This document shows, piece by piece, positions 1-64,000 of a DNA stretch of 64,000 nucleotides. The stretch is taken from contig NC_039359.1 in NCBI RefSeq assembly GCF_003573695.1, forward strand, positions 92,165,385 through 92,229,384, given 5' to 3'. The notes below the pieces were generated by a model. That model had not been told where the DNA came from. It saw only the letters and a program-made list of their open reading frames with translations, and ran no database searches. How positions within the stretch are numbered: position 1 is the first letter of the stretch; every line of letters starts with the position of its first letter. This stretch comes from Papaver somniferum. Taxonomy: Eukaryota > Streptophyta > Magnoliopsida > Ranunculales > Papaveraceae. The position numbers and the translations under genes are program-made.

Positions 1-2705
1 TGGTCTGCACCGGGGCCCGATTGTTTTCCACCTGGGTTTTACAAGCAAAACATGGAGCTCCTTGAAAATGATATTTTGCGAACAATTATATGTTTCTTTG
101 ACACAAGGCATTTGCTTAAAGAAATGAACCATACATTTCTATCTTTGATTCCTAAGGTCAGTAACCCCACCAGCCCTAGTGATTTTAGATCTATTTCCTT
201 ATGTAATACAAATTATAAAATCATTTCTAAAATCCTAGTCAATAAAATGAAGCCACTGCTTGGGAAGATTATTTCTCCTTTCCAAGCAGCTTATGTACGT
301 AATAGACATATACATGACAATGTTATCGTTGCGCATGAATTGATACATTATATGAAAAGGAAAAGAGATAAATGTGGAATTATGGGATTAAAACTGGACA
401 TGTCCAAGGCCTTCGACAGAATCTAATGGCCTTTTCTTATTGACATTTTAAAAAGTTTTGGTTTCTCAAGTCACTAGTGTGATTTAATTCTGCAATGTGT
501 GAGTACCACAAGCATTTCTATTCTTCTTAACAGATCTCCTTGTCTAGAGGCCTGAGACAAGGAGATCCCATGTCTCTGTATCTTTTAATTTTATGTATAT
601 AGTCGTTTTCTAGGTATCTTATGCATGCTGAGGAAGTCCAACTTATCCATGGCTTTAAGGTGACTCATGAAGCTCCTAGCATCTCTCACTTTCTATTTGC
701 TGATGATTGTCTTATCTTCACCAAAGCAACCCATAATGAATCTGATAAACTTGTGACTCTTATCAAAGACTTCAGCAACTATTCCGGTCAGGTCATTAGT
801 TTGCAAAAATCAGGCTGTTTTTCAGTAAAAATGTCCAACAGGATCTTTGTGTTTCTCTCATTCTTCACTTAGGAGTCAGGAAAGTGGATATGTCTGATAA
901 GTACCTTGGTTTACCTCTTTTCTTAAGTCAAACTAGCAAGGAGTGAGACTTTTGAATACCTAGTTGATTACTTTGACAAGAGAGTAGCCAGGTGGAAAAG
1001 AATTAAACTCACTCAGGCTGGTAGATCGGTTATGGTTAAACATGTACTCAACTCTTCTACCAACTATCATGTGAATTGTTTCTTACTCCCAGATAAAATC
1101 CTTAAGAGAATGGACCAGGCACAAAGAGATTTTTGGTGGGGTTAGAATGCCCCTGGGGGCATTTATATGAAGAAGTGGGACAACATTTGTTCACAAAAAA
1201 TGAGTGGTGGATTAGGTTTTAGGAACCTTAAGAAATTTAACATTGCTTTACTTGCTAAAAAAGCTTGGAACCTGGTCCAAAATCCTGATGCTCTTTGGGC
1301 TAGGATCCTTAAGTGCAGGTACTTTAAGAATTGCAGTCCTTTGCATTATACTAAACCGAAAACTTATTTTTGGGTCTGGAGAAGTATTAGTGTGGGTCTT
1401 GATAAACACTTTTGTTGGCATGTTAGGAATGGTCACAATATTAGAGCTTTCTATGATAATTGGATTAGAGATGTTAAGCATCCACACTGCATTGCATACC
1501 CCAATCCCAAATTTCAGGTTTCTAAACTCATCATCCGAGATACTAGAAGCTGGAACTCAAAGTTATTACATGATTTCTTCACACCTGACACTTTCTCTAA
1601 GATTATGAAAACTAGGATACCCGTTTCTGGTAGCGACAGGCTAATATGGCCTCACACCAAATCTGGTAACTTCTCGGTTAAATCAGCTTACTCTCTAATG
1701 ACTAGAGACTCTGATAGTTCTGTTCAACAAAGTAATTGGTTTGCTGCTTATAAACAATTGTGGGCGACCCCGGTCCTGCCTAAAGTGCATCTTTTCCTTT
1801 GGAAATGTGTGCAAAATATCCTGCCCACTAAATATAATCTTTATAGACTTAATAGCAACCATAATACCTTGTGTTCCATATGTGATGAGGATTGTCAATC
1901 ATGAGTCTACTGAACATATTATCCTGCATTGTAATTTTGCGAAGGAGGTATGGTCACTTAGTTTTATAGGATGTTGGGTCGAACATTAGCATTAAAGAAT
2001 GGGTTCATAAATGGATTACTAGTTCTGCCTCTAATGATATAATTTGTGCTCTTCTTACTACTATACTGCTTGGTGTATATGGAAAAAAAAATATGATAAG
2101 GTATTCCAAAATAAGCATTTGAATCGTACTGTCACTGCTAGGTGGTCTATAAGACTCTGTAATGATATCATGTCTAATCTCAGCAGCCACGATGTCAGTA
2201 ATCAATCATTTACACGTACTAATCCAGAGTCGTCTAGTAATGAAGGATTACCTAATGATTGTCATATAATCTACTGCGATGCTTCATACGACAAAGACAC
2301 CGATAAATTTGGAATTGGTATTATTTGTTTTGACTTAACAGGTGGCTACAAGGGATGCAGTCCATGGTTTGACTAGAAGTGTGGAGGAAGCTGAAAGTCT
2401 GGCAGTTTTTGAAGCTATCCAGTGGAGTAACCTCAGAAGTTTATCTTCCATATGTATCAGAAGTGACTCAAGTAATGTTATCTCCTATTTGAATAAAACT
2501 AGTAACCAGATTAGCGGGTTTGCTAGCTCAATCTTAGGTGATTGCTTAGTCTTAATTAACAATGCTTGTTTTACTAAATTTGAGTATGTCCAGAGAGGTT
2601 TAAATTCATATGCTGACAAAGCAACAAAACAGAGTAGAAGGATGAGTGTAACAGGTTCATGGGAAGTTGACTATCCTCATTTCCTGAGCCAAAATCTGTA
2701 ATTCT
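1..2705 (+). mobile_element. L1-type LINE, ORF2 remnant (decayed, 5' end outside window)
   Basis: Fragments of a plant L1 ORF2 occur in order on the plus strand. Residues of a reverse transcriptase fingers/palm (FRSISLCN, FQAAYVRNRHI, LDMSKAFDRI) lie at 52-426, and the catalytic FADDCLIF block lies at about 690-710. A zf-RVT type region (GGLGFRNLKKFN, then CSICDED near 1880) lies at 1167-1904. An RNase H domain (IYCDASYD, EAESLAVFEAI, RSDSSNVISYL) lies at about 2265-2700. The reading frame changes several times and stops interrupt it, so this is a pseudogene. The endonuclease domain would lie upstream of the window. No clear poly-A tail is seen; element A begins 15 bp after the last stop. Confidence 0.93.
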
Positions 2706-2719
2706 CCTATTTTAAAAAT

Positions 2720-4007
2720 CCTGGCCAAATTGGGGTATGCCCAGATTAATTGGGGTATACCCATTTTGTTCCTAACCATAATAGAGGGTTAAGAGGTGTC
2801 TAATATGTGCAAAGTTACCTAATTATCCTTTTCCTAATAATAACCAAAACTATCCCTTTTGGGTTTTAGATCAAAACCTTATTAATTTCTTTCCTTCTCC
2901 TTCATCATCAATCTAATGATCAATTCCTTTCTCCTACTCTATATTTCATTGTTTTCAAATGAAAAAATATCGTTGATTATGATTATTTTTTTATTGTCGA
3001 TTAATCCTTTCAAACTCGTTCTAATACTTTGTTTTGTTATTTGAATGACAAATTAGATCAGAAAATTTAAAATTGTTGAATTGTAGTTACACAGTCGGCA
3101 TGGTATTTGTTTGTCGAGCACACCTACTTTTCATATTTATTTTTAGTCGGCAAGCTTATAGGATGAATAACATGCCGACTTTTCATATTAATTTTTTAGT
3201 CGGCAAGGTTATAAGATGAATAACATGCCGACTTTTCAAAGAGTTTTGTTTCTGAAAGTAATATTTACAGGGTCGGCACAATATTCATCCTTATACCTTG
3301 CCGACTAAGAACTTGAAAATTTGAACCTTGCCGACTAATTATGCATTTGTAACACCTTTATCTATATGTCAAAAATCTTATAGTCGGCAAGGTATTTTTT
3401 GTCGACCTTGCGGACTATAAGGTGGCCGGCAAGGTAAAAAATCAATAAGATGCCGACATGTGAAACATTTACAACATTATCTTGTGTGTCAAAAATAATA
3501 AAGTCGGCATCTTCTTCATTCACCGACCTTGTAGGCCGCATATAGTCGGCATGTTATTCATCCGTAGACCTTACCGGCCAGATATAGTCGGCATGATCTT
3601 CATTCGTCGACCCTGCCGACTTTTCATAGTTTCAGAACTGAAAGTGTTGATTTCTTCCTTAATTTTGAGTATGATTTCACACATCAGCTTTGCAATCCCT
3701 TTTTTAGAAGTGCTTGGGTAGTATGTTTTCATTTCCGTTGCAAAAAAAAATTCTCAAAACAAATTTTTTCATCAAAAATCTTCCCACACGAGTTCAATCA
3801 AAAACAAAATTTGATAACTTAAATTCATAAGTTTTAATCTACTTAATTAATTCATCTAAACTCAATTAATTAACCTAATTAGAATTTTTAGTGTTAATTA
3901 AACAAGGGTATATTAGCCATTTAGAAGATACAAGGTTAAGGGGTGGCCTGTTTTGCTTCAAAATGACCTGGATTTTGTCTCATTAGGTATACTTCAATCA
4001 AGCCAGG
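2720..4007. mobile_element. TIR element A with an internal GTCGGCA array
   Basis: A 1288-bp element with imperfect terminal inverted repeats: the left end starts CCTGGCCAAATTGGGGTATG, and the right end read on the minus strand starts CCTGGCTTGATTGAAGTATA. It is flanked by the perfect 8-bp direct repeat TTAAAAAT at 2712-2719 and 4008-4015, read as a target-site duplication. It encodes no protein that I can see. The middle holds an inverted-motif array (separate entry). A block near 2990-3010, read on the minus strand, contains ATTAATCGAC and matches blocks in elements B and D, so A lies in the opposite orientation to them. Superfamily is uncertain: 8-bp duplications suggest hAT, but the termini are not hAT-like. 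Confidence 0.85.
3094..3620. repeat. Array of ~34-bp inverted-pair units, arm GTCGGCA/TGCCGAC
   Basis: Fourteen exact copies of the 7-mer GTCGGCA or its complement lie in about 530 bp, with several one-mismatch copies. They pair as GTCGGCA - 20 bp - TGCCGAC. Exact 34-bp units lie at 3146-3179, 3199-3232, 3272-3305 and 3587-3620; units with one degenerate arm lie at 3383-3415, 3424-3457 and 3545-3578. The spacers resemble one another (ATAAGATGAATAACA-like) but are not identical. See element A and the findings. Confidence 0.9.
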
Positions 4008-4030
4008 TTAAAAATGAATCTATTTTTCTT

Positions 4031-5310
4031 CAAGCTTATTATAGGGGCGGCATGGTTTATTAGAGGAGCGACATTCTAATAGGACAAAAAGGGTCATTAC
4101 ATAATCATTCAAGGTGTTCCTTATAAAAAAAAAACTGGAAATGACAAATTAACCCTCATTATTTATAACCTAGTTTAGTGATGATAATCAAGTTTAGTGT
4201 TAATGATTAATTTCACTTATATTAACTCAAAATCAAAACAAAACTAGATTTTTAGAGTTAAAAAAAAAGTTCAGAGGAGAAGAAAAAGAAAAACTTTTGT
4301 GATATTTGTGAAACCCTAGATTTTGATTCACTCAACCAAAATGAGTGATTCCAGTGACTCAGTATACTTCTAAATTAGTTCCCGTTAGCTTTTTCTCGCT
4401 CAAAATTATCTAAAGTACGTAACAAAATCAAAACTTTTAAATTTTCAGAAGAACTTACGGTTGCAATTTTTCTCGTGACCAACAATAACTCTTAGATACG
4501 GTTCGTAAGTTATGGAATACCAACCATAACTGGTTAAATTTGGGGAAGATCCAATCGTAAAACCAGTTACGGTTGATAGTTAAATTTGGACAACAACCGT
4601 AATTAAATTACGGTTGGTAACTAATGAATCGAGACCAACCGTAACCACCCTACGGTTGGTGTGTCAACTTAACTTTTGAACCGTAAATCATTATTTGATA
4701 AATTCTCAAGACACAGGATTATTTACGGTTGGTATGGTTGTTTGAGTAACAAACCGTAACTCAATTACGGTTGATAAATATGATGCAAATACAAGCCGTA
4801 ACTGAACATATTTCTCAAAACTAAGAACTTACGATTAGTATTTGAGTTAAAACCAACCGTAACATCAACCCATTCTACAGTTACGGTTCGTATTTGAGTT
4901 ATTACCAACCGTAACTCACATGCAACCAGTAATTTCAATTTCAATCTTCATACAAACCTCTAATTTTTGATACAAAACTAACTTAAATCCAACACGATAA
5001 ACTAAACCCTAACTAGGTTTTTCCAAACGTTTTTCAAATCGCCGATTAATCGAAGACGATGAAATTTTCAGTTTTAATTGAGGTTACGCTTGATGGAGGA
5101 GAAGAGAAGATGAAGAAAAAGATGAAAAAAAAACTGATTTGATTTTTTCTGATTCATTAGGTTTAAAAAAATTGATTTGATTTTGGTTGATTTAAGGTGA
5201 AAAGGATAATTTAGTCAATTTACATCCCTTCAAGACATCCCTAACCAACTAAATGGACATTATTATTACAATGTCGCCACTCTAATAATGACGCCCCTAT
5301 AGTAAGCTTG
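4031..5310. mobile_element. TIR element B with an internal TTACGGTT array
   Basis: A 1280-bp element. The left end is CAAGCTTATTATAGGGGCGG, and the right end read on the minus strand is CAAGCTTACTATAGGGGCGT; the imperfect inverted repeat continues for about 50 bp (TATTAGAG, GCGACATT). The perfect 8-bp direct repeat TTTTTCTT lies at 4023-4030 and 5311-5318. No coding sequence is recognised. Downstream of the array are an ATTAATCGA..GATGAAA block (about 5045-5070), a purine-rich GAGGAGAAGAGAAG stretch and an AAAAGGATAATTTAGTCAA stretch, all of which have counterparts in D (and in A, inverted). Only 23 bp separate A from B, so two members landed almost side by side at the LINE 3' end. Confidence 0.87.
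4455..4914. repeat. Array of nine 34-37-bp inverted-pair units, arm TTACGGTT/AACCGTAA
   Basis: Successive units, outer edge to outer edge: 4455-4488 (34), 4496-4529 (34), 4567-4602 (36), 4608-4644 (37), 4650-4686 (37), 4723-4759 (37), 4765-4801 (37), 4829-4862 (34), 4881-4914 (34). The left arm is TTACGGTT, often extended to TTACGGTTGGT; the right arm is AACCGTAA. The first two right arms and a few others carry single changes. Units are separated by 5-40 bp and their spacers differ. Confidence 0.92.
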
Positions 5311-5472
5311 TTTTTCTTAGCGAAAAACAAAAAATTGGTAGAACCGAAAGAAAAATAAACATAAATAAAATAATTACACGTCGGTTGTGACTTGTGAAAC
5401 TGTTTATGATACTTCTGTATCCCGGAGAAACCCTAATTCTGACTCTTGACCAAATATTTCCCGCTCTCACCA

Positions 5473-5514
5473 TTCCCTCTGCCTCTCGAGAAATTCCCTC
5501 TGCCTCTCGAGTAA
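5473..5514 (+). repeat. Tandem 21-bp duplication in a probable 5' UTR
   Basis: ATTCCCTCTGCCTCTCGAGA occurs twice, head to tail, with one difference at the end. It lies about 290 bp upstream of the ATG at 5801, in CT-rich sequence that resembles a plant 5' leader. Confidence 0.7.
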
Positions 5515-5800
5515 CCTTTAATAGAAGTACTTGCTTTTAACTCGTTGTAACCACAAACCAACAGGTATGGAATTTTTAGATTTCTTCTAATTTAACTGAG
5601 ATTTGATTTCAGTGAGTTTTAGGGCTTTTTGGTTTTGTCTAAGATTCGTACGGAGATTTTGGATTTAGGGCTTGTGATTTGTTCTTCCTTCTCTATGCCA
5701 ATTAGGTTTTACACATTGATGCTTTTCTAAGTATACAAATGCTTTTCTGAATTTGGGTTTTAATTTTGAAGAAGAAGAAGGTGTTTGATTGAATTCCGCT

Positions 5801-7549
5801 ATGGAAACTGCATCGCATGTGACGAAAAAGATGGGTGAGCTTAACCCAAAATACATAGATATAGATTTTCCACCACATGATCTGCATATGGAAGAAGACT
5901 CTGACAGGTATGTGTATATTCTCTCTTAATTTAATTCTATTGCCATCGATTAATTAGTATTATAATTGCTTTTATTCATGCGAATTGTGCATTTTTTCTT
6001 TTATTAATTAGTACTATACATTCTCTGTATTAGTGAAGAAGAAGTTTGGATTTCAAAGTCCCCCAAGAGAAGAGATTTAAGTAATATGTATGTGGCGGGA
6101 GAGGAAGATTTTTCTCCTCAGGAACTCGGTCCATGCACTCTGTCCGTGTGGAATTACAAGAATGGCAAAACGGTGGGTTGTTTTTAGTCAGGTCTTCACA
6201 GAAATAATGAGATATGCTTAAGTTGTTACTTTTTGAGATTTCTTAGCTGATAGATGAATGATACCCTATTATGCATAATAGGTAAAACAGATTATGAATG
6301 TAATCCAGTCGAATCATGGTCAATAATACCTGGTCCTTGTCATGACAAAATCTTGTTCTTCCATATTTCCTACATTTTCATTCTTCCATGTTTCTTACAT
6401 TTTCATTCAGAGGAGTGAACATCCTGGTCATGACAAAATCTCAATGTCATGCAGCTAATGAGTTTTAGGTTTAGAAGAAAAAATAATACACTTGCATTCA
6501 TGGACATAAATTCATCTTTAAGCCCATAAGTCTATGGTAGATGGTAATATATGGCCTTTCTAGTGGGGGTGCATCTACAGATTATGAGAGCCAACTGAAA
6601 TGCATCATCAATTTACAATTTACTAGTCTATGGTCATACCTCAAAAATCTTCAGATTTCTCTTTTAAATTCATGTTTTTAGTATATATGTTGGTGTATTA
6701 CAATTTACTTGTTATTGTGATACAATACATTTGTATTTTATCATGTTTTTGATGTATCTGATATTGTTGTTTTCAATGTTATCTTATCAATGAAAAAGAG
6801 GGTTACCTCTTCCTTCAGAAAAAAAAAATACATCATCAAATGGTAAAACAATTTGTAATCATCAAATGGTAAAAATGCATCATCAAATGGTAAAACAAGT
6901 AAATCTAAGTATCGTATAATAGTTTAGGCAAGTATCTAACAATGGCTAAGTATGACCAATAGCTGTAAGGTGTGAGGAAACTTAAACCTAAATCTGACAT
7001 TTCTCGTTGACTTCTCTTTTGCGTTTGTACGTTTGCTATGGGAATGAAAAAAGCAATCATACGTATGGTATGGGAATGAGAAAGGCAACTTGGGCTTTTC
7101 ATGGGATGCAAAGCTCGTTTGTTTTTTAATTTGGGCTTGGAAAACAGAAAGGGGATTTTGGGTGGGCAAGGCTAGGCAATTGATTATAGATGACCTTTTT
7201 ACTCATCACAATTACATCGTCATGTAGTTGTCCGTATTTTTGCATATGTAGCAGCAAATTGGAATGGCTTAACATAAACGTACTGTTATAACTTTTGCAG
7301 GAGATGGCCACTCTGAAGGGTAAGTATAAAGTAGCTGATAGAAACCATTCGACCAATTGGGGTTCCTGGAGGAAAGATCATCAGCGAGGTTTCAAGGGAT
7401 GGAAGCAGGTTACAGGGAACAGTTATTGCACAAGAACTGCTGCAAGTCACCAAAAAAGAAGAAGAAAGCAACCTGAAGCTGATAGGTTTGAGGATGTCGA
7501 AGCTCTCATAGGTGAGTACTTCAGCTTTGCCAATCTTCTCAGTGCATAA
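5801..7549 (+). CDS. Probable multi-exon gene, unknown protein (3' end uncertain)
   Basis: Three open segments join in frame across GT-AG introns. Exon 1 is 5801-5907 (METASHVTKKMGEL..., donor CAG|GTATGT). Exon 2 is 6034-6172 (SEEEVWISKSPKRRDL...). Exon 3 is 7301-7511 or, if read through, to the stop at 7549. The phases match (107 nt, then 139 nt, ending on a codon). The product starts acidic, has a Ser/Asp/Glu cluster (EEDSDSEEE) at the exon 1/2 junction and a basic run (HQKRRRKQPE) near residue 135 that could be a nuclear signal. I recognise no family. The donor at 7512 (GTGAGT) allows further exons; see 8452-8699. A 5'-UTR intron starting near 5565 (CAG|GTATGG) is possible. The exon structure and a composition unlike the surrounding repeats argue for a real low-copy gene. 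Confidence 0.6.
6611..6830 (+). mobile_element. Possible short LINE 3'-end insertion in intron 2
   Basis: The sequence ends TCTTATCAATGAAAAAGAGG then TTCCTTCAG and a run of A, like the 3' ends of L1 elements elsewhere in this window (compare 9930-9975). CATCATCAA occurs at 6603-6611 and 6831-6839 and could be a short target duplication. No coding sequence is present. CATCAAATGGTAAAA is then repeated three times just downstream. Confidence 0.4.
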
Positions 7550-8451
7550 AGACGTGGAGTATCATACAGAAAACCTGCAGCAACAGAGGAGCTTGCTCCA
7601 TGCATTGTTATGTCTGTTCTTCCTTGCTATAAACCTATTCTTCAGAATTTTCACTTGTTTCTGTCACACATTGATAGAGGAAGCACCTCATCTCGAGCAG
7701 TGTATGGAGAGTCGGTATCAAGATCCACTAGAGTCTTTATTTTTTTCTCATTCGTTGTGTATGCCCATAATTATTTTGTGGGATTTGCATCCCGTCTTTA
7801 TGGAGATGGAGATGCTTGAAAAGCTGGGCTTCCACCAGCTGAGGTCGTTGAAGATGGGAAGGTAAATCCTCGTTTCCCTCCGTGTCTGTCTTCTGCAGCT
7901 TGATGCCAAGTTTTGGTTGGTTCGTCTCTTTATAATGTTTTCGAGATTCTCCGCTTGTTTGGACAAGAGATTCGTGCCTGTATTTTGTTAGATGTTTTTC
8001 ATCTATACTAATATATATCCATGTGCTTCGTATTTTCAAAGGTGCATGCATGAAGAAGTTCAAGACACATTTACGATGCCTGACTAGATGTAGGTGTAGT
8101 TTTGCACCAACGCCCCATCTCAAGTATGCTTTTTGTTTTCTTTCTTTCCCCCTTCAAACTTGGTTAATTACTGTAATTGGGATTGTTAGAGAAGTGAAAT
8201 CATTTTGGTCCATGATCAGGTTGGGCTTCAAACTTGTCTCTTGTTACATGTATATATTTCTTCTCTGGAAGAGACTATTTTAGAACAATGATTTGGTTTA
8301 ATGTCGTTGTATGAACCATACCAGACACTGAACTTCACTAATTTTGCTGATGTAGGATATCTTGACCAAGTTACCTTTGTTTGACATGAATCAAACCTCT
8401 TTCTACTTCTAGTTTGTTTCTTGATTAATGATTTCCTTTTTCTAGTTCTAG

Positions 8452-8699
8452 CTGGCGCACGGGCTCAGATTGGTTTTCCCAATCAAAAAAATTCTGGTAA
8501 ATTTTCATTTTCTTGAAGGATCTTGCTATGTTGTCTTTCGCTTTGTTTTTTGGCGTTGTTACATTTTGAGCTTAGAAATTCTGGCTTCAACTCTGGTTGC
8601 TTTCATCATGATGCCAATTAGTGTGTTGTGCATTGAATGTAGGATAAAACCCCATATAAGATGTTGGGTGTGACTGGTGCTACGAAGGTGCTCAATTGA
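8452..8699 (+). other. Candidate terminal exons of the 5801 gene
   Basis: An open segment 8452-8496 lies between an acceptor (TTCTAG) and a donor (GTAAAT). A second, 8643-8699, follows an acceptor (GAATGTAG) and reads DKTPYKMLGVTGATKVLN then stop. The second has protein-like composition and could be the last exon of the gene starting at 5801. Exons linking 7511 to here are not resolved, so this is a suggestion. Confidence 0.3.
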
Positions 8700-8967
8700 A
8701 ATGTTATATAAATTGCTCTAGAACTACACCTCAAGGGTACTTTATTAATTACCGTAGTTGGGGATTGTTAGAGAAGTAAAATCATTCTGGTCCATGATTA
8801 AAATGGTATTCCAACTTGTCTTTTGTTACATGTATATATTGCTTGTTTGGCAGACTATTATTTTAGAACAATGCTTTGGTTTGATCTCGTTGTATCAGAC
8901 ACTGAACTTAACTAATTTTACTGATATAGGATGTCTAAACCAAGTCACCTATGTTTGACACGAACCA

Positions 8968-9928
8968 GAAAATAAAACACTTTCTGTGGAAGTGTATGCA
9001 GGACTGTGTTTCTGTTAGAAGCAAAGTTTCTAGGTATGTTTCTGCTATTCCTAGTGAATGTCCTTGTTGTCATAGGGATACTGAAACTTCAAGCCATCTT
9101 TTCATTGATTGTGAGATTACTAAAAGACTGTGGTTTGCCTTAGACTCTAATATTGCAGGTAATATTGGTAATATGAATATGCAGGAATGGATTACTAGTT
9201 GGTTTCAACCTACTGGTAATCAAAGAGAGGTTCAGGTGAATTTAATCACTTTTGTTGGCTTTGCTATTTGGCAAATATGGAATCTCAGATGCAATGTTGT
9301 TTTTAACAATGCACAAGTTCAGGTGAACAATCTGGTAAGTCAGGTTAACAATGATGTCAATGAATGGAATGCAAATTCCATGAGAATATTAGCAGGTAGA
9401 AATAATACAGGGCAGAGCAGAATTGTAACACCATGGAGTTTACCAGTTAATGGTTTTCAGAAATTGAATTTTGATGCAGCTTTCCTGAAAGACAGTAGGT
9501 ATATGGGAATTGGACTAATTGCTTTTAATGATGCAGGAATTCGTAGGGGTGCTCAATCAATCCATGGAATAGCGAATGATGAGGAGCAGGCTGAGGCCTT
9601 GGCAGCACTTGCAGCAATAAAGTGGGCGAAGGCTGAGGCAGTGCAGAATCTGCATTTGGAGGGTGACTGCCTGAATGTAGTGAATGCCATAAATGGTAGT
9701 TTAGGATCTGTCAAGTGGACAAATAATAATGTAATCCAGGATTGCAGGAAGTTGTTAGAAGGTTTTACGAATTGGATATGCACATTTGTGCACAGGGAAT
9801 CAAATGAAGTAGCTAATAACTTGGCCAAAAAAGCTAGGAATCTTAGAACTTCTGAAACTTGTAACTCTGTACTTCCACTATGGTTGAAATCTCTTATAAG
9901 AGATAAACTCAATGTAAACCTTGATTAA
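8968..9928 (+). CDS. LINE ORF2 C-terminus: zf-RVT and RNase H (partial)
   Basis: Open to TAA at 9926-9928; the frame continues 5' into host sequence (ATG at 8951), which is not part of the LINE protein. The zinc-binding region has CPCC and HLFIDC. The RNase H part shows NFDAAF (first Asp), QAEALAALAAI (Glu) and EGDCLNVV (second Asp). The usual fourth acidic position (VAD-like) reads NEVANNLAKKA, so an Asn stands where Asp is common. In full L1 elements this region follows reverse transcriptase and removes RNA from the hybrid. A stand-alone product is unlikely. Confidence 0.85.
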
Positions 9929-9975
9929 TTCTATCAATGAAATTATTTCTCTTTTCCTATTAAAAGAAAAAAAAA
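8968..9975 (+). mobile_element. 5'-truncated L1-type LINE with near-perfect target duplication
   Basis: A 1-kb 3' fragment of an L1 LINE. It is bounded by ATGTTTGACACGAACCA (8951-8967) and the same 17-mer with one change (9976-9992), and ends in AAAAGAAAAAAAAA. The coding part is unbroken to 9928: a zf-RVT segment (HFLWKCMQDC, CPCCHRDTETSSHLF) and an RVT_3-type RNase H domain. The single mismatch in the target duplication and the open frame suggest a fairly recent insertion. Truncation removed the endonuclease and polymerase, so it cannot move by itself. Confidence 0.95.
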
Positions 9976-10061
9976 ATGTTCGACACGAACCAACCCACTT
10001 TTTATTTCTAGTTTGTTTTTTATTTAGGATTTCCTTTTTCTAGTTCAAATAGGTTTCCTAG

Positions 10062-10195
10062 TTTATATTGATTTCCTTTTTGTGGGTACTTCCTTTTTCT
10101 GGTTACGATGCTTTTAGGAAACAGAAACCTATTTTATATTGATTTCCTTTTTGTGGGTACTTCCTTTTTCTGGTTACGATGCTTTTAGGAAACAA
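10062..10195 (+). repeat. Tandem 71-bp direct repeat, about two copies
   Basis: A 71-bp unit (TTTATATTGATTTCCTTTTT ... GCTTTTAGGAAACA) is repeated at 10062-10132 and 10133-10195 with almost no differences, so it is a recent tandem duplication. Confidence 0.9.
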
Positions 10196-10605
10196 TGAAG
10201 CCTACATAACAGCATTGTAGAATTCTATATATCCAACATTGATTTTATCAAAGTTATCTTATTCTATGCTTCCTAACCCTTCTAGTTTGGGGCCTAGGCC
10301 AATTATTGGATCTGATTATTTTTTTCGAAAACACCAATCCAGAATCGGTTGAAGCATGCATAGATAAAATCCGATTCTAATAATCAAATTTGAGTTCCCG
10401 TATAAGACGATTGTCACCTTTCCATAAGAATTCTTTTTTAGTTTATTTCATATCTATTCCTTTTCGTAGGAATCACGGATTGCACTTAGCACGTGCATCA
10501 AGCATTTGAACTCTTAAGTAACCTTAGTGGACGAGTTATAGTCTCGTGAGGGAGGGTTTACATAGAGAACCACCCACTAAACCTACACAAAAAATTCTAA
10601 AACCA

Positions 10606-11090
10606 TCAATCTTCGTCGGAGGAATCCGAGTCCCATTCACCCACCATAAAGTCCGGGCCGTACTCCGAAATTTTGGATAGCTTTCATCGAATGTTAATGC
10701 TTCCCCCTTTTCCTCCAAGTAGCGCGCTTTCACGGCTTCATGCTACAAAAACACGACACACGCTCACTTTGTTAGTTACAAATTCATAAAAGTAGATTAT
10801 GTAGAATAAACCCTAAAAATACTTACAAATTGTTGAAGGGACATGCTAAAGTGGCAAGCGTTCAAAATCCATTGTTGGATAGCTATAAAGGCAACTATCG
10901 CATCTAGGATGAATTGGTGCCTATCATGGATTTGTTAAAAAATTGTTCTATTCGGGTTCTCATAATCTTTCCTAAATTTGTTATATATCTTTGCCCAAAA
11001 GCTCTCGAACGAGGAGTGATTTTGAACTCGACTTTCGACGTACCATGCTCTGGTGAGTGCCAAATCTTCCGCGGAGTCAAACGATGTCAT
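10606..11090 (-). pseudogene. NAM-associated / Myb-SANT-like domain protein, broken
   Basis: Exon 1 runs 11090 to 10827 and begins MTSFDSAEDLALTRAW; the pattern ED.AL.RAW...FW.KI...F is that of the plant proteins annotated as NAM-associated C-terminal or glutathione S-transferase T3-like, which are related to PIF/Harbinger ORF1 DNA-binding proteins. A GTAAGT donor (10826) and a TTGTAG acceptor give an intron 10743-10826. Exon 2 encodes HEAVKARYLEEKGEALTF. Two lesions are seen: an in-frame TAA near 10938 just after NRTIF, and a 1-bp loss near 10670, after which another frame gives an acidic tail (GEWDSDSSDED, stop at 10606). The family is thought to bind DNA; whether this one binds the surrounding motif is inference. 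Confidence 0.75.
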
Positions 11091-11186
11091 TTCTTGTACG
11101 TGGAGGTATGAAATGATTAGTCGTGGAGTATATGGAGTGAGAGGGGAATGAGAAATTTTGGGGAAAAATGGGTCTGAGGACGAGGT

Positions 11187-11200
11187 CTCTATATATAGAG
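11187..11200 (-). promoter_or_regulatory. TATA box of the NAM-like gene in element C
   Basis: CTCTATATATAGAG, a perfect palindrome, lies about 100 bp upstream of the ATG at 11090 on the minus strand, followed by a pyrimidine-rich leader. Position and sequence suit a plant TATA box. Confidence 0.6.
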
Positions 11201-11620
11201 CAAGACACCAATGACTAGTTTTTTTGAAAAAAAATGAAATAATTTGGAACAATCGATATTCTCGAATGTCCATAAAAACCAATTGTGTTTTCATGCCCAT
11301 TAGAATCGGTCTTTATGGTTGGCAACATAAATCGATTGTGCCTGAAAATCAACAAACAAAAAAAAGAACTTTCAACCAACATTACTCGGTTTATATATTT
11401 GTAGACGTAGTATGATTCTAACTAGAAAAAGATACAGAAAAAATGACATATCTGAGGCATTGAGAATCAGATTATACTTACATCCACATAATTGTGTGCC
11501 TGTATTTTTGCAAAACAAAGTTCGAAGCCTGCATAAACTTGTTCTGCATTTTTCAAACATAATAATCCAAACCATAACCTAAATAATTCAAACTTAAATA
11601 TTTATGATAATAGAATGTCA

Positions 11621-11991
11621 TCAAGGATCACCAACACCAACGTCATTTCCAGCTCCAGCACCACCGGTATTGGCAGCTGCAACAACATCACCGACATCGG
11701 AAACAACATTTTCAGCAGTACTCGCTGCAACATCAATGGACATTTCTTCCCACAGGGTATCATCCTCAGCGTCCGCCACCCTACGCGCTCCAATTTCATT
11801 CCTCCTCTTTCGGCAAATCGAATGACCTCAATCAGCTCTTCCATTGAAAGCTGGTCCAAAAGTTTCGACGCCTGCTCCAACTTGGTCTCCCTTCCAAAGG
11901 CGAACTTGTACATGCTCCTTTCCACGATCTCATGTTTTCTGGCACCATCCTATTTCTCCATGGGGCGGTTAAAGAAGCTCAGAAAGTCCAT
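11621..11991 (-). pseudogene. Unrecognised protein of element C, broken
   Basis: Starts at ATG 11991 (MDFLSFFNRP), meets an in-frame TAG after PMEK, and continues ERSMYKFAFGRETKLEQASK and LDQLSMEELIEVIRFAE. A 1-bp shift near 11810 moves the frame to GARRVADAEDDTLWEEMSID and an Ala/Gly/Val-rich acidic tail ending at TGA 11621. The first half looks helical and charged; I know no family. It lies upstream of, and on the same strand as, the NAM-like gene, so both may once have been element genes or captured host sequence. Confidence 0.5.
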
Positions 11992-12019
11992 ATCTACAAC
12001 AACAAAAATCAAACCACAT

Positions 12020-12398
12020 AATCGGTTTATAAAAAAAATACATGTAATCCGATTCGAACTTCAAAAACACACTGGGAAATAAACACAATCGGTTTATGTA
12101 CTACATATATAAAAACCGATTGCGAAATGGGATCTGAAGAGACAACATCACAGTCGGTGTATTGACATGCAAATAAAACCCGATTGAGGGATCGCAGAGC
12201 TAAAAAAAAATGCTACCTAGAATCGATTTATGCTAATGCACTTATAAAACGATTCTGGTGATGTCTTTTCATATTCAGATTTCAAACCCAGAATCGGTCG
12301 ATGCTAATCATCATATATACCGATTACTCTGCATGCTCTTCATGACCGAAGAGCAAAACACAAAATCGGTTTAAACGATATGTCAACATAAACCGATT
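12020..12398. repeat. Main array of 34-35-bp inverted-pair units in element C, arm AATCGGTT/AACCGATT
   Basis: Units: 12020-12054 (35), 12087-12121 (35), 12152-12185 (34), 12221-12254 (34), 12292-12325 (34), 12364-12398 (35). More units of the same size lie elsewhere in the element: 10343-10376 (34), 11251-11284 (34) and 11304-11337 (34). Some arms carry one or two changes (AATCGATT, AGTCGGTG), yet the outer length stays 34-35 bp. Confidence 0.9.
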
Positions 12399-12909
12399 AT
12401 GGGTAGATCCGAGATTTTGATTTTCAAAAATCGAAGATTTAAACATATAAATCAATGAATAAATGCGAATACTAGAACTGGTTGATGGAGATTTTACTTT
12501 TCTTGGTTGGATTGGAGATCGTTGGAGAAGAATATAAAAAAAAATTGATTAGGTTTTGAGAATTTGGAATGATTAAGATGAAAATAGAAAGTTTTTTTAG
12601 TTTAGGTTTTCATGTTTTTTAATTTTTACTGAAAATTATATGAATTAGTATTTCTATGGGTTAGTTTTAGGAATTAATTTGGCATTAAATTAGACTTTTT
12701 GTTACGTTTGGCACCCTATATCCATTTGATAGAGTTGGGAGAGAAATTTGATAGGCCCAAAATAAATGGCTTAGGTCCCAAACTAGGAAGGATCTTATAT
12801 AGTTAGTGTTTTCTAGTTTTTCTATTCCTTTTGTGAATTTATTGATCTCACATAAGTTTTCATTATATATTGGATCTTTGATCCAAGTTACAAGTTTCAC
12901 TACGTTAAG

Positions 12910-12919
12910 TGGTATCAGA
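12910..12919 (+). other. Primer-binding site of the gypsy element
   Basis: TGGTATCAGA followed by TCCTC matches the usual plant site complementary to initiator methionine tRNA (TGGTATCAGAGCC), with one early mismatch. Confidence 0.75.
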
Positions 12920-13312
12920 TCCTCTATTGAGAGATTCCACTGACATGGGTGACACAAGAAGATTGAAGAGTTGAAGACCGTTTTGAAGAAGGACCTTGAA
13001 ACTGAGATGCAAATGTTCACAATCAATCTAAAAAGAATTTGAACTTGAACCCGTACACCACTATACTTTCACCCCTATCAACGTTGCCACTCATCTTCTA
13101 ACTCATCCCAACCATTTTACAACCATGATTCCTCCCTAAATATAACATATTACCATCCATTATACATTACTCCAACATATTATACTTGTCCAACCTGCAC
13201 AATCCAAAAATTTTGAATTCTCTGGATATTTTGATCCTTGTTCTACTCCTTCCAACTTGCACAAAACCATTCTCATACAACAAACAATTAATGTAGAAGA
13301 TTATGATATGTA

Positions 13313-15060
13313 TTGTTATCCTCCACCACCACGCCATTAAGAAATATGGGAAATACACAAACATACCTTCCCAAGGCTGATATACATCTGCTTGATGGAC
13401 ACCTACATATGGAAGATTTCTTAGATTTTGTGTGTACGATTGTTGAGTTCCTTGCGTATATGTGCATGCCGGAAGATCAACGAATGAAGTTTGTTTCGTC
13501 CAAGCTTATGGGCCATGTATCCTCATGGTGGGATCATCTTCAACTAGATTAATCCAACCCAGGATTCAAACAAGTTCAATCCTGGCCATCCATGAGACAA
13601 TTTTTGAAGAGGAAATTTATCCCCGAACTACGCGCAAACCTTGTTTCTCATCTTAAAAAACTATAACCAAGGTGACCGCTCGGAACAAGAATATGCAACT
13701 AAATTTTCTCGTTTGTTATCCTGAAATCAGCTGAATGATTGAACAATTGGACGTTTTATTAAAACTCTTGATTGGAGTATTCAAGAAAGGTTAGAGCATG
13801 TTTAGTTCGAGTTTTAAAAACAGTTTCAGTTTTAGAAAACACTGAAAACTAAAAATGGTAGAAAACATGTTTGGTAGAGTCCTGTAAGAAGATTGTTTTT
13901 AAAAATCAATTTTAAAAACACAAGTTTCTTAACATTAAAAATTAAAAACGAAAAGAATATTGTTTACCCCGTTTTCAGTTTTTTTTGTTTTTCCAATTCC
14001 TCCACTCTTTATTTCGATTCTTCATCTTCCTTACTTTCATGAACCAGTGTTCCGATCTCTGCTATTAATTCCTTTTCTCCCTATCTCTCGAACATATAAT
14101 TGTTGTTATTGTTACAACTATACAAATTCTATTAATTGTTGAATGCAATGTCTAAGTTTGATCCATAAGTAACATTACAACTCACTCAATCTAATCAAAT
14201 GAAAATAGAACCATGATGGGAGGAATGACTATGTATTTTCATTAATTATAGTCTCAAGTACCTACATGATTGTGACCTCTTTCAGCTGTTTAGTAGCAAG
14301 CTTATTGTATTTGTAAATATGTAACAAAGGTATTAAATACAATGTCACAATAAACAACTTAATCCAATCTAAGAATTAACATGTAGATATGCGAGTCAGA
14401 ATGTACCAAGAAGGATGTTCTTTAAATTAGAAACCAGTCGACAATGAATTTACATGTTATTCTAGATTACGTATATTCAACATCATTATTATGTGCATTA
14501 TTGGATAGTGTATGCACTCTTGTTTATAAAGAACAGTTTTTAAATTTCGTACCAAACATCTCTTTTACCTTAAAATAAAATAAAAATAAGAAAAATGGGT
14601 ATTTTTTGGAACAACTAATTAAAATGAGTTTAGAAATCAGATCTCAAAAACATTACCAAACGGGGCCTTAGGTACTCGACAATATACTTCTCTTCATGCG
14701 GTTATCATAAATGCCCATAAGATATAATATTTTATGCTTTCTCTACAACCATACTCAAAATCTTCATTCTCTAACCATAGAAAACCTTCATTTCAAAAAA
14801 AATTTACCCGACAACAATCTTCTCTATACGAATCCCGCACTTCTCCTACCTCTACCACCACTCGACCATTTCCTTCCCAAACCTTACCTGCCACGAAGCC
14901 TCCACCGAAAACTTAGTAATACTCAACCCACTAGATCAAAACCTTAATACCCTTATGCATACCAGACTGAAAAAAAGTGTAAACTACCGGGACACACATC
15001 AAATCAGTGTAGCAGCCGACATACATTGATGACGGAAGAATAAACTGCTAATGTGAATGG
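13313..15060 (+). pseudogene. Ty3/gypsy gag, split by a MITE
   Basis: 13370-13555 encodes a retrotransposon gag core: LPKADIHLLDGHLHMEDFLD, then EDQRMKFVSSKLMGHVSSWW, the typical fold with the W-W pair. The frame shifts and continues QFLKRKFIPELRANLVSHL to about 13660. After the MITE the reading resumes (GTRQYTSLHAV at 14671), followed by a Ser/Thr/Pro-rich linker and a decayed zinc knuckle (EKKCKLPGHTSNQC, about 14960-15010) that has lost one Cys. No intact product. Confidence 0.82.
13794..14667. mobile_element. Tourist-like (PIF/Harbinger) MITE in gag
   Basis: An 874-bp non-coding AT-rich insertion flanked by TTA at 13791-13793 and 14668-14670. The right terminus read on the minus strand begins GGCCCCGTTTGGTAATGTTT, a common Tourist-type end; the left end GAGCATGTTTAGTTCGAG is a diverged partner. 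Removing it restores gag reading across the junction, which supports the boundaries. Confidence 0.75.
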
Positions 15061-15169
15061 GGAAGAAAGTGAAGAAATTGTTAAAAGTATCGAAAGTACA
15101 CCCACATACAAAGAGAAATGATATAAATGAGAATACGTCTCTTGTGTTATTCGAAATTTGTAGTTTAAC

Positions 15170-18100
15170 CTTGTGCAGACTATCCAACTCGTAATCGTCT
15201 ATTCCGCATTCAACACCGTGTCCAAGACAAGGTCTGTGATATGATTATTGACAGTCCTAATTATCAAAACATTGTTTCATCTAGATTGTTGGATAAGTTA
15301 CAATTTTCAGTTCATCCATATCGTAAACCATACTTCATTGGTTGGGTTGACGATAGCAACAAAGGTAACATAGATACTTGATGTCTTTTGTTGTTCGAAA
15401 CTGAAACATGTAACGAGAAAGAGGTTTGTGATCTTGTGGATATTACTGTTTAGCACATATTACTTGGTCGCCCATGTCTAGATGATGGAGAAGCTAAAAC
15501 ATACTCGTTCATCTACAATGGTAAAAAATTTCATGAAATAAAGAAGAAGTGATACTATGAACCTAGGAAAACTTTTGATTGATCGGTGGAATGTTCGCGA
15601 TTTTCCTATTTTTCACAATTATGACTATAAAGAGAGGTTCTCAATAGTAGATTTTAACCAATACTCAGTCCCGGGATTGAACACGAACAAGATTATGAAT
15701 GTCATCGTTAAAGCAAATAGAGCAATCACTTCTACATATTGCAACCATCTTACTGAAACCTAAGACAAGTCTACAAAAAGAAGGTACCACGATGTTGGTT
15801 TTTCCGGATATTATGGTTGACACAAAAAAATAGGGTAATGCTATTTTCATTACTTGTACAACCTTCTACTCCTGACACCCCTACAAAATTTCCTACTCAA
15901 GAACAATCCTTAGTAGATGAGTTTGCATTAATATGCACGATTCTCTCCCCCCTATGAGAAATATTCAACACCAAATAGAAATCATGGATGGTGCAAATTT
16001 ACATAATCATCCCTCTATCGCATGATCCCTAAGGAACACGATATACTTCCAGGTCAAGTAAATGAGTTTTTGTCTAAAGTTTCATATAACCTAGTTTTAG
16101 TCCATGTGATGTTCCCACTATTCTTGTGCCTAAAAAGGATGGAACTTGGTGTATGGGTATTTATAATAGAGTTGTTAATAAGATCACGACGTGTTATTAT
16201 TTCTAAGTTCCAAAATTGGATGATATGCTTGACTTTCTCTCTGGTTCCAAGTTATTTTCTAAGATTGATCTTAAAACTGGGTATCATCAAATCGTAATTC
16301 GACCTGGAAATGAATGGAAGACCGTGTTTAAGAAAAAGATAGTCTTCGAAGGGCTTGTTATGCCCTTTGGTTCATCCAATGTTCCAAGTACGTTCATGAG
16401 GCTTATGGATCAAGTCTTACAACCTTTTATTGGTAAGCTTGTTGTGGTTTATTTCGATGATATCCTTATTTATTCAAAATCTGAAGATAACTATCGCTCT
16501 CACTTGTGGGTTATTTTCAATGCTCTTCGAGAGAATAGGTTATTTATCAATCACAAGAAATGTCACCTTTTCACTTCTAATATTATATTTTTTGGCGATG
16601 TTGTTTCTGCCGATGTATTCAACTAGATGATTCAAAAATTACAGCTATTCGGGATTGACTTTGTCTGAATACAACATCTGAGGCTCAGAGTTTTCATTGT
16701 TAAGCTTCCTTTTATCGCCGATATATAAAATATTGCATCTCTATGAAATCTCTTGTTACTGACAGTTTGAAATAAAAACAATTCTTATGAACCATTAAAG
16801 CCAAATTAAACTTTCAATTTCTAAAACAAAGGCTTACTTCTGCTCATTGTATGGGATGTCGTAGGCTCAACAAATTAATAAAGATATTTCTCACTAATTA
16901 ACTGGTAATATAGCGGTTGTAAGAGATCGTTCCCACAGAGAGCTGTGTAAATGATAGGTTATTTGATCAGCAAAATAAAGTAATAATAAAGGGGGATTGG
17001 TTTTAAGATAATAGAAAGACAATAAATAAGAAAGAGATGATTAAGGAATCATTCGCCGTTACCAAACGTTAACAGGATTAGAATACTTATCTATCTTCCG
17101 TTAGAACCATTCATCACCAACCGTAGAATAGCAGGTACGCGTAGCTATCCCCAAAACTCCTTGTATCACCGGATAATAGGTACGCTTAGTCACTGGATTC
17201 TATTCAACTGAGCCGCCTTGAGGTACGCTTACAAGGTGTAACTTAATCGAACGCTTTAGGTTTTGTGAATTTAGGTTTGATTCCAGCAGTTAAACTCAGT
17301 ACGCTCGGTTCACTTACTGGTGTTGTTTCCACACACGATTTTTTACAGAATCCCTCTGCAAGGTCTCATGTTTTCTACTTGTGTAGGATATGCACGACAA
17401 TTACGGATCGCTCAACTCGCTATTAGCAATAGAATGACAAATAGACTAATGTGGTTGCGCACCCAAACCAATCTGAGAATCAATCATAAACCCTAGATAT
17501 GATGAAAACAAACGATGATGATAAAAACTTCAAATAGTTTTGTATTATTAATAAAGATTCACGCTTAGAACATTGAATTCATCCTTAATCAACAAAGGAT
17601 TTAGCTACTCATATTACAAAGAAGATGAATAATGGTGGTTTCCCCCTAAAGAGGTAAACCCTAGGTTTTTGATGTAGAACTTGTGATATGAGATTCAATG
17701 ATCTTTTTCACATAACCTAATACCTTTTTATAGGTTTACATTACTTGGTCTCCGAGTATTTAGTTCAGTTCAATAACCCGACCCGAAAATACGACATAAA
17801 GACTCCCAAACGTGACCTTAGGCCTTCCAAGGTATTAATACACGTTTTCCACTTGCTAAGTATGTGTACCCGTTCTGCAAACTTGAAATTCCAGCAGAAA
17901 TTTTCGGAATTAAAGTATGCGTACCCGTCCGTATACTTTACTGTCTTTGGTATTTAATAAAAGCTTGTTTTGGCCACAACTTCTTCATCCGAACTCGGAA
18001 TGACCTCATTCTTTTTGCATTGTTTTTATCTTTCAGTTATATTCAATACGGTGATGAGAAATCCTTATTTTGAATGAGTTGAGATCGGTCTTTGGCCCTT

Positions 18101-19570
18101 CTCTTGATTTTGAGCGTTTTGCTCCTTTTCGTCGCACTTCTTCCACTTTTCTTGGACTTGGGCACTTGGATACTTGGAATACTTCTTTTCCTAGATCTTT
18201 ATCTCCTTTTTGGATGATTCACCTAATTTAGGCAAATAAGAGAAAAAAAGAGTAATAATACGATACACGCAAGAATAATAGCTAAACACAAGTATGGAAT
18301 GGATACTAAAATCATATAAATTATGCACTTATCACTCATATACTTGCACTACCTTATTTCGACAAACATTTTTTGGGTGCATTCTAGTGCTTCCATATTA
18401 GCTGTTGGTGTTATTTTGTCTCAAGAAGGTAAACCCATTGGATTTCTTAGTGAGAAACTCACAGAAGCTCGTCAAAAGTGGTCTCCCTATGAGATGGAAT
18501 TCTAATCGCGCACTACGAAAATGAGTTTGTCTTGTATACCGATCACCAAGCGCTCAAGTACATTAAAAATCAATCACCATCCAATCGAATGCATGCAAGT
18601 TGGATTTCTTCTTTGCAAGAATATAAATTCTCTATTCAGCACCAGTCTGGTTTAAACAATAAATTAGATAATGCACTTAGTCGTTTTACAAATCATAACG
18701 CTCGTGAGTAACTCCTTGTTATTATATGTGTTGAAGTTGTTTCTTTGACTCCTTTAAGGATTTGTATCCTACTGATCCAGACTTTTCTGTAATATGGAAG
18801 AAATGTTCCTCCGCACAACAAGATACTGACGATTTTAATTTACAATAATGGATTTATTTTTAAAGGTAGTTGTTTTGCATTCCCGGTGGTTCCATTCGTG
18901 AGCACCATTTTAAGGAATGACATGGCAGTGGTATTTCTGGCCATTTCGGGATAGATAAGACAATTTCTCTTGTGTAAGCTCGTTAGTTTTGGAATTCTCT
19001 CAAAAAGGATGTTATTGTTTTTGTACGGCGTTGTCTGATTTGTCAATGTAGTAAGTCCATGCACAAAATACGAGTTTATACATTCCTTTTCTAGTTCCGG
19101 ATACTCATTGGGAAAATTTTTCCATGTATTTTGCACTAGATTATCGAGAACTCAAATAACTCATGATCTTTTTTTTTGTGGTAGTTGATCAATTTTGAAA
19201 GATGGTACACTTTATTTCTTGCAAGATGACTGTGGATGTCGTGATTATAATAAATATTTTCTTGCGTGAAATCATTCGTTTGCATGGAATTCCCAAGACC
19301 ATTTCTTCTGATAGAGATACTAAGTTCATAAGTTGGTTTTGGAAGACACTTTGGACTCTTCTTCCAACCAAAGTGCAATTTAGTAGAAAGGTTCATCCTC
19401 AAACTGATGGACAAAGTGAAGATCATTAGGAAATCTTATTCGCTGCTTATCCGAAGGCAAGGCAGGACTATGTGATTTATTATCGCTCAAACTGAGTTTG
19501 CCTACAATACAATTCCTAATCGGTCTACTGGTTATGCACCTTTTCAAATTGTTTATTCCAAGGTTCTTAA
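15170..19570 (+). pseudogene. Ty3/gypsy pol: protease, RT, RNase H, integrase (broken)
   Basis: Protease remnant at about 15230-15480 (MIIDSPNYQNIVSSRLLDKL where DxGS is usual, then HILLGRPCLDD). Reverse transcriptase at 16090-16640 with [43 protein letters not shown] and the catalytic [13 protein letters not shown]. After the solo LTR, RNase H resumes at about 18345 (LPYFDKHFLG, ASILAVGVILSQEGKPIGF, LYTDHQALKYI). Integrase at about 18890-19560 has the HHCC zinc-binding remnant (GHFGIDKT, CLICQCSKS) and TISSDRDTKF. Stops and frameshifts throughout. Confidence 0.88.
16848..18334. mobile_element. Solo LTR (TG...CA) inserted in gypsy pol
   Basis: A 1487-bp LTR beginning TGTATGGGATGTCG and ending ATGCACTTATCA, flanked by the perfect 5-bp duplication CTCAT at 16843-16847 and 18335-18339. 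It splits the gypsy sequence between LTSA and LALPYFDKHF. No internal domain is present, so recombination between two LTRs probably removed it. It contains several GGTACGC/GTACGCTT motifs (17132, 17189, 17222). The sequence at 40064 is a diverged relative. Confidence 0.92.
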
Positions 19571-19641
19571 TATATGCTTGAGGCTTAAGTTTATTTTGGG
19601 CTTGTCATTGACCTTTTAGAGGCCAGAATTTTGACGTGGGA

Positions 19642-20148
19642 TTAGGGTTGAGAATTTGACCCGTAATCCCCGGATTTAACCGACACCAACCATATTTTTG
19701 TGGATGGATGTCTGAACTGTTCTCTAATGGATTGGATGTAGATGAGATTTTTGAAATCCAACGGGTTACGGATTGGGTCTGGATGCAACCTTGAAAATAT
19801 GTTGGACATCCATAACCATTAGATAAATGGCATTTACATAGTTTTTAGAAATTATATAGATAATTTAGGAATTTTTATGGTGTTTGCTTGGAGTGTTATC
19901 TATGATGCTTTTATACTTTTATACATATATAATATGTAGGTTCTATAAGAAGTCGTATATATTATCTTTATTTCTTCATTATAAATTTTAACTAAAACAA
20001 AATCATTGGATTATTAGTACCTAATCCGTTCATCCGTGCATCCATTGGATGTTGGATTGGATGCGGATGCCAAATTTAAAATCCGTAATTAATTGGATTG
20101 GATGCGGATGAGGTAAAAACCGGTCCATACCGGCCCATGCTCACTCCT
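19642..20148. mobile_element. hAT-type MITE
   Basis: About 507 bp, left end TTAGGGTTGAGAATTTGACC, right end read on the minus strand AGGAGTGAGCATGGGCCGG, the form common in plant hAT MITEs. An 8-bp duplication with one mismatch, ACGTGGGA (19634-19641) and ATGTGGGA (20149-20156), flanks it. The interior repeats GGATTGGATGYRGATG in both halves. Confidence 0.75.
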
Positions 20149-20156
20149 ATGTGGGA

Positions 20157-21184
20157 CAAACTTGGATGAGGCCATGAGGGACAAATGATAATATTCCCGT
20201 TTTTTCCAAACAAAATTTTCAGTTTTTTTCAAATTTACCCTTTCCAAATTAAACAGAATCTTATCAGTTATCTAAAACGGTAACCATCCTAAGAACTTCT
20301 CCAATGGCAAGACATCCTTATTCCAATTTTTTCTTAAGTTTAGGTGGAAAAAAGTAATTCATCTCCAATGGTGTTGTTTCTGATCATTTCTTTATTAAAT
20401 GTAAATTTTATTTTTATTACTTTTAAGATTTTATTAGAGCTAAAAATGGTTATTTAATATATTGGAATTAATTTTATTTAAACAAAATATTACTAGGATA
20501 GCTTGACAATGTCTAACAAAAAATAAGTCATGTTATCTTTAAATTTATTTAAGAAGTTGGGGTTTGAGAAGAGTTCTAGTAAAAATGAATATCTATTATA
20601 GTGGATTTAAACATTTATCTTCACATACATTCCACTGGAGAAGCTTTGATATAGCATTAGCGAAAGCAGTTAACAACAAACAGAAACAACAGGAGAATCC
20701 ACTCCAAATATTGATAAAAAAACACTCCAATCCAGGAGCAACTCTAATCCAAGAGTTAAAACAAACATAAATGGTGTTAAACCAATAATTAAAACAATAG
20801 TTTTAATCAAGATAACGAGCTCTCAAGCTCAGAACACGAAACAAGAATAACACTACTTATAAGTTGGACTAACCGAAACTACTTAATGTGTAGATTATCT
20901 TATCAACTCCTAAATATCCTCTCTAATGACTTATCTCTAGACTTATTTGGACTCCCTGTAACTTGACCACCTAACAGAAACTAAAGTAAATCCTAACAGA
21001 TGAATCTAATCAAGAGATGTGGACTAGCCACTTGACTCGCATAACAGGTTCTCTAGATACGTCCCCTATAGATCTAAATTATTATTGGCATGAAACTAAA
21101 AGATATTCCCAATTTTATGTGTAAAGACCTAACTTTTCACTGTGAAGTAGATAGATTTTTCTGGTATGACTATTTTATGCACTT
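20157..21184. other. AT-rich stretch without a recognised gene
   Basis: No supported coding sequence. CTTCTCCAATGG (20295) and CATCTCCAATGG (20361) resemble MITE ends, but I could not define an element. The last 40 bp (GAAGTAGATAGATTTTTCTG onward) recur near 33672, beyond the 3' LTR of the copia element. Confidence 0.5.
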
Positions 21185-21355
21185 TGTCAGGGCCTATGGC
21201 CCATGGATGTGCGGTCCAAAAGGATAGTATTTTGGTCCTCCATTTTCCATGTATATAAAGTATTTATCCATGTAACTATACTAACTCTATTGAATGGAAA
21301 ATCCTTCTATTTGTGTCGCTTTTATCTTTCTCTATATTTCTCCTTCTAAACGTTA
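21185..21355 (+). repeat. 5' LTR of the copia element
   Basis: 171 bp, starting TGTCAGGGCCTATGGCCC and ending ACGTTA. Shares GTGCGGTCCAAAAGGATA and CATGTATATAAAGTATTTAT (a TATA-box-like stretch) with the 3' LTR. The following TCATGCACGATGCTATAACG resembles the leader/primer region of this copia group. Confidence 0.85.
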
Positions 21356-21522
21356 TCATGCACGATGCTATAACGAAGAGCTAAATTCGATCGGTTGGTA
21401 TTATATTTTTTTCGCTGGAATGAAATCAATTAGCTAAGAAATTTTTGTTGGAATCTAATCAATCAGATAAGTTGCATCTACTTTCTCATATATTTTTCCC
21501 CCCTTTCCTGTTTTTGATTTTG

Positions 21523-22905
21523 GCATATCCAATATAATTGTATCTCTATATATTGGATCTATTAAATCCATGAGGAAAATTGATTTGAATTTATGCTGTA
21601 GAAGTTATATCTTGGATCTATTAAATTCATGGGGAAAATTGATTTGAATTGATGTTGTAGAAGTTATATCTTGGATCTATTAAATACATTTGGAAATTGA
21701 TTTGAATCTATGATTACATTTTGTATTTTGTGTATATGTTTGTGCCTGGATTCATAATCAATCACGTGATTTGGTTTTTATAATGTTTGCATATGTTTGT
21801 GCTGGGTTTGATTTTGTGATAATAGTCCACCGCCTGGAATTTTCTGAAAAAAGAGGAAAAGGAAAAGAATGTTAGCCTATTTCGATCTGTGGAAGTGGTG
21901 ACCGTCCAGGTCTCGATATAACACGGCCAGGTTCAACCCAACTGGGTCTGGTTCAACCCAACTCTGCCAGGTTCAACCCAAATCGGACCGGTTCAACCCA
22001 ACATGTCATGTCCTATTATCCAGTCGTGGCCTGTCCTGTCTTGTGTATATGTGGTGGGAACCAAAGGTTGAGGTATATACTTTATGCAATTTGGAATACT
22101 TATTGGGCTTATGTATTTTTTTCTGGAACATGCTTCGTTATGTTCTTTTTGTCTTAAGATAAGTCCACATTGTATAAACAGTCAATTTAAACTATGACTG
22201 TTGATTTCGATCATTAAGAGTTTTGGTTTTGTTGTTATTTTGAATATGATATTGGCTATAGTTGAATGATGTTTTTCTTTTGTTCAATTGGTTGTACCAA
22301 CTCGATTCAATTGTATTCATTTGGGCTTAGAAGTACTTGAGCGCCATTATTGGATACTTGATATTTTTTCCCCAAATTTGAATGTGATGTGGGATGTAAT
22401 CCATTTGTTGGCATAGTGAAATATGTGCAGAGGGACATGTATCATTAGACAAAGATGTACTTTTGTCTTCGGTAGTAATAACTCCAACACACAAGTATCA
22501 ACCGAACATAGGATCAGCTAAAATGTAACTCTAGCTGATGAGAATGTAATTCTGGCAAAAGGTACCCATGCAAATGGATATCATATGGAAACTCACCGTG
22601 ATGAGAATGTAATTGACTACATCTTTTATAGTCTCTAATGTATTTAGAAGGAAACATATTTTAGAGAAAATAATGAGTTAACATCAGTGAAATGTAAATC
22701 ACTATAGTATTTGGATTATTGAATCCGTATCGACTCCGAGGATGAAAATGTTGGTAATTGACTCATACAGGCTTTGACATAACCATAACGACACTTTGGT
22801 TGTTGGATGATGTTTTGTTTTGAAAGGACTCTCACAAACATCACTTTATTTGAGTGAACGATACAATGGGAAAAAGATTAACAGAACGCGAAGTGACGAC
22901 ATATT
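21523..22905 (+). repeat. Copia interior segment, copy 1 (matches 43250-44615)
   Basis: About 1.38 kb in the same orientation as 43250-44615, starting at GCATATCCAATATAATTG and parting near GTGAACGATACAATGGG...AGTG. Most lines match with scattered substitutions and small indels. No intact reading frame. A GGTTCAACCCAA motif occurs four times at 21931-22000 (two in the other copy). Confidence 0.9.
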
Positions 22906-24537
22906 TCTCAATAAGTGTTATCTAAAGTAATAGATGCACAACCCCCCCTCCCACTATGCTTTTAAGTAAGAAAACATATCACTCATTTCACAAAGTCTTC
23001 AGTAAAACAGGATTGAGACCATCTTAAGATGCAAATGGTAAACAATCCATATTACAAAGAACATAAGCTGTAATTTAGAAAAATATTCATGCAGAATGCG
23101 GACCATTAAAGTGACTTATAGATCTGGTGAATGTTTTGACATTTTGGACTAGTTATAGTTCCCAAGAAATTTGCGTTTGAAAACTACTAGCAGATATTAC
23201 ACAATGCAAAGTGCAAAGGCTCACCACCCTGTAAATACTCGAGAGTGTGCATCAAAAGGAATTGATGAATATAGCACGTTTAATAGGATCAATGTAGAGC
23301 ATATTATACCCAATGGTCTCGCACAGACTACCATCAAATGTTACAAATGGTGTCTAAGGAATATGTTATGCTTACCAACCTACCTTTTATTTCTTTGGGG
23401 ATATGCAATATTACACGCATCTTTACTTAATTCGTTTTAGTTACCAATATTAGTCAACCTTTTCTGCGTACCAGTTGGTAACTGGATTTAAGCCTGACAT
23501 TCATGTTGATACGCATTTTTGGTTGCACTATATATGTGCCATTACGACTCCACATCGTAGTATGATTGGTGTTCAAAACTGTTAAGTAGTTATGTTGGAA
23601 ATGAGTTCCCAATAATTATCCGCATTTTAGAAATTTTGACAGGAGATCTCTTACCACTAGATTTGCGGGTTATCACTTTAATGAGGGCAGTGTTCCAGTC
23701 GTTAGGGGGAGATAAGAAAAAGTATGTTCTAAGTGAACGATAAGAATTGTCGTGGTGTGTTCCCACTGTATTTCATATTGATTCTTGTACTCCACAAATG
23801 TAAATGTGAAGTGACAAATAATAATCGATTTTCAGAATGTACACTGATGTCGCTAAAGTGATGAGATCACACATACTAGCTACAAACCTACCTGCAAGGT
23901 TACAAGTCCTCAATCAGGGATATACACCATAGACTAAGGTGTTGCAACTACACTTAGTGAAAGTGAGGTTGAGGTCGTGGCTCCATAAAGGAAATTGGAG
24001 AGACCACTTGGTTCGATCAATCCTCGCCTAAAAGGGAAGTAGGTGAGTAAGGCACAAATTACTTATATCATCAGAAATCATCTCATAATATTTTCTCTGC
24101 ATATGTCCATGAATCAAACTGGAGGACGCTCCGAAGTTTAATGATTCCAGAGAACAATGACATCCCAAGTGGATTATGAGAATGCCCACGAGTCAATGGA
24201 AAGATCTTGCGAGCATATTGATGATTAATTTCATATACATTTGCTTAAGGAAAAAAAACAAGACGAGATCGAACCAAGCTCTTTGTTGCTTAATTTCAAC
24301 GAAGAGCGTATTTGGCCTATACAATCCAGGTAGAACCTGGTTCTTTGACAAATATATAGGTATTTTGGTGCGGTAGTACAAACCAACCAAGTGTAAATCC
24401 TATTGAACATACATGGTTAATTTGTCACAAAGCATAATGAGAAGAAAACAGTTTTAAAGTATAAAGACTCACCTTGTGGCGCGAGGTTTCTCACAAAGCC
24501 CTGGAATTATTCTCTTGTAATTAACTTTATAGTGTTT

Positions 24538-25298
24538 TATTAGAGCACTGCTCGGTCGAACTCGCATGCGTTTCTATCTGAAGCATGTTTGTCAATATTA
24601 GTGATCAAAAATATAAGTCTTGATTTCTAGTCTACTTATAGCTAAGTCTCGGACTAGGATAGAAAGTGTAGTTGAGATCAAGACTCCATGGTGATCATCA
24701 TACAATGACGAAGAACTACTCAAGGAACTTGTGTAACTTCATCGACTAAAAGGTATGTGGAGACTTGAACTTATATATCACTCAAAAGTCTATCTACTCT
24801 ATCTCATATCTTGAGACAAAAATCGTATTACTATATAGACTTTGATTATACACATTTGCTATTTCGAGCCGAGTTTATTTCGCTTATCTATTTCTCGAAA
24901 TATGTGTTGGTAAGCTTTCCCTTTGGCCAAGTTCATATTTACTAGTGGCGTAAGTCATATTAGTTTCAATTACTTGAAAATTGCTTTGACCAAAAATGGT
25001 TAGTGAATAACAAAAATATAACGTCATCTAAGAATGTTTCAATGATTGAAATGAGAGTTTAGAATATCTAAGATTGGAAGGATATAAACATTGTGTGGTA
25101 ACACATACGTGTGTAAGTCCTTATTCCTTGAACCAAAGTATGCGTACTTTGCTGCTCAAGAAAACCAAAACTAAAGCCCGCGTACCAGTACGCGCACTGT
25201 CGGAAGTTTACGTCCCGTGAATTTCTGCTGGAGTTCATGTACTGAAAACAAACTTATTCCGGGTACTTAAGTCCGCCTACCAGTATGCGTACTTAAAT
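24538..25298 (+). repeat. 5' LTR, partial, of nested element
   Basis: Matches 29074-29820 of the 3' LTR (AAGTCTTGATTTCTAGTCTA, CATCATACAATGACGAAGAA and so on), then similarity stops at GTACTTAA. It has TA where the terminal TG should be. It includes two 24-bp GTCCGC(G/C)TACCAGTA.GCG units (about 25175 and 25271). Confidence 0.85.
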
Positions 25299-25515
25299 AT
25301 TGTTCAAAGATTATTATGGACAAAACCTCTGGTTTTCATGATAATCTCATTTCATCTAAGATCTTGGAAAACTTAGATGATGAGAAACAATCTAAAGGAA
25401 GAATTAATAAGAAGGAAAGATTGAGAAAACGTTCGTTATACTTAAAGATATGGACTCTCACTAGATTAACTCTTAATCTTTTTGATATTTTAAAAAAATA
25501 AAATAATAATTTGAT

Positions 25516-25920
25516 TTAATTATTTAAAAATAAAATGTACTGTATTATTACACCAGGGTTTTTAGTTGGAAACCGAGCGACAAGCTGGGCACCAACCCCC
25601 TTTTGAATTGCAATCCCTAATCTATGGAAAATAAAACTACCAAGACCACTACCAGCATCATTACTAACTAATTTTTTTTTCCAGATGCTTGAAAAAACAA
25701 ACAGTATCATCGCTAAGCTCCCATTAAAGTAGTGAAAGCTAAAACACCCAAACCATAACCATGCGTAACACATTCATTCAAGTATTTAGACCGCTTACAC
25801 GAAATAGCTTTCGAGATGGCCTGGACAGGAACGAAAGCAAGAACTCCAACCCCAGTGAAGGGCGAGACACCTATAACATCCATACAAACGTCTTGACCAT
25901 TTTCCCAGTTGAGAAATACT
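25516..25920 (-). pseudogene. Minus-strand coding relic, possibly part of a repeat-encoded ORF
   Basis: Read from 25920 downwards: NWENGQDVCMDVIGVSPFTG, then ...RSKYLNECVTHGYGLGVLAF, a stop and frameshift near 25705, then SNDAGSGLGSFIFHRLGIAI and QKGVGAQLVARFPTK. The composition is clearly protein-like and it lies against the orientation of the host element. The ending ..GVGAQLVARxPT.. recalls a conserved plant repeat-associated ORF, but I cannot name the family with confidence. It may be an older insertion inside the LTR element. Confidence 0.5.
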
Positions 25921-26699
25921 ATCGTAGTGGATCAATTGACCAAGATCTATTCAGAGCATTTGAAAGCGTTTTTAGATTCTTAGAAAAACTTAATTCTTTT
26001 AAGTTTAAGAATTGACCCGATAAAGGTTCTGTACATGTAAAACTATGGAATAATGATGCACGAACTGGACACGCTGTCAACAAACGTAGATCCAATACAT
26101 GTTCGCATGCTTTTGACACAGGTTCAAGGTATCGGAAGAATCTTCTTTCTAGTCATATAAAAAGGAAGATAAAAAGCTCTGACAACCCTGATTGTCATCA
26201 TTACTTTGATTATATCACTGGGACTGCTCACAAATATCAACCAGAAATGTTGCATGAGGTTCTCTCTACACATCATGCCTCTTGGTAACAAGCCTGGAAC
26301 TACCCCATTTGTATATATCTTCAGATGGGGCAAGAAATGGTTTGATTTGTGTACATTTGGGTTAAAATGATATTCTTCTTGGATTTCGAATAAGCTTTCT
26401 ACTGCATCCGGTTCCTCTCACAAATTGTGTTTTCACGTCTTACACAACCTTGATGTGTGAAGATCATAGAAAATCCCACACTCCCTTTGTGGGTCGCGGT
26501 TCATAAACGGGTCCAAGCCCAGTATTGAGCTTATAAAGAAGAAGTACGCGTACCTTCTTCTTCCTCCCATCAGTCCGCGTACGTGAACTTTCTAGAGTTC
26601 ATGAAATTCCTTCATTAAATCTTCCTTGGAGGAAAATAAGACAAAGGGGTGGTCAAATTTCATTCCAAGTAAGTGATTTCCTCTTGTTTCTTTCCAATT

Positions 26700-27690
26700 T
26701 CTAGATCTCATGATGAATTTCAAGGTTTCAAAAAGAACTTCAAAAAGTTTGGGTTCTTCTAGCATGAATCTTCCTTTAGACCAAAATTCTCTTAGGATTA
26801 GGTTTGTCAATGATTCTTGTGCTGATGTTTTTGAAAGGATTTCATCTGAGGGTTTTATTTTAGAAAAGAAATTGGATTCATCTAGTGGACATAAAGAGGA
26901 TTTAGTTTGCTTTGAAAAATTCATACTCTCACAAGAATTTTCTATGTCAACATTCATGATGTTGATCTCGAAAAAATGGAATTTAAAACCATGGTCAATA
27001 GAGAAAGGTTTCTTGTTAATAGAGAGTTGATTTCTAAAATTACCAAAATTCCATTGGGTAATATTCGTCTACCTAGGCCAAGTGATGAATGACCATAGTA
27101 TGAAGACATCTCTCATGGTCTTTGTGGTAAGAAGGTTGCTTGGAATCAAGGGAAGTTTCCTACTAATGTTCTTAGTGTGGCCTTGATGGCTTTCGGAAAA
27201 CTTGGTATCTCTAATCTTTGTCACTCCACAATTGAGAATTCTCGCTGGAGTTGCGAGTTTGCGGAATTGGTCTATTTCCTTGAATTGGGTGTTCCGAGTC
27301 TCGATATTTGTGGTTTCATCTTTTTTCAAATGGCTTCGATGACTTCACCCAACAAGAAGTTAGGTTTCACTTGCTTGATTAGTAAAATTTGTCGTGTACG
27401 TGCTTTTGACCCAATTGGAAACTCCCTTGGAGCTCCCAAACCTGTTCGTCACTGTACCTTCAGACGTATAAGGGAGAATGTGTGCAAAAGAAAAAGAGAT
27501 GATTCCCTTGACAATTCTTGTGATCCTACCACCTTGAGTCTTCTTTGAAAAATTCACAAGGGTGTGCGTAAGGTCAATTCAAGGGTCAAATGCGGGCAAA
27601 AACAACTGTCGTTGATAACAACTAAGTTTTCCGAGATCAAGGAAGACTTGAACATGATTCAAGCATGTTGGATTGTTTCCGATGATGAGT
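26700..27690 (+). pseudogene. Putative plant-transposon-type protein of the nested element, broken
   Basis: Joined readings give WNLKPWSIEKGFLLIE-like text, then in the next frame LISKITKIPLGNIRLPRPSD, YEDISHGLCGKKVAWNQGKF and a 123-residue open stretch to 27548 (ELVYFLELGVPSLDICGFIF, CRVRAFDPIGNSLG), ending in a coiled, charged tail (SEIKEDLNMIQACWIVSDDE). The pattern fits the retroelement-linked domain annotated as a putative plant transposon protein. That assignment is from memory of the pattern and needs a profile search. Confidence 0.6.
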
Positions 27691-29059
27691 AAATGTTTAC
27701 CTCTTTGATTTTATTTTATCTAGTAAATCTTCTTATGAGAATTTTATTTCTTATGTATTAGGAAGAATAACTAGTTTTTGGAATAGCCATTATTGTGATA
27801 ACACATAGCTATGCCAATGCTTTCATCTTCATTGTTTTAGGTTTATTTGGTTAAATTCAAAAAGTGTTTGGAAGATGATTTTTTTGCAGTATTAATCTTT
27901 ATGGTTTTATATATTGCAATTTATTATGGGATATGTGTGTTTGCATCTGTGAACTATGATTGTCCCATACCTTGTCAAAAGTTAAGTCGTTCATATGTCG
28001 ATATGCATGTATTGACGAAAGAATGAATGGACTTTTGACATTACAAAAGTTAAAGCCTTTATGTCATTTTTTGATGGAAGAAAGGATAAAAATTTTGATT
28101 ACGAGGATTATGTCTATTGTATGTCATTGAAAAAATAGTGATGGAAAATATGATGAATCCTTATTTATTCCACAATATTGATCTTCCCTGATCCATATTT
28201 TATGTATATATTATGCGGATCCGTAAGTTCTCTTGCGTTGAGCATTTCCGATTAAATTAATCACGGGTTTTCTTATGGTTAATTCGATTAAGTATTTTTG
28301 GATTCAAATTCATATTCATATGCGATTTGTTATGTCCAAATAAATCCTTCTTTTCTTGTGAAAATAAGGTCGCTCTTGTTGTTCTTTTGGGAATGACATT
28401 TTATGGGGGGAGTTCTTAATTGAATTTGTGCTTAATTGCCAAATCTTTGTGAGGAGTGTGGCTGTGGAATATTATAGGGGTTATCTTGTATCTTTATAAA
28501 CTCCTTGATGAAAGCATCTAGCTTCGGCTATATGATTGCATTTAAAAAGCTGATATGTGCTTTCTTTTGGTCATGAAATGTCTCTATGGAAATTTTATTA
28601 GGATCCCACTAGTTTTCGTACCTTTTCCAATTTTATCGACAAAAAGGGGGAGAATTAATGTGTAATTCACACTAAAAAATACATATGGTTTTCGGATCAT
28701 TATGTACGGGGGAGTGGTTTCCATGTGAGATGGAGTATTGAATAAGGGGGAGTGATACATATCACCATAGTGTTGTTGTCGAAGTTGTGATATAACTGAT
28801 CTTTGATGTTGTGTAATAATACTATGACACTGTGTAACAATGATTGAGAATTCTTGTTTTCTCATTGTTATAGATACGGATTTTCAACAACGATGATACT
28901 AAACTTACAACCTTTGGAATCATTGGAGTACTTGGAAGTGACGAAGATTTCGATTAATGTTGAAGAACCAAGGAAATCATACATGTGGAAGAAAAGCTAT
29001 AAAAGTTTATTTATTTATTTTGTATTCCATATATATTGATAGTTTTGTCAATTTTATTG

Positions 29060-29073
29060 ACAAAGGGGGAGAT
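29060..29073 (+). other. Polypurine tract of nested element
   Basis: AAAGGGGGAGAT lies directly before the 3' LTR TG, as in many plant copia-type elements, where it primes plus-strand synthesis. Confidence 0.85.
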
Positions 29074-31435
29074 TGTTAGAGCATTGCTCGGTGAACTCGC
29101 ATGCGTTGCTATCTCAAGGATGTTTGTCTATGTTAATGATCAAAACTATAAGTCTTGATTTCTAGTCTACTTATAGCTAAGTCTCGGACTAGGATATGTA
29201 GTTGAGCTCAATACTCCATGGAGATCATCATACAAAGACGAAGAACTACTCAAGGAACTTGTGTAACTTCATTGACTAAAAGGGGAGACTTGAACTTATC
29301 TATCACTCAAAAGTCTATCAACTCTATCTCCCATCTTGAGACAAAAGTCGTATTACTATATAGACTTTGATTATTCACATTTGTTATTTCGATCCGAGTT
29401 TATCTCGCTTATCTATTTATCGAAATATGTGTTGTTAAGCTTTCTCTTTGGCCAAGTTCATCTTTACCAGTGACGAAATTCATATTAGTTTCAATTACTT
29501 GAAAATTGCTTTGACGAAAATGGTTTGTGAACAACGACTATATAACGTCCTCTAAGAATGTTTCAATGATTGAAATGAGAGTTTAGAAAATCTAATCTTG
29601 GAAGGATATAAACATTGTGTGGTAACACACACGTGTGTAAATCCTTATTCCTTGAACCAAAGTATGCGTACTTTGCTGCTCAGGAAAACCAAAACTAAAG
29701 TCCGCGTACCAGTACGCGTACTTTCGGAAGTTTACGTCCCGTGAATTTCTGCTGGAGTTTGTGTACTGGAAACAAACTTATTCCGGGTACTTAAGTCCGC
29801 CTACCAGTATGCGTACTTAAGTTGGTTATTTTCTATAGCCCGTTATTCTTGAACTTTAAATTATATAAACTAAGGAATGCATATTTGGAAACCGTGGCTA
29901 TAAAGTTCATGAATTGATTCGAGTGAATCAAATCTTTTTTGCTTTGATTGTGTCTTGTATACTTCTATAAGATCTAAGCAGTTGAACAAATCTCTAACTA
30001 GTTCATTTGAGTCATTTGAACTAGTTGTGGTAAAGAAGAATATGGTTGATATGGAAGTGCTCATATGGCTAACCATTTGGTTAACTACTGTTGAACCAAC
30101 TAAGTGTACATGTTTAGGTACAGTTACACAAACCTAAATAAACATGCATTTCATTTGTGTGTAACAAGCTAAGTTCGATCTAACGGTTGAAAGATATTAG
30201 CTTGAATCTAATCAGGTTTTCATCTAACGGTGAATATTGAATGCTTCGTTACCAAGGTAACTTAGATTGCAAACCCTGATTTGAAAGCATATATAAAGGA
30301 GAACTCTAGCAACTGGGAAACTTAATCCCCACACCTCCTGTATGATACCAGTTGTATAAGCTAGAGTCGATTCTACTTTAACCTTAGGTTCTTATCGAGA
30401 CCGTGTAGGTTAACGACTTGAAGACTTCATTGGGAACATGAAGCCAAACCCAATTATTTTCTTTGTTTTTGCATGATATGATCTTGCTATTTCTATTGTA
30501 TTTGAGTACAATCGTAATATTGGCTTGAGATTGGTTTCTCTTATAGGCAAGATATAAAAAAAACCACAAACACCTTCGTCTCATCGTTTGCGATTCCGCA
30601 ATATCTTCTTTCGCTAGTCGATTAAGATTATTGTGAGGTGATTGATAATTCTAGGCTATTCTCCGGGAATATAAGTCCGAGTTATCAATTAATTCATGTT
30701 CACCTTGATTTATCAAAAGACTGAACAAAAACTCATAGGTATTTCTGTGGGAGACAGATTTATCTATTCCCGTAGACTTTTCTGTGTGATGCAGATTTGT
30801 TTATTAAAGTCTTCGACTTTGGGTCGTAACAACTCTTAGTTGTGGGTGAAATCAACTAAGGGAATCAAGTGCGTAGTATCCTGTTGGGATCAGAGACGTA
30901 AGGAGCGCAACTGTACCTTTGATCAGTGTGAGATTGATTGGGTTTCAACTAAAGTCCAGATCAAATTTAGTTTGTAGTAGGCTAGTGTCTGTAGCGGCTT
31001 AATGCAGTGTGTGTTCAATCTGGACTAGGTCCCGGGGTTTTTCTACATTTGCGGTTTCCTCGTTAACAAAACTTATGGTGTCTGTATTATTTCTTTTCAG
31101 CATTATATTTTGTTATATAATTGAACTATCACAGGTTGTGCGTTGAATCGATCAACTGGGAAATCCAACCTTTGGTTGTTGATTGAAATTGATTGATCCT
31201 TGAACATTGGTCTTGGGTACCGTTCAAGTAGTTTCTCTTGTATTCAATTAGACTCGCTGATTTTTATTTGCTTGAGTAAGTATTGAATCGAGAAAGTGAG
31301 ATATAAATCTTTGATTTACTTTTATTAAGATTGAGTCTGACTGTCTAGTTGATTCTCTTAAAAGTTTATTAGAGTTAGTCCATACAGATTGCTAAGCGAA
31401 ATATTGGGTGTGGTTGTTAGACCCCCGCTTTTTCA
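29074..31435 (+). repeat. 3' LTR of nested element (2362 bp)
   Basis: Begins TGTTAGAGCATTGCTCGG and ends CCCCCGCTTTTTCA. Contains GGTTTCCTCGTTAAC at 31053-31067, a block also present (inverted) in the solo LTRs at 37078-37092 and 59124-59138. Near-palindromic 24-bp units, GTCCGCGTACCAGTACGCGT plus ACTT at 29700-29723 and a variant at 29795-29818, form its private repeat. Confidence 0.9.
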
Positions 31436-33424
31436 TGTTCCGCTACTTAATTAGCTTGGCAATTACAAAAGGACTTGAAATATAGCATATGTATGTGGTT
31501 GTTACGTATCTCTGAAAGAATCAAGAGATATAAGATATTTACAAAAGTACTTGATAGCCTTTTGTTACCCAATTCAAGTGACTCTAAACCATATAGTGCG
31601 TTTACAATTAGATAGAACACTCACTTATAGATAGAAGCAATCAGGTGGATGTGGTATACCCGTCTAAGTGGCTATTTGATTTAGAGGGTATAGAAAAATA
31701 AGTAATTTTTCCTTACGTATTCACAAGAAAGTTCCTGATTTGGAATTGTATCTATTTATGTCGATGGTACAAACATGATGGGTACTTTTGATGTAATGAG
31801 AGACCTTAAAATCTATTTGAAATCCGAATTTGAGATGAAAAGTCTGGGGAAATCTCGACCAAATACTGAGCTTGTGGTATATTATTCCACCAGTTTGCAT
31901 ATGTCTAAAGTTGTCAGGCAATTTAACAAAGACATGCATCCTGATAGCACTCCCATGATTAGTCGAGGTTCAAATGTAAGTAACTGACCATTTCGTTTAA
32001 AGGAATATGGCGAAGATGTGTTGGGAGATGAAATTCCCATATCTAAGTACAATAGACGCATTGTTGTACTTAGTATAATAATGTACTCGATTAAATTTTA
32101 CATCCTCAGTGAACTTGTTAGCTAGATATAACTCAGCGCCAACACAATGTCATCGGAATGGTACAGTGAATGTAATCATGTACTTAAAAGTAACCATTGA
32201 CATGAGTTTGTTTTATTTCTGCAAAGACATAAAAATGAATGCTAAAGGAACTGCAATCCAAAGGTTGTTGATTATGAAGGAACAATAATCTCTTCTCTAA
32301 CAAAAGTAATCAGGGGGAGATATGGTAGACTATTTTCTAAGTCATTACTGATATTCAGTTTCGAAAAGTACATGACTAAAGGAACTGTCTGGAACAACTC
32401 TGAAAGTAATCAGGGGGAGATGCCGACATCAGGGGGAGGATCCAAGGATATGATATCGACATATTTTACTTCGAAATTGAAGATATGTTGTACTTTTTTT
32501 CCTTCGATCGAGAATAGTTTTTCTCAAAGGGTTTTGTTACTCGAAAAGGTTTTTAGCGAGACAACGCTAAAAAACATCAAGTATGTTGAACATTGAAGAC
32601 ATAAAGATCGCGTTGATATTACTGAAAATATCTGAACCAAATAAATGAAACATGATAGTATGTTAAGCAACATAACTTCCAGAATCAATAACAGGTCTTA
32701 TAAACATTCAAGTCACCAAAGTAATGTGTGATAAACTCCTTTTGACTGCATTAAACTAATGAAAATTGTCTGACATCAGGAGGAGCATCTAATGATGTGT
32801 TGAACTCTTTTCGTTCACCGAAGTTACTTTTTCCCACAGGGTTTTGTTGCTCGGCAAGGTTTTTAATGAGACAACAACAAACACAGGGAATTAACTTCCC
32901 AACTAAGGCTATTGTCTTTCCCACAAGGATTTTATGCCTTAGAAGTTGTGAAGCAACTAATAAACTTCAATGAAGCAAAGTGATCACCTTCAACGGATCA
33001 CTTTTACGTGTATCTGTCACGTTGTACTCTTTCCCCCCCGTCAAGGTTTTGTCCCAATGGGTTTCCTTGTCAAGGTTTTAATGAGGCAACATATTCGAGT
33101 CCAACGATGTTCTAAGTTTGCTTAATATTGTACTCTTTTTCTTTAGTTCAGGTTTTGTCCCTCTGGGTTTTCCTGACGAAGTTTTAACGAGTCAATTAAT
33201 TTAGACTTGTCGGTCTTTGAAGATCATACTGCATGTGATGAACTACATGTAAATTACGAGACAACATGTGAAGTACTACATGTGAAGAGTTGTACCAAGA
33301 TTTTATCCCACTGGGTTTTTCCTTGTCAGAATTTTAGTAAGGCAATTGATTTCGGCATAAGTCATCAAGGAGAAAACGACATTTGAAAAAGCACTATATA
33401 TAAAGTTAAGTTATAGAACCGCAC

Positions 33425-33621
33425 AAGGAGAAATGTTATAGGGCCTATGGCCTATGAATGTGCGGTCCAAAAGGATAATCTTTTGGTCTTCCCTTTTCCA
33501 TGTATATAAAGTATTTATCCATGTAACTATACTAACTCTATTGAATAGAAAATTCTTCTCTCCATGTGTGTGTCTCTTTTTATCTTTTTCTATCTTTCTC
33601 TTTTTATCTTTCTCCATGTTA
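33425..33621 (+). repeat. Polypurine tract and 3' LTR of the copia element
   Basis: AAGGAGAAA (33425-33433) precedes TGTTATAGGGCCTATGGCC. The LTR (33434-33621) shares most of its length with 21185-21355 and is followed by the CACTT duplication. Confidence 0.85.
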
Positions 33622-33626
33622 CACTT

Positions 33627-34240
33627 TGATTATATTTTATGTCCTTGATTATTACAGACTAGCTTTTTTATTGAGGGATAAAGTAGATAAAATTTTCTGG
33701 TATGACCGTATTGCATGCACTTGAATCAGTACAAAACCAAAATAAGCCTTGCTATACCGAGTCCTGACTTGCTTTGGTGTGAAATTCGGTACCAAAATAA
33801 AGTCATTCCTTGTATTGAAATTCAGATCGCAAAGCTAACCAACTGGTCTTACAAAGAAACAAAAATCTTGCTCCTTTTAAGGCATCATTGACATCGAAAT
33901 TGAACCTTAATTTGAGGCCACCACAAGCTCTCCCCTCCCTCTCTAGCTGTCTATCCAATAGTTGGACTAACATACTAGCATACACCCGTATACCATCTCC
34001 AGCCAAGAATTAAGGTCACCAAAGGCAGTCAAGATGTGAAGCATTTTTGTTATATCTCCGAAGGAGTTACAAACAGATCCGTAGGTACACCAATCACCGA
34101 CTGTTCTTGAATGTAGGAATTACCATTATTCTGGATTATCCCCTTTCTTCCCTTGAGATTGTTTATTTTCTTTTAGTTCGTGTCGAGTTTAATTGGACCG
34201 ACCGATCGGAGGGCCTGAAAGAAGGGAGTCCTTTTTATAT
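33627..34240. other. No recognised gene; repeat of copia 5' flank
   Basis: AAAGTAGATAAAATTTTCTG to TGCACTT (about 33671-33731) resembles 21145-21184. A 67-codon minus-strand open frame (34006-33803) has mixed composition and no family that I know; I do not call it a gene. Confidence 0.45.
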
Positions 34241-35658
34241 GAACGATTTTTTGGACACCACTGTTGTTTTTTTTTTTTGGTTCATTGTTTTTTATTTTAG
34301 AAAGATATTTGAAGTAAAACTAAATCACCCATTATCTAAATATTTATAAAAATACCAAAATCATTCTTTTGATTAATTTTGTTTAATGATTAGTTAGTGT
34401 AATCCATGATTGATTAAGGTTAATTTTTTTTAAAGGTTGAATTATTGAGTGACTAAGGTAGTAGAAGAAGATGAAGAAATTTTTTATTTTGAGATGGGTG
34501 AATATGGAGGAAAAACATCCTTTGGGTTCCGAGGTATGTTTGTAACTTAGTTAATGTTGCAACAAATGGCCTAAAATATCTTCAAAATGAAAATTATAAC
34601 AAAAATTTTCAACTAGGTCAACATAGTTCGGTTATATTATACGAAGAACATATAACCGAACTTTCTGCAAATGCAGTTCGGTTAATAAATCCAAAATACA
34701 CATGGAACCGAACATGAACTTTAATGGAGTTTTTGTTTGTTCGTCTAACTGATGAAAAATCAAATGTAACTGAACTACGATGCTTGAGTATACAGAGTTT
34801 TTTTTCGATTCAGTCTTCTCGACCACTTTGTAACCGAACTTTAAACAACAGAGTTCGGTAGGTTCGGAAAATCTGCACGAACCAGTGATTCAGCCGAACT
34901 CTTAGTTTTTCCATGCACTTAAATTTTATAGGTTCAGCGTGATCGCAACATTTATAAAACACTGAAGAACTCATCGTTCAGTTAGCAAAAAAAATTGCGA
35001 CTTAACCGAATTCATTATATAGGTTTTCAGAATAGAGTTCGATTAGGAATTTATTTTTGCGATTTAACCGAACTCAACATTTGTCTATACAAAGAAGAGT
35101 TTGGGTTTGAATTTTTTTGTGACTCAACCGAACTCTGGCGTACGGTTAGGAACAAAAAAAAAATCTTATCCGAAGTGTTCTTCGTGTTCTTCATCTTTAA
35201 AAGTTCGGTTGTAAAACTAGGTTTTTTTTTGCAAATTATCCTAACCGAACTTACTACTGTAACTTCCATATTTGACCTATTTTGATGACTACTACTCAAA
35301 ATTTTAACCAAAAACGAATTAGAAGTAAGGTTTGTGGGAAAATACTTATGGACGGGTTTGTTTACAAAGGATCGATTAATCGACGATGAAAATTCAATGG
35401 ATCGACGATGATAAAAAATTTATGATTTTGATTGGATTTGTATATGATCATGTTTAGATGATCATAAATTGATGAGGAAGAGAAGAAGAAAAATTGTAGA
35501 ATATAGGAAGAAGAAATTGTAGATTAGTTATGATTTTAATTAGGTTAAAGGGTAAACTAGTCATCTCTACCTTTTAGGACACCCATTACAACTATATGGA
35601 AGGTGGCCTAAAAAAATCATGGTACCCCAAAAACACAATGGTGCATAAAAAATCGTTC
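34241..35658. mobile_element. TIR element D with an internal GTTCGGTT array
   Basis: 1418 bp. The left end is GAACGATTTTTTGGACACCA, and the right end read on the minus strand is GAACGATTTTTTATGCACCA; a looser repeat continues for about 50 bp. TTTTATAT (34233-34240) and CTTTATAT (35659-35666) are an 8-bp duplication with one mismatch. After the array come CGATTAATCGACGATGAAAA (about 35371) and GAGGAAGAGAAGAAGAA, matching the same blocks in B. No protein is encoded. Confidence 0.85.
34626..35250. repeat. Array of 35-38-bp inverted-pair units, arm GTTCGGTT/AACCGAAC
   Basis: Units: 34626-34661 (36), 34676-34713 (38), 34739-34775 (37), 34803-34839 (37), 34862-34899 (38), 34932-34967 (36), 34976-35012 (37), 35037-35073 (37), 35099-35134 (36), 35141-35175 (35), and a longer last one, 35203-35250 (48). 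Arms are often GTTCGGTTA and TAACCGAAC; several carry one or two changes. Confidence 0.9.
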
Positions 35659-36759
35659 CTTTATATCCACTTTTTTTTTTGTAAAATGAAACCTAACACA
35701 AATGTGAAATTTGATAAAAAAAAAAATTGGATTTGGTGTTTATGGTTGGTTTTTTTTTTTTTTTTTTTTTGTAACCAGAAATTTATTAGCAAGCTAAGTA
35801 GGCTTTACATGTTTAGGGAAAGCCCTCCCCCTAATATCCTCCTTCAATATAGAACCTAAATAACTAGGAGGATAGTCAACCCAAAAGTCAGTTAAACACT
35901 CATTGGCTTCCTTTTAAGCTAACACATCTGCAACACCATTACCTCCATGATACTTGTGTACAAAGACTACAAAATTACAAGTACAAACCAAATGTTGAAC
36001 CTCTAGTAAGATGTTTACAAAATACCAAGGAGCAGTTATTTCTCCCTTACGTAAACTTATGATATATTGGGAATCACTCTCTATAATGAGATTTTGCAAT
36101 TGAAGCATGTGAGCTAGCTGTAATCCTTTCTTGACTGCCCATAACTCAACCATGTTGTTTCCATTCTTAAAGAGGTGTTGTGAGAAGCCTATAAATAAAT
36201 TGCCTCTTGGGTCTCTGAAGACTCCCCCCATACCTGCAAAACCATCACGATTAGAAGCCCCATCAACATTCAACTTTATATAGTGAAGTGGGGGGCAGTC
36301 CCATCTGATGAAACATTCAACTCGATTCACTGGATAAGTAGTAGAGGTATTAACAGTGGTAAATTCAATCGCTTTTTTATAAGCAGTAGAAAGAATGGAA
36401 GACTCAAGCCACGTATCGTTGTGAAATAGTACTCGATTGCGAGCTAACCAAAGCTTCCATAAAATGAAAGGAAACGAACAACCTACTAGATAGGGTTTAT
36501 GAGGTGGATATAGTGATGCATGATCCATAAGCCACTAAATACCAACAAGAGTATGATTAGTATGAATCCCCCACCATTGTATGCATAAGTCCCGAACTTT
36601 GGAAACCTGAGGGAAGTCTTTAAAAGCATGATCAATAGTTTCAACTGAAGTATGACACAAAGGGAAAATATCAGTAATATGCATTCCCCTTCGAACCAAT
36701 GAAGCATGAACCAAGGTTTTCATACAGGCTAAAACCCATAAGAGTGACGCAATTGAGGA

Positions 36760-39540
36760 TGAAAAGGCGAGGATACCCAAATATACCTCAAGCTAAAACT
36801 TTTCCTACCTACAAGTCCTATCTCCGAAAGTGATTGTCTATGGACTGAGTCGAGACAATACAACTAATCGGCTCAAACTTCGTATGATCTTCTATGGATA
36901 CGAGATCGAGATAATACAACAACGAAGTATGTTTACTTGATAAAAAAGTTCGGACTTAACCAAACAAAATAGGATTGCTTATCAAGTAAATAGGAATTAA
37001 CGTTTGTGTAATTTACTTTAATTATAATAAAACAATTATACTGCGGAAATATAAAGTAAATGACACATCAAGATTTTGTTAACGAGGAAACCGAAAATAC
37101 AGAAAAACCCCGGGACCTTGTCCAGAATTGAATACTCTCAGGATTAAGCCACTACACAAAAATAAGCCAACTTCGTATAGCTGAGACCAAGCAACTAAAC
37201 CTATAGTTTACCTAGTTCCGTCTGTATTCCCACGCCTCCAACTTATGAATAAGTCACGTACTTGGAACAATTCCTTTGGTTCGTATTCCAAACAGTAAAT
37301 GAACAACAAATCTCTTTGGTATCAACTCTATACAACCAAGTGATGTGAGTTAGACAAAGGCTCTTCTGTTTATCTCAAATAAACTCCTTCGTCAGGTTCT
37401 TAGATCTATCTTATATTCAACTGCCAAAGTAATTGTTAAGATTTTTCAATCAACACTTTTAATCACAAAGAATTGTATTGATTCCGATATACACAACTAA
37501 TCAATCCAATCTACCACAAGGATAAACCGATTATAGTTAGATCCTCTTATAACGAAACAAATATTGTGTACACCAAAGATTATGAACCCTAATAAGAAAT
37601 ATTCAATATCTTCTTTGTCTTGAAATCTTCTTAGATCTTCAATAAACACATGCACACAACAACTTGAATCTCTTGTGATCAATCACGCACAGAACGGAGT
37701 CTGTTAATAATGGATTATCACAAGATCGTCTTTAGAACTAACAACAGTCTAAAGATCCCTGTTGAAACTTCGATATAGTTTGAGTGAATCTTATATCAGA
37801 AGAGAATATTCTCAAGCATAAACAAACTAGGTGCAATCAAAGTTCAACCAACGTTAGTCAATCAAATCAATCGATAACACAAGATAAACCGCAATTATGT
37901 AGTTTCCACCAACGATACTCGTAGAGCTTCTTAATCCCAAAGAAGAATTTAAACTGAGCGACCGTAAGAGATCTCGCCTAATTAGGTTACTCTCCTCTCT
38001 GAATAGGCGGCTACACCAGTAACAACACAACCGAGGAAGTTTGCTGTCACGAAGGATTAGTTTGCTAGAAATGCAAACTTCAAGTATTTATAAACAAGGA
38101 AGTTTGGACACCAAGGAATTTCCAAAACCGAAAATATTCTCAAAGATATCCAATATATTCCAAATTCGGTTTCCATAATTCCTGGAAATGCTCTGTCCAA
38201 AATAATGACCGAAAATCTCTTTGGAAAATCTCAACTAGTAAATGCACATTACTAATTCTCATTTTCCTAAAATAAAATTAACAACCTTAAATAAAAGATT
38301 CTTAACTTATTTATATGTCGATCCTGGGATTTTCTTCCTGTAGCTATTAAGGAATAACTTTGAACAATAAAAGATAAACATTACTGTACGTGTTCAAAGT
38401 ATGTCGACATCCTTACTTTGTAAGTCATCTTTCATACTTACAACCTTGAAACCGGTTTGCTACACTTCCGAAAAAGTTTAGAATTAGTTCATTTGAGTTT
38501 CAAGAACTATGTGATTGATAAAGAACACTCAATCACAAATCATGGGTTTAACGGTTCTACCAAAACAAGTTTCGGTTCTACCTCCATGTGAGTACTGTGC
38601 ATAGTCACACTAGCTTTCCAAAATTTTGTTGAATAGGTACTAGGATCGATTCCCCACATATATATGGTATCTAACTCATATGTGTTGCACATGTCCAAAG
38701 GATCGGTTCCCCTTTGCCTAAAGACGTGTTGCACATGTCCATAGGATCGGTTCCCCTTTCTGCTACAAACTTGCTGCACCTCATACAAGGATCGATTCCC
38801 CTTTGTGATGTGTTGCACCTCTTCATAGGATCGGTTCCCCTTTACCCATATTCGGTCAAACAAATCACAAACTCGATCATACCATCTCAGGTGATTACTT
38901 AAAATCGGTTTCACTAATAAAAGTCATACCAATACATAAATCAGGTCTTTGTGAATAGTTTTACCAATAACACAAACAAGTCGTGATGTTCACAAGATAT
39001 GCAATGAATAACAATCCCAATAACGCCTGGAGATTTCCTTTTCGATTCATAAACAAGTTTATGAACTCACTTCCTTAAAAAACATGTAATACATTGTTTC
39101 CTATGATCAAATCCTCACCTCATACCCATACATAATCACAATAGCATTTGAACGATTATGTCGATGTCTTATCTACAAAGTTTAATGGTTAAGCAATAAA
39201 CTTCATATTGTATTCCTTAATACTATGTCTATCTGGAGTGTTCATGCTTCGCAGTTCCGTTTTCAATATGCACGACTTGAAAGATACATTAGGGAATGAA
39301 ACAGTTCAAGTCAAATATCACTAACCTCAAGTGGAAGGATGATGTTGTCGTTGTAGCTTCTTACTTCTTCACTTCTTCAAGTCTTCGCAATACTTGTAAT
39401 GTCTCATATCCTAATACTTTGAAGCTAACCTATACGAAGTTGACTCTAGTACATAATCAAGCGACTCTTAAAATGAGTTTTGATTCACTAAAATATGACA
39501 TATCAATGCTTGGTGGGTTCAACCGAGCTATGCTCTAATA
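36760..39540 (-). mobile_element. Solo LTR no. 1 of the TGTTAGAGCA family
   Basis: 2781 bp, reading TATTAGAGCATAGCTCGG at its start on the minus strand and ending ...CTTTTCA. It is flanked by the perfect 5-bp duplication GAGGA (36755-36759; 39541-39545). The LINE frame joins across it (WKLSFHP then QLRHS/SSIASLLW). The GTTAACGAGGAAACC block lies at 37078-37092. No internal domain remains. Confidence 0.92.
38643..38843 (-). repeat. GGATCGGTTCCCCTTT array in solo LTR no. 1
   Basis: Five copies at 38643, 38700, 38744, 38789 and 38828, spaced 39-57 bp, several preceded by TGTTGCAC(A/C) or CATGTCC. Other LTRs of this family have a different motif in their arrays. Confidence 0.9.
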
Positions 39541-40063
39541 GAGGATGAAAACTTAGTTTCCAAAGAGACACCCACTTTGAGTTATGTTCAAATAAACCAA
39601 AGTTTTCCTTACACAAATAATTGTAAGCACTTTTCACTGTTACATGTCCACTTTTATATTCACCCCAAACTTGTTTATCCTTAACTGGTATAAGAGTAGT
39701 AATGGGGATAACCTTAATTTGGTCAATTGAGGGAGCTGGTAGCAGCTGCTGAATTTGACTTAGATCCCACTCTCCAGTAGACAGATCCATCAAGTCGCGA
39801 ACTTTCAGATGTTGAATATGAACCGGAACAAAATCCACCAATAAATGCAATGGAACTTTTCCTAACCATAAGTAATCCCACACATTAACCTGACTACCTG
39901 AACCAATACACCATTTAAGACTGGTCTTAAGGATTTCTCTGCACCTAACAATACTCGTACAACACCAAGAGCTAGTCTTAGTAGGAGAGCAACTCCATAT
40001 ACCATCATCACCTCCATACTTAGCAGTCATCAGCTGAGTGACTAAATTGGTGGGGTTCACGCA

Positions 40064-41335
40064 AACTGACGAGGTGTCAACTCACAAATAATATTTGTTT
40101 ACTTCTCTTTACACTAGCAAGTAATATAATGGAAGCAGGTTCGTCCCAAGAAAGAGTTGAGTCTAAAGTTGTCACTTTAATTTATGAATGCGATTAATGC
40201 AAATACAAATATAAATGCAAATATAAGGAATGAGAATGATCAATGACTCTTTCTTGGTCACAGAACATGAATCTTATTGAGATAGCTATGTTTCTGTAAT
40301 ATACCCATTACTTATAACCTTAGAATAATTAATACACTCAACTATTCCGTTATTATCTTCTAAATTCACCGTATACGGAAGTGCTCGACTAGCGGATTCT
40401 ACTTGTCAAGTTTCCTAGAAGTACGCTCTCTAGGTGTGACTTAAACAAATGCTTTAAGTTTTATGAGATAAGTTTATTCCTAGTAATAAAATAAAAAGCA
40501 TGAATTACTTACTAGTGTCATTCAATACATATGGATACTTAACAAAATCTCATCGTCAATCCCCACATATTACTACTTGTACTCGGAACATGTAAACAAT
40601 TGCGGGTCGAAGAGTTCTCGAATTAGCTAGAGAATTATGAACTCACCTTCTAATTTTTAACTTAAACAATTCATATAAGCAATATCGGCACAATAGAGAA
40701 TGAACAATAACAAGATAATTGCAAAAAATCATTAGTTTAAATATCAATTCGAATTTCAAGTTCGGACGTCGAAATCGTCCCTAATCAAGATGCTTAGCTA
40801 CTGGAGTTCATAATGACTAACAAGCAAAACAACAAACTGCAAACAAAACTAAAAGGAATTTCAAACCAGTGACACAAAATGTTCAGCTCTTAAAATGACG
40901 TAGTGGTGTCATTCCAGCCTTCCTTCCCTTTTCAGGGAAAGAAAATCCAGTACGGTGATGGTCTGGATGGAGAACTATGGATGTCACTTGTTGTTAATAT
41001 GTCTGACAGGTAGTCTGTTGCAGCGTGAAGGTGGGGAGAAGGTATTTTTGATGGATCGTGCAGGTGCTGGTGCAGGTGGACTGGTGGGTAGATGGATTGC
41101 AACTGCTGTTATTGATGTTGTAGATGATATGCAAGTGGCTATGAAGGTTGGTGGATGTATGCAAGTGCAGTGCAGGTGGTGTGGATGCATAATGATGGAG
41201 ATGCAGGTGGTGGAATGCGATGAAGGTGATGTGCAAGTGATTATGGAACTGCGAACTGATTGTGACGGATGTACACATTTGATGTAGGTGGTATGATGTA
41301 TGCAGATGATATGCAGGTGGATGGAGATTGTAAGC
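40064..41335. repeat. LTR fragment related to 16848 solo LTR, with GTG/ATG-rich tract
   Basis: Begins TGACGAGGTGTCAACTCAC and follows the order of motifs in the 16848 LTR (AAGTAATATAATGG, AGGTTCGTCCCA, AAGTACGCTCTC) but lacks its ATGCACTTATCA end. From about 40955 it becomes a cryptic simple repeat of GGTGGATGCAGG-like words. The 110-codon frame across that tract is a product of its composition, not a gene. Confidence 0.65.
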
Positions 41336-41339
41336 GAGG

Positions 41340-43249
41340 CTTCAAAACCTAAATTCTTATTGGGAAAACCTTCGTATGGAAGATGAAGAATCTTTTGATG
41401 AGTTTAATCACAAAGTTTCTGAAATCGTTATGTATCCTTTGCAATGGGTAAGACTATTCCTGAAAAGGACATTGTGATGAAGATTCTCAGATCTCTGCCA
41501 TCCAGGTATGATTCTAAGAAGCATGCCATCGTTGAAGGAAATAACCTCGCAATGCTTTCCATAAATACACTGGTTGGGAAGTTAAATATCTTTGATCATG
41601 AGCATACATCCAAATCTGATAAAAGCACAAAAGAACACTAAATTACTTGATAAAAGTAAAAGTGTTTGTATCTCTTAAGATGATCTTTCTGAGACTGATT
41701 CATCAGATGAAGATCTTGACAAGTGAGTCTCGTTGATCACAAGACAATTTAGGGATCTTCTTTTGAAGAGAAGTAGACAGTTCTCCAGAGATAAACCCAG
41801 GTCATCAGATAAACCCCATAATCGTGTTCCTTCTAAAAACAAGGATAATGATGAATGACAGGGATATGCCTCAGTTCTTTAAGTGTAAAGGTTTTGGTCA
41901 TTTTGAAAATGAGTGTCCAAATCGGAAAAAATACACTGGGAACAAAGGTCTTGCAAGAACTCATGATGAAATGTCTGATAACTAGGATTCTAATGAAGAC
42001 GAAAAGTCAAGTGTTGCACTTCTTGGTGAAAATATTAAGTTTTATAACTGTAGAAATACATACATCAATCTTGATATATTTTCAGAAGAAAACTCAACCA
42101 ATCTGGAAGAAAAAATTGACCTTTCCGTTGGAAACTATTTGTCTAATCTTTCAGGTTCTACTATGTGTCTAGCAGCCTGCACATCTCGGGTACCTGAATC
42201 ATATTCCAGGTTGACATGCTCCTACTGTTCGCTCAAGGGACGTGAACTTTCAAAGTGTTTCAAGTATAAACACAAATTGGGGAATGCCAACAAACTTCAG
42301 CGAAGAGAAAATCGATTAGCAAACAAGCTCAAACTTGTTCAAAAGACAACTGAGGTATGTATGATTTTATCTTCGTCAAAGAAGTTAGTTTCCAAGGATA
42401 AGACTAGACCACTGAAGGAGAAAGTATGGTCTAAACTTTCTGAGATAAAGGGTTCTATGAATTCCTTTCAAATAGGTTATGGTGGACACATTGTTGTTCA
42501 CCACAGCACAAGTTTATTGTGTTTTTTGGTGCATCTTGTCTCATGTGCCTGATCAAAAGAGACAAGATTATGCACACCTCGGGCTTTAGAGAAAAATTTT
42601 GTTAATTGTTTTTTTTCTCTTTTTTAGCTTTGCTGCGTTTTTTCAAGTTTGGAATTCTTCCATATCTAATTGATTTTGGAAAGGACTTATCTAGTCTTTC
42701 AATAAAAGAGGGTTATTCTCGACAATTCTACCCTTCATAGGGTTGTGAGTTGCGCGTGTACGAACCTGTGTTTAAAGGTTTCGTAACCCTACATTCATTT
42801 TTCCTTCTCTGATACTCTTTTTGTCTTAAGACTGCTTGTTGAGTTTGGATTGTGAAGTCCTCTCACAAAACCGTATGCATATGGATACTCAAAGCATCAT
42901 GTCTTCTGATAGAAAAGATGTCAATATGATTGTTAATCCATCAATCACGAAGGAAAAAGAAAAATCTCTGTTACCTCTGACTTTGAAAAGAAAAAGAAGG
43001 AATGTGAGGAAGCCAACAACTGTTCTTTCTAATTCACAAAAGTTTTCTGAAGTTCTTGAAGAGTTCAAGGAAACAAGGAAGGAGATTCATCAAATAAAGG
43101 CTTTTGTTATGAGAACTCTTGAAATTCAGAAGGCCCTGGTTCGATATCATCAGCCGAGAAGGTTTGTTGGAATTGACTCATTTCTTCACGAACCTTATGT
43201 TCCAACGGCTGTTGACAACAAGGAGTATGGGGATGATAAAGAATTTTTA
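41340..43249 (+). pseudogene. Ty1/copia gag relic and adjoining ORF
   Basis: UBN2-type gag text: EDEESFDEFNHKVSEIV, then GKTIPEKDIVMKILRSLPSR and NNLAMLSINTLVGKLNIF, then a linker SETDSSDEDLDK and a zinc knuckle with its first Cys changed (QFFKCKGFGHFENECPNRKK, about 41865). Open text to 42552 follows (CSYCSLKGRELSKCFKYKHK). A later frame at 42836-43264 gives a charged, coiled segment (FSEVLEEFKETRKEIHQIKA). The sequence then joins the 43250 repeat abruptly. It may be the gag partner of the TGTTAGAGCA family, but no LTR links them here. Confidence 0.75.
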
Positions 43250-44615
43250 GCATATCCAATATAATTGTATCTCTATATATTTGATCTATTAAATCCATGA
43301 GGAATATTGATTTGAATTTATGTTGTAGAAGTTATATCTTGGATCTATTAAATCCATGGGGAAATTTAATTTGAATTTATGATGTAGAAGTTATATCTTG
43401 GATCTATTAAATCCATTTGGAAATTGATTTGAATCTATGATTACATTTTGTATTTTGTGTATACGTTTGTGCCTGGATTCATAATCAATCACGTGGTTTG
43501 GTTTTTCTAATGTATGTATATGTTTGTGCTGGGTTTGATTTCGTGATAATAGTCCGCCGCCTGGAATCCTCTGAAAAAAAGAGGACAAGGAAAAGAATGT
43601 TAGCGTGCTTCAATCCATAGAAGTGGCGACCCGTCCCGATCCGATCCAACTCGTCCAAGTTCAACCCAACTCGGAACGGTTCAACCAACATGTCATGTCC
43701 TATTCTCCAGTCATCGCCTGTCCTGGTTTTTGAATGTGCGCGACAATCGTTGTTCCGGTCTTGTGTATATGTGGTGGGAACCAAAGGTTGAGGTATGTAA
43801 TTTACGTAATTTTGAATACTTGTTGGGCTTATGTATTTGTTTCTGGAATATGCTTCGTTATGTTCTTTTTGTCTTAAGATAAGTCCACACTGTACAAACG
43901 GTCAATTTGAACTATGACTGTTGATTTCGATCATTAAGAATTTTGGTTTTGTTGTTATTTTGAATATGATATTGGATGTAGTTGAATGATGTTTTTCTTT
44001 TGTTCAATTGGTTGTACCAACTCGATTCCATTGTATTCATTTGGGCTTAGAAGTACTTGAGCACCATTATTGGATACTTGATATTTTTTCCCCAAATTTG
44101 AATGTGATGTGGGATGTAATCCATTTGCTGGCATAATGAAATATGTGCAGAAGGACATGTATCATTAGACAAAGATGTACTTTTGTCTTCGGTAGTAATA
44201 ACTCAAACACACAAGTATCAACCGAACATGGGATCAGCTAAAATGTAATTCTAGCTGATGAGAATGTAATTCTGGCAAAGTGACCCATGCAAGTGGATAT
44301 CATATGGAAACTCACCGTGATGAGAATATAATTGACTACATCATTTATAGCCTCTAATGTATTTATAAGGAAACATATTTTAGAGAAAATAATGAGTTAA
44401 TACTAGTGAAATGTAAATCACCATAGTATTTGGATTATTGAATCCATATCGACTTCGACGATCAAATATTGGTAATTGACTCATACAGGCTTTGACATAA
44501 ACATAACGGCACTTCGGTTGTTGAATGATGTTTTGTTTTGAAAGGACTCTCACAAACATAACTTTATTTGAGTGAACGATACAATGGGAAAAAGATTGAC
44601 AGAATGCAAAGTGGC
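43250..44615 (+). repeat. Copia interior segment, copy 2 (matches 21523-22905)
   Basis: Same 1.37 kb as in the copia element, without its LTRs. Both edges are abrupt, so this is a fragment that was moved or left behind. After it, GCACTTTGGTTGCTGAATGA repeats a line seen 110 bp earlier. Confidence 0.9.
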
Positions 44616-45353
44616 GGCACTTTGGTTGCTGAATGATGTTTTGTTTATATCAGTGTTACTTGCACCTTCAACTATATCAAGATCTTCGTCTGATCATCAC
44701 TAAAATTATGAAGAAAATCATCATCAGATTGTTGCCAAAAAGGTATGGATGCCTAGCTTTCTCTAGAAAAGTAAAATAAGATTTATCCCGATGAACCCGA
44801 GAATTCATACGATATTGAGTATTGAGTAGGATTAACAACATCAACATATACTCCCTTAGAAATTAAGTTTGGATTGACATGATTGATCACAGTTGCAGAA
44901 GAATTTGGATCCGGAGGACGACCTCCTGTATGAGGGAGCTCATTTCCATGAAATCGCCTTCGTGGACAGTTTCCAAGACACTCATTCCGCAAGTCGGTTT
45001 TGTCTGGTTAGTCTTTTTCACTGGAAAAATTGTCCCTCCCTTTTAGTCCAATTAGTATACTCTCTATGTATTTTATTTTTTTCAGGGGTGTAATTAGAAA
45101 GCAAACAAGAATATAATATATCTAAAAATCCGTGCCTTGTAATTTTACAAAATCTTGTTGGGAAGACATTTTAGAGATCTACACTATGACTACAAACAAC
45201 AATATCAAATTTAGAGCTTTTACGAAATATTCAGAGGTTTTTATCCTTTTATGCACAATTTTCGAAAATTGAATGCATAATCATTATAGATACCACCACA
45301 AAGAATGCATGACACATTATGAAACCATATTTTGGTTTATGCATGATGTGCAC
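44616..45353. other. No gene supported; partial 138-bp-spaced repeat
   Basis: Short open frames only. GAAAATTGAATGCATA..CATTAT and the following ACCATATTTT.GTTTATGCAT occur at 45264-45345 and again about 138 bp later (45401-45462). Confidence 0.5.
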
Positions 45354-45700
45354 CCTCCGTTTCAGGAATAATGATACTTTCATGTTAGGCACAATCTTTG
45401 AAAATTGAATGCATAGCCATTATGCATACCACTAAGGACAACCATATTTTCGTTTATGCATCGACTAACTTTCTGTTTTAGGAAATATGATACTTTCACT
45501 CCGTTTCAGGAAAAAAAAAGTGATACTCCACTCTGTTTCAGAAAAAGAGGTACTTTTACTTCGTTTCAGGAAAAATGATATTTTCACCTTTTCAATTTCT
45601 CTCTGTTTCAAGAAAAGTGATACTTTTACTTTTTTAGTTTGGCCTAGTTGTAGGCAAAACTGAAACTTTGAAAATATCAATTTTCCTAAAACGGAAGTAG
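45354..45700. mobile_element. Stowaway-type (Tc1/Mariner) MITE cluster
   Basis: The terminus CCCTCCGTTTCAGGAATAAT (45354) and the opposite end, read on the minus strand, CTACTTCCGTTTTAGGAAAA (near 45700), match the plant Stowaway end CTCCCTCCGTTTCA. Between them CYSYGTTTCAGGAAAA.TGAT recurs at about 45500, 45534, 45560 and 45602, as if several copies had inserted into one another. Confidence 0.7.
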
Positions 45701-45787
45701 TATATGCCTACCATGCGGAAATTGTAATTTGTTCCGCTTTTATTCGTTCAACGCTCCCCACCGTGGCAGCGATGTTCTAGTTTAGGA

Positions 45788-46439
45788 CCTAGTTAGTAAT
45801 TCGGCGTATCATTCGCTAATTTTTCCGTATCATTCGTTCCAGTATAATACGGCTGAATTACTCCACTCCCGTACCTAGTACAGATATTAGACCTCTTATT
45901 AATTCGGCGTATCATTCGCAAATTTTTCCGTATCGTCCTGTTACCTACAAATCCAACCTACAACCACTGCACCAGTTGTGTATTGATGCCATAGTTAGGT
46001 ACATTAAATATATATAAAAATAATTAACATACCGGATTTTTTTCTCAAAGAATATACCATGTGAGAGGGATGGTGGGACCCACTCCTATCCGATGCTGGG
46101 GACGCGGGTTTATGTCTGTGAGATCCTCTCACGGTGTATCCTTCAAGATAAAATCTCGGTCAACCTAGAATCACTCAAATATATATTGTATTTTAGATCA
46201 CAAATCATTCCCCTCCACACTTAAAACATATTATTTATTAATTAATGATTGTCGTATTTTCCATACCGAACTCAGACTAGTAAAACGAATTATGCACGTA
46301 TATATCACGTTCCATACTACTTCCAAATCACGATTCGTTGATAGAATTTTTTGGACCGAATTTGATTTTTTACGAATCCATATAATACTCGTACCTTTGC
46401 CATTCCGTACGTGTGTCGTATCCCGAATTGCCAACTAAG
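45788..46439. mobile_element. Short TIR element with 8-bp target duplication
   Basis: GTTTAGGA lies at 45780-45787 and 46440-46447. The left end CCTAGTTAGTAATTCGGCGT pairs with the right end read on the minus strand, CTTAGTTGGCAATTCGGGAT. TTCGGCGTATCATTCGC recurs twice (45799 and 45901). Non-coding; the TSD length suggests hAT. Confidence 0.72.
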
Positions 46440-46639
46440 GTTTAGGATGGTTAATAAGATTCCGTTAGACTGGGAAAGGCTAACTAGATTCTGATTAACA
46501 AGGAAAGGGTAAATTATGGGAGAGAAAAAATCAAAATTTTTAATTGGGAAAAACAAAAGGCATCTTACCATTTCTCCGCATGGACTCATCCAGATTTTTC
46601 CCACATCAAAAAAATTATCTGTGGTGCAGAGGTGCTTAA

Positions 46640-49600
46640 GAAACTGAAGACACATTGAGACTCTCTTTCATCATGAAAGAGAGTGAGTCGTACACATCCT
46701 TTCAACCCCTATAATTCATCCGTCAAAACCTCTTTTATTGGTCAAAACCACTAAATCTCATAGAATACCACCATTAATCCTCCCAACTTTTTCTTATCAG
46801 ATCATCTTTTTCTCTTGATTTCTCATATTTTTTTCTACTCTCTTCCTTTAATCTCTTTACTTTCGTTTCTACTTTCTCCTAGTTTTGTGTCTCTGTAAGA
46901 TTTCTCATCTTTATCTCTGTGAAAAGTCTCTGTTTTTTTTTAATCTTTTGATTTATCATCTCTATCTCAGTGAAAACCCTTTTGGTTTCTCATGGAGGAA
47001 GAGTTGATGTGCCAGTTGCTTAATCAACTAGAGAAAAATCTTAGTTCTCGAGAACCCTTTGTCAATCAGCTTCTCAAAATCAACGCTCTTTGTGACCATG
47101 GAAAAGGATTTGTGACCTCAAGTAAACTGATTCATGAATTAAATAACCTTGTTGAATAAAGTCATGTTTCTCTCTCTACCTGTGTTATTGAAGATTCAGA
47201 GAGTTGTAACACTTTTCCGGTGACTGAAATCGAACCTACCTATAATTTACATCAAACATACCCGACTAATCTTAATTATGCCGATGAGAAGAATCAAGTC
47301 AAGTATTTGGATGGAAAGGTGAAGGGCTGGGTAAATTCGATAGTCGGAAGCGTAAACACTCTCCAGTACGTTCTGTTTGAAATCTACCTATTTGTCCAAG
47401 CTTTTTTCCTCTTCTGTTTTATGGAGGTAGGGTTGTTTAGTCAAATATCAAATCGTCTAGATTTGGATGCTAATCGCCAAAACCCATATGTTATTTATTT
47501 TTGTGATCAAGCTGAACGATGTATATCCCCATGTAATCTGAATCAAGGAGTTGATAATTTGGTTACTGAAGACTTTGGATCTCTCTGTGATAACTTGGAG
47601 GGTTGCAATATCTCCTATGAACATCCAAAAATTGCTCCGATTACTCACTGCAGCAGTATGTCAACATATGCTTCTGAAAACATATAAAGTTCTGACCGTC
47701 TTCCGGCAACTGGTATCAATGATCTCGATCACCTAATTTTGGGAGAATTCGACAACGAGTCTTCACGGGTCAGCACGAATTCTGTTCAAAATCGAAGGTT
47801 GGGTCAAGCCATTATCTATCATGGTCAAAGCCAATGGATAGGTTTCACTACTCTTTTCAATTCTCGGAACAGTATTCCGACTAGAAAGGTCCTTGGGGAG
47901 AGTGAGTTAATATATGATGATCGAAATCTATTTGTCCGACGAGCTTGACGGAAGTATTCAAACAAGGTATTCCATCAACCATTTGCAGAACTATCACATG
48001 TTTTTTGAAATCTCATCTGATAAAACAGTCACTTATGTCCGTTGTTTTCTTCATGAGATCTTTAATGTGGCTTGGTCTTCTGCACAAAGGAAGATTTTAT
48101 TGGATTATTATCTCTCTTTCCTCCAGCAAAATTTTTCTTTTGCTCACGTCATTATCTGGTCTGCTGTTGAGATAAATTATATAATTGCATTTGTCATCTC
48201 ATGGTACTTGCTCGTGATATCCTGTATGCTCTCCATACTTTATCGTAAAGGTAGCACTCATAATAGTTATGTCGTGACTTCTGTGTGTACAACTCTGAGA
48301 CAAGTTCAACTAGACTTCTATTTATTTGTGATTGATGCTATGGATAGGATTTGTCAACTGTTGGGGATAATGTTATTCAAGCCTAGGTGCATAACATATT
48401 TTTATGAGGTGGATAATTATTACTGGATTGTTGGGAAGTCTATTGGTTCGAACATTAAACAATCTCAACATGTTTCTTACTTGGTTTGAACACTCAACCT
48501 CATGACAAAAATGAGGTTATCTATAGAAAAATTAGACTCGATTTCTACCTGTTCTATCGAGAATGGAAGTGCTTTAGCAGTCTGGCTCTTAAAATGAATG
48601 ATGAAATTTGCACCACTGTTACATTAGACGGTGAAGTTAGTTTATGGTTGACTCCTTATTCAGATGCTTGAATGAATTTGACTACTGGCTAGTTATGCCT
48701 TTGGGGTATAAATATGGTGTGCACCCCTGTGGGGAAGATAAAGTAAATGAGCAGCATGGTGTAGATTGTTATGGCCTGGATCAAATTGTAAGGTATGATC
48801 TCGCAATTATGTGTAATTTCAGGGCTTTCCACGAGTTAGAAATCATAAAGATTAATACTTCAATGCAGATCAAACTAGATTTATATTTGTTCTCTCGGGA
48901 TTTGAATGGTTTAACTTCCCTTGTTCTTCCGAGCGTGAAACTGATTGTTTGGCATCATTTGAAGATGAGTTTGCTTGTTGGAACCTGTTTTCCATGGGTG
49001 ATTATAGTTTTTCTAGGAACTGTGGTCAGTCTACACCTTTGGGGACTTGGAATGGAAATTCCTATATATAGCAAGGGTATAAGGAGATTTCTATTATTAG
49101 GTTCAGTTGGCCTGGTTGGATGTCTATGTGGATTCTTTTCGTGTCTTGGCAGGATTTGGAGGATTTTTTAGCTATGTTCTTCCCCTACAATCAGTCTGGT
49201 ATCTTAAACACTTGTGATTGTTTACAAGATTTCAGTTTGCACTTCTTTTTGATATACCTCGACGTTAGACCTTTAAGCCATTTTACTCCATCGACGAGGG
49301 CTTGGACAGTAAGTACATATATCTGTTATGAGTGTAGGATGCATTTTGTTGATGGTCACAAGGGGATTGCTTTGATGAGGAATGAGTACGTGGTTGAAGA
49401 TCTTCTTGGTTTCTTTCTTAGCTACTTGTTCGGTGCTAATTGCAATGTTGTGGTTCTATCATTAATTTCTCTTGGGGCTGATTCTGTTGCTGATGTTTAT
49501 GTTCTTAGCTGCAATTCTTCGGATTTACAGTATTATTTATATCATCCTTCTGCTGAGAAGCGTGACACTTTTCCTTTAAGTCAGAATTCTTCGGAGGGCT

Positions 49601-49980
49601 TGGGAGCGGTATGTTGTGCGTCGTTTCCTATGTGGTGTGCCAGTTCTTGTTACCCTCAAGTCGGCTCGGCATTTACCTATCTTGATAGAATTATCGCGTG
49701 GTTTGGTTTGTTCTCCTACAGTTGGTTTGTAGTGCTGACAACTAGTTTGGTTGTGGATGAAGCCCCTTTAGCCTTTTATGATGTTCTCTTTTACTTAGTA
49801 GTCATATGGAGCAGTAGTATCTTTCCTTTAATTTTCCTTTGTCGTCTTTTATATTCTATTATGTTCTTCTTGCCTTTTGGCATGCCTATCTGTACCAGTC
49901 TTGCTCTCCTGTTTGGCTTTTCCCAACAGTTGAGGTAGACTGTCTGCCTTTTTGAAGGCGTTTGATTAAAATAAAAAAAC
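46640..49980 (+). other. Unclassified 3.3-kb stretch with several open frames
   Basis: A 300-bp CT-rich leader precedes ATG 46993 (MEEELMCQLL, 55 codons). Then come open frames at 47220-47687, 47914-48489, 48644-49171 and a 272-codon frame at 49120-49938, in changing frames. The stretch ends TTTGATTAAAATAAAAAAAC, like a retroposon tail. CTAGATTTCTATYTGTTC-like words recur five times (47377, 47919, 48306, 48531, 48871). The long frames are hydrophobic, as expected from T-rich DNA, and show no motif I recognise. A decayed non-LTR element or a dead gene are both possible; no target duplication was found. Confidence 0.4.
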
Positions 49981-50105
49981 ATGAATTGAATTGATTGTAT
50001 GGTGAGCTTTACATGACTGGCATAAGACGGTTTCGGTATGAGTTTAGGACAACGTATGAGCTAATCGTTTATGCTGATGATGGGAGCGGAATGTCTTGAG
50101 GTTTG

Positions 50106-50361
50106 CATCCACCACAATGTGGTGGAAAGTCAAATAGATTGTTCTGTGGCGGCTTTAAAGTCAAATAGGTTGTTCTGTGGCGGCTTTTAATGCTGCTCTC
50201 TCTTCTCCAGACAAGAACGTCCGTGATGGAAAGTCAAATAGGTTGTTCTGTGGCGGCTGTCTGAGATTTGCATCCACCACAATGTGGTGGAAAGTCAAAT
50301 AGGTTATTCTGTGGCGGCTTTCAATGCTGCTCTCTCTTCTCCAGACAAGAACGTCCATGAT
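50106..50361 (+). repeat. Local complex duplication around AAAGTCAAATAG
   Basis: AAAGTCAAATAG occurs at 50126, 50157, 50230 and 50291. A block with the palindrome CCACCACAATGTGGTGG repeats 165 bp apart (50109, 50274). A 71-bp block (...TGCTGCTCTCTCTTCTCC...) repeats 134 bp apart (50157, 50291). An 86-codon open frame (50284-50544) begins in the last copy; it has plausible composition but no family that I can name. Confidence 0.85.
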
Positions 50362-50910
50362 AAAATGACGGAGACCTTGATGGCATTTGAGACCATGTTG
50401 TCCAATTTTCAGGGTACTTTGCTCGTAGAGATAAACAAAGACTGTACTATCCCGGTTGCCCTTGAGATGACAAATGAGGACAGTAAAACATTCGATGCCT
50501 CGTGGATTCTGAGAAGACTATGTAGAAAGACTATTCGACATTAGATGCCTGGTGGCGTTTGAGAGGACTGGGTGACCTGGTGGTTTCTGGGACTGCCTGG
50601 AAGGAAGCCATGATGAAAATGGATCTCCAACGAAAATCGATTTCCAGATTTATTTATTTTTTTCAATGGAAAAGTTTAACTGTGAAGGAAAGTCTAGTGG
50701 TTTTGTTGTGTATGAGGAAAGCTCACCTGTGGATTTCTTGTCAGCTCTCTATAGCACGACTTCACAGTACAACTTGTGGGTCAGTGTTGCTGCTTCATGA
50801 GTTTCCCCATCCGTTAATCTTCTTTAAAGTCCAGATTCTGCAAACTCTGCACTTTATTTTCACGGGGCACAACATAACACTGAACTGATTTTTAAGGAAA
50901 CAACAAACAC

Positions 50911-51018
50911 CAAACAACTGCATAACTTAACAATGTCACTCAACCAACTGCATAACTTCACAGTGTTGTCACTCAACCAACTGCATGACTTATCAGTGTT
51001 GTCACTAAGCCAACTGCT
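50911..51018 (+). repeat. 33-bp minisatellite, about three copies
   Basis: CCAACTGCATAACTTCACAG and the following TGTTGTCACT recur at about 50913 (a shorter copy), 50942 and 50975, with a fourth start at 51008. Confidence 0.85.
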
Positions 51019-51321
51019 AAGCCCATTTGTGCATCTATCGTGGTTGATTTAGGTGAACAGTGAACACGTTGATGATCGTAAAGAGCTACAGATAAGTACC
51101 CAACCCATGAGACTAAGGAATCAAACAAAAATAGGTAGAAGCTGCTTACTGGCAAGTGTCATAATGAATATTAGTTTTTTCCTCTGATTTTTAACCTCAT
51201 TTACCTAATTATTCTTTTGTCCATTTTGAATTCATAAGGACTAAAGCTTTAAATCGACTTAGCTACTTTGTTTTCCTTTTGTTCATCTTGATCAGTGTCA
51301 GAAAATATACATACAGGAGCC

Positions 51322-51651
51322 ATGAGGCAACAACCACTATGTCCAGGTAGGAAACTTGTTGAATTTTCTGATTCGATTTATATAATCTGTAAACAAGAAT
51401 AATGGCTTAAATATCTTGAATGGTTCATGACTGCAGGAAAGCAAGAATGGCCAGAGCTAGTAGGAGCAAAACCACAGACTGCTAAAGAGATAATAGAGAT
51501 GGAAAACCCTTTAGTTACAGCAGTATTTATTGAGCAGGGTAGTTTCAGAATCATGGATTTTCGTTGCAGTCGCGTTTTTGTGTGGGTAACACCAAAGGCT
51601 CAGGCTGGACCAGAGGGGATAGTTGTCGTCAAAGTTCCCAAAGTTGGTTAG
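51322..51651 (+). CDS. Potato type I serine proteinase inhibitor
   Basis: Two exons, 51322-51346 and 51437-51651, with a GT-AG intron of 90 bp (CCAG|GTAGG ... CTGCAG|GAAAG), give 79 residues. The start MRQQPLCPGK leads straight into QEWPELVG, the family signature at the N-terminus; then AKEIIEMENP, the binding loop IEQGSFRIMDFRCSRVFVWV, and the C-terminal GIVVVKVPKVG. By family alignment the scissile bond is Met-Asp in IMDF, so Met is the P1 residue, a type usually aimed at chymotrypsin- or subtilisin-like enzymes. Two Cys (CPG, FRC) can form the usual disulfide. No signal peptide is seen, so a cytosolic or unconventionally exported product is likely. Such proteins defend against insects and microbes. 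The gene converges on the DnaJ-like gene, with 458 bp between their stops. Confidence 0.93.
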
Positions 51652-52109
51652 AAAAATTTATGTCAGTCGCTATTGAAAGAAACACGAAACAAAGGATTGA
51701 TCCAAATGGAAGATCTATTCATAAACAAAATATATGTCAGTATATATGAAATGTTTTCAAGCTAGTAGTATCTATTGTTGTATCCAACTATACCTTCCTG
51801 TTGTACCAACTTCCCTAGAGGTAATAATTGTAATAGTTGACAACTTCAGGGGTTGTTGCTCCTGTATGATAGCTTGTCGCAATCACCGCTTGTTGCTCAT
51901 GCAGGTTCATTACCACATGCGATATTCAAAATGACCATGTTCATATTTGGGTCCTGGTCATAAAGAATAGTTGATAAGACAACTCAGTTTATTGACTTCG
52001 AATTTCAGAACCATAACAACAGTGCCCTCTCAAATTAAAATAGCTTCCTAAATTACTGTATGTGTAATCAGTAAATGTATAAGCACCTGTGGGGAGTCGA
52101 GGACGAAGT

Positions 52110-52939
52110 CTATTCATTCCTAAGGAAATTGGAGCCGTTTGTCCTTCGATATGTTCCGCGATAATTACTAGTTTGATCTCTCTTCATGAAACGAAAGCCC
52201 ATCACATCTCTGAATTCCCCTGATCCAAGGCAACGAGAGCAATGTGCAAGCCCACTTCCACCACAAGTCTTGCACCTGACAGCCAGGAAACCATACAGAC
52301 ACAGTGGTTGAGTGAATTACCACCACTTATGTCAAAGATAACAAAATCTTGACAAACCACAACTAACAATAATTCTACTCTACAATAGAAAGTTTTACCA
52401 TTTTGGCCATTCTCCTTTTGGAAGCATAGCCAAGTTCGCACAATTAGTCCTACCTAATAACCAAATCCATCAAAATGAAAAAAAAAGCAAAAGGAAGTTT
52501 AGGTGAAATAAGTTGATCCATAATAAAGGTCTTAACCAAGAGTAGAAGAAACTCAATTTGCACTCAAAGTGCAGAGAAAAGTGGTTCTATTACCTTTTCC
52601 TTGACATTGAAAGCAATCCACTCTACCAGTTCCATCACAGATGACACAAGGAGGATTTGGCTTTTTAAACTTTTCTCTCCAAACATTTGACTGCACAATA
52701 AATCAGAACCCCCCATTTACTAAAAGCTAAAACATTACTAATTTTGATAGAATCTACAAATTTGAAAATTTTGGACTAACCTCAGTTTTAACGACCCAAG
52801 AAGGTTTGGAGATAGAAAGGCGAGGAGGCAAAGGATTAGAAAACTGAACAGGAGACTCAGACCCAGCAGCAGCAGGGTTAACTTCACGGTCTAAGTTGGC
52901 CGCCGTTCGCAGATTCGCGCTACTTCTCAAAGCCGCCAT
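52110..52939 (-). CDS. DnaJ-type cysteine-rich zinc-finger protein, probably plastid
   Basis: Four exons (52781-52939, 52594-52690, 52399-52453, 52110-52275) join in frame with GT-AG introns to give 158 residues. The first 53 residues (MAALRSSANL..., rich in Ala, Ser, Arg and Pro) look like a plastid transit peptide. Four CxxCxGxG-type repeats follow: CVICDGTG, CFQCQGKG, then after MLPKGEWPKW, CKTCGGSG and CSRCLGSG, as in the zinc-binding domain of DnaJ. There is no J domain. Plant proteins of this class act as thiol/folding helpers in chloroplasts (related to BSD2 and PSA2). The end is basic (MGFRFMKRDQ...). All eight Cys are present and no break is seen. Confidence 0.92.
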
Positions 52940-53529
52940 CAATCATCAACTAACACACAGGACTCTCTGTTCAATCATTTTACTGCCGCAACAAACTCAT
53001 AATTCCATACAGGATTTTTAACTATCGGACTTCAGATTGAAACTCTTGTAGACTCTCATTTTGGAATTCCTAAAATACCCCTGTTCAAAGAGGTCACTGA
53101 CTCTCGGTTTGGACTTTGGACTAGTGTTGGTGCTGACTGACTGACTAATACAATCCTTATTCCCTTTTGAGCCTGTTTTCAGAAGTTGAAGCAGTTTTAC
53201 AAGTCAGAAGCAAAATATTTCTGCTTTACAGAATAAGTACTCTGTTGCTTGTACAGGTGAATCTGAAACTGGTTTTTGACTTTTTGACTTAGTTAAGTTA
53301 AAAAATCTACTATGTGGTATCTTTTACAATTTTAATGTCTTTGAAATCATTCAGACGAAAATAAAAACTACTTCAACCCCAAAATATTTGTGCAGACTGC
53401 AGAGTATCATCATAGTGTTTCATCGGTATTCTATTTCAAGTCAGTGCAATTTACCACAACAATAACATAATAATGTGTCTTGCAAGTACATTGTTTTTTC
53501 TACTCAAATCTGGAACGCAGCAGGTGAAT

Positions 53530-54749
<1,220 letters not shown>

Positions 54750-55050
54750 TTATAGCTGAACTTACAAAGTGTTTGTGATCTCTAGCTAGTAAATTTTCAT
54801 TTTGGTAAGTTTCTAGCAAGTACGGTCATATATAAAGAACATCATATTTCATTTCAACAAACTTAGAAAGAAATAACTATATTAAGCCATATAGTCTAGC
54901 TACGGTACTTCTATAGAAAGACAGAATGGCAGATGGAACTAACTCCACCTAATGGGCTTATTTTCTAATGTTTGTCGTGTTTTCACTCCTGAACCCAGTG
55001 GCCAGTGCTGACATTGTATATTTGACTGGTAGTCATGCACTTGTACTTTA

Positions 55051-55245
55051 GCGCGTTTGGATGCACATTCAGAAGTTATTTTTCGATTTCTGAAAGTCAA
55101 AAAGTCAGAAATCAATATGGTAATAATATTTCAGAACGATTTATAGAAACCGAAAAGTCAGTTTTTTGTGAAGCAAAATAGTTTTGTTTCTGACTTCTAC
55201 TTCTAAAAAAACAGAAGTCAGAAACAGATTTGTATCCAAACGCCC
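55051..55245. mobile_element. Short MITE with GCGTTTGGAT ends
   Basis: GCGCGTTTGGATGCACATTC at the left pairs with GGGCGTTTGGATACAAATCT read from the right. About 195 bp, non-coding, with inner TTTCTGACTTCT inverted copies. A target duplication is not clear. Confidence 0.7.
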
Positions 55246-55433
55246 TATTAACATTTCTTCTCGTGGATTAGCAACATAGCCTTTGCGACGTTTAAGTGCT
55301 AGATAGGCTTTTAGGCTACATATATTGCACGAATCGGTAGCTTTACCTTTAAAATTTCTATGTGGTCACTGGCCACAATCTGGAAAAAAGAAATAAAAAT
55401 AACAATAATACCAATGGAGAATTTTTATTTATA

Positions 55434-56440
55434 CTAAATAAAGTTGGAAACATCTTTATCCCTCTGGATGGAATCTCCGATACAGGATGGACTATGTTCT
55501 TGCCACTCTTCCTCACCATTCAAATTACTAGCATGTTTAACTAACTCATGAGCTACATTGTTGCTATACCTTGGTGTAAAAGTACACTTCCATGATTGAA
55601 ATTCTGAAAGTAAATTGGAACAATGTTCAATAATATTACGGTTAGTCCTATTGATTGCAAAAGTTTCCATATTGACAGCGGCCACCAAATTTTTTGCATC
55701 TCTCTCTATATAGATGTAAGTTGCTCAGTCTTTCCTTTTTGCTAACTGAAGTGCCTCAAGGAGTGCTTTGCCCTCTGCCTGCTCACAATTAACTGCTTGT
55801 ATTGGAAAATATCGCATTCCTTTGCTTTCACTTGTACCATTACGAATGATAAGATGAAGACCTCCTTTATGAGTAATATTATCGAAAGCAGCATCAAAAT
55901 CTAATTTTAAAAATGGAGAAACAAGTTTACTCCATCCCTCTTGTTGATGGGTCCGATTACTAATATCACCAGAATGAGTATTAGTATCTGCACTCCAGTC
56001 AACAATACTGAATTTAACCATTTGAACCATTTGAGATACTTGGGTTAATTCCTTTTCGAAAACTACAGACATCTGGCCTTCCAAATTGCCAAAGTGTGTA
56101 GCCTATCAAAACAAGATCAGTTCCTGCAATTCAATAACAATTGTTTGTTGAAAGAATAGACAACCATTGTTTAAAATCTACGCTTAAGATTTGTCCACTT
56201 AAGTTCACATCCATATGATGCTAAATTTGTTGAGCAAACAAGTAATCAATAAAGAGGCATTGCATAGATTCCAGCCGAAAGTTACATAAACAGCAAGTTG
56301 TGTTGTGCACAGAATTAAGCTTGCAAGTTCAGTTGATAATCTGCAATTGACAATGAGTCTTTGCTGGTATAAGAGCCTCAGATTCTCGGGTTCATATTGG
56401 ATCAGTCGTCGGACCGATGTTGTGGATGGCATTGTGGTGT
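55434..56440 (-). mobile_element. L1-type LINE 3' fragment, decayed
   Basis: Minus-strand zf-RVT remnant (56432-56205) and RNase H in two frames: LDFDAAFDNITHKGGLHLII, CEQAEGKALLEALQLAKRKD, then after a stop ERDAKNLVAAVN, and RYSNNVAHELVKHASNL at the end. An AT-rich tail lies near 55380-55430. Broken by stops and a frameshift near 55725. Confidence 0.88.
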
Positions 56441-56495
56441 TATAGGAGTATGCAAAAGTTATTTACGTGGAGGTCTAGTCCAACATTGCTATTGG

Positions 56496-56595
56496 GAGTG
56501 TCAGATTACTGGAAGGGTACCAAAATCCATATAAAACAGAGTATTTCCTAGTTTGTTTATTTGGGTTTTGGTACCCTCCCCATAAACTGGCACTC
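56496..56595. mobile_element. 100-bp hairpin MITE
   Basis: GAGTGTCAGATTACTGGAAG at the left, with GGGTACCAAAATCC inside, pairs with GAGTGCCAGTTTATGGGGAG and GGGTACCAAAACCC read from the right. Nearly the whole element is stem, with about 35 bp per arm. Confidence 0.75.
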
Positions 56596-57137
56596 ATTAG
56601 CAGCCATGGTCTAGTCCGTGAAGAAAAAGGGTTTGAGAACACAAATTTGGAGGTTTCTAAACATAGTGCAGTGATGATTTTCTTCTTTTCTTTCTTTTCT
56701 CGGAGTCTTTGACATTCCTTATGGTGGGGGGTCCAATGGAATCGATAACCGATAACCGAAGATCTTTAGTCCCGAGCAAGTCAGGGTAGGGCTACAGGTA
56801 TTATCTCGTAAAGATCATATCTCATAAAAGTATGACTAAGTTACTACATCGGCTCGCCTGCCTAAGGAACTTGTACAAAGACAGTATCCAATCCTTGGAA
56901 CATGCCATGCCGCGTTCATTTTTGGTACAGAGAATAGAGTACTCACCACATCAATGGGATTACGCAATCGCGACCATTGGGGTGGGTAGACTCATATCCC
57001 TGCCCAGGCTGCAAGGCTACAGGGAGGAGCCCCCCTTTCACGATCCTGCTTCCTGCATAACTACGGGAGGAGTACCCCCCCTTCACAATATGACATGATG
57101 GTTTCACGTATTCACAACTTCGAATGACAATAATCGA
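56596..57137. other. No gene recognised
   Basis: GGAGGAGCCCCCCTTTCAC (57014) and a variant of it (about 57067) are two copies of a C-rich word. The open frames here are short and give no protein motif. Confidence 0.4.
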
Positions 57138-57635
57138 CACCTTCTCGATAGTTAGGCACATGAACCAAATGAGTCTTTCCCAAGGACGAGTCCGGGGACG
57201 ATGCTTGAAGAGGTAATCGGGCTTGTCATTCGCCGCACGGGGCGGAGAGCCAACCAGCACACAAGAACCAAACACCACTTATACGCCAACACGTATTATC
57301 CATCAAGAAACAACTGTCTTCAGTAGGACAAGCAACCAAGCCATTTAAGGTAGGGAGAGAACGAGAACCAGAGACAAGTTGTTCCAAAATTACACGTTGT
57401 GCATGAAAGATATATATTACCAATAAAAGGTAAGATTACGTAACATACGGGGAGACACCAACGATACCTTCTCAACAAATAGGAAAAACATGAACCAAAT
57501 GGGAACATGAGGTGGGCCTGAAGAGTTAATCGGGATTGTCGTTTACCGCTTAAGTTTGAGAGCCAAAAAGCACACGAGAACCAAACACCACTCATATGCC
57601 AACACGTTTTGTCCATCTGGCAACAACCGTCTCGA
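57138..57635. repeat. Diverged direct duplication, about 170-190 bp each
   Basis: 57138-57330 and 57460-57635 share CACCTTCTC, ACATGAACCAAATG, GAAGAG.TAATCGGG.TTGTC, GAGAGCCAA..AGCACAC and GAACCAAACACCACT.ATA, at a spacing of about 304-310 bp, with many substitutions. Confidence 0.8.
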
Positions 57636-57699
57636 AAATAACTAGCAACTCATGTCACTGAGGACAATAAAAGCACGAGCTCCCTCGACAAATATGTTG

Positions 57700-58030
57700 T
57701 AGTAAACGGGCTAACTCAATCCAAGTACAGAAATCCTACCTCTTTCACGTGGATCGCTGCTTTCCACTTCTGTCTATCCAACACATCTTCCTCTGTTAAA
57801 TTCTGCTTTTTCAAGTCAACTTTCACTGACTCGTCCCACGTAAGTTTCGGTCATCCTATAATTTTCATCCTACCCTCCACACGCAATATGCGTCATACGC
57901 GAACAGGTGCATCAGGAGATCTTCGTCGTATGTGCCCAAACCAGCGCAATCGATGTTGGATGAGCATTTCTTTGATTGGAGGTACCTCCATCTTCTTACG
58001 TACGTGTTCATTCCTAATTCAATCATCGTT
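57700..58030 (-). mobile_element. RTE-type LINE, C-terminal fragment
   Basis: Read on the minus strand: IRNEHVRKKMEVPPIKEMLI, then QHRLRWFGHIRRRSPDAPVR, RMKIIG, a stop, and PKLTWDESVKVDLKKQNLTE followed by LDRQKWKAAIHV. The RWFGH..RR...APVR and DLKKQNLTE..LDR..W patterns are those of the end of plant RTE-clade reverse transcriptases. Upstream domains are missing. Confidence 0.85.
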
Positions 58031-58203
58031 AATAAATAAATTCGTCTAAGTTGCATAGCTTTGGAAGTTCCATTATAGGAACTCTTACTCAATGGCTTTG
58101 AGTGAACCGCATGGACAAGGTATGGTTGAGTGGCCAAGATTGAGCCGCTCAACGTCCCAGCCTTATCTTCCAATGACTAAATGTTCTTGTTTTTTCTTCT
58201 TCA

Positions 58204-58608
58204 TTGAAATCCATATATTTACTCCTTTTCAACCTTTCGATAGATGCTTTCACGATTTTTCTCTTATACTTTTTCCAATTTTTTCTTCTTCTAATTCTCC
58301 ATTTACTTCTAATAAAAATGTTTCAAGCCACTACTAGAAGGAGATGTAATGAAATCCCTCCAAGTAAAAAACAATTGGTGCATCAAGCGGTTACTGATTC
58401 TAGTTCCGATGGTGAGCGTAATTACGATCGTCATAGAAAACTGCTATGTCGAGCACTGTCCGGAGGTCAAGGTCACATTTCTACAAAAGTTGGGGAAGAT
58501 AGGTATCAAAAATCAAGAGGCAGGAGGTATGATATTGATTGTTATGTCTGCCTACGGGAAATGAATGAATTGTGGGAAACTATTCTGGGTGCAAACTTTA
58601 TTATGTAA
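58204..58608 (+). other. 134-codon open frame of unknown status
   Basis: The second half (MFQATTRRRCNEIPPSKKQL ... DIDCYVCLREMNELWETILG) has varied, charged composition, while the first half is a T-rich run. I know no family and see no splice structure, so it may be a gene relic. Confidence 0.25.
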
Positions 58609-58765
58609 CCACGATGAATACCAAAAGAGTTGTTTTCAGTATTGGTGGAAAATTAGAATCCAAGTGCACTTATATTTCATTTTGGAGACTTCGAAATCAA
58701 TATGTTGATATTTTGATTTTACTTTTTTATGAATTCAATATAAAGATATCAAAGAAACTAAAAAT

Positions 58766-61069
58766 TGAAAACATATGGGTACCAAAATACACCACCAACT
58801 TTTTCTTAAACAACCTGTATGTACTAAACTCAATTACAATTCTGAGAGTTCAACTTAATGAATTTTAATCAGGATTATAAGAAGAGATTATATCTCTTTC
58901 TCTCACAATCAGAATGTAAACAGAGACAAGCCCATGAACCTGATTATTCCATGAGAGTATTAGAAGGTTCTAAAGATCAACATCCAAGATCAATCAAGTC
59001 GTATCCAACAAACTAGGATGGATATATCTACTTTGATTGATTTACGTACAACCTGTGATATTTCAATTATAAAGATAAAGAATGTAACACGAAAAAATAT
59101 ATAACACAAACACCATAAATTTTGTTAACGAGGAAACCACAAATACAGAAAAACCTGGGTCCTAATCCAAATTTAAACGCTAAATTGTATTAAGCCGCTA
59201 CAGACTCTATCCTATTATCAAAACTTCGGACTGGAATGTAGTTGAGATCAAATTAAACCGTCATAGAAATTCAGTTACAGTCGCGCTCCTTACGCCTCTT
59301 GAATCCCAGAAGGACTCCGTGCAATTGATTCCCGTAGCTGGCATCCTTTACATCCTAAGAGTTGCTTCAACTCAATTGAAGACTTTAAACCAATCTGCCT
59401 CCCACGGATAAACCTATATGTGATTTTCGTTCGGATTAAAGATCAAAGTGAGGTAAGAAATCGATTGCAATATACGAAGTCTAGCAAACCTAAAAATACG
59501 GTCTTATGACTCCCGAAGAGCAGTCTAGATTATTATTCAGCTCACAAGTATAAACTTGTGGAATCACAAAGTCTAAGACGAAGAAACTTTGTGATTTTTA
59601 TCTTGTTTATTGGATAAAATCTCAGCAATCAAAGAAAGATCAGGATACACGAACTATCAAGATAAAGATAGTTGGACCTGGATTCACAAATCCTTCGGTG
59701 AAGTTTTTTTAGCCGCTAAACCCTAAAAGGGTTTGAAGGAGAGGATGTCTCTAGTTTACAACTAGAACACACAAGAATAATTTCAGGGATTCAAAGATCC
59801 CAGTTGTTTGAGGTTCTCCTTATACAGACTTTCAAGATCAAGGTTTCTTCAGATTTAAGCTAAGGTAGCTTTGGAATCAAGCAATCAATAATCACTGTTA
59901 CATTAAAAACTTGACTTGAGATTAACATAGAAGAATATGCATTCTGGTTATGATGAACAGTAACTGAACCGAGTACAATGACATGTTCATGAAGGTTAGC
60001 CGAAACTAGTCAATTGAATGATAAGCTTAACCATTTTAATATAACACTTTAAGACTTTAACCTTAAGTTACAAATGTGGTCAATCATGTCTAGATAGTGT
60101 TTTTAGATAGTTGTTCAAATGCCGATTATCTCATAGAAATAATTTTGATGCATCTGAAAATATTCCACAAGGTAAGTACGTGTACTGTACCTGTTCGTGA
60201 ATATTTTTTTCATGGTACGTGTGCTGGGTATGTATACCCTAAAGATAAAAATGGGTTCAGGAACTCATAGATCTTTTATGGTATGCATACTGAGTATGCG
60301 TACCTTTTCTGGTTTTGAAACCAACAGATCTTTTACGGTTTGCATACTAGGTATGCTTACCTTCCTGGTTCACGAGTCAAAAAACTTTTTACGGTATGGA
60401 TACCAGGTATACGTACCAAAAAATCGATGTCGAACTATAGTTACGCCGATACGTGTACTGGGTACATGTACTGCGGCTCTGGACTTATAACGGTTCTCCC
60501 AGTATGTGAACTGGTATGCATATTATCCTATATCCAGATTTACAACAGTTTTATATTTCTCTAAGAATCGATTTGAAATATTCCCGAATAACATCAATGA
60601 CACATATCATTGTTCCAGGATATTTTCAAATGATTAAATCTTGAATCATAATTAGGTTATAAACAATAAATTTCTTTTAACCAAATTCATCAAGTATGAA
60701 CAAATGTTATTAAGCTTAGCATATTTCGAGAACGATATTCAAGATAAAGTTGACTCGAAATTTTCTGGTATGCATATACTGTCTAATTTAGTCATGCAAT
60801 TTCTCATAGATAGAAAGGTGAAAACTTGAGAAGAATCTTGTTTAGTCTTCACTTACCTTTTGTTGAAGAAGTTCTCCAAAAGATTCGGTTAATCTTCTCC
60901 TTCAAACGGTAGAACGCAGTGATTATCCAATACTCAACTACACACTACTATCCTAATCCGAGACTTGACTAAATGTAGATTAGAAATCAAGTAATGGTTT
61001 TAACAACTAAATTTGACAACAAGCTTGAGATAGAAACACTTGTGAGTTCGACCGAGCGATGCTCTAACA
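58766..61069 (-). mobile_element. Solo LTR no. 2 of the TGTTAGAGCA family
   Basis: 2304 bp, reading TGTTAGAGCATCGCTCGGTC at its start on the minus strand. It is flanked by the perfect duplication AAAAT (58761-58765; 61070-61074). On the plus strand its left edge TGAAAACATATGGGTACC aligns with TGAAAAGGCGAGGATACC of solo LTR no. 1. The GTTAACGAGGAAACC block is at 59124-59138. Confidence 0.9.
60171..60474 (-). repeat. Near-palindromic 25-bp array in solo LTR no. 2
   Basis: Units of the form GGTATGCATAC - 4 bp - TATGCGTACC lie at 60214-60238, 60280-60304, 60338-60362 and 60393-60417; a related unit lies at 60448-60473 and a shorter one at 60171-60191. Starts are 55-66 bp apart. This motif is absent from solo LTR no. 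1. Confidence 0.9.
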
Positions 61070-61074
61070 AAAAT

Positions 61075-61280
61075 GTTATTGTTTTTGTAGGAATATCACC
61101 ACTAAAATTGTTATTCATTACCAGAATTCCTTGTGGTTTGGGAGATGAGGTTCCATTTAACCAAGAAAAAATGACTGGAAAATGGATAATAATATAATGA
61201 GCAACAACCGACATGGTGAACCCAAGCATCAAAACTGGTGGGATACCTGATGTTAGTTTGAAGGAATTCATAGTAAACAA
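61075..61280 (-). pseudogene. Unrecognised ORF cut by solo LTR no. 2
   Basis: On the minus strand MNSFKLTSGIPPVLMLGFTM and then SVVAHYIIIHF look like a signal peptide, followed by WLNGTSSPKPQGILVMNNNF and SGDIPTKTITF, where the LTR interrupts. Past the LTR (below 58761) the strand has text with stops in each frame. The composition suggests a small secreted protein, but I cannot assign a family. Confidence 0.35.
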
Positions 61281-64000
61281 ATTTTCTACTATGATGATGA
61301 AATGTTTGCGAAATCACTAGAGTTTTCATATTATAGACACTCGTTAACTTCTTTTTCCCCAACTCCAGCATTGTTCATAGGTTGGACGGCTCGGGGATTT
61401 ACAAGATATGGAGATGACTAGCGCCTATGATTGGGGGTCTGATTTAATGTAACTTCTCCTTTTTCAGGAGAATTCTAAAACTACGCGAGCCTCCCGACGA
61501 AGCCAATAGAAATCCTATCTGAATACAAAAGATAAAAGGCAGTTTCATTAGGATCGTATGCCAGCCGCCTGTTATGTCCAAAATAAAATTCAGTTGTTAG
61601 AAACTCGTCATCCTATGATATTGTGGTTTATCTGGACCATGATATCCTAATTGACTTTTTTGTCCCACCAAAATTTTATCTTCCAAACGTGCGAACATAT
61701 GAATTTCAAATGTGACGGTTATTAAATTTTGGAACTGATCTTAAATGTTTTAGGAAATTAGAATCAACACATTTTCTTAAGAATGACCGCCGCTTTCGTA
61801 TTTTCCATTTTGGTCAACTGTGTGAGTCAAAATTGATTGACTAAAAAGAACCCGCAACTATTTTGATTATTTTTATATGATGCTTAAGTTGTGACTAACC
61901 CTTTCTTGGTTTGACTGAAGGCTTAAAACTTAGTGCTCTATGGGAGGCACCCCATTGTTCATGGTACACGGCTATATATAGTAATATCTTTCCTTATCTC
62001 GTTTAAATTTTTACATTTACTCTACGTTATGATTAAAAGTAGCAATTAATTTAGTTTCCAGGGACGATCCACATTTACACACTGTTTAGTTGATAGCCAC
62101 AAACTTGCGGTCTACAATATTAATCATATCAGAAGACAATGTAATGCATATCAGTGATTAATATAGAAACGACGTCTAAAAACAAACTAGGCATATGTTC
62201 ACCATAACACTAATAAAAAAGTAACCTCGATATACCCAAATTTCAACTGTAACAATAGGTAAATCTTCTTCTTCTCATGTATTGTCAAAAGTTTCAATAC
62301 TTCATTAATTGGATTACCAGAGGCAATATTTTTAATTCTAATCACATTGTAATTACTGGTTTCTAAAGACTGTACAATGCAACTGATAATGCTGATCTCA
62401 TCAGTGACTTTCCTCCCGATTTGATATGTAATTTGAAAAACCGAAATAACAACAGAACAAAAATTAAGTAACTAAAGGTGATAGCTTTGAGAGAAATAAA
62501 AAAACAGGGAGATTGAGAGAGGGGTAGTCTTGATATCATTAAATCACCAACTTCCATAATTCTCATCAGCCAACCAATCATTTAAAAGAAACGAATTGAT
62601 GCAAAAAATAGTAGTTTTACATATTTAAAAGCACGAGAAAATAAAATTTAAGTGTACAACTTTAAAGGAGGTAGAAACACGTGAACTGCAGCAAAATAAG
62701 AACGATACATGCTGGATATAACAGCAAACGAACATATTCAAACAAATAAAAAAATACTAAAGTTATTGTCATTGGATTGGATTGTTACCGAATCATGCCA
62801 AATTTGTGTCCCGATGTAGTTTTTATATTCAACGAGGACTTCACCACCATGGTGGGAAATTATTTTCCTACAACCTTAGTTGGCTCAAGTTACCATACTT
62901 TCTCTTACGCTTGTTCTTATTCTCTAACCCTTCTTAGAACACCTATTCTTAATGTTGTTCCTTATTGAGTGTTTTATCTCCATTTAAAAACTGATCGACG
63001 AACTCTGAGTCCATAATCTGTGATGGTTTTTCCAAAGAACCCCGAAATTTTTAAAAGATGGTTCTATTATACTTTATCTCCCGGTCAATAAGATTTTGAT
63101 GGACTTCTCTTTGCCGCGGCTATGACAACACTATGAGGATTAAATTTTGATAGTATGTGCCAATAACTTTGTTTTGTTATTGCCATAGTTTATCAAAAAC
63201 TTGTAAGTTATTTTCGAGGTTTATTGATAGAAATTTTTCTTCAAATCAACGGTAATCGACAATAAAAACAAATAAAACTTAAATTTGTTTTGGGTTTTTT
63301 CTGGCAATGCATAGGTTCGGTTGTCTAATTTTTAGAAATCAACGTGAATTTTGTATTCATAAATTGAACGAGTGGAGTAAAACAATATTTCAGTTTTAGA
63401 CAAATCACTAAACCACCATATATCCACTTACCTTTGATTGGGGATATAATGGGCGTTCCGTGAAAGATGAGGTGGTGTCGCGCAAACCATTTGTCCCAAT
63501 AACAGAGCACGAGTAAGGGATCCACATTGGCCTTGTAAGGCCTATCAGAAAAGTCCATTGTATAGGTAGGATCTCTAAGACTGAGTAATTGTTTGGTCCA
63601 GTTTCACCCATACATGATTATGTCCAGACATTTATCAAAGTAGTAATGTTCCCAGACTGAAAGCAAACGTAGAAGAAAATATAGTAAAACTCTAGTAAAT
63701 ACAAAAAAAAATTTAGCCAAGTTATTAATCTATTGAGTTAAAATTGAACTTATGTATGGTAACCTGGCCAAGTTAAAATATTTAACTTATCTATTGATTT
63801 AAAGCGAATAACTTGGCCAAGTTATTATCCAAGTTATATAGTTAAGTTGTGATCAAAATATTTTACTATTTTAGCATAGTTAGTAATTCGTCGAGGATTA
63901 CTTCATTGAAGTTCTGTTGCATGTACTTCAAATCAGGGATATATTGTATGGTAACCTGCATAACGTTGAAGGAAGAATTGGACAACAGTAATAAAATTCC
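61281..64000. other. AT-rich sequence without a supported gene
   Basis: Only short open frames. The palindrome ACTTGGCCAAGTTA occurs twice (63764, 63811), with partial copies at 63713 and 63829. A minus-strand stretch at 63558-63420 (MDFSDRPYKANVDPLLVLCY) has protein-like text but no supporting structure. Confidence 0.5.

Follow-up and report, generated by a model that had tools for sequence, protein, structure and literature searches.

Elements A to D, found in a 64,000-nucleotide window of the Papaver somniferum genome (NC_039359.1, positions 92,165,385 to 92,229,384), carry arrays of short half-sites arranged as inverted pairs. From computational comparison, it appears fairly probable that these arrays are dimer-binding sites resembling the targets of VANC proteins, but built as inverted pairs and belonging to Mutator-like elements (MULEs) that bear plant mobile domain (PMD) genes. 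They could act as private docking platforms for a protein working in pairs, perhaps for escape from plant silencing.

Half-site arrays in elements A to D

Element A (positions 2712 to 4015) is short and flanked by an 8-bp target site duplication (TSD) of TTAAAAAT (2712 to 2719 and 4008 to 4015). Its terminal inverted repeats (TIRs) begin CCTGGCC and CCTGGCT, and stretches 81 to 83% identical to it were found in loci L001 to L003. Element B (4023 to 5318) has an 8-bp TSD of TTTTTCTT (4023 to 4030 and 5311 to 5318) and the TIR CAAGCTTAYTATAGGGGCG, while element D (34233 to 35666) carries the TIR GAACGATTTTTT and an imperfect TSD matching at 7 of 8 bp (34233 to 34240 and 35659 to 35666). Element C (10278 to 12791) is bounded by a 31-bp TIR of 87% identity (10278 to 10307 and 12761 to 12791); a TSD was looked for at its ends and none was found, and matches to C in loci L011, L009, and L024 spanned only ∼105 bp. 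The initial annotation, which had given the elements TIRs and duplications, holds for A, B, and D and, in the case of C, for the TIR. All four TIRs differ, and similarity between elements was confined to short stretches. TSDs of 8 bp were also present in relatives of these elements (L001/L002, L028, and L034/L025), and a putative one in L014 matched at 7 of 8 bp at best.

The A array (3093 to 3621) comprises 15 (A)GTCGGCA half-sites with at most one mismatch, among them GTCGGCA pairs at 3146 to 3179, 3199 to 3232, 3272 to 3305, 3383 to 3415 (one mismatch), and 3587 to 3620. Half-sites of TTACGGTT in B (4455 to 4914) form convergent pairs with outer lengths of 34, 36, 37, 37, 37, 37, 34, and 34 bp. 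The C array (10343 to 12398) consists of AATCGGTT half-sites, with pairs of 34 to 35 bp at 10343, 11304, 12020, 12087, 12221, 12292, and 12364, and the GTTCGGTT half-sites of D (34626 to 35250) form convergent pairs of 36, 38, 47, 36, 37, and 48 bp. With one mismatch permitted per 8-bp half-site, the totals for A to D were 15, 20, 19, and 16. As first described, all four share a CGG core, and B, C, and D extend it to CGGTT.

Exact 7-mer inverted pairs with outer lengths of 24 to 48 bp numbered 13, 28, 16, and 19 in A to D, with overlapping registers within one pair scored separately, compared with means of 1.1, 1.6, 4.3, and 1.9 and maxima of 4, 7, 9, and 6 for the same count in 30 shuffles of each, confirming the arrays at the places originally reported. 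Strict adjacent convergent pairs of 33 to 38 bp numbered 5, 8, 7, and 4, where random placement expects 0.28, 0.39, 0.20, and 0.29 (p ≤ 1e−4 for each). These are mostly fewer than the 7 to 11 units per element that had been proposed; the proposed fixed outer length was seen in all four elements, although D also has the wide pairs of 47 and 48 bp.

Coding relatives and further motif families

The genome-wide search suggested with the initial annotation, made here for the A motif only, identified 1892 A pairs at exactly 34 bp in the host genome, compared with 1 for a reversed control. In a full-length A-family element, which has an 8-bp TSD, the Mutator-like transposase gene is broken; arrays lie in intron 1 of this gene, 3′ of it, and both within a second gene and on its flanks. 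Among 20 arbitrary stretches of 10 kb, two yielded additional motif families, of which one has a MULE transposase (PF10551) and the other has PMD genes together with a small ORF1 of three helices. Family F was found in L014 using the detector at k = 6 on the 20 arbitrary stretches (200 kb); the remaining rows at this setting were one in L010, taken as chance, and four of satellite DNA in L015. At k = 7, the only rows from the same 20 stretches (200 kb) were those of 23 bp in L016 and of 29 bp in L020. Family E, in L007, came to light only via ORF1.

In family A (L034/L025) and in family F (L014), a MULE transposase gene adjoins the arrays. The PF10551 domain lies at 2853 to 3983 of L014 (5.6e−15), and pieces of this transposase are 30 to 45% identical to that of L034/L025. 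PMD matches (PF10536), all over the cut-off, were obtained in L007 (5e−25 and 1.1e−25), L028 (4e−12), and L027 (3.7e−11). These same PMD pieces (two from L007 and those of L028 and L027) gave weak matches to DUF1985 (5.6e−4 to 0.027), all under the curated cut-off of 35.1 bits. The predicted PMD structure had a pLDDT of 36 and was not used. Genes for transposase, PMD, and ORF1 link A, C, E, and F to one MULE group; no window element is known to hold a transposase. The single family originally proposed is thus partly supported; B and D, which are linked to no coding element, are tied to the group by array geometry and TSD length only.

Pair geometry and competing explanations

Each family has its own half-site of 7 to 11 bp with a CGG core, and convergent inverted pairs predominate over other arrangements. 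Over six families, the CGG..CCG spacing of adjacent convergent pairs was 28 to 32 bp in 138 of 161, 18 to 22 bp in 16, and elsewhere in 7, counts that are not independent because units inside one element are partly duplicates. A supplies 111 of the 161 pairs; with A excluded, 42 of 50 fell at 28 to 32 bp, and this spacing accounted for the majority of pairs in each of the six families. The conservation of spacing across motifs that had been proposed was therefore observed, together with a shorter class, ∼9 bp, not 10.5 bp, from the main class, that is confined to 12 of the 111 A pairs and 4 of the 10 F pairs. In capped counts, the spacing period was 11.0 bp for convergent and 10.0 bp for divergent arrangements.

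Half-sites are central and intronic, distributed along elements as long as 7 kb and not at their ends, and none was found within the 40-bp A-type end sequences inspected. In coding sequence, 3 of 80 half-sites were observed versus 38.9 expected (five loci; families A, E, and F). Among 140 partner sites, the C of the CpG core was altered in 3 and the G in 4 (C>T, 2; G>A, 1), and the position directly 5′ of the core showed 31 T>C changes. Spacing, core conservation, and coding exclusion, with the arm comparison described below, support the suggested selection on a paired site with the geometry of a dimer.

Every unit is an inverted repeat, and hairpins are common in transposable elements; the pairs could instead be RNA or DNA hairpins (small-RNA precursors or cruciforms) retained for their stem. 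The A half-site consensus is GTCGGCA-N-GGT, and in 74 distinct A units the arms past the core were without stem covariation. Arm position 8 paired in 9 of 74 units versus 22.7 expected, positions 9, 10, 12, and 13 paired at expectation, and position 11 was slightly above it (65 versus 61.0, p = 0.0095; 38 of 44 versus 34.9, p = 0.02, with near-duplicates removed). One half-site is also common to all units of an element, a sharing that stems do not need. The hairpin reading was rejected on the covariation test and is considered very improbable. A further explanation is neutral tandem duplication of one functionless inverted unit per element; the initial annotation had named ordinary tandem duplication as a refutation. 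Such ordinary duplication makes up part of A, where tandem repeats have periods of 42 and 53 bp, and near-duplicate units are frequent (the 74 distinct A units fall to 44 once these are dropped). However, spacers have diverged while core and spacing were preserved, the CpG core is kept, half-sites are excluded from coding sequence, and the main spacing is common to six different motifs, leaving this explanation scarcely credible.

In CACTA and hAT elements, subterminal motif clusters are transposase-binding sites, and the arrays might likewise bind transposase for transposition itself, with the internal clusters as additional docking sites. The MULE transposase gene beside arrays in A and F, the arrays kept in short elements, and the 8-bp TSD would fit, but half-sites that are central and intronic, spread over up to 7 kb, and absent from the inspected A-type end sequences would not, and this explanation is regarded as unlikely. 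The cores of MYB and trihelix sites are CNGTT and GT-like, and MYB core sites are similar to the CGGTT of B, C, and D, as if the arrays were enhancers for such host factors with spacing derived from a host dimer. Yet A, E, and F lack CGGTT, and six half-sites, one per family, are more easily explained by element-specific factors, making a host-factor role highly unlikely.

Proposed role, precedents, and ORF1

The arrays, which lie in the noncoding DNA of diverse Mutator-like transposons with 8-bp TSDs, would be clusters of binding sites for a dimer; larger members of the group have a MULE transposase gene or PMD genes plus the small ORF1. Each family presents its private half-site as an inverted pair with CGG..CCG at 28 to 32 bp, in two families also ∼9 bp closer; a shift close to a helical turn would place the two subunits on the same face of the DNA. 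The binder would most likely be element encoded, with the PMD protein, transposase, and ORF1 as candidates, and may mark only the introns and promoters of its own family, which would thereby stay accessible or unmethylated, in the way that VANC acts on VANDAL. The short elements A, B, and D retain arrays and would respond in trans. More tentatively, a large group of PMD-MULEs may have branched into many families that share the pair geometry but differ in half-site, so that every family would have a dimer-site code of its own. A PMD or PMD-like protein would then be the VANC-like antisilencing factor of the element, the PMD would gain a sequence-directed role in DNA targeting, and PMD and DUF1985 would form one superfamily.

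MULEs are marked by TIRs and a TSD of ∼8 to 11 bp. PIF/Harbinger elements have a Myb-like ORF1 protein and a 3-bp TSD, whereas hAT elements combine a hAT transposase with an 8-bp TSD. The former resemble the poppy elements in their small, putatively Myb/SANT-like partner protein but were rejected, given the 8-bp TSD and MULE transposase here rather than a 3-bp TSD and Harbinger transposase; hAT agrees in TSD length but was rejected for A and F because the transposase in their array-bearing elements is that of a MULE. VANDAL elements are MULEs whose VANC protein binds its motif and removes DNA methylation. The closest precedent is provided by these Arabidopsis elements with their VANC antisilencing proteins and motif arrays (PMC5735166 and PMC10398659). 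In the available sections of PMC5735166, VANC motifs sit in noncoding tandem repeats and differ among families, VANC21 motifs are arrayed in a single orientation, and a figure legend names DUF1985 as one of two VANC domains. Both systems share a MULE background, short motifs that are particular to each family and recur in introns and elsewhere in noncoding DNA, related families with different motifs, and arrays partly enlarged by tandem duplication. Unlike VANC21 motifs, the poppy half-sites form inverted pairs at fixed spacing; the coding partners are PMD and ORF1 proteins with no clear DUF1985 VANC, and the elements have TIRs. The original statement that no named plant class was known to have such arrays must be qualified, since VANC/VANDAL motif arrays are already published.

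The available text of PMC5418596 reports PMD in MULEs and PMD fused to transposase in several grasses and Amborella, and its authors speculate on an antisilencing use; that text does not mention motif arrays for PMD-MULEs. The poppy elements also carry the PMD but, unlike those fusions, as reading frames that accompany ORF1 in array-bearing elements. Muta1 and Muta5 of Aedes aegypti, in the excerpted description (PMC5225508), are likewise MULEs with similar TSDs (8 to 9 bp) and repeated short motifs, which many Muta1 derivatives retain. Their repeats, unlike the fixed-spacing inverted pairs here, consist of a unit of 12 bp (Muta1; spacers of 3 to 4 bp) or 15 bp (Muta5) that occurs nine times in tandem inside the TIR.

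If the proposed role is correct, sequence-specific antisilencing, worked out in Arabidopsis VANDALs, would reach a second plant and a group of MULEs that is abundant there, under a site grammar stricter than that of VANDAL (paired, fixed spacing, single motif per family). The host PMD proteins MAIN and MAIL1 act in transposon silencing, and what the domain itself does is described as still to be established (sections of PMC5418596). Fixed-site arrays beside PMD genes would make a DNA-targeting role directly testable, and the families could serve as a natural half-site series for studying specificity change under constant dimer geometry.

By fold, ORF1 would be the likeliest DNA binder. In relatives it is a small three-helix protein, probably Myb/SANT-like; Foldseek gave 59 matches, none at E ≤ 0.001, PDB sequences gave no match, and outside homologues numbered none for the C query and one fragment for the L007 query. 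In C, exon 1 (10827 to 11090, minus strand) has one in-frame stop and a GTAAGT donor (10821 to 10826, minus strand), and the exon 2 remnant (10600 to 10742, minus strand) has a frameshift near its end relative to L001/L026, judged by eye. Exon 1 has 150 scored copies in the genome, with stop-free relatives in L028 and L007. ORF1 was compared with motif type in seven flanks hand-picked from the 150 matches, with types assigned by reading: A-type L036, L037, L039, and L041; C-type L042; and array-less L038 and L040. For L037 the script's totals were 5 A-like and 6 E-like, since half-sites of the GCCGGC form fit both types within one mismatch. L042 has C-type half-sites, yet its ORF1 exon is 89 to 90% identical to those of A-type L028, L026, and L041 and only 76% identical to that of window element C; in a tree of 12 sequences (∼270 bp), it clusters with A-type copies (branch support, 0.81). 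The element-encoded protein drifting with its motif, as initially envisaged, was thus unsupported in its simple version for ORF1, the one candidate tested, in a comparison with two C-type copies only. The leader of L042 appeared C-like by eye, which suggests recombination.

Paired arrays in the window and the genome

The inverted-pair arrays reported by the initial annotation in elements A (2712-4015), B (4023-5318), C (10278-12791) and D (34233-35666) are present as described. Adjacent convergent pairs, that is, a half-site and its inverted copy, with outer lengths of 33 to 38 bp and no more than one mismatch in each 8-bp half-site numbered 5, 8, 7 and 4, respectively, against 0.28, 0.39, 0.20 and 0.29 expected from random placement (p ≤ 1e-4 each). 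Additional pairs of 47 and 48 bp were found in D, and element A carries TIRs and an 8-bp TSD. Immediately outside C, a 71-bp unit is repeated 1.9 times at 98% (10057-10194), and two far-apart 59-bp tandem arrays (21547-21712 and 43274-43441) have almost identical consensus units.

The genome was scanned across 2.715 Gb in 34,283 contigs (window, G000:C2:92165385-92229384), with pairs counted for motif A alone among families A to F. GTCGGCA-N20-TGCCGAC occurred 1892 times and its backward-read pattern once; with spacers of 6 to 34, the counts were 3948 versus 195 for the backward-read control. Thus, nearly half of the A pairs share a single spacer out of 29 possible. The first 50 A pairs among the matches listed had outer lengths of 34 (n = 21), 33 (19), 35 (4), 23 (2), 25 (2), 32 (1) and 36 bp (1). 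Candidates for ORF1, a gene for a small protein with a predicted three-helix fold, numbered 5030 at first look, and the 150 scored all had E values of ≤2.3e-40, with a stop-free match in most. The paired arrays are real, and for motif A and its ORF1 they are widespread in this genome.

Spacing and half-site constraint

Additional motif families were identified in 2 of 20 arbitrary 10-kb stretches, E in L007 (TACCGGCAT half-sites) and F in L014 (TTACGGCTGG). Core-to-core (CGG..CCG) distances between neighboring half-sites <61 bp apart bore out the proposal that different motifs share one spacing, as 138 of 161 convergent pairs from six families lay at 28 to 32 bp, 16 at 18 to 22 bp and 7 elsewhere. 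Family A supplied 111 of the 161; by family, the main class held 96/111 (A), 8/8 (B), 8/8 (C), 4/6 (D), 16/18 (E) and 6/10 (F). The shorter class, found only in A (12) and F (4), lies ∼9 bp from the main one, near yet under one helical turn. Divergent neighbors peaked at 18 to 19, 28, 37 to 40, 47 to 50 and 55 to 58 bp. Best periods were 11.0 (convergent) and 10.0 bp (divergent) with each distance counted at most three times, and 11.0 and 9.5 bp without this limit; all tests gave a p of 5e-4 against uniform distances, which is the floor of the test and optimistic because the copies are related. The natural reading is that half-sites keep to one side of the double helix.

The A half-site is GTCGGCA-N-GGT (74 distinct units; 44 without near-duplicates). 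Across the 74 units, no overall covariation between arms was detected beyond the core. Position 11 was slightly more often paired (65 versus 61.0 expected; p = 0.0095). At position 8, the base after GTCGGCA, the two halves of a unit disagreed in excess of chance (paired in 9, versus 22.7 expected). The CpG changed least in a set of 140 partner sites with up to two mismatches, in which an intact pair contributes from each side (C, 3, of which 2 C>T; G, 4, of which 1 G>A); its neighbors had 32 and 19 changes, and the first, sixth and last bases had 9, 10 and 5, respectively. Only 3 of 80 half-sites (exact 6- or 7-mers; L034, L025, L028, L014 and L007) fell in coding bases versus 38.9 expected, with coding limits taken from ORFs as read by us, some containing stops.

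Elements carrying the arrays

A full-length A relative spans G000:C1 19,015,761-19,022,759 (L034:7762 to L025:5760), with TIRs CCCGGCTAGATTGGG and CCCGGCGAGATTGGGG and TSD TTTGGGAA. It contains an N-terminal exon, a Mutator-like element (MULE) core with several stops, AT-hooks (PF02178) and a second gene on the opposite strand. Half-sites lie in the first intron, 3′ of the transposase, and around the second gene and inside its intron. Putative FAR1-like, OTU-like and SWIM parts were labeled by eye from residues; a Pfam search for them gave no match above the cut-off. In the A-family locus L028, another full-length layout has TIRs at 1071 and 6884, TSD CCAATAAT, a plant mobile domain (PMD) gene (PF10536, 4e-12) and ORF1.

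ORF1 is also present in window element C: its DNA there shares 76 to 77% identity with stretches within A-family elements L026, L001 and L002. This copy has a GTAAGT donor and a single in-frame stop, as well as a frameshift judged by eye. L007 carries ORF1 and two PMD genes. In L014, half-sites lie directly upstream of the main transposase frame (PF10551, 5.6e-15; pieces 30 to 45% identical to the A-family transposase) and others downstream; the upstream ones are read as sitting in a putative intron 1. In the ORF1 flanks L036, L037 and L039, some units seem by eye to be mixed, with GTCGGCA on one side and GCCGGC on the other, so some A arrays may be heterotypic.

Likeness to VANC targets

PMC5735166 reports that the Arabidopsis anti-silencing protein VANC21 binds YAGTATTAY motifs in one orientation in noncoding parts of VANDAL21, that VANC6 motifs differ, and that motif arrays expand through tandem repeat formation. 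The same noncoding regions are reported to be targets of both RdDM and VANC (PMC10398659), and MULEs to have captured PMD genes, with anti-silencing use speculated on (PMC5418596). Array placement and motif turnover in the poppy elements match the VANC/VANDAL system, whereas the poppy arrays are inverted pairs at fixed spacing. The open-licence literature searched yielded no earlier account of MULEs with paired arrays of this kind. The arrays are best read as putative dimer-site arrays of PMD/ORF1-bearing MULEs that would work like VANC targets; protein binding, the binder's identity and an effect on silencing are what we infer.

A 169/840-bp satellite (L015 1-10000; G000:C3:7.00 Mb) has units with ACGAAA..TTTCGT inverted pairs of 34 to 38 bp and is a look-alike in geometry without a link to the array elements. 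L020 (7237-9421) holds 14 CAGTTTC inverted pairs in two rows, with an outer length of exactly 29.
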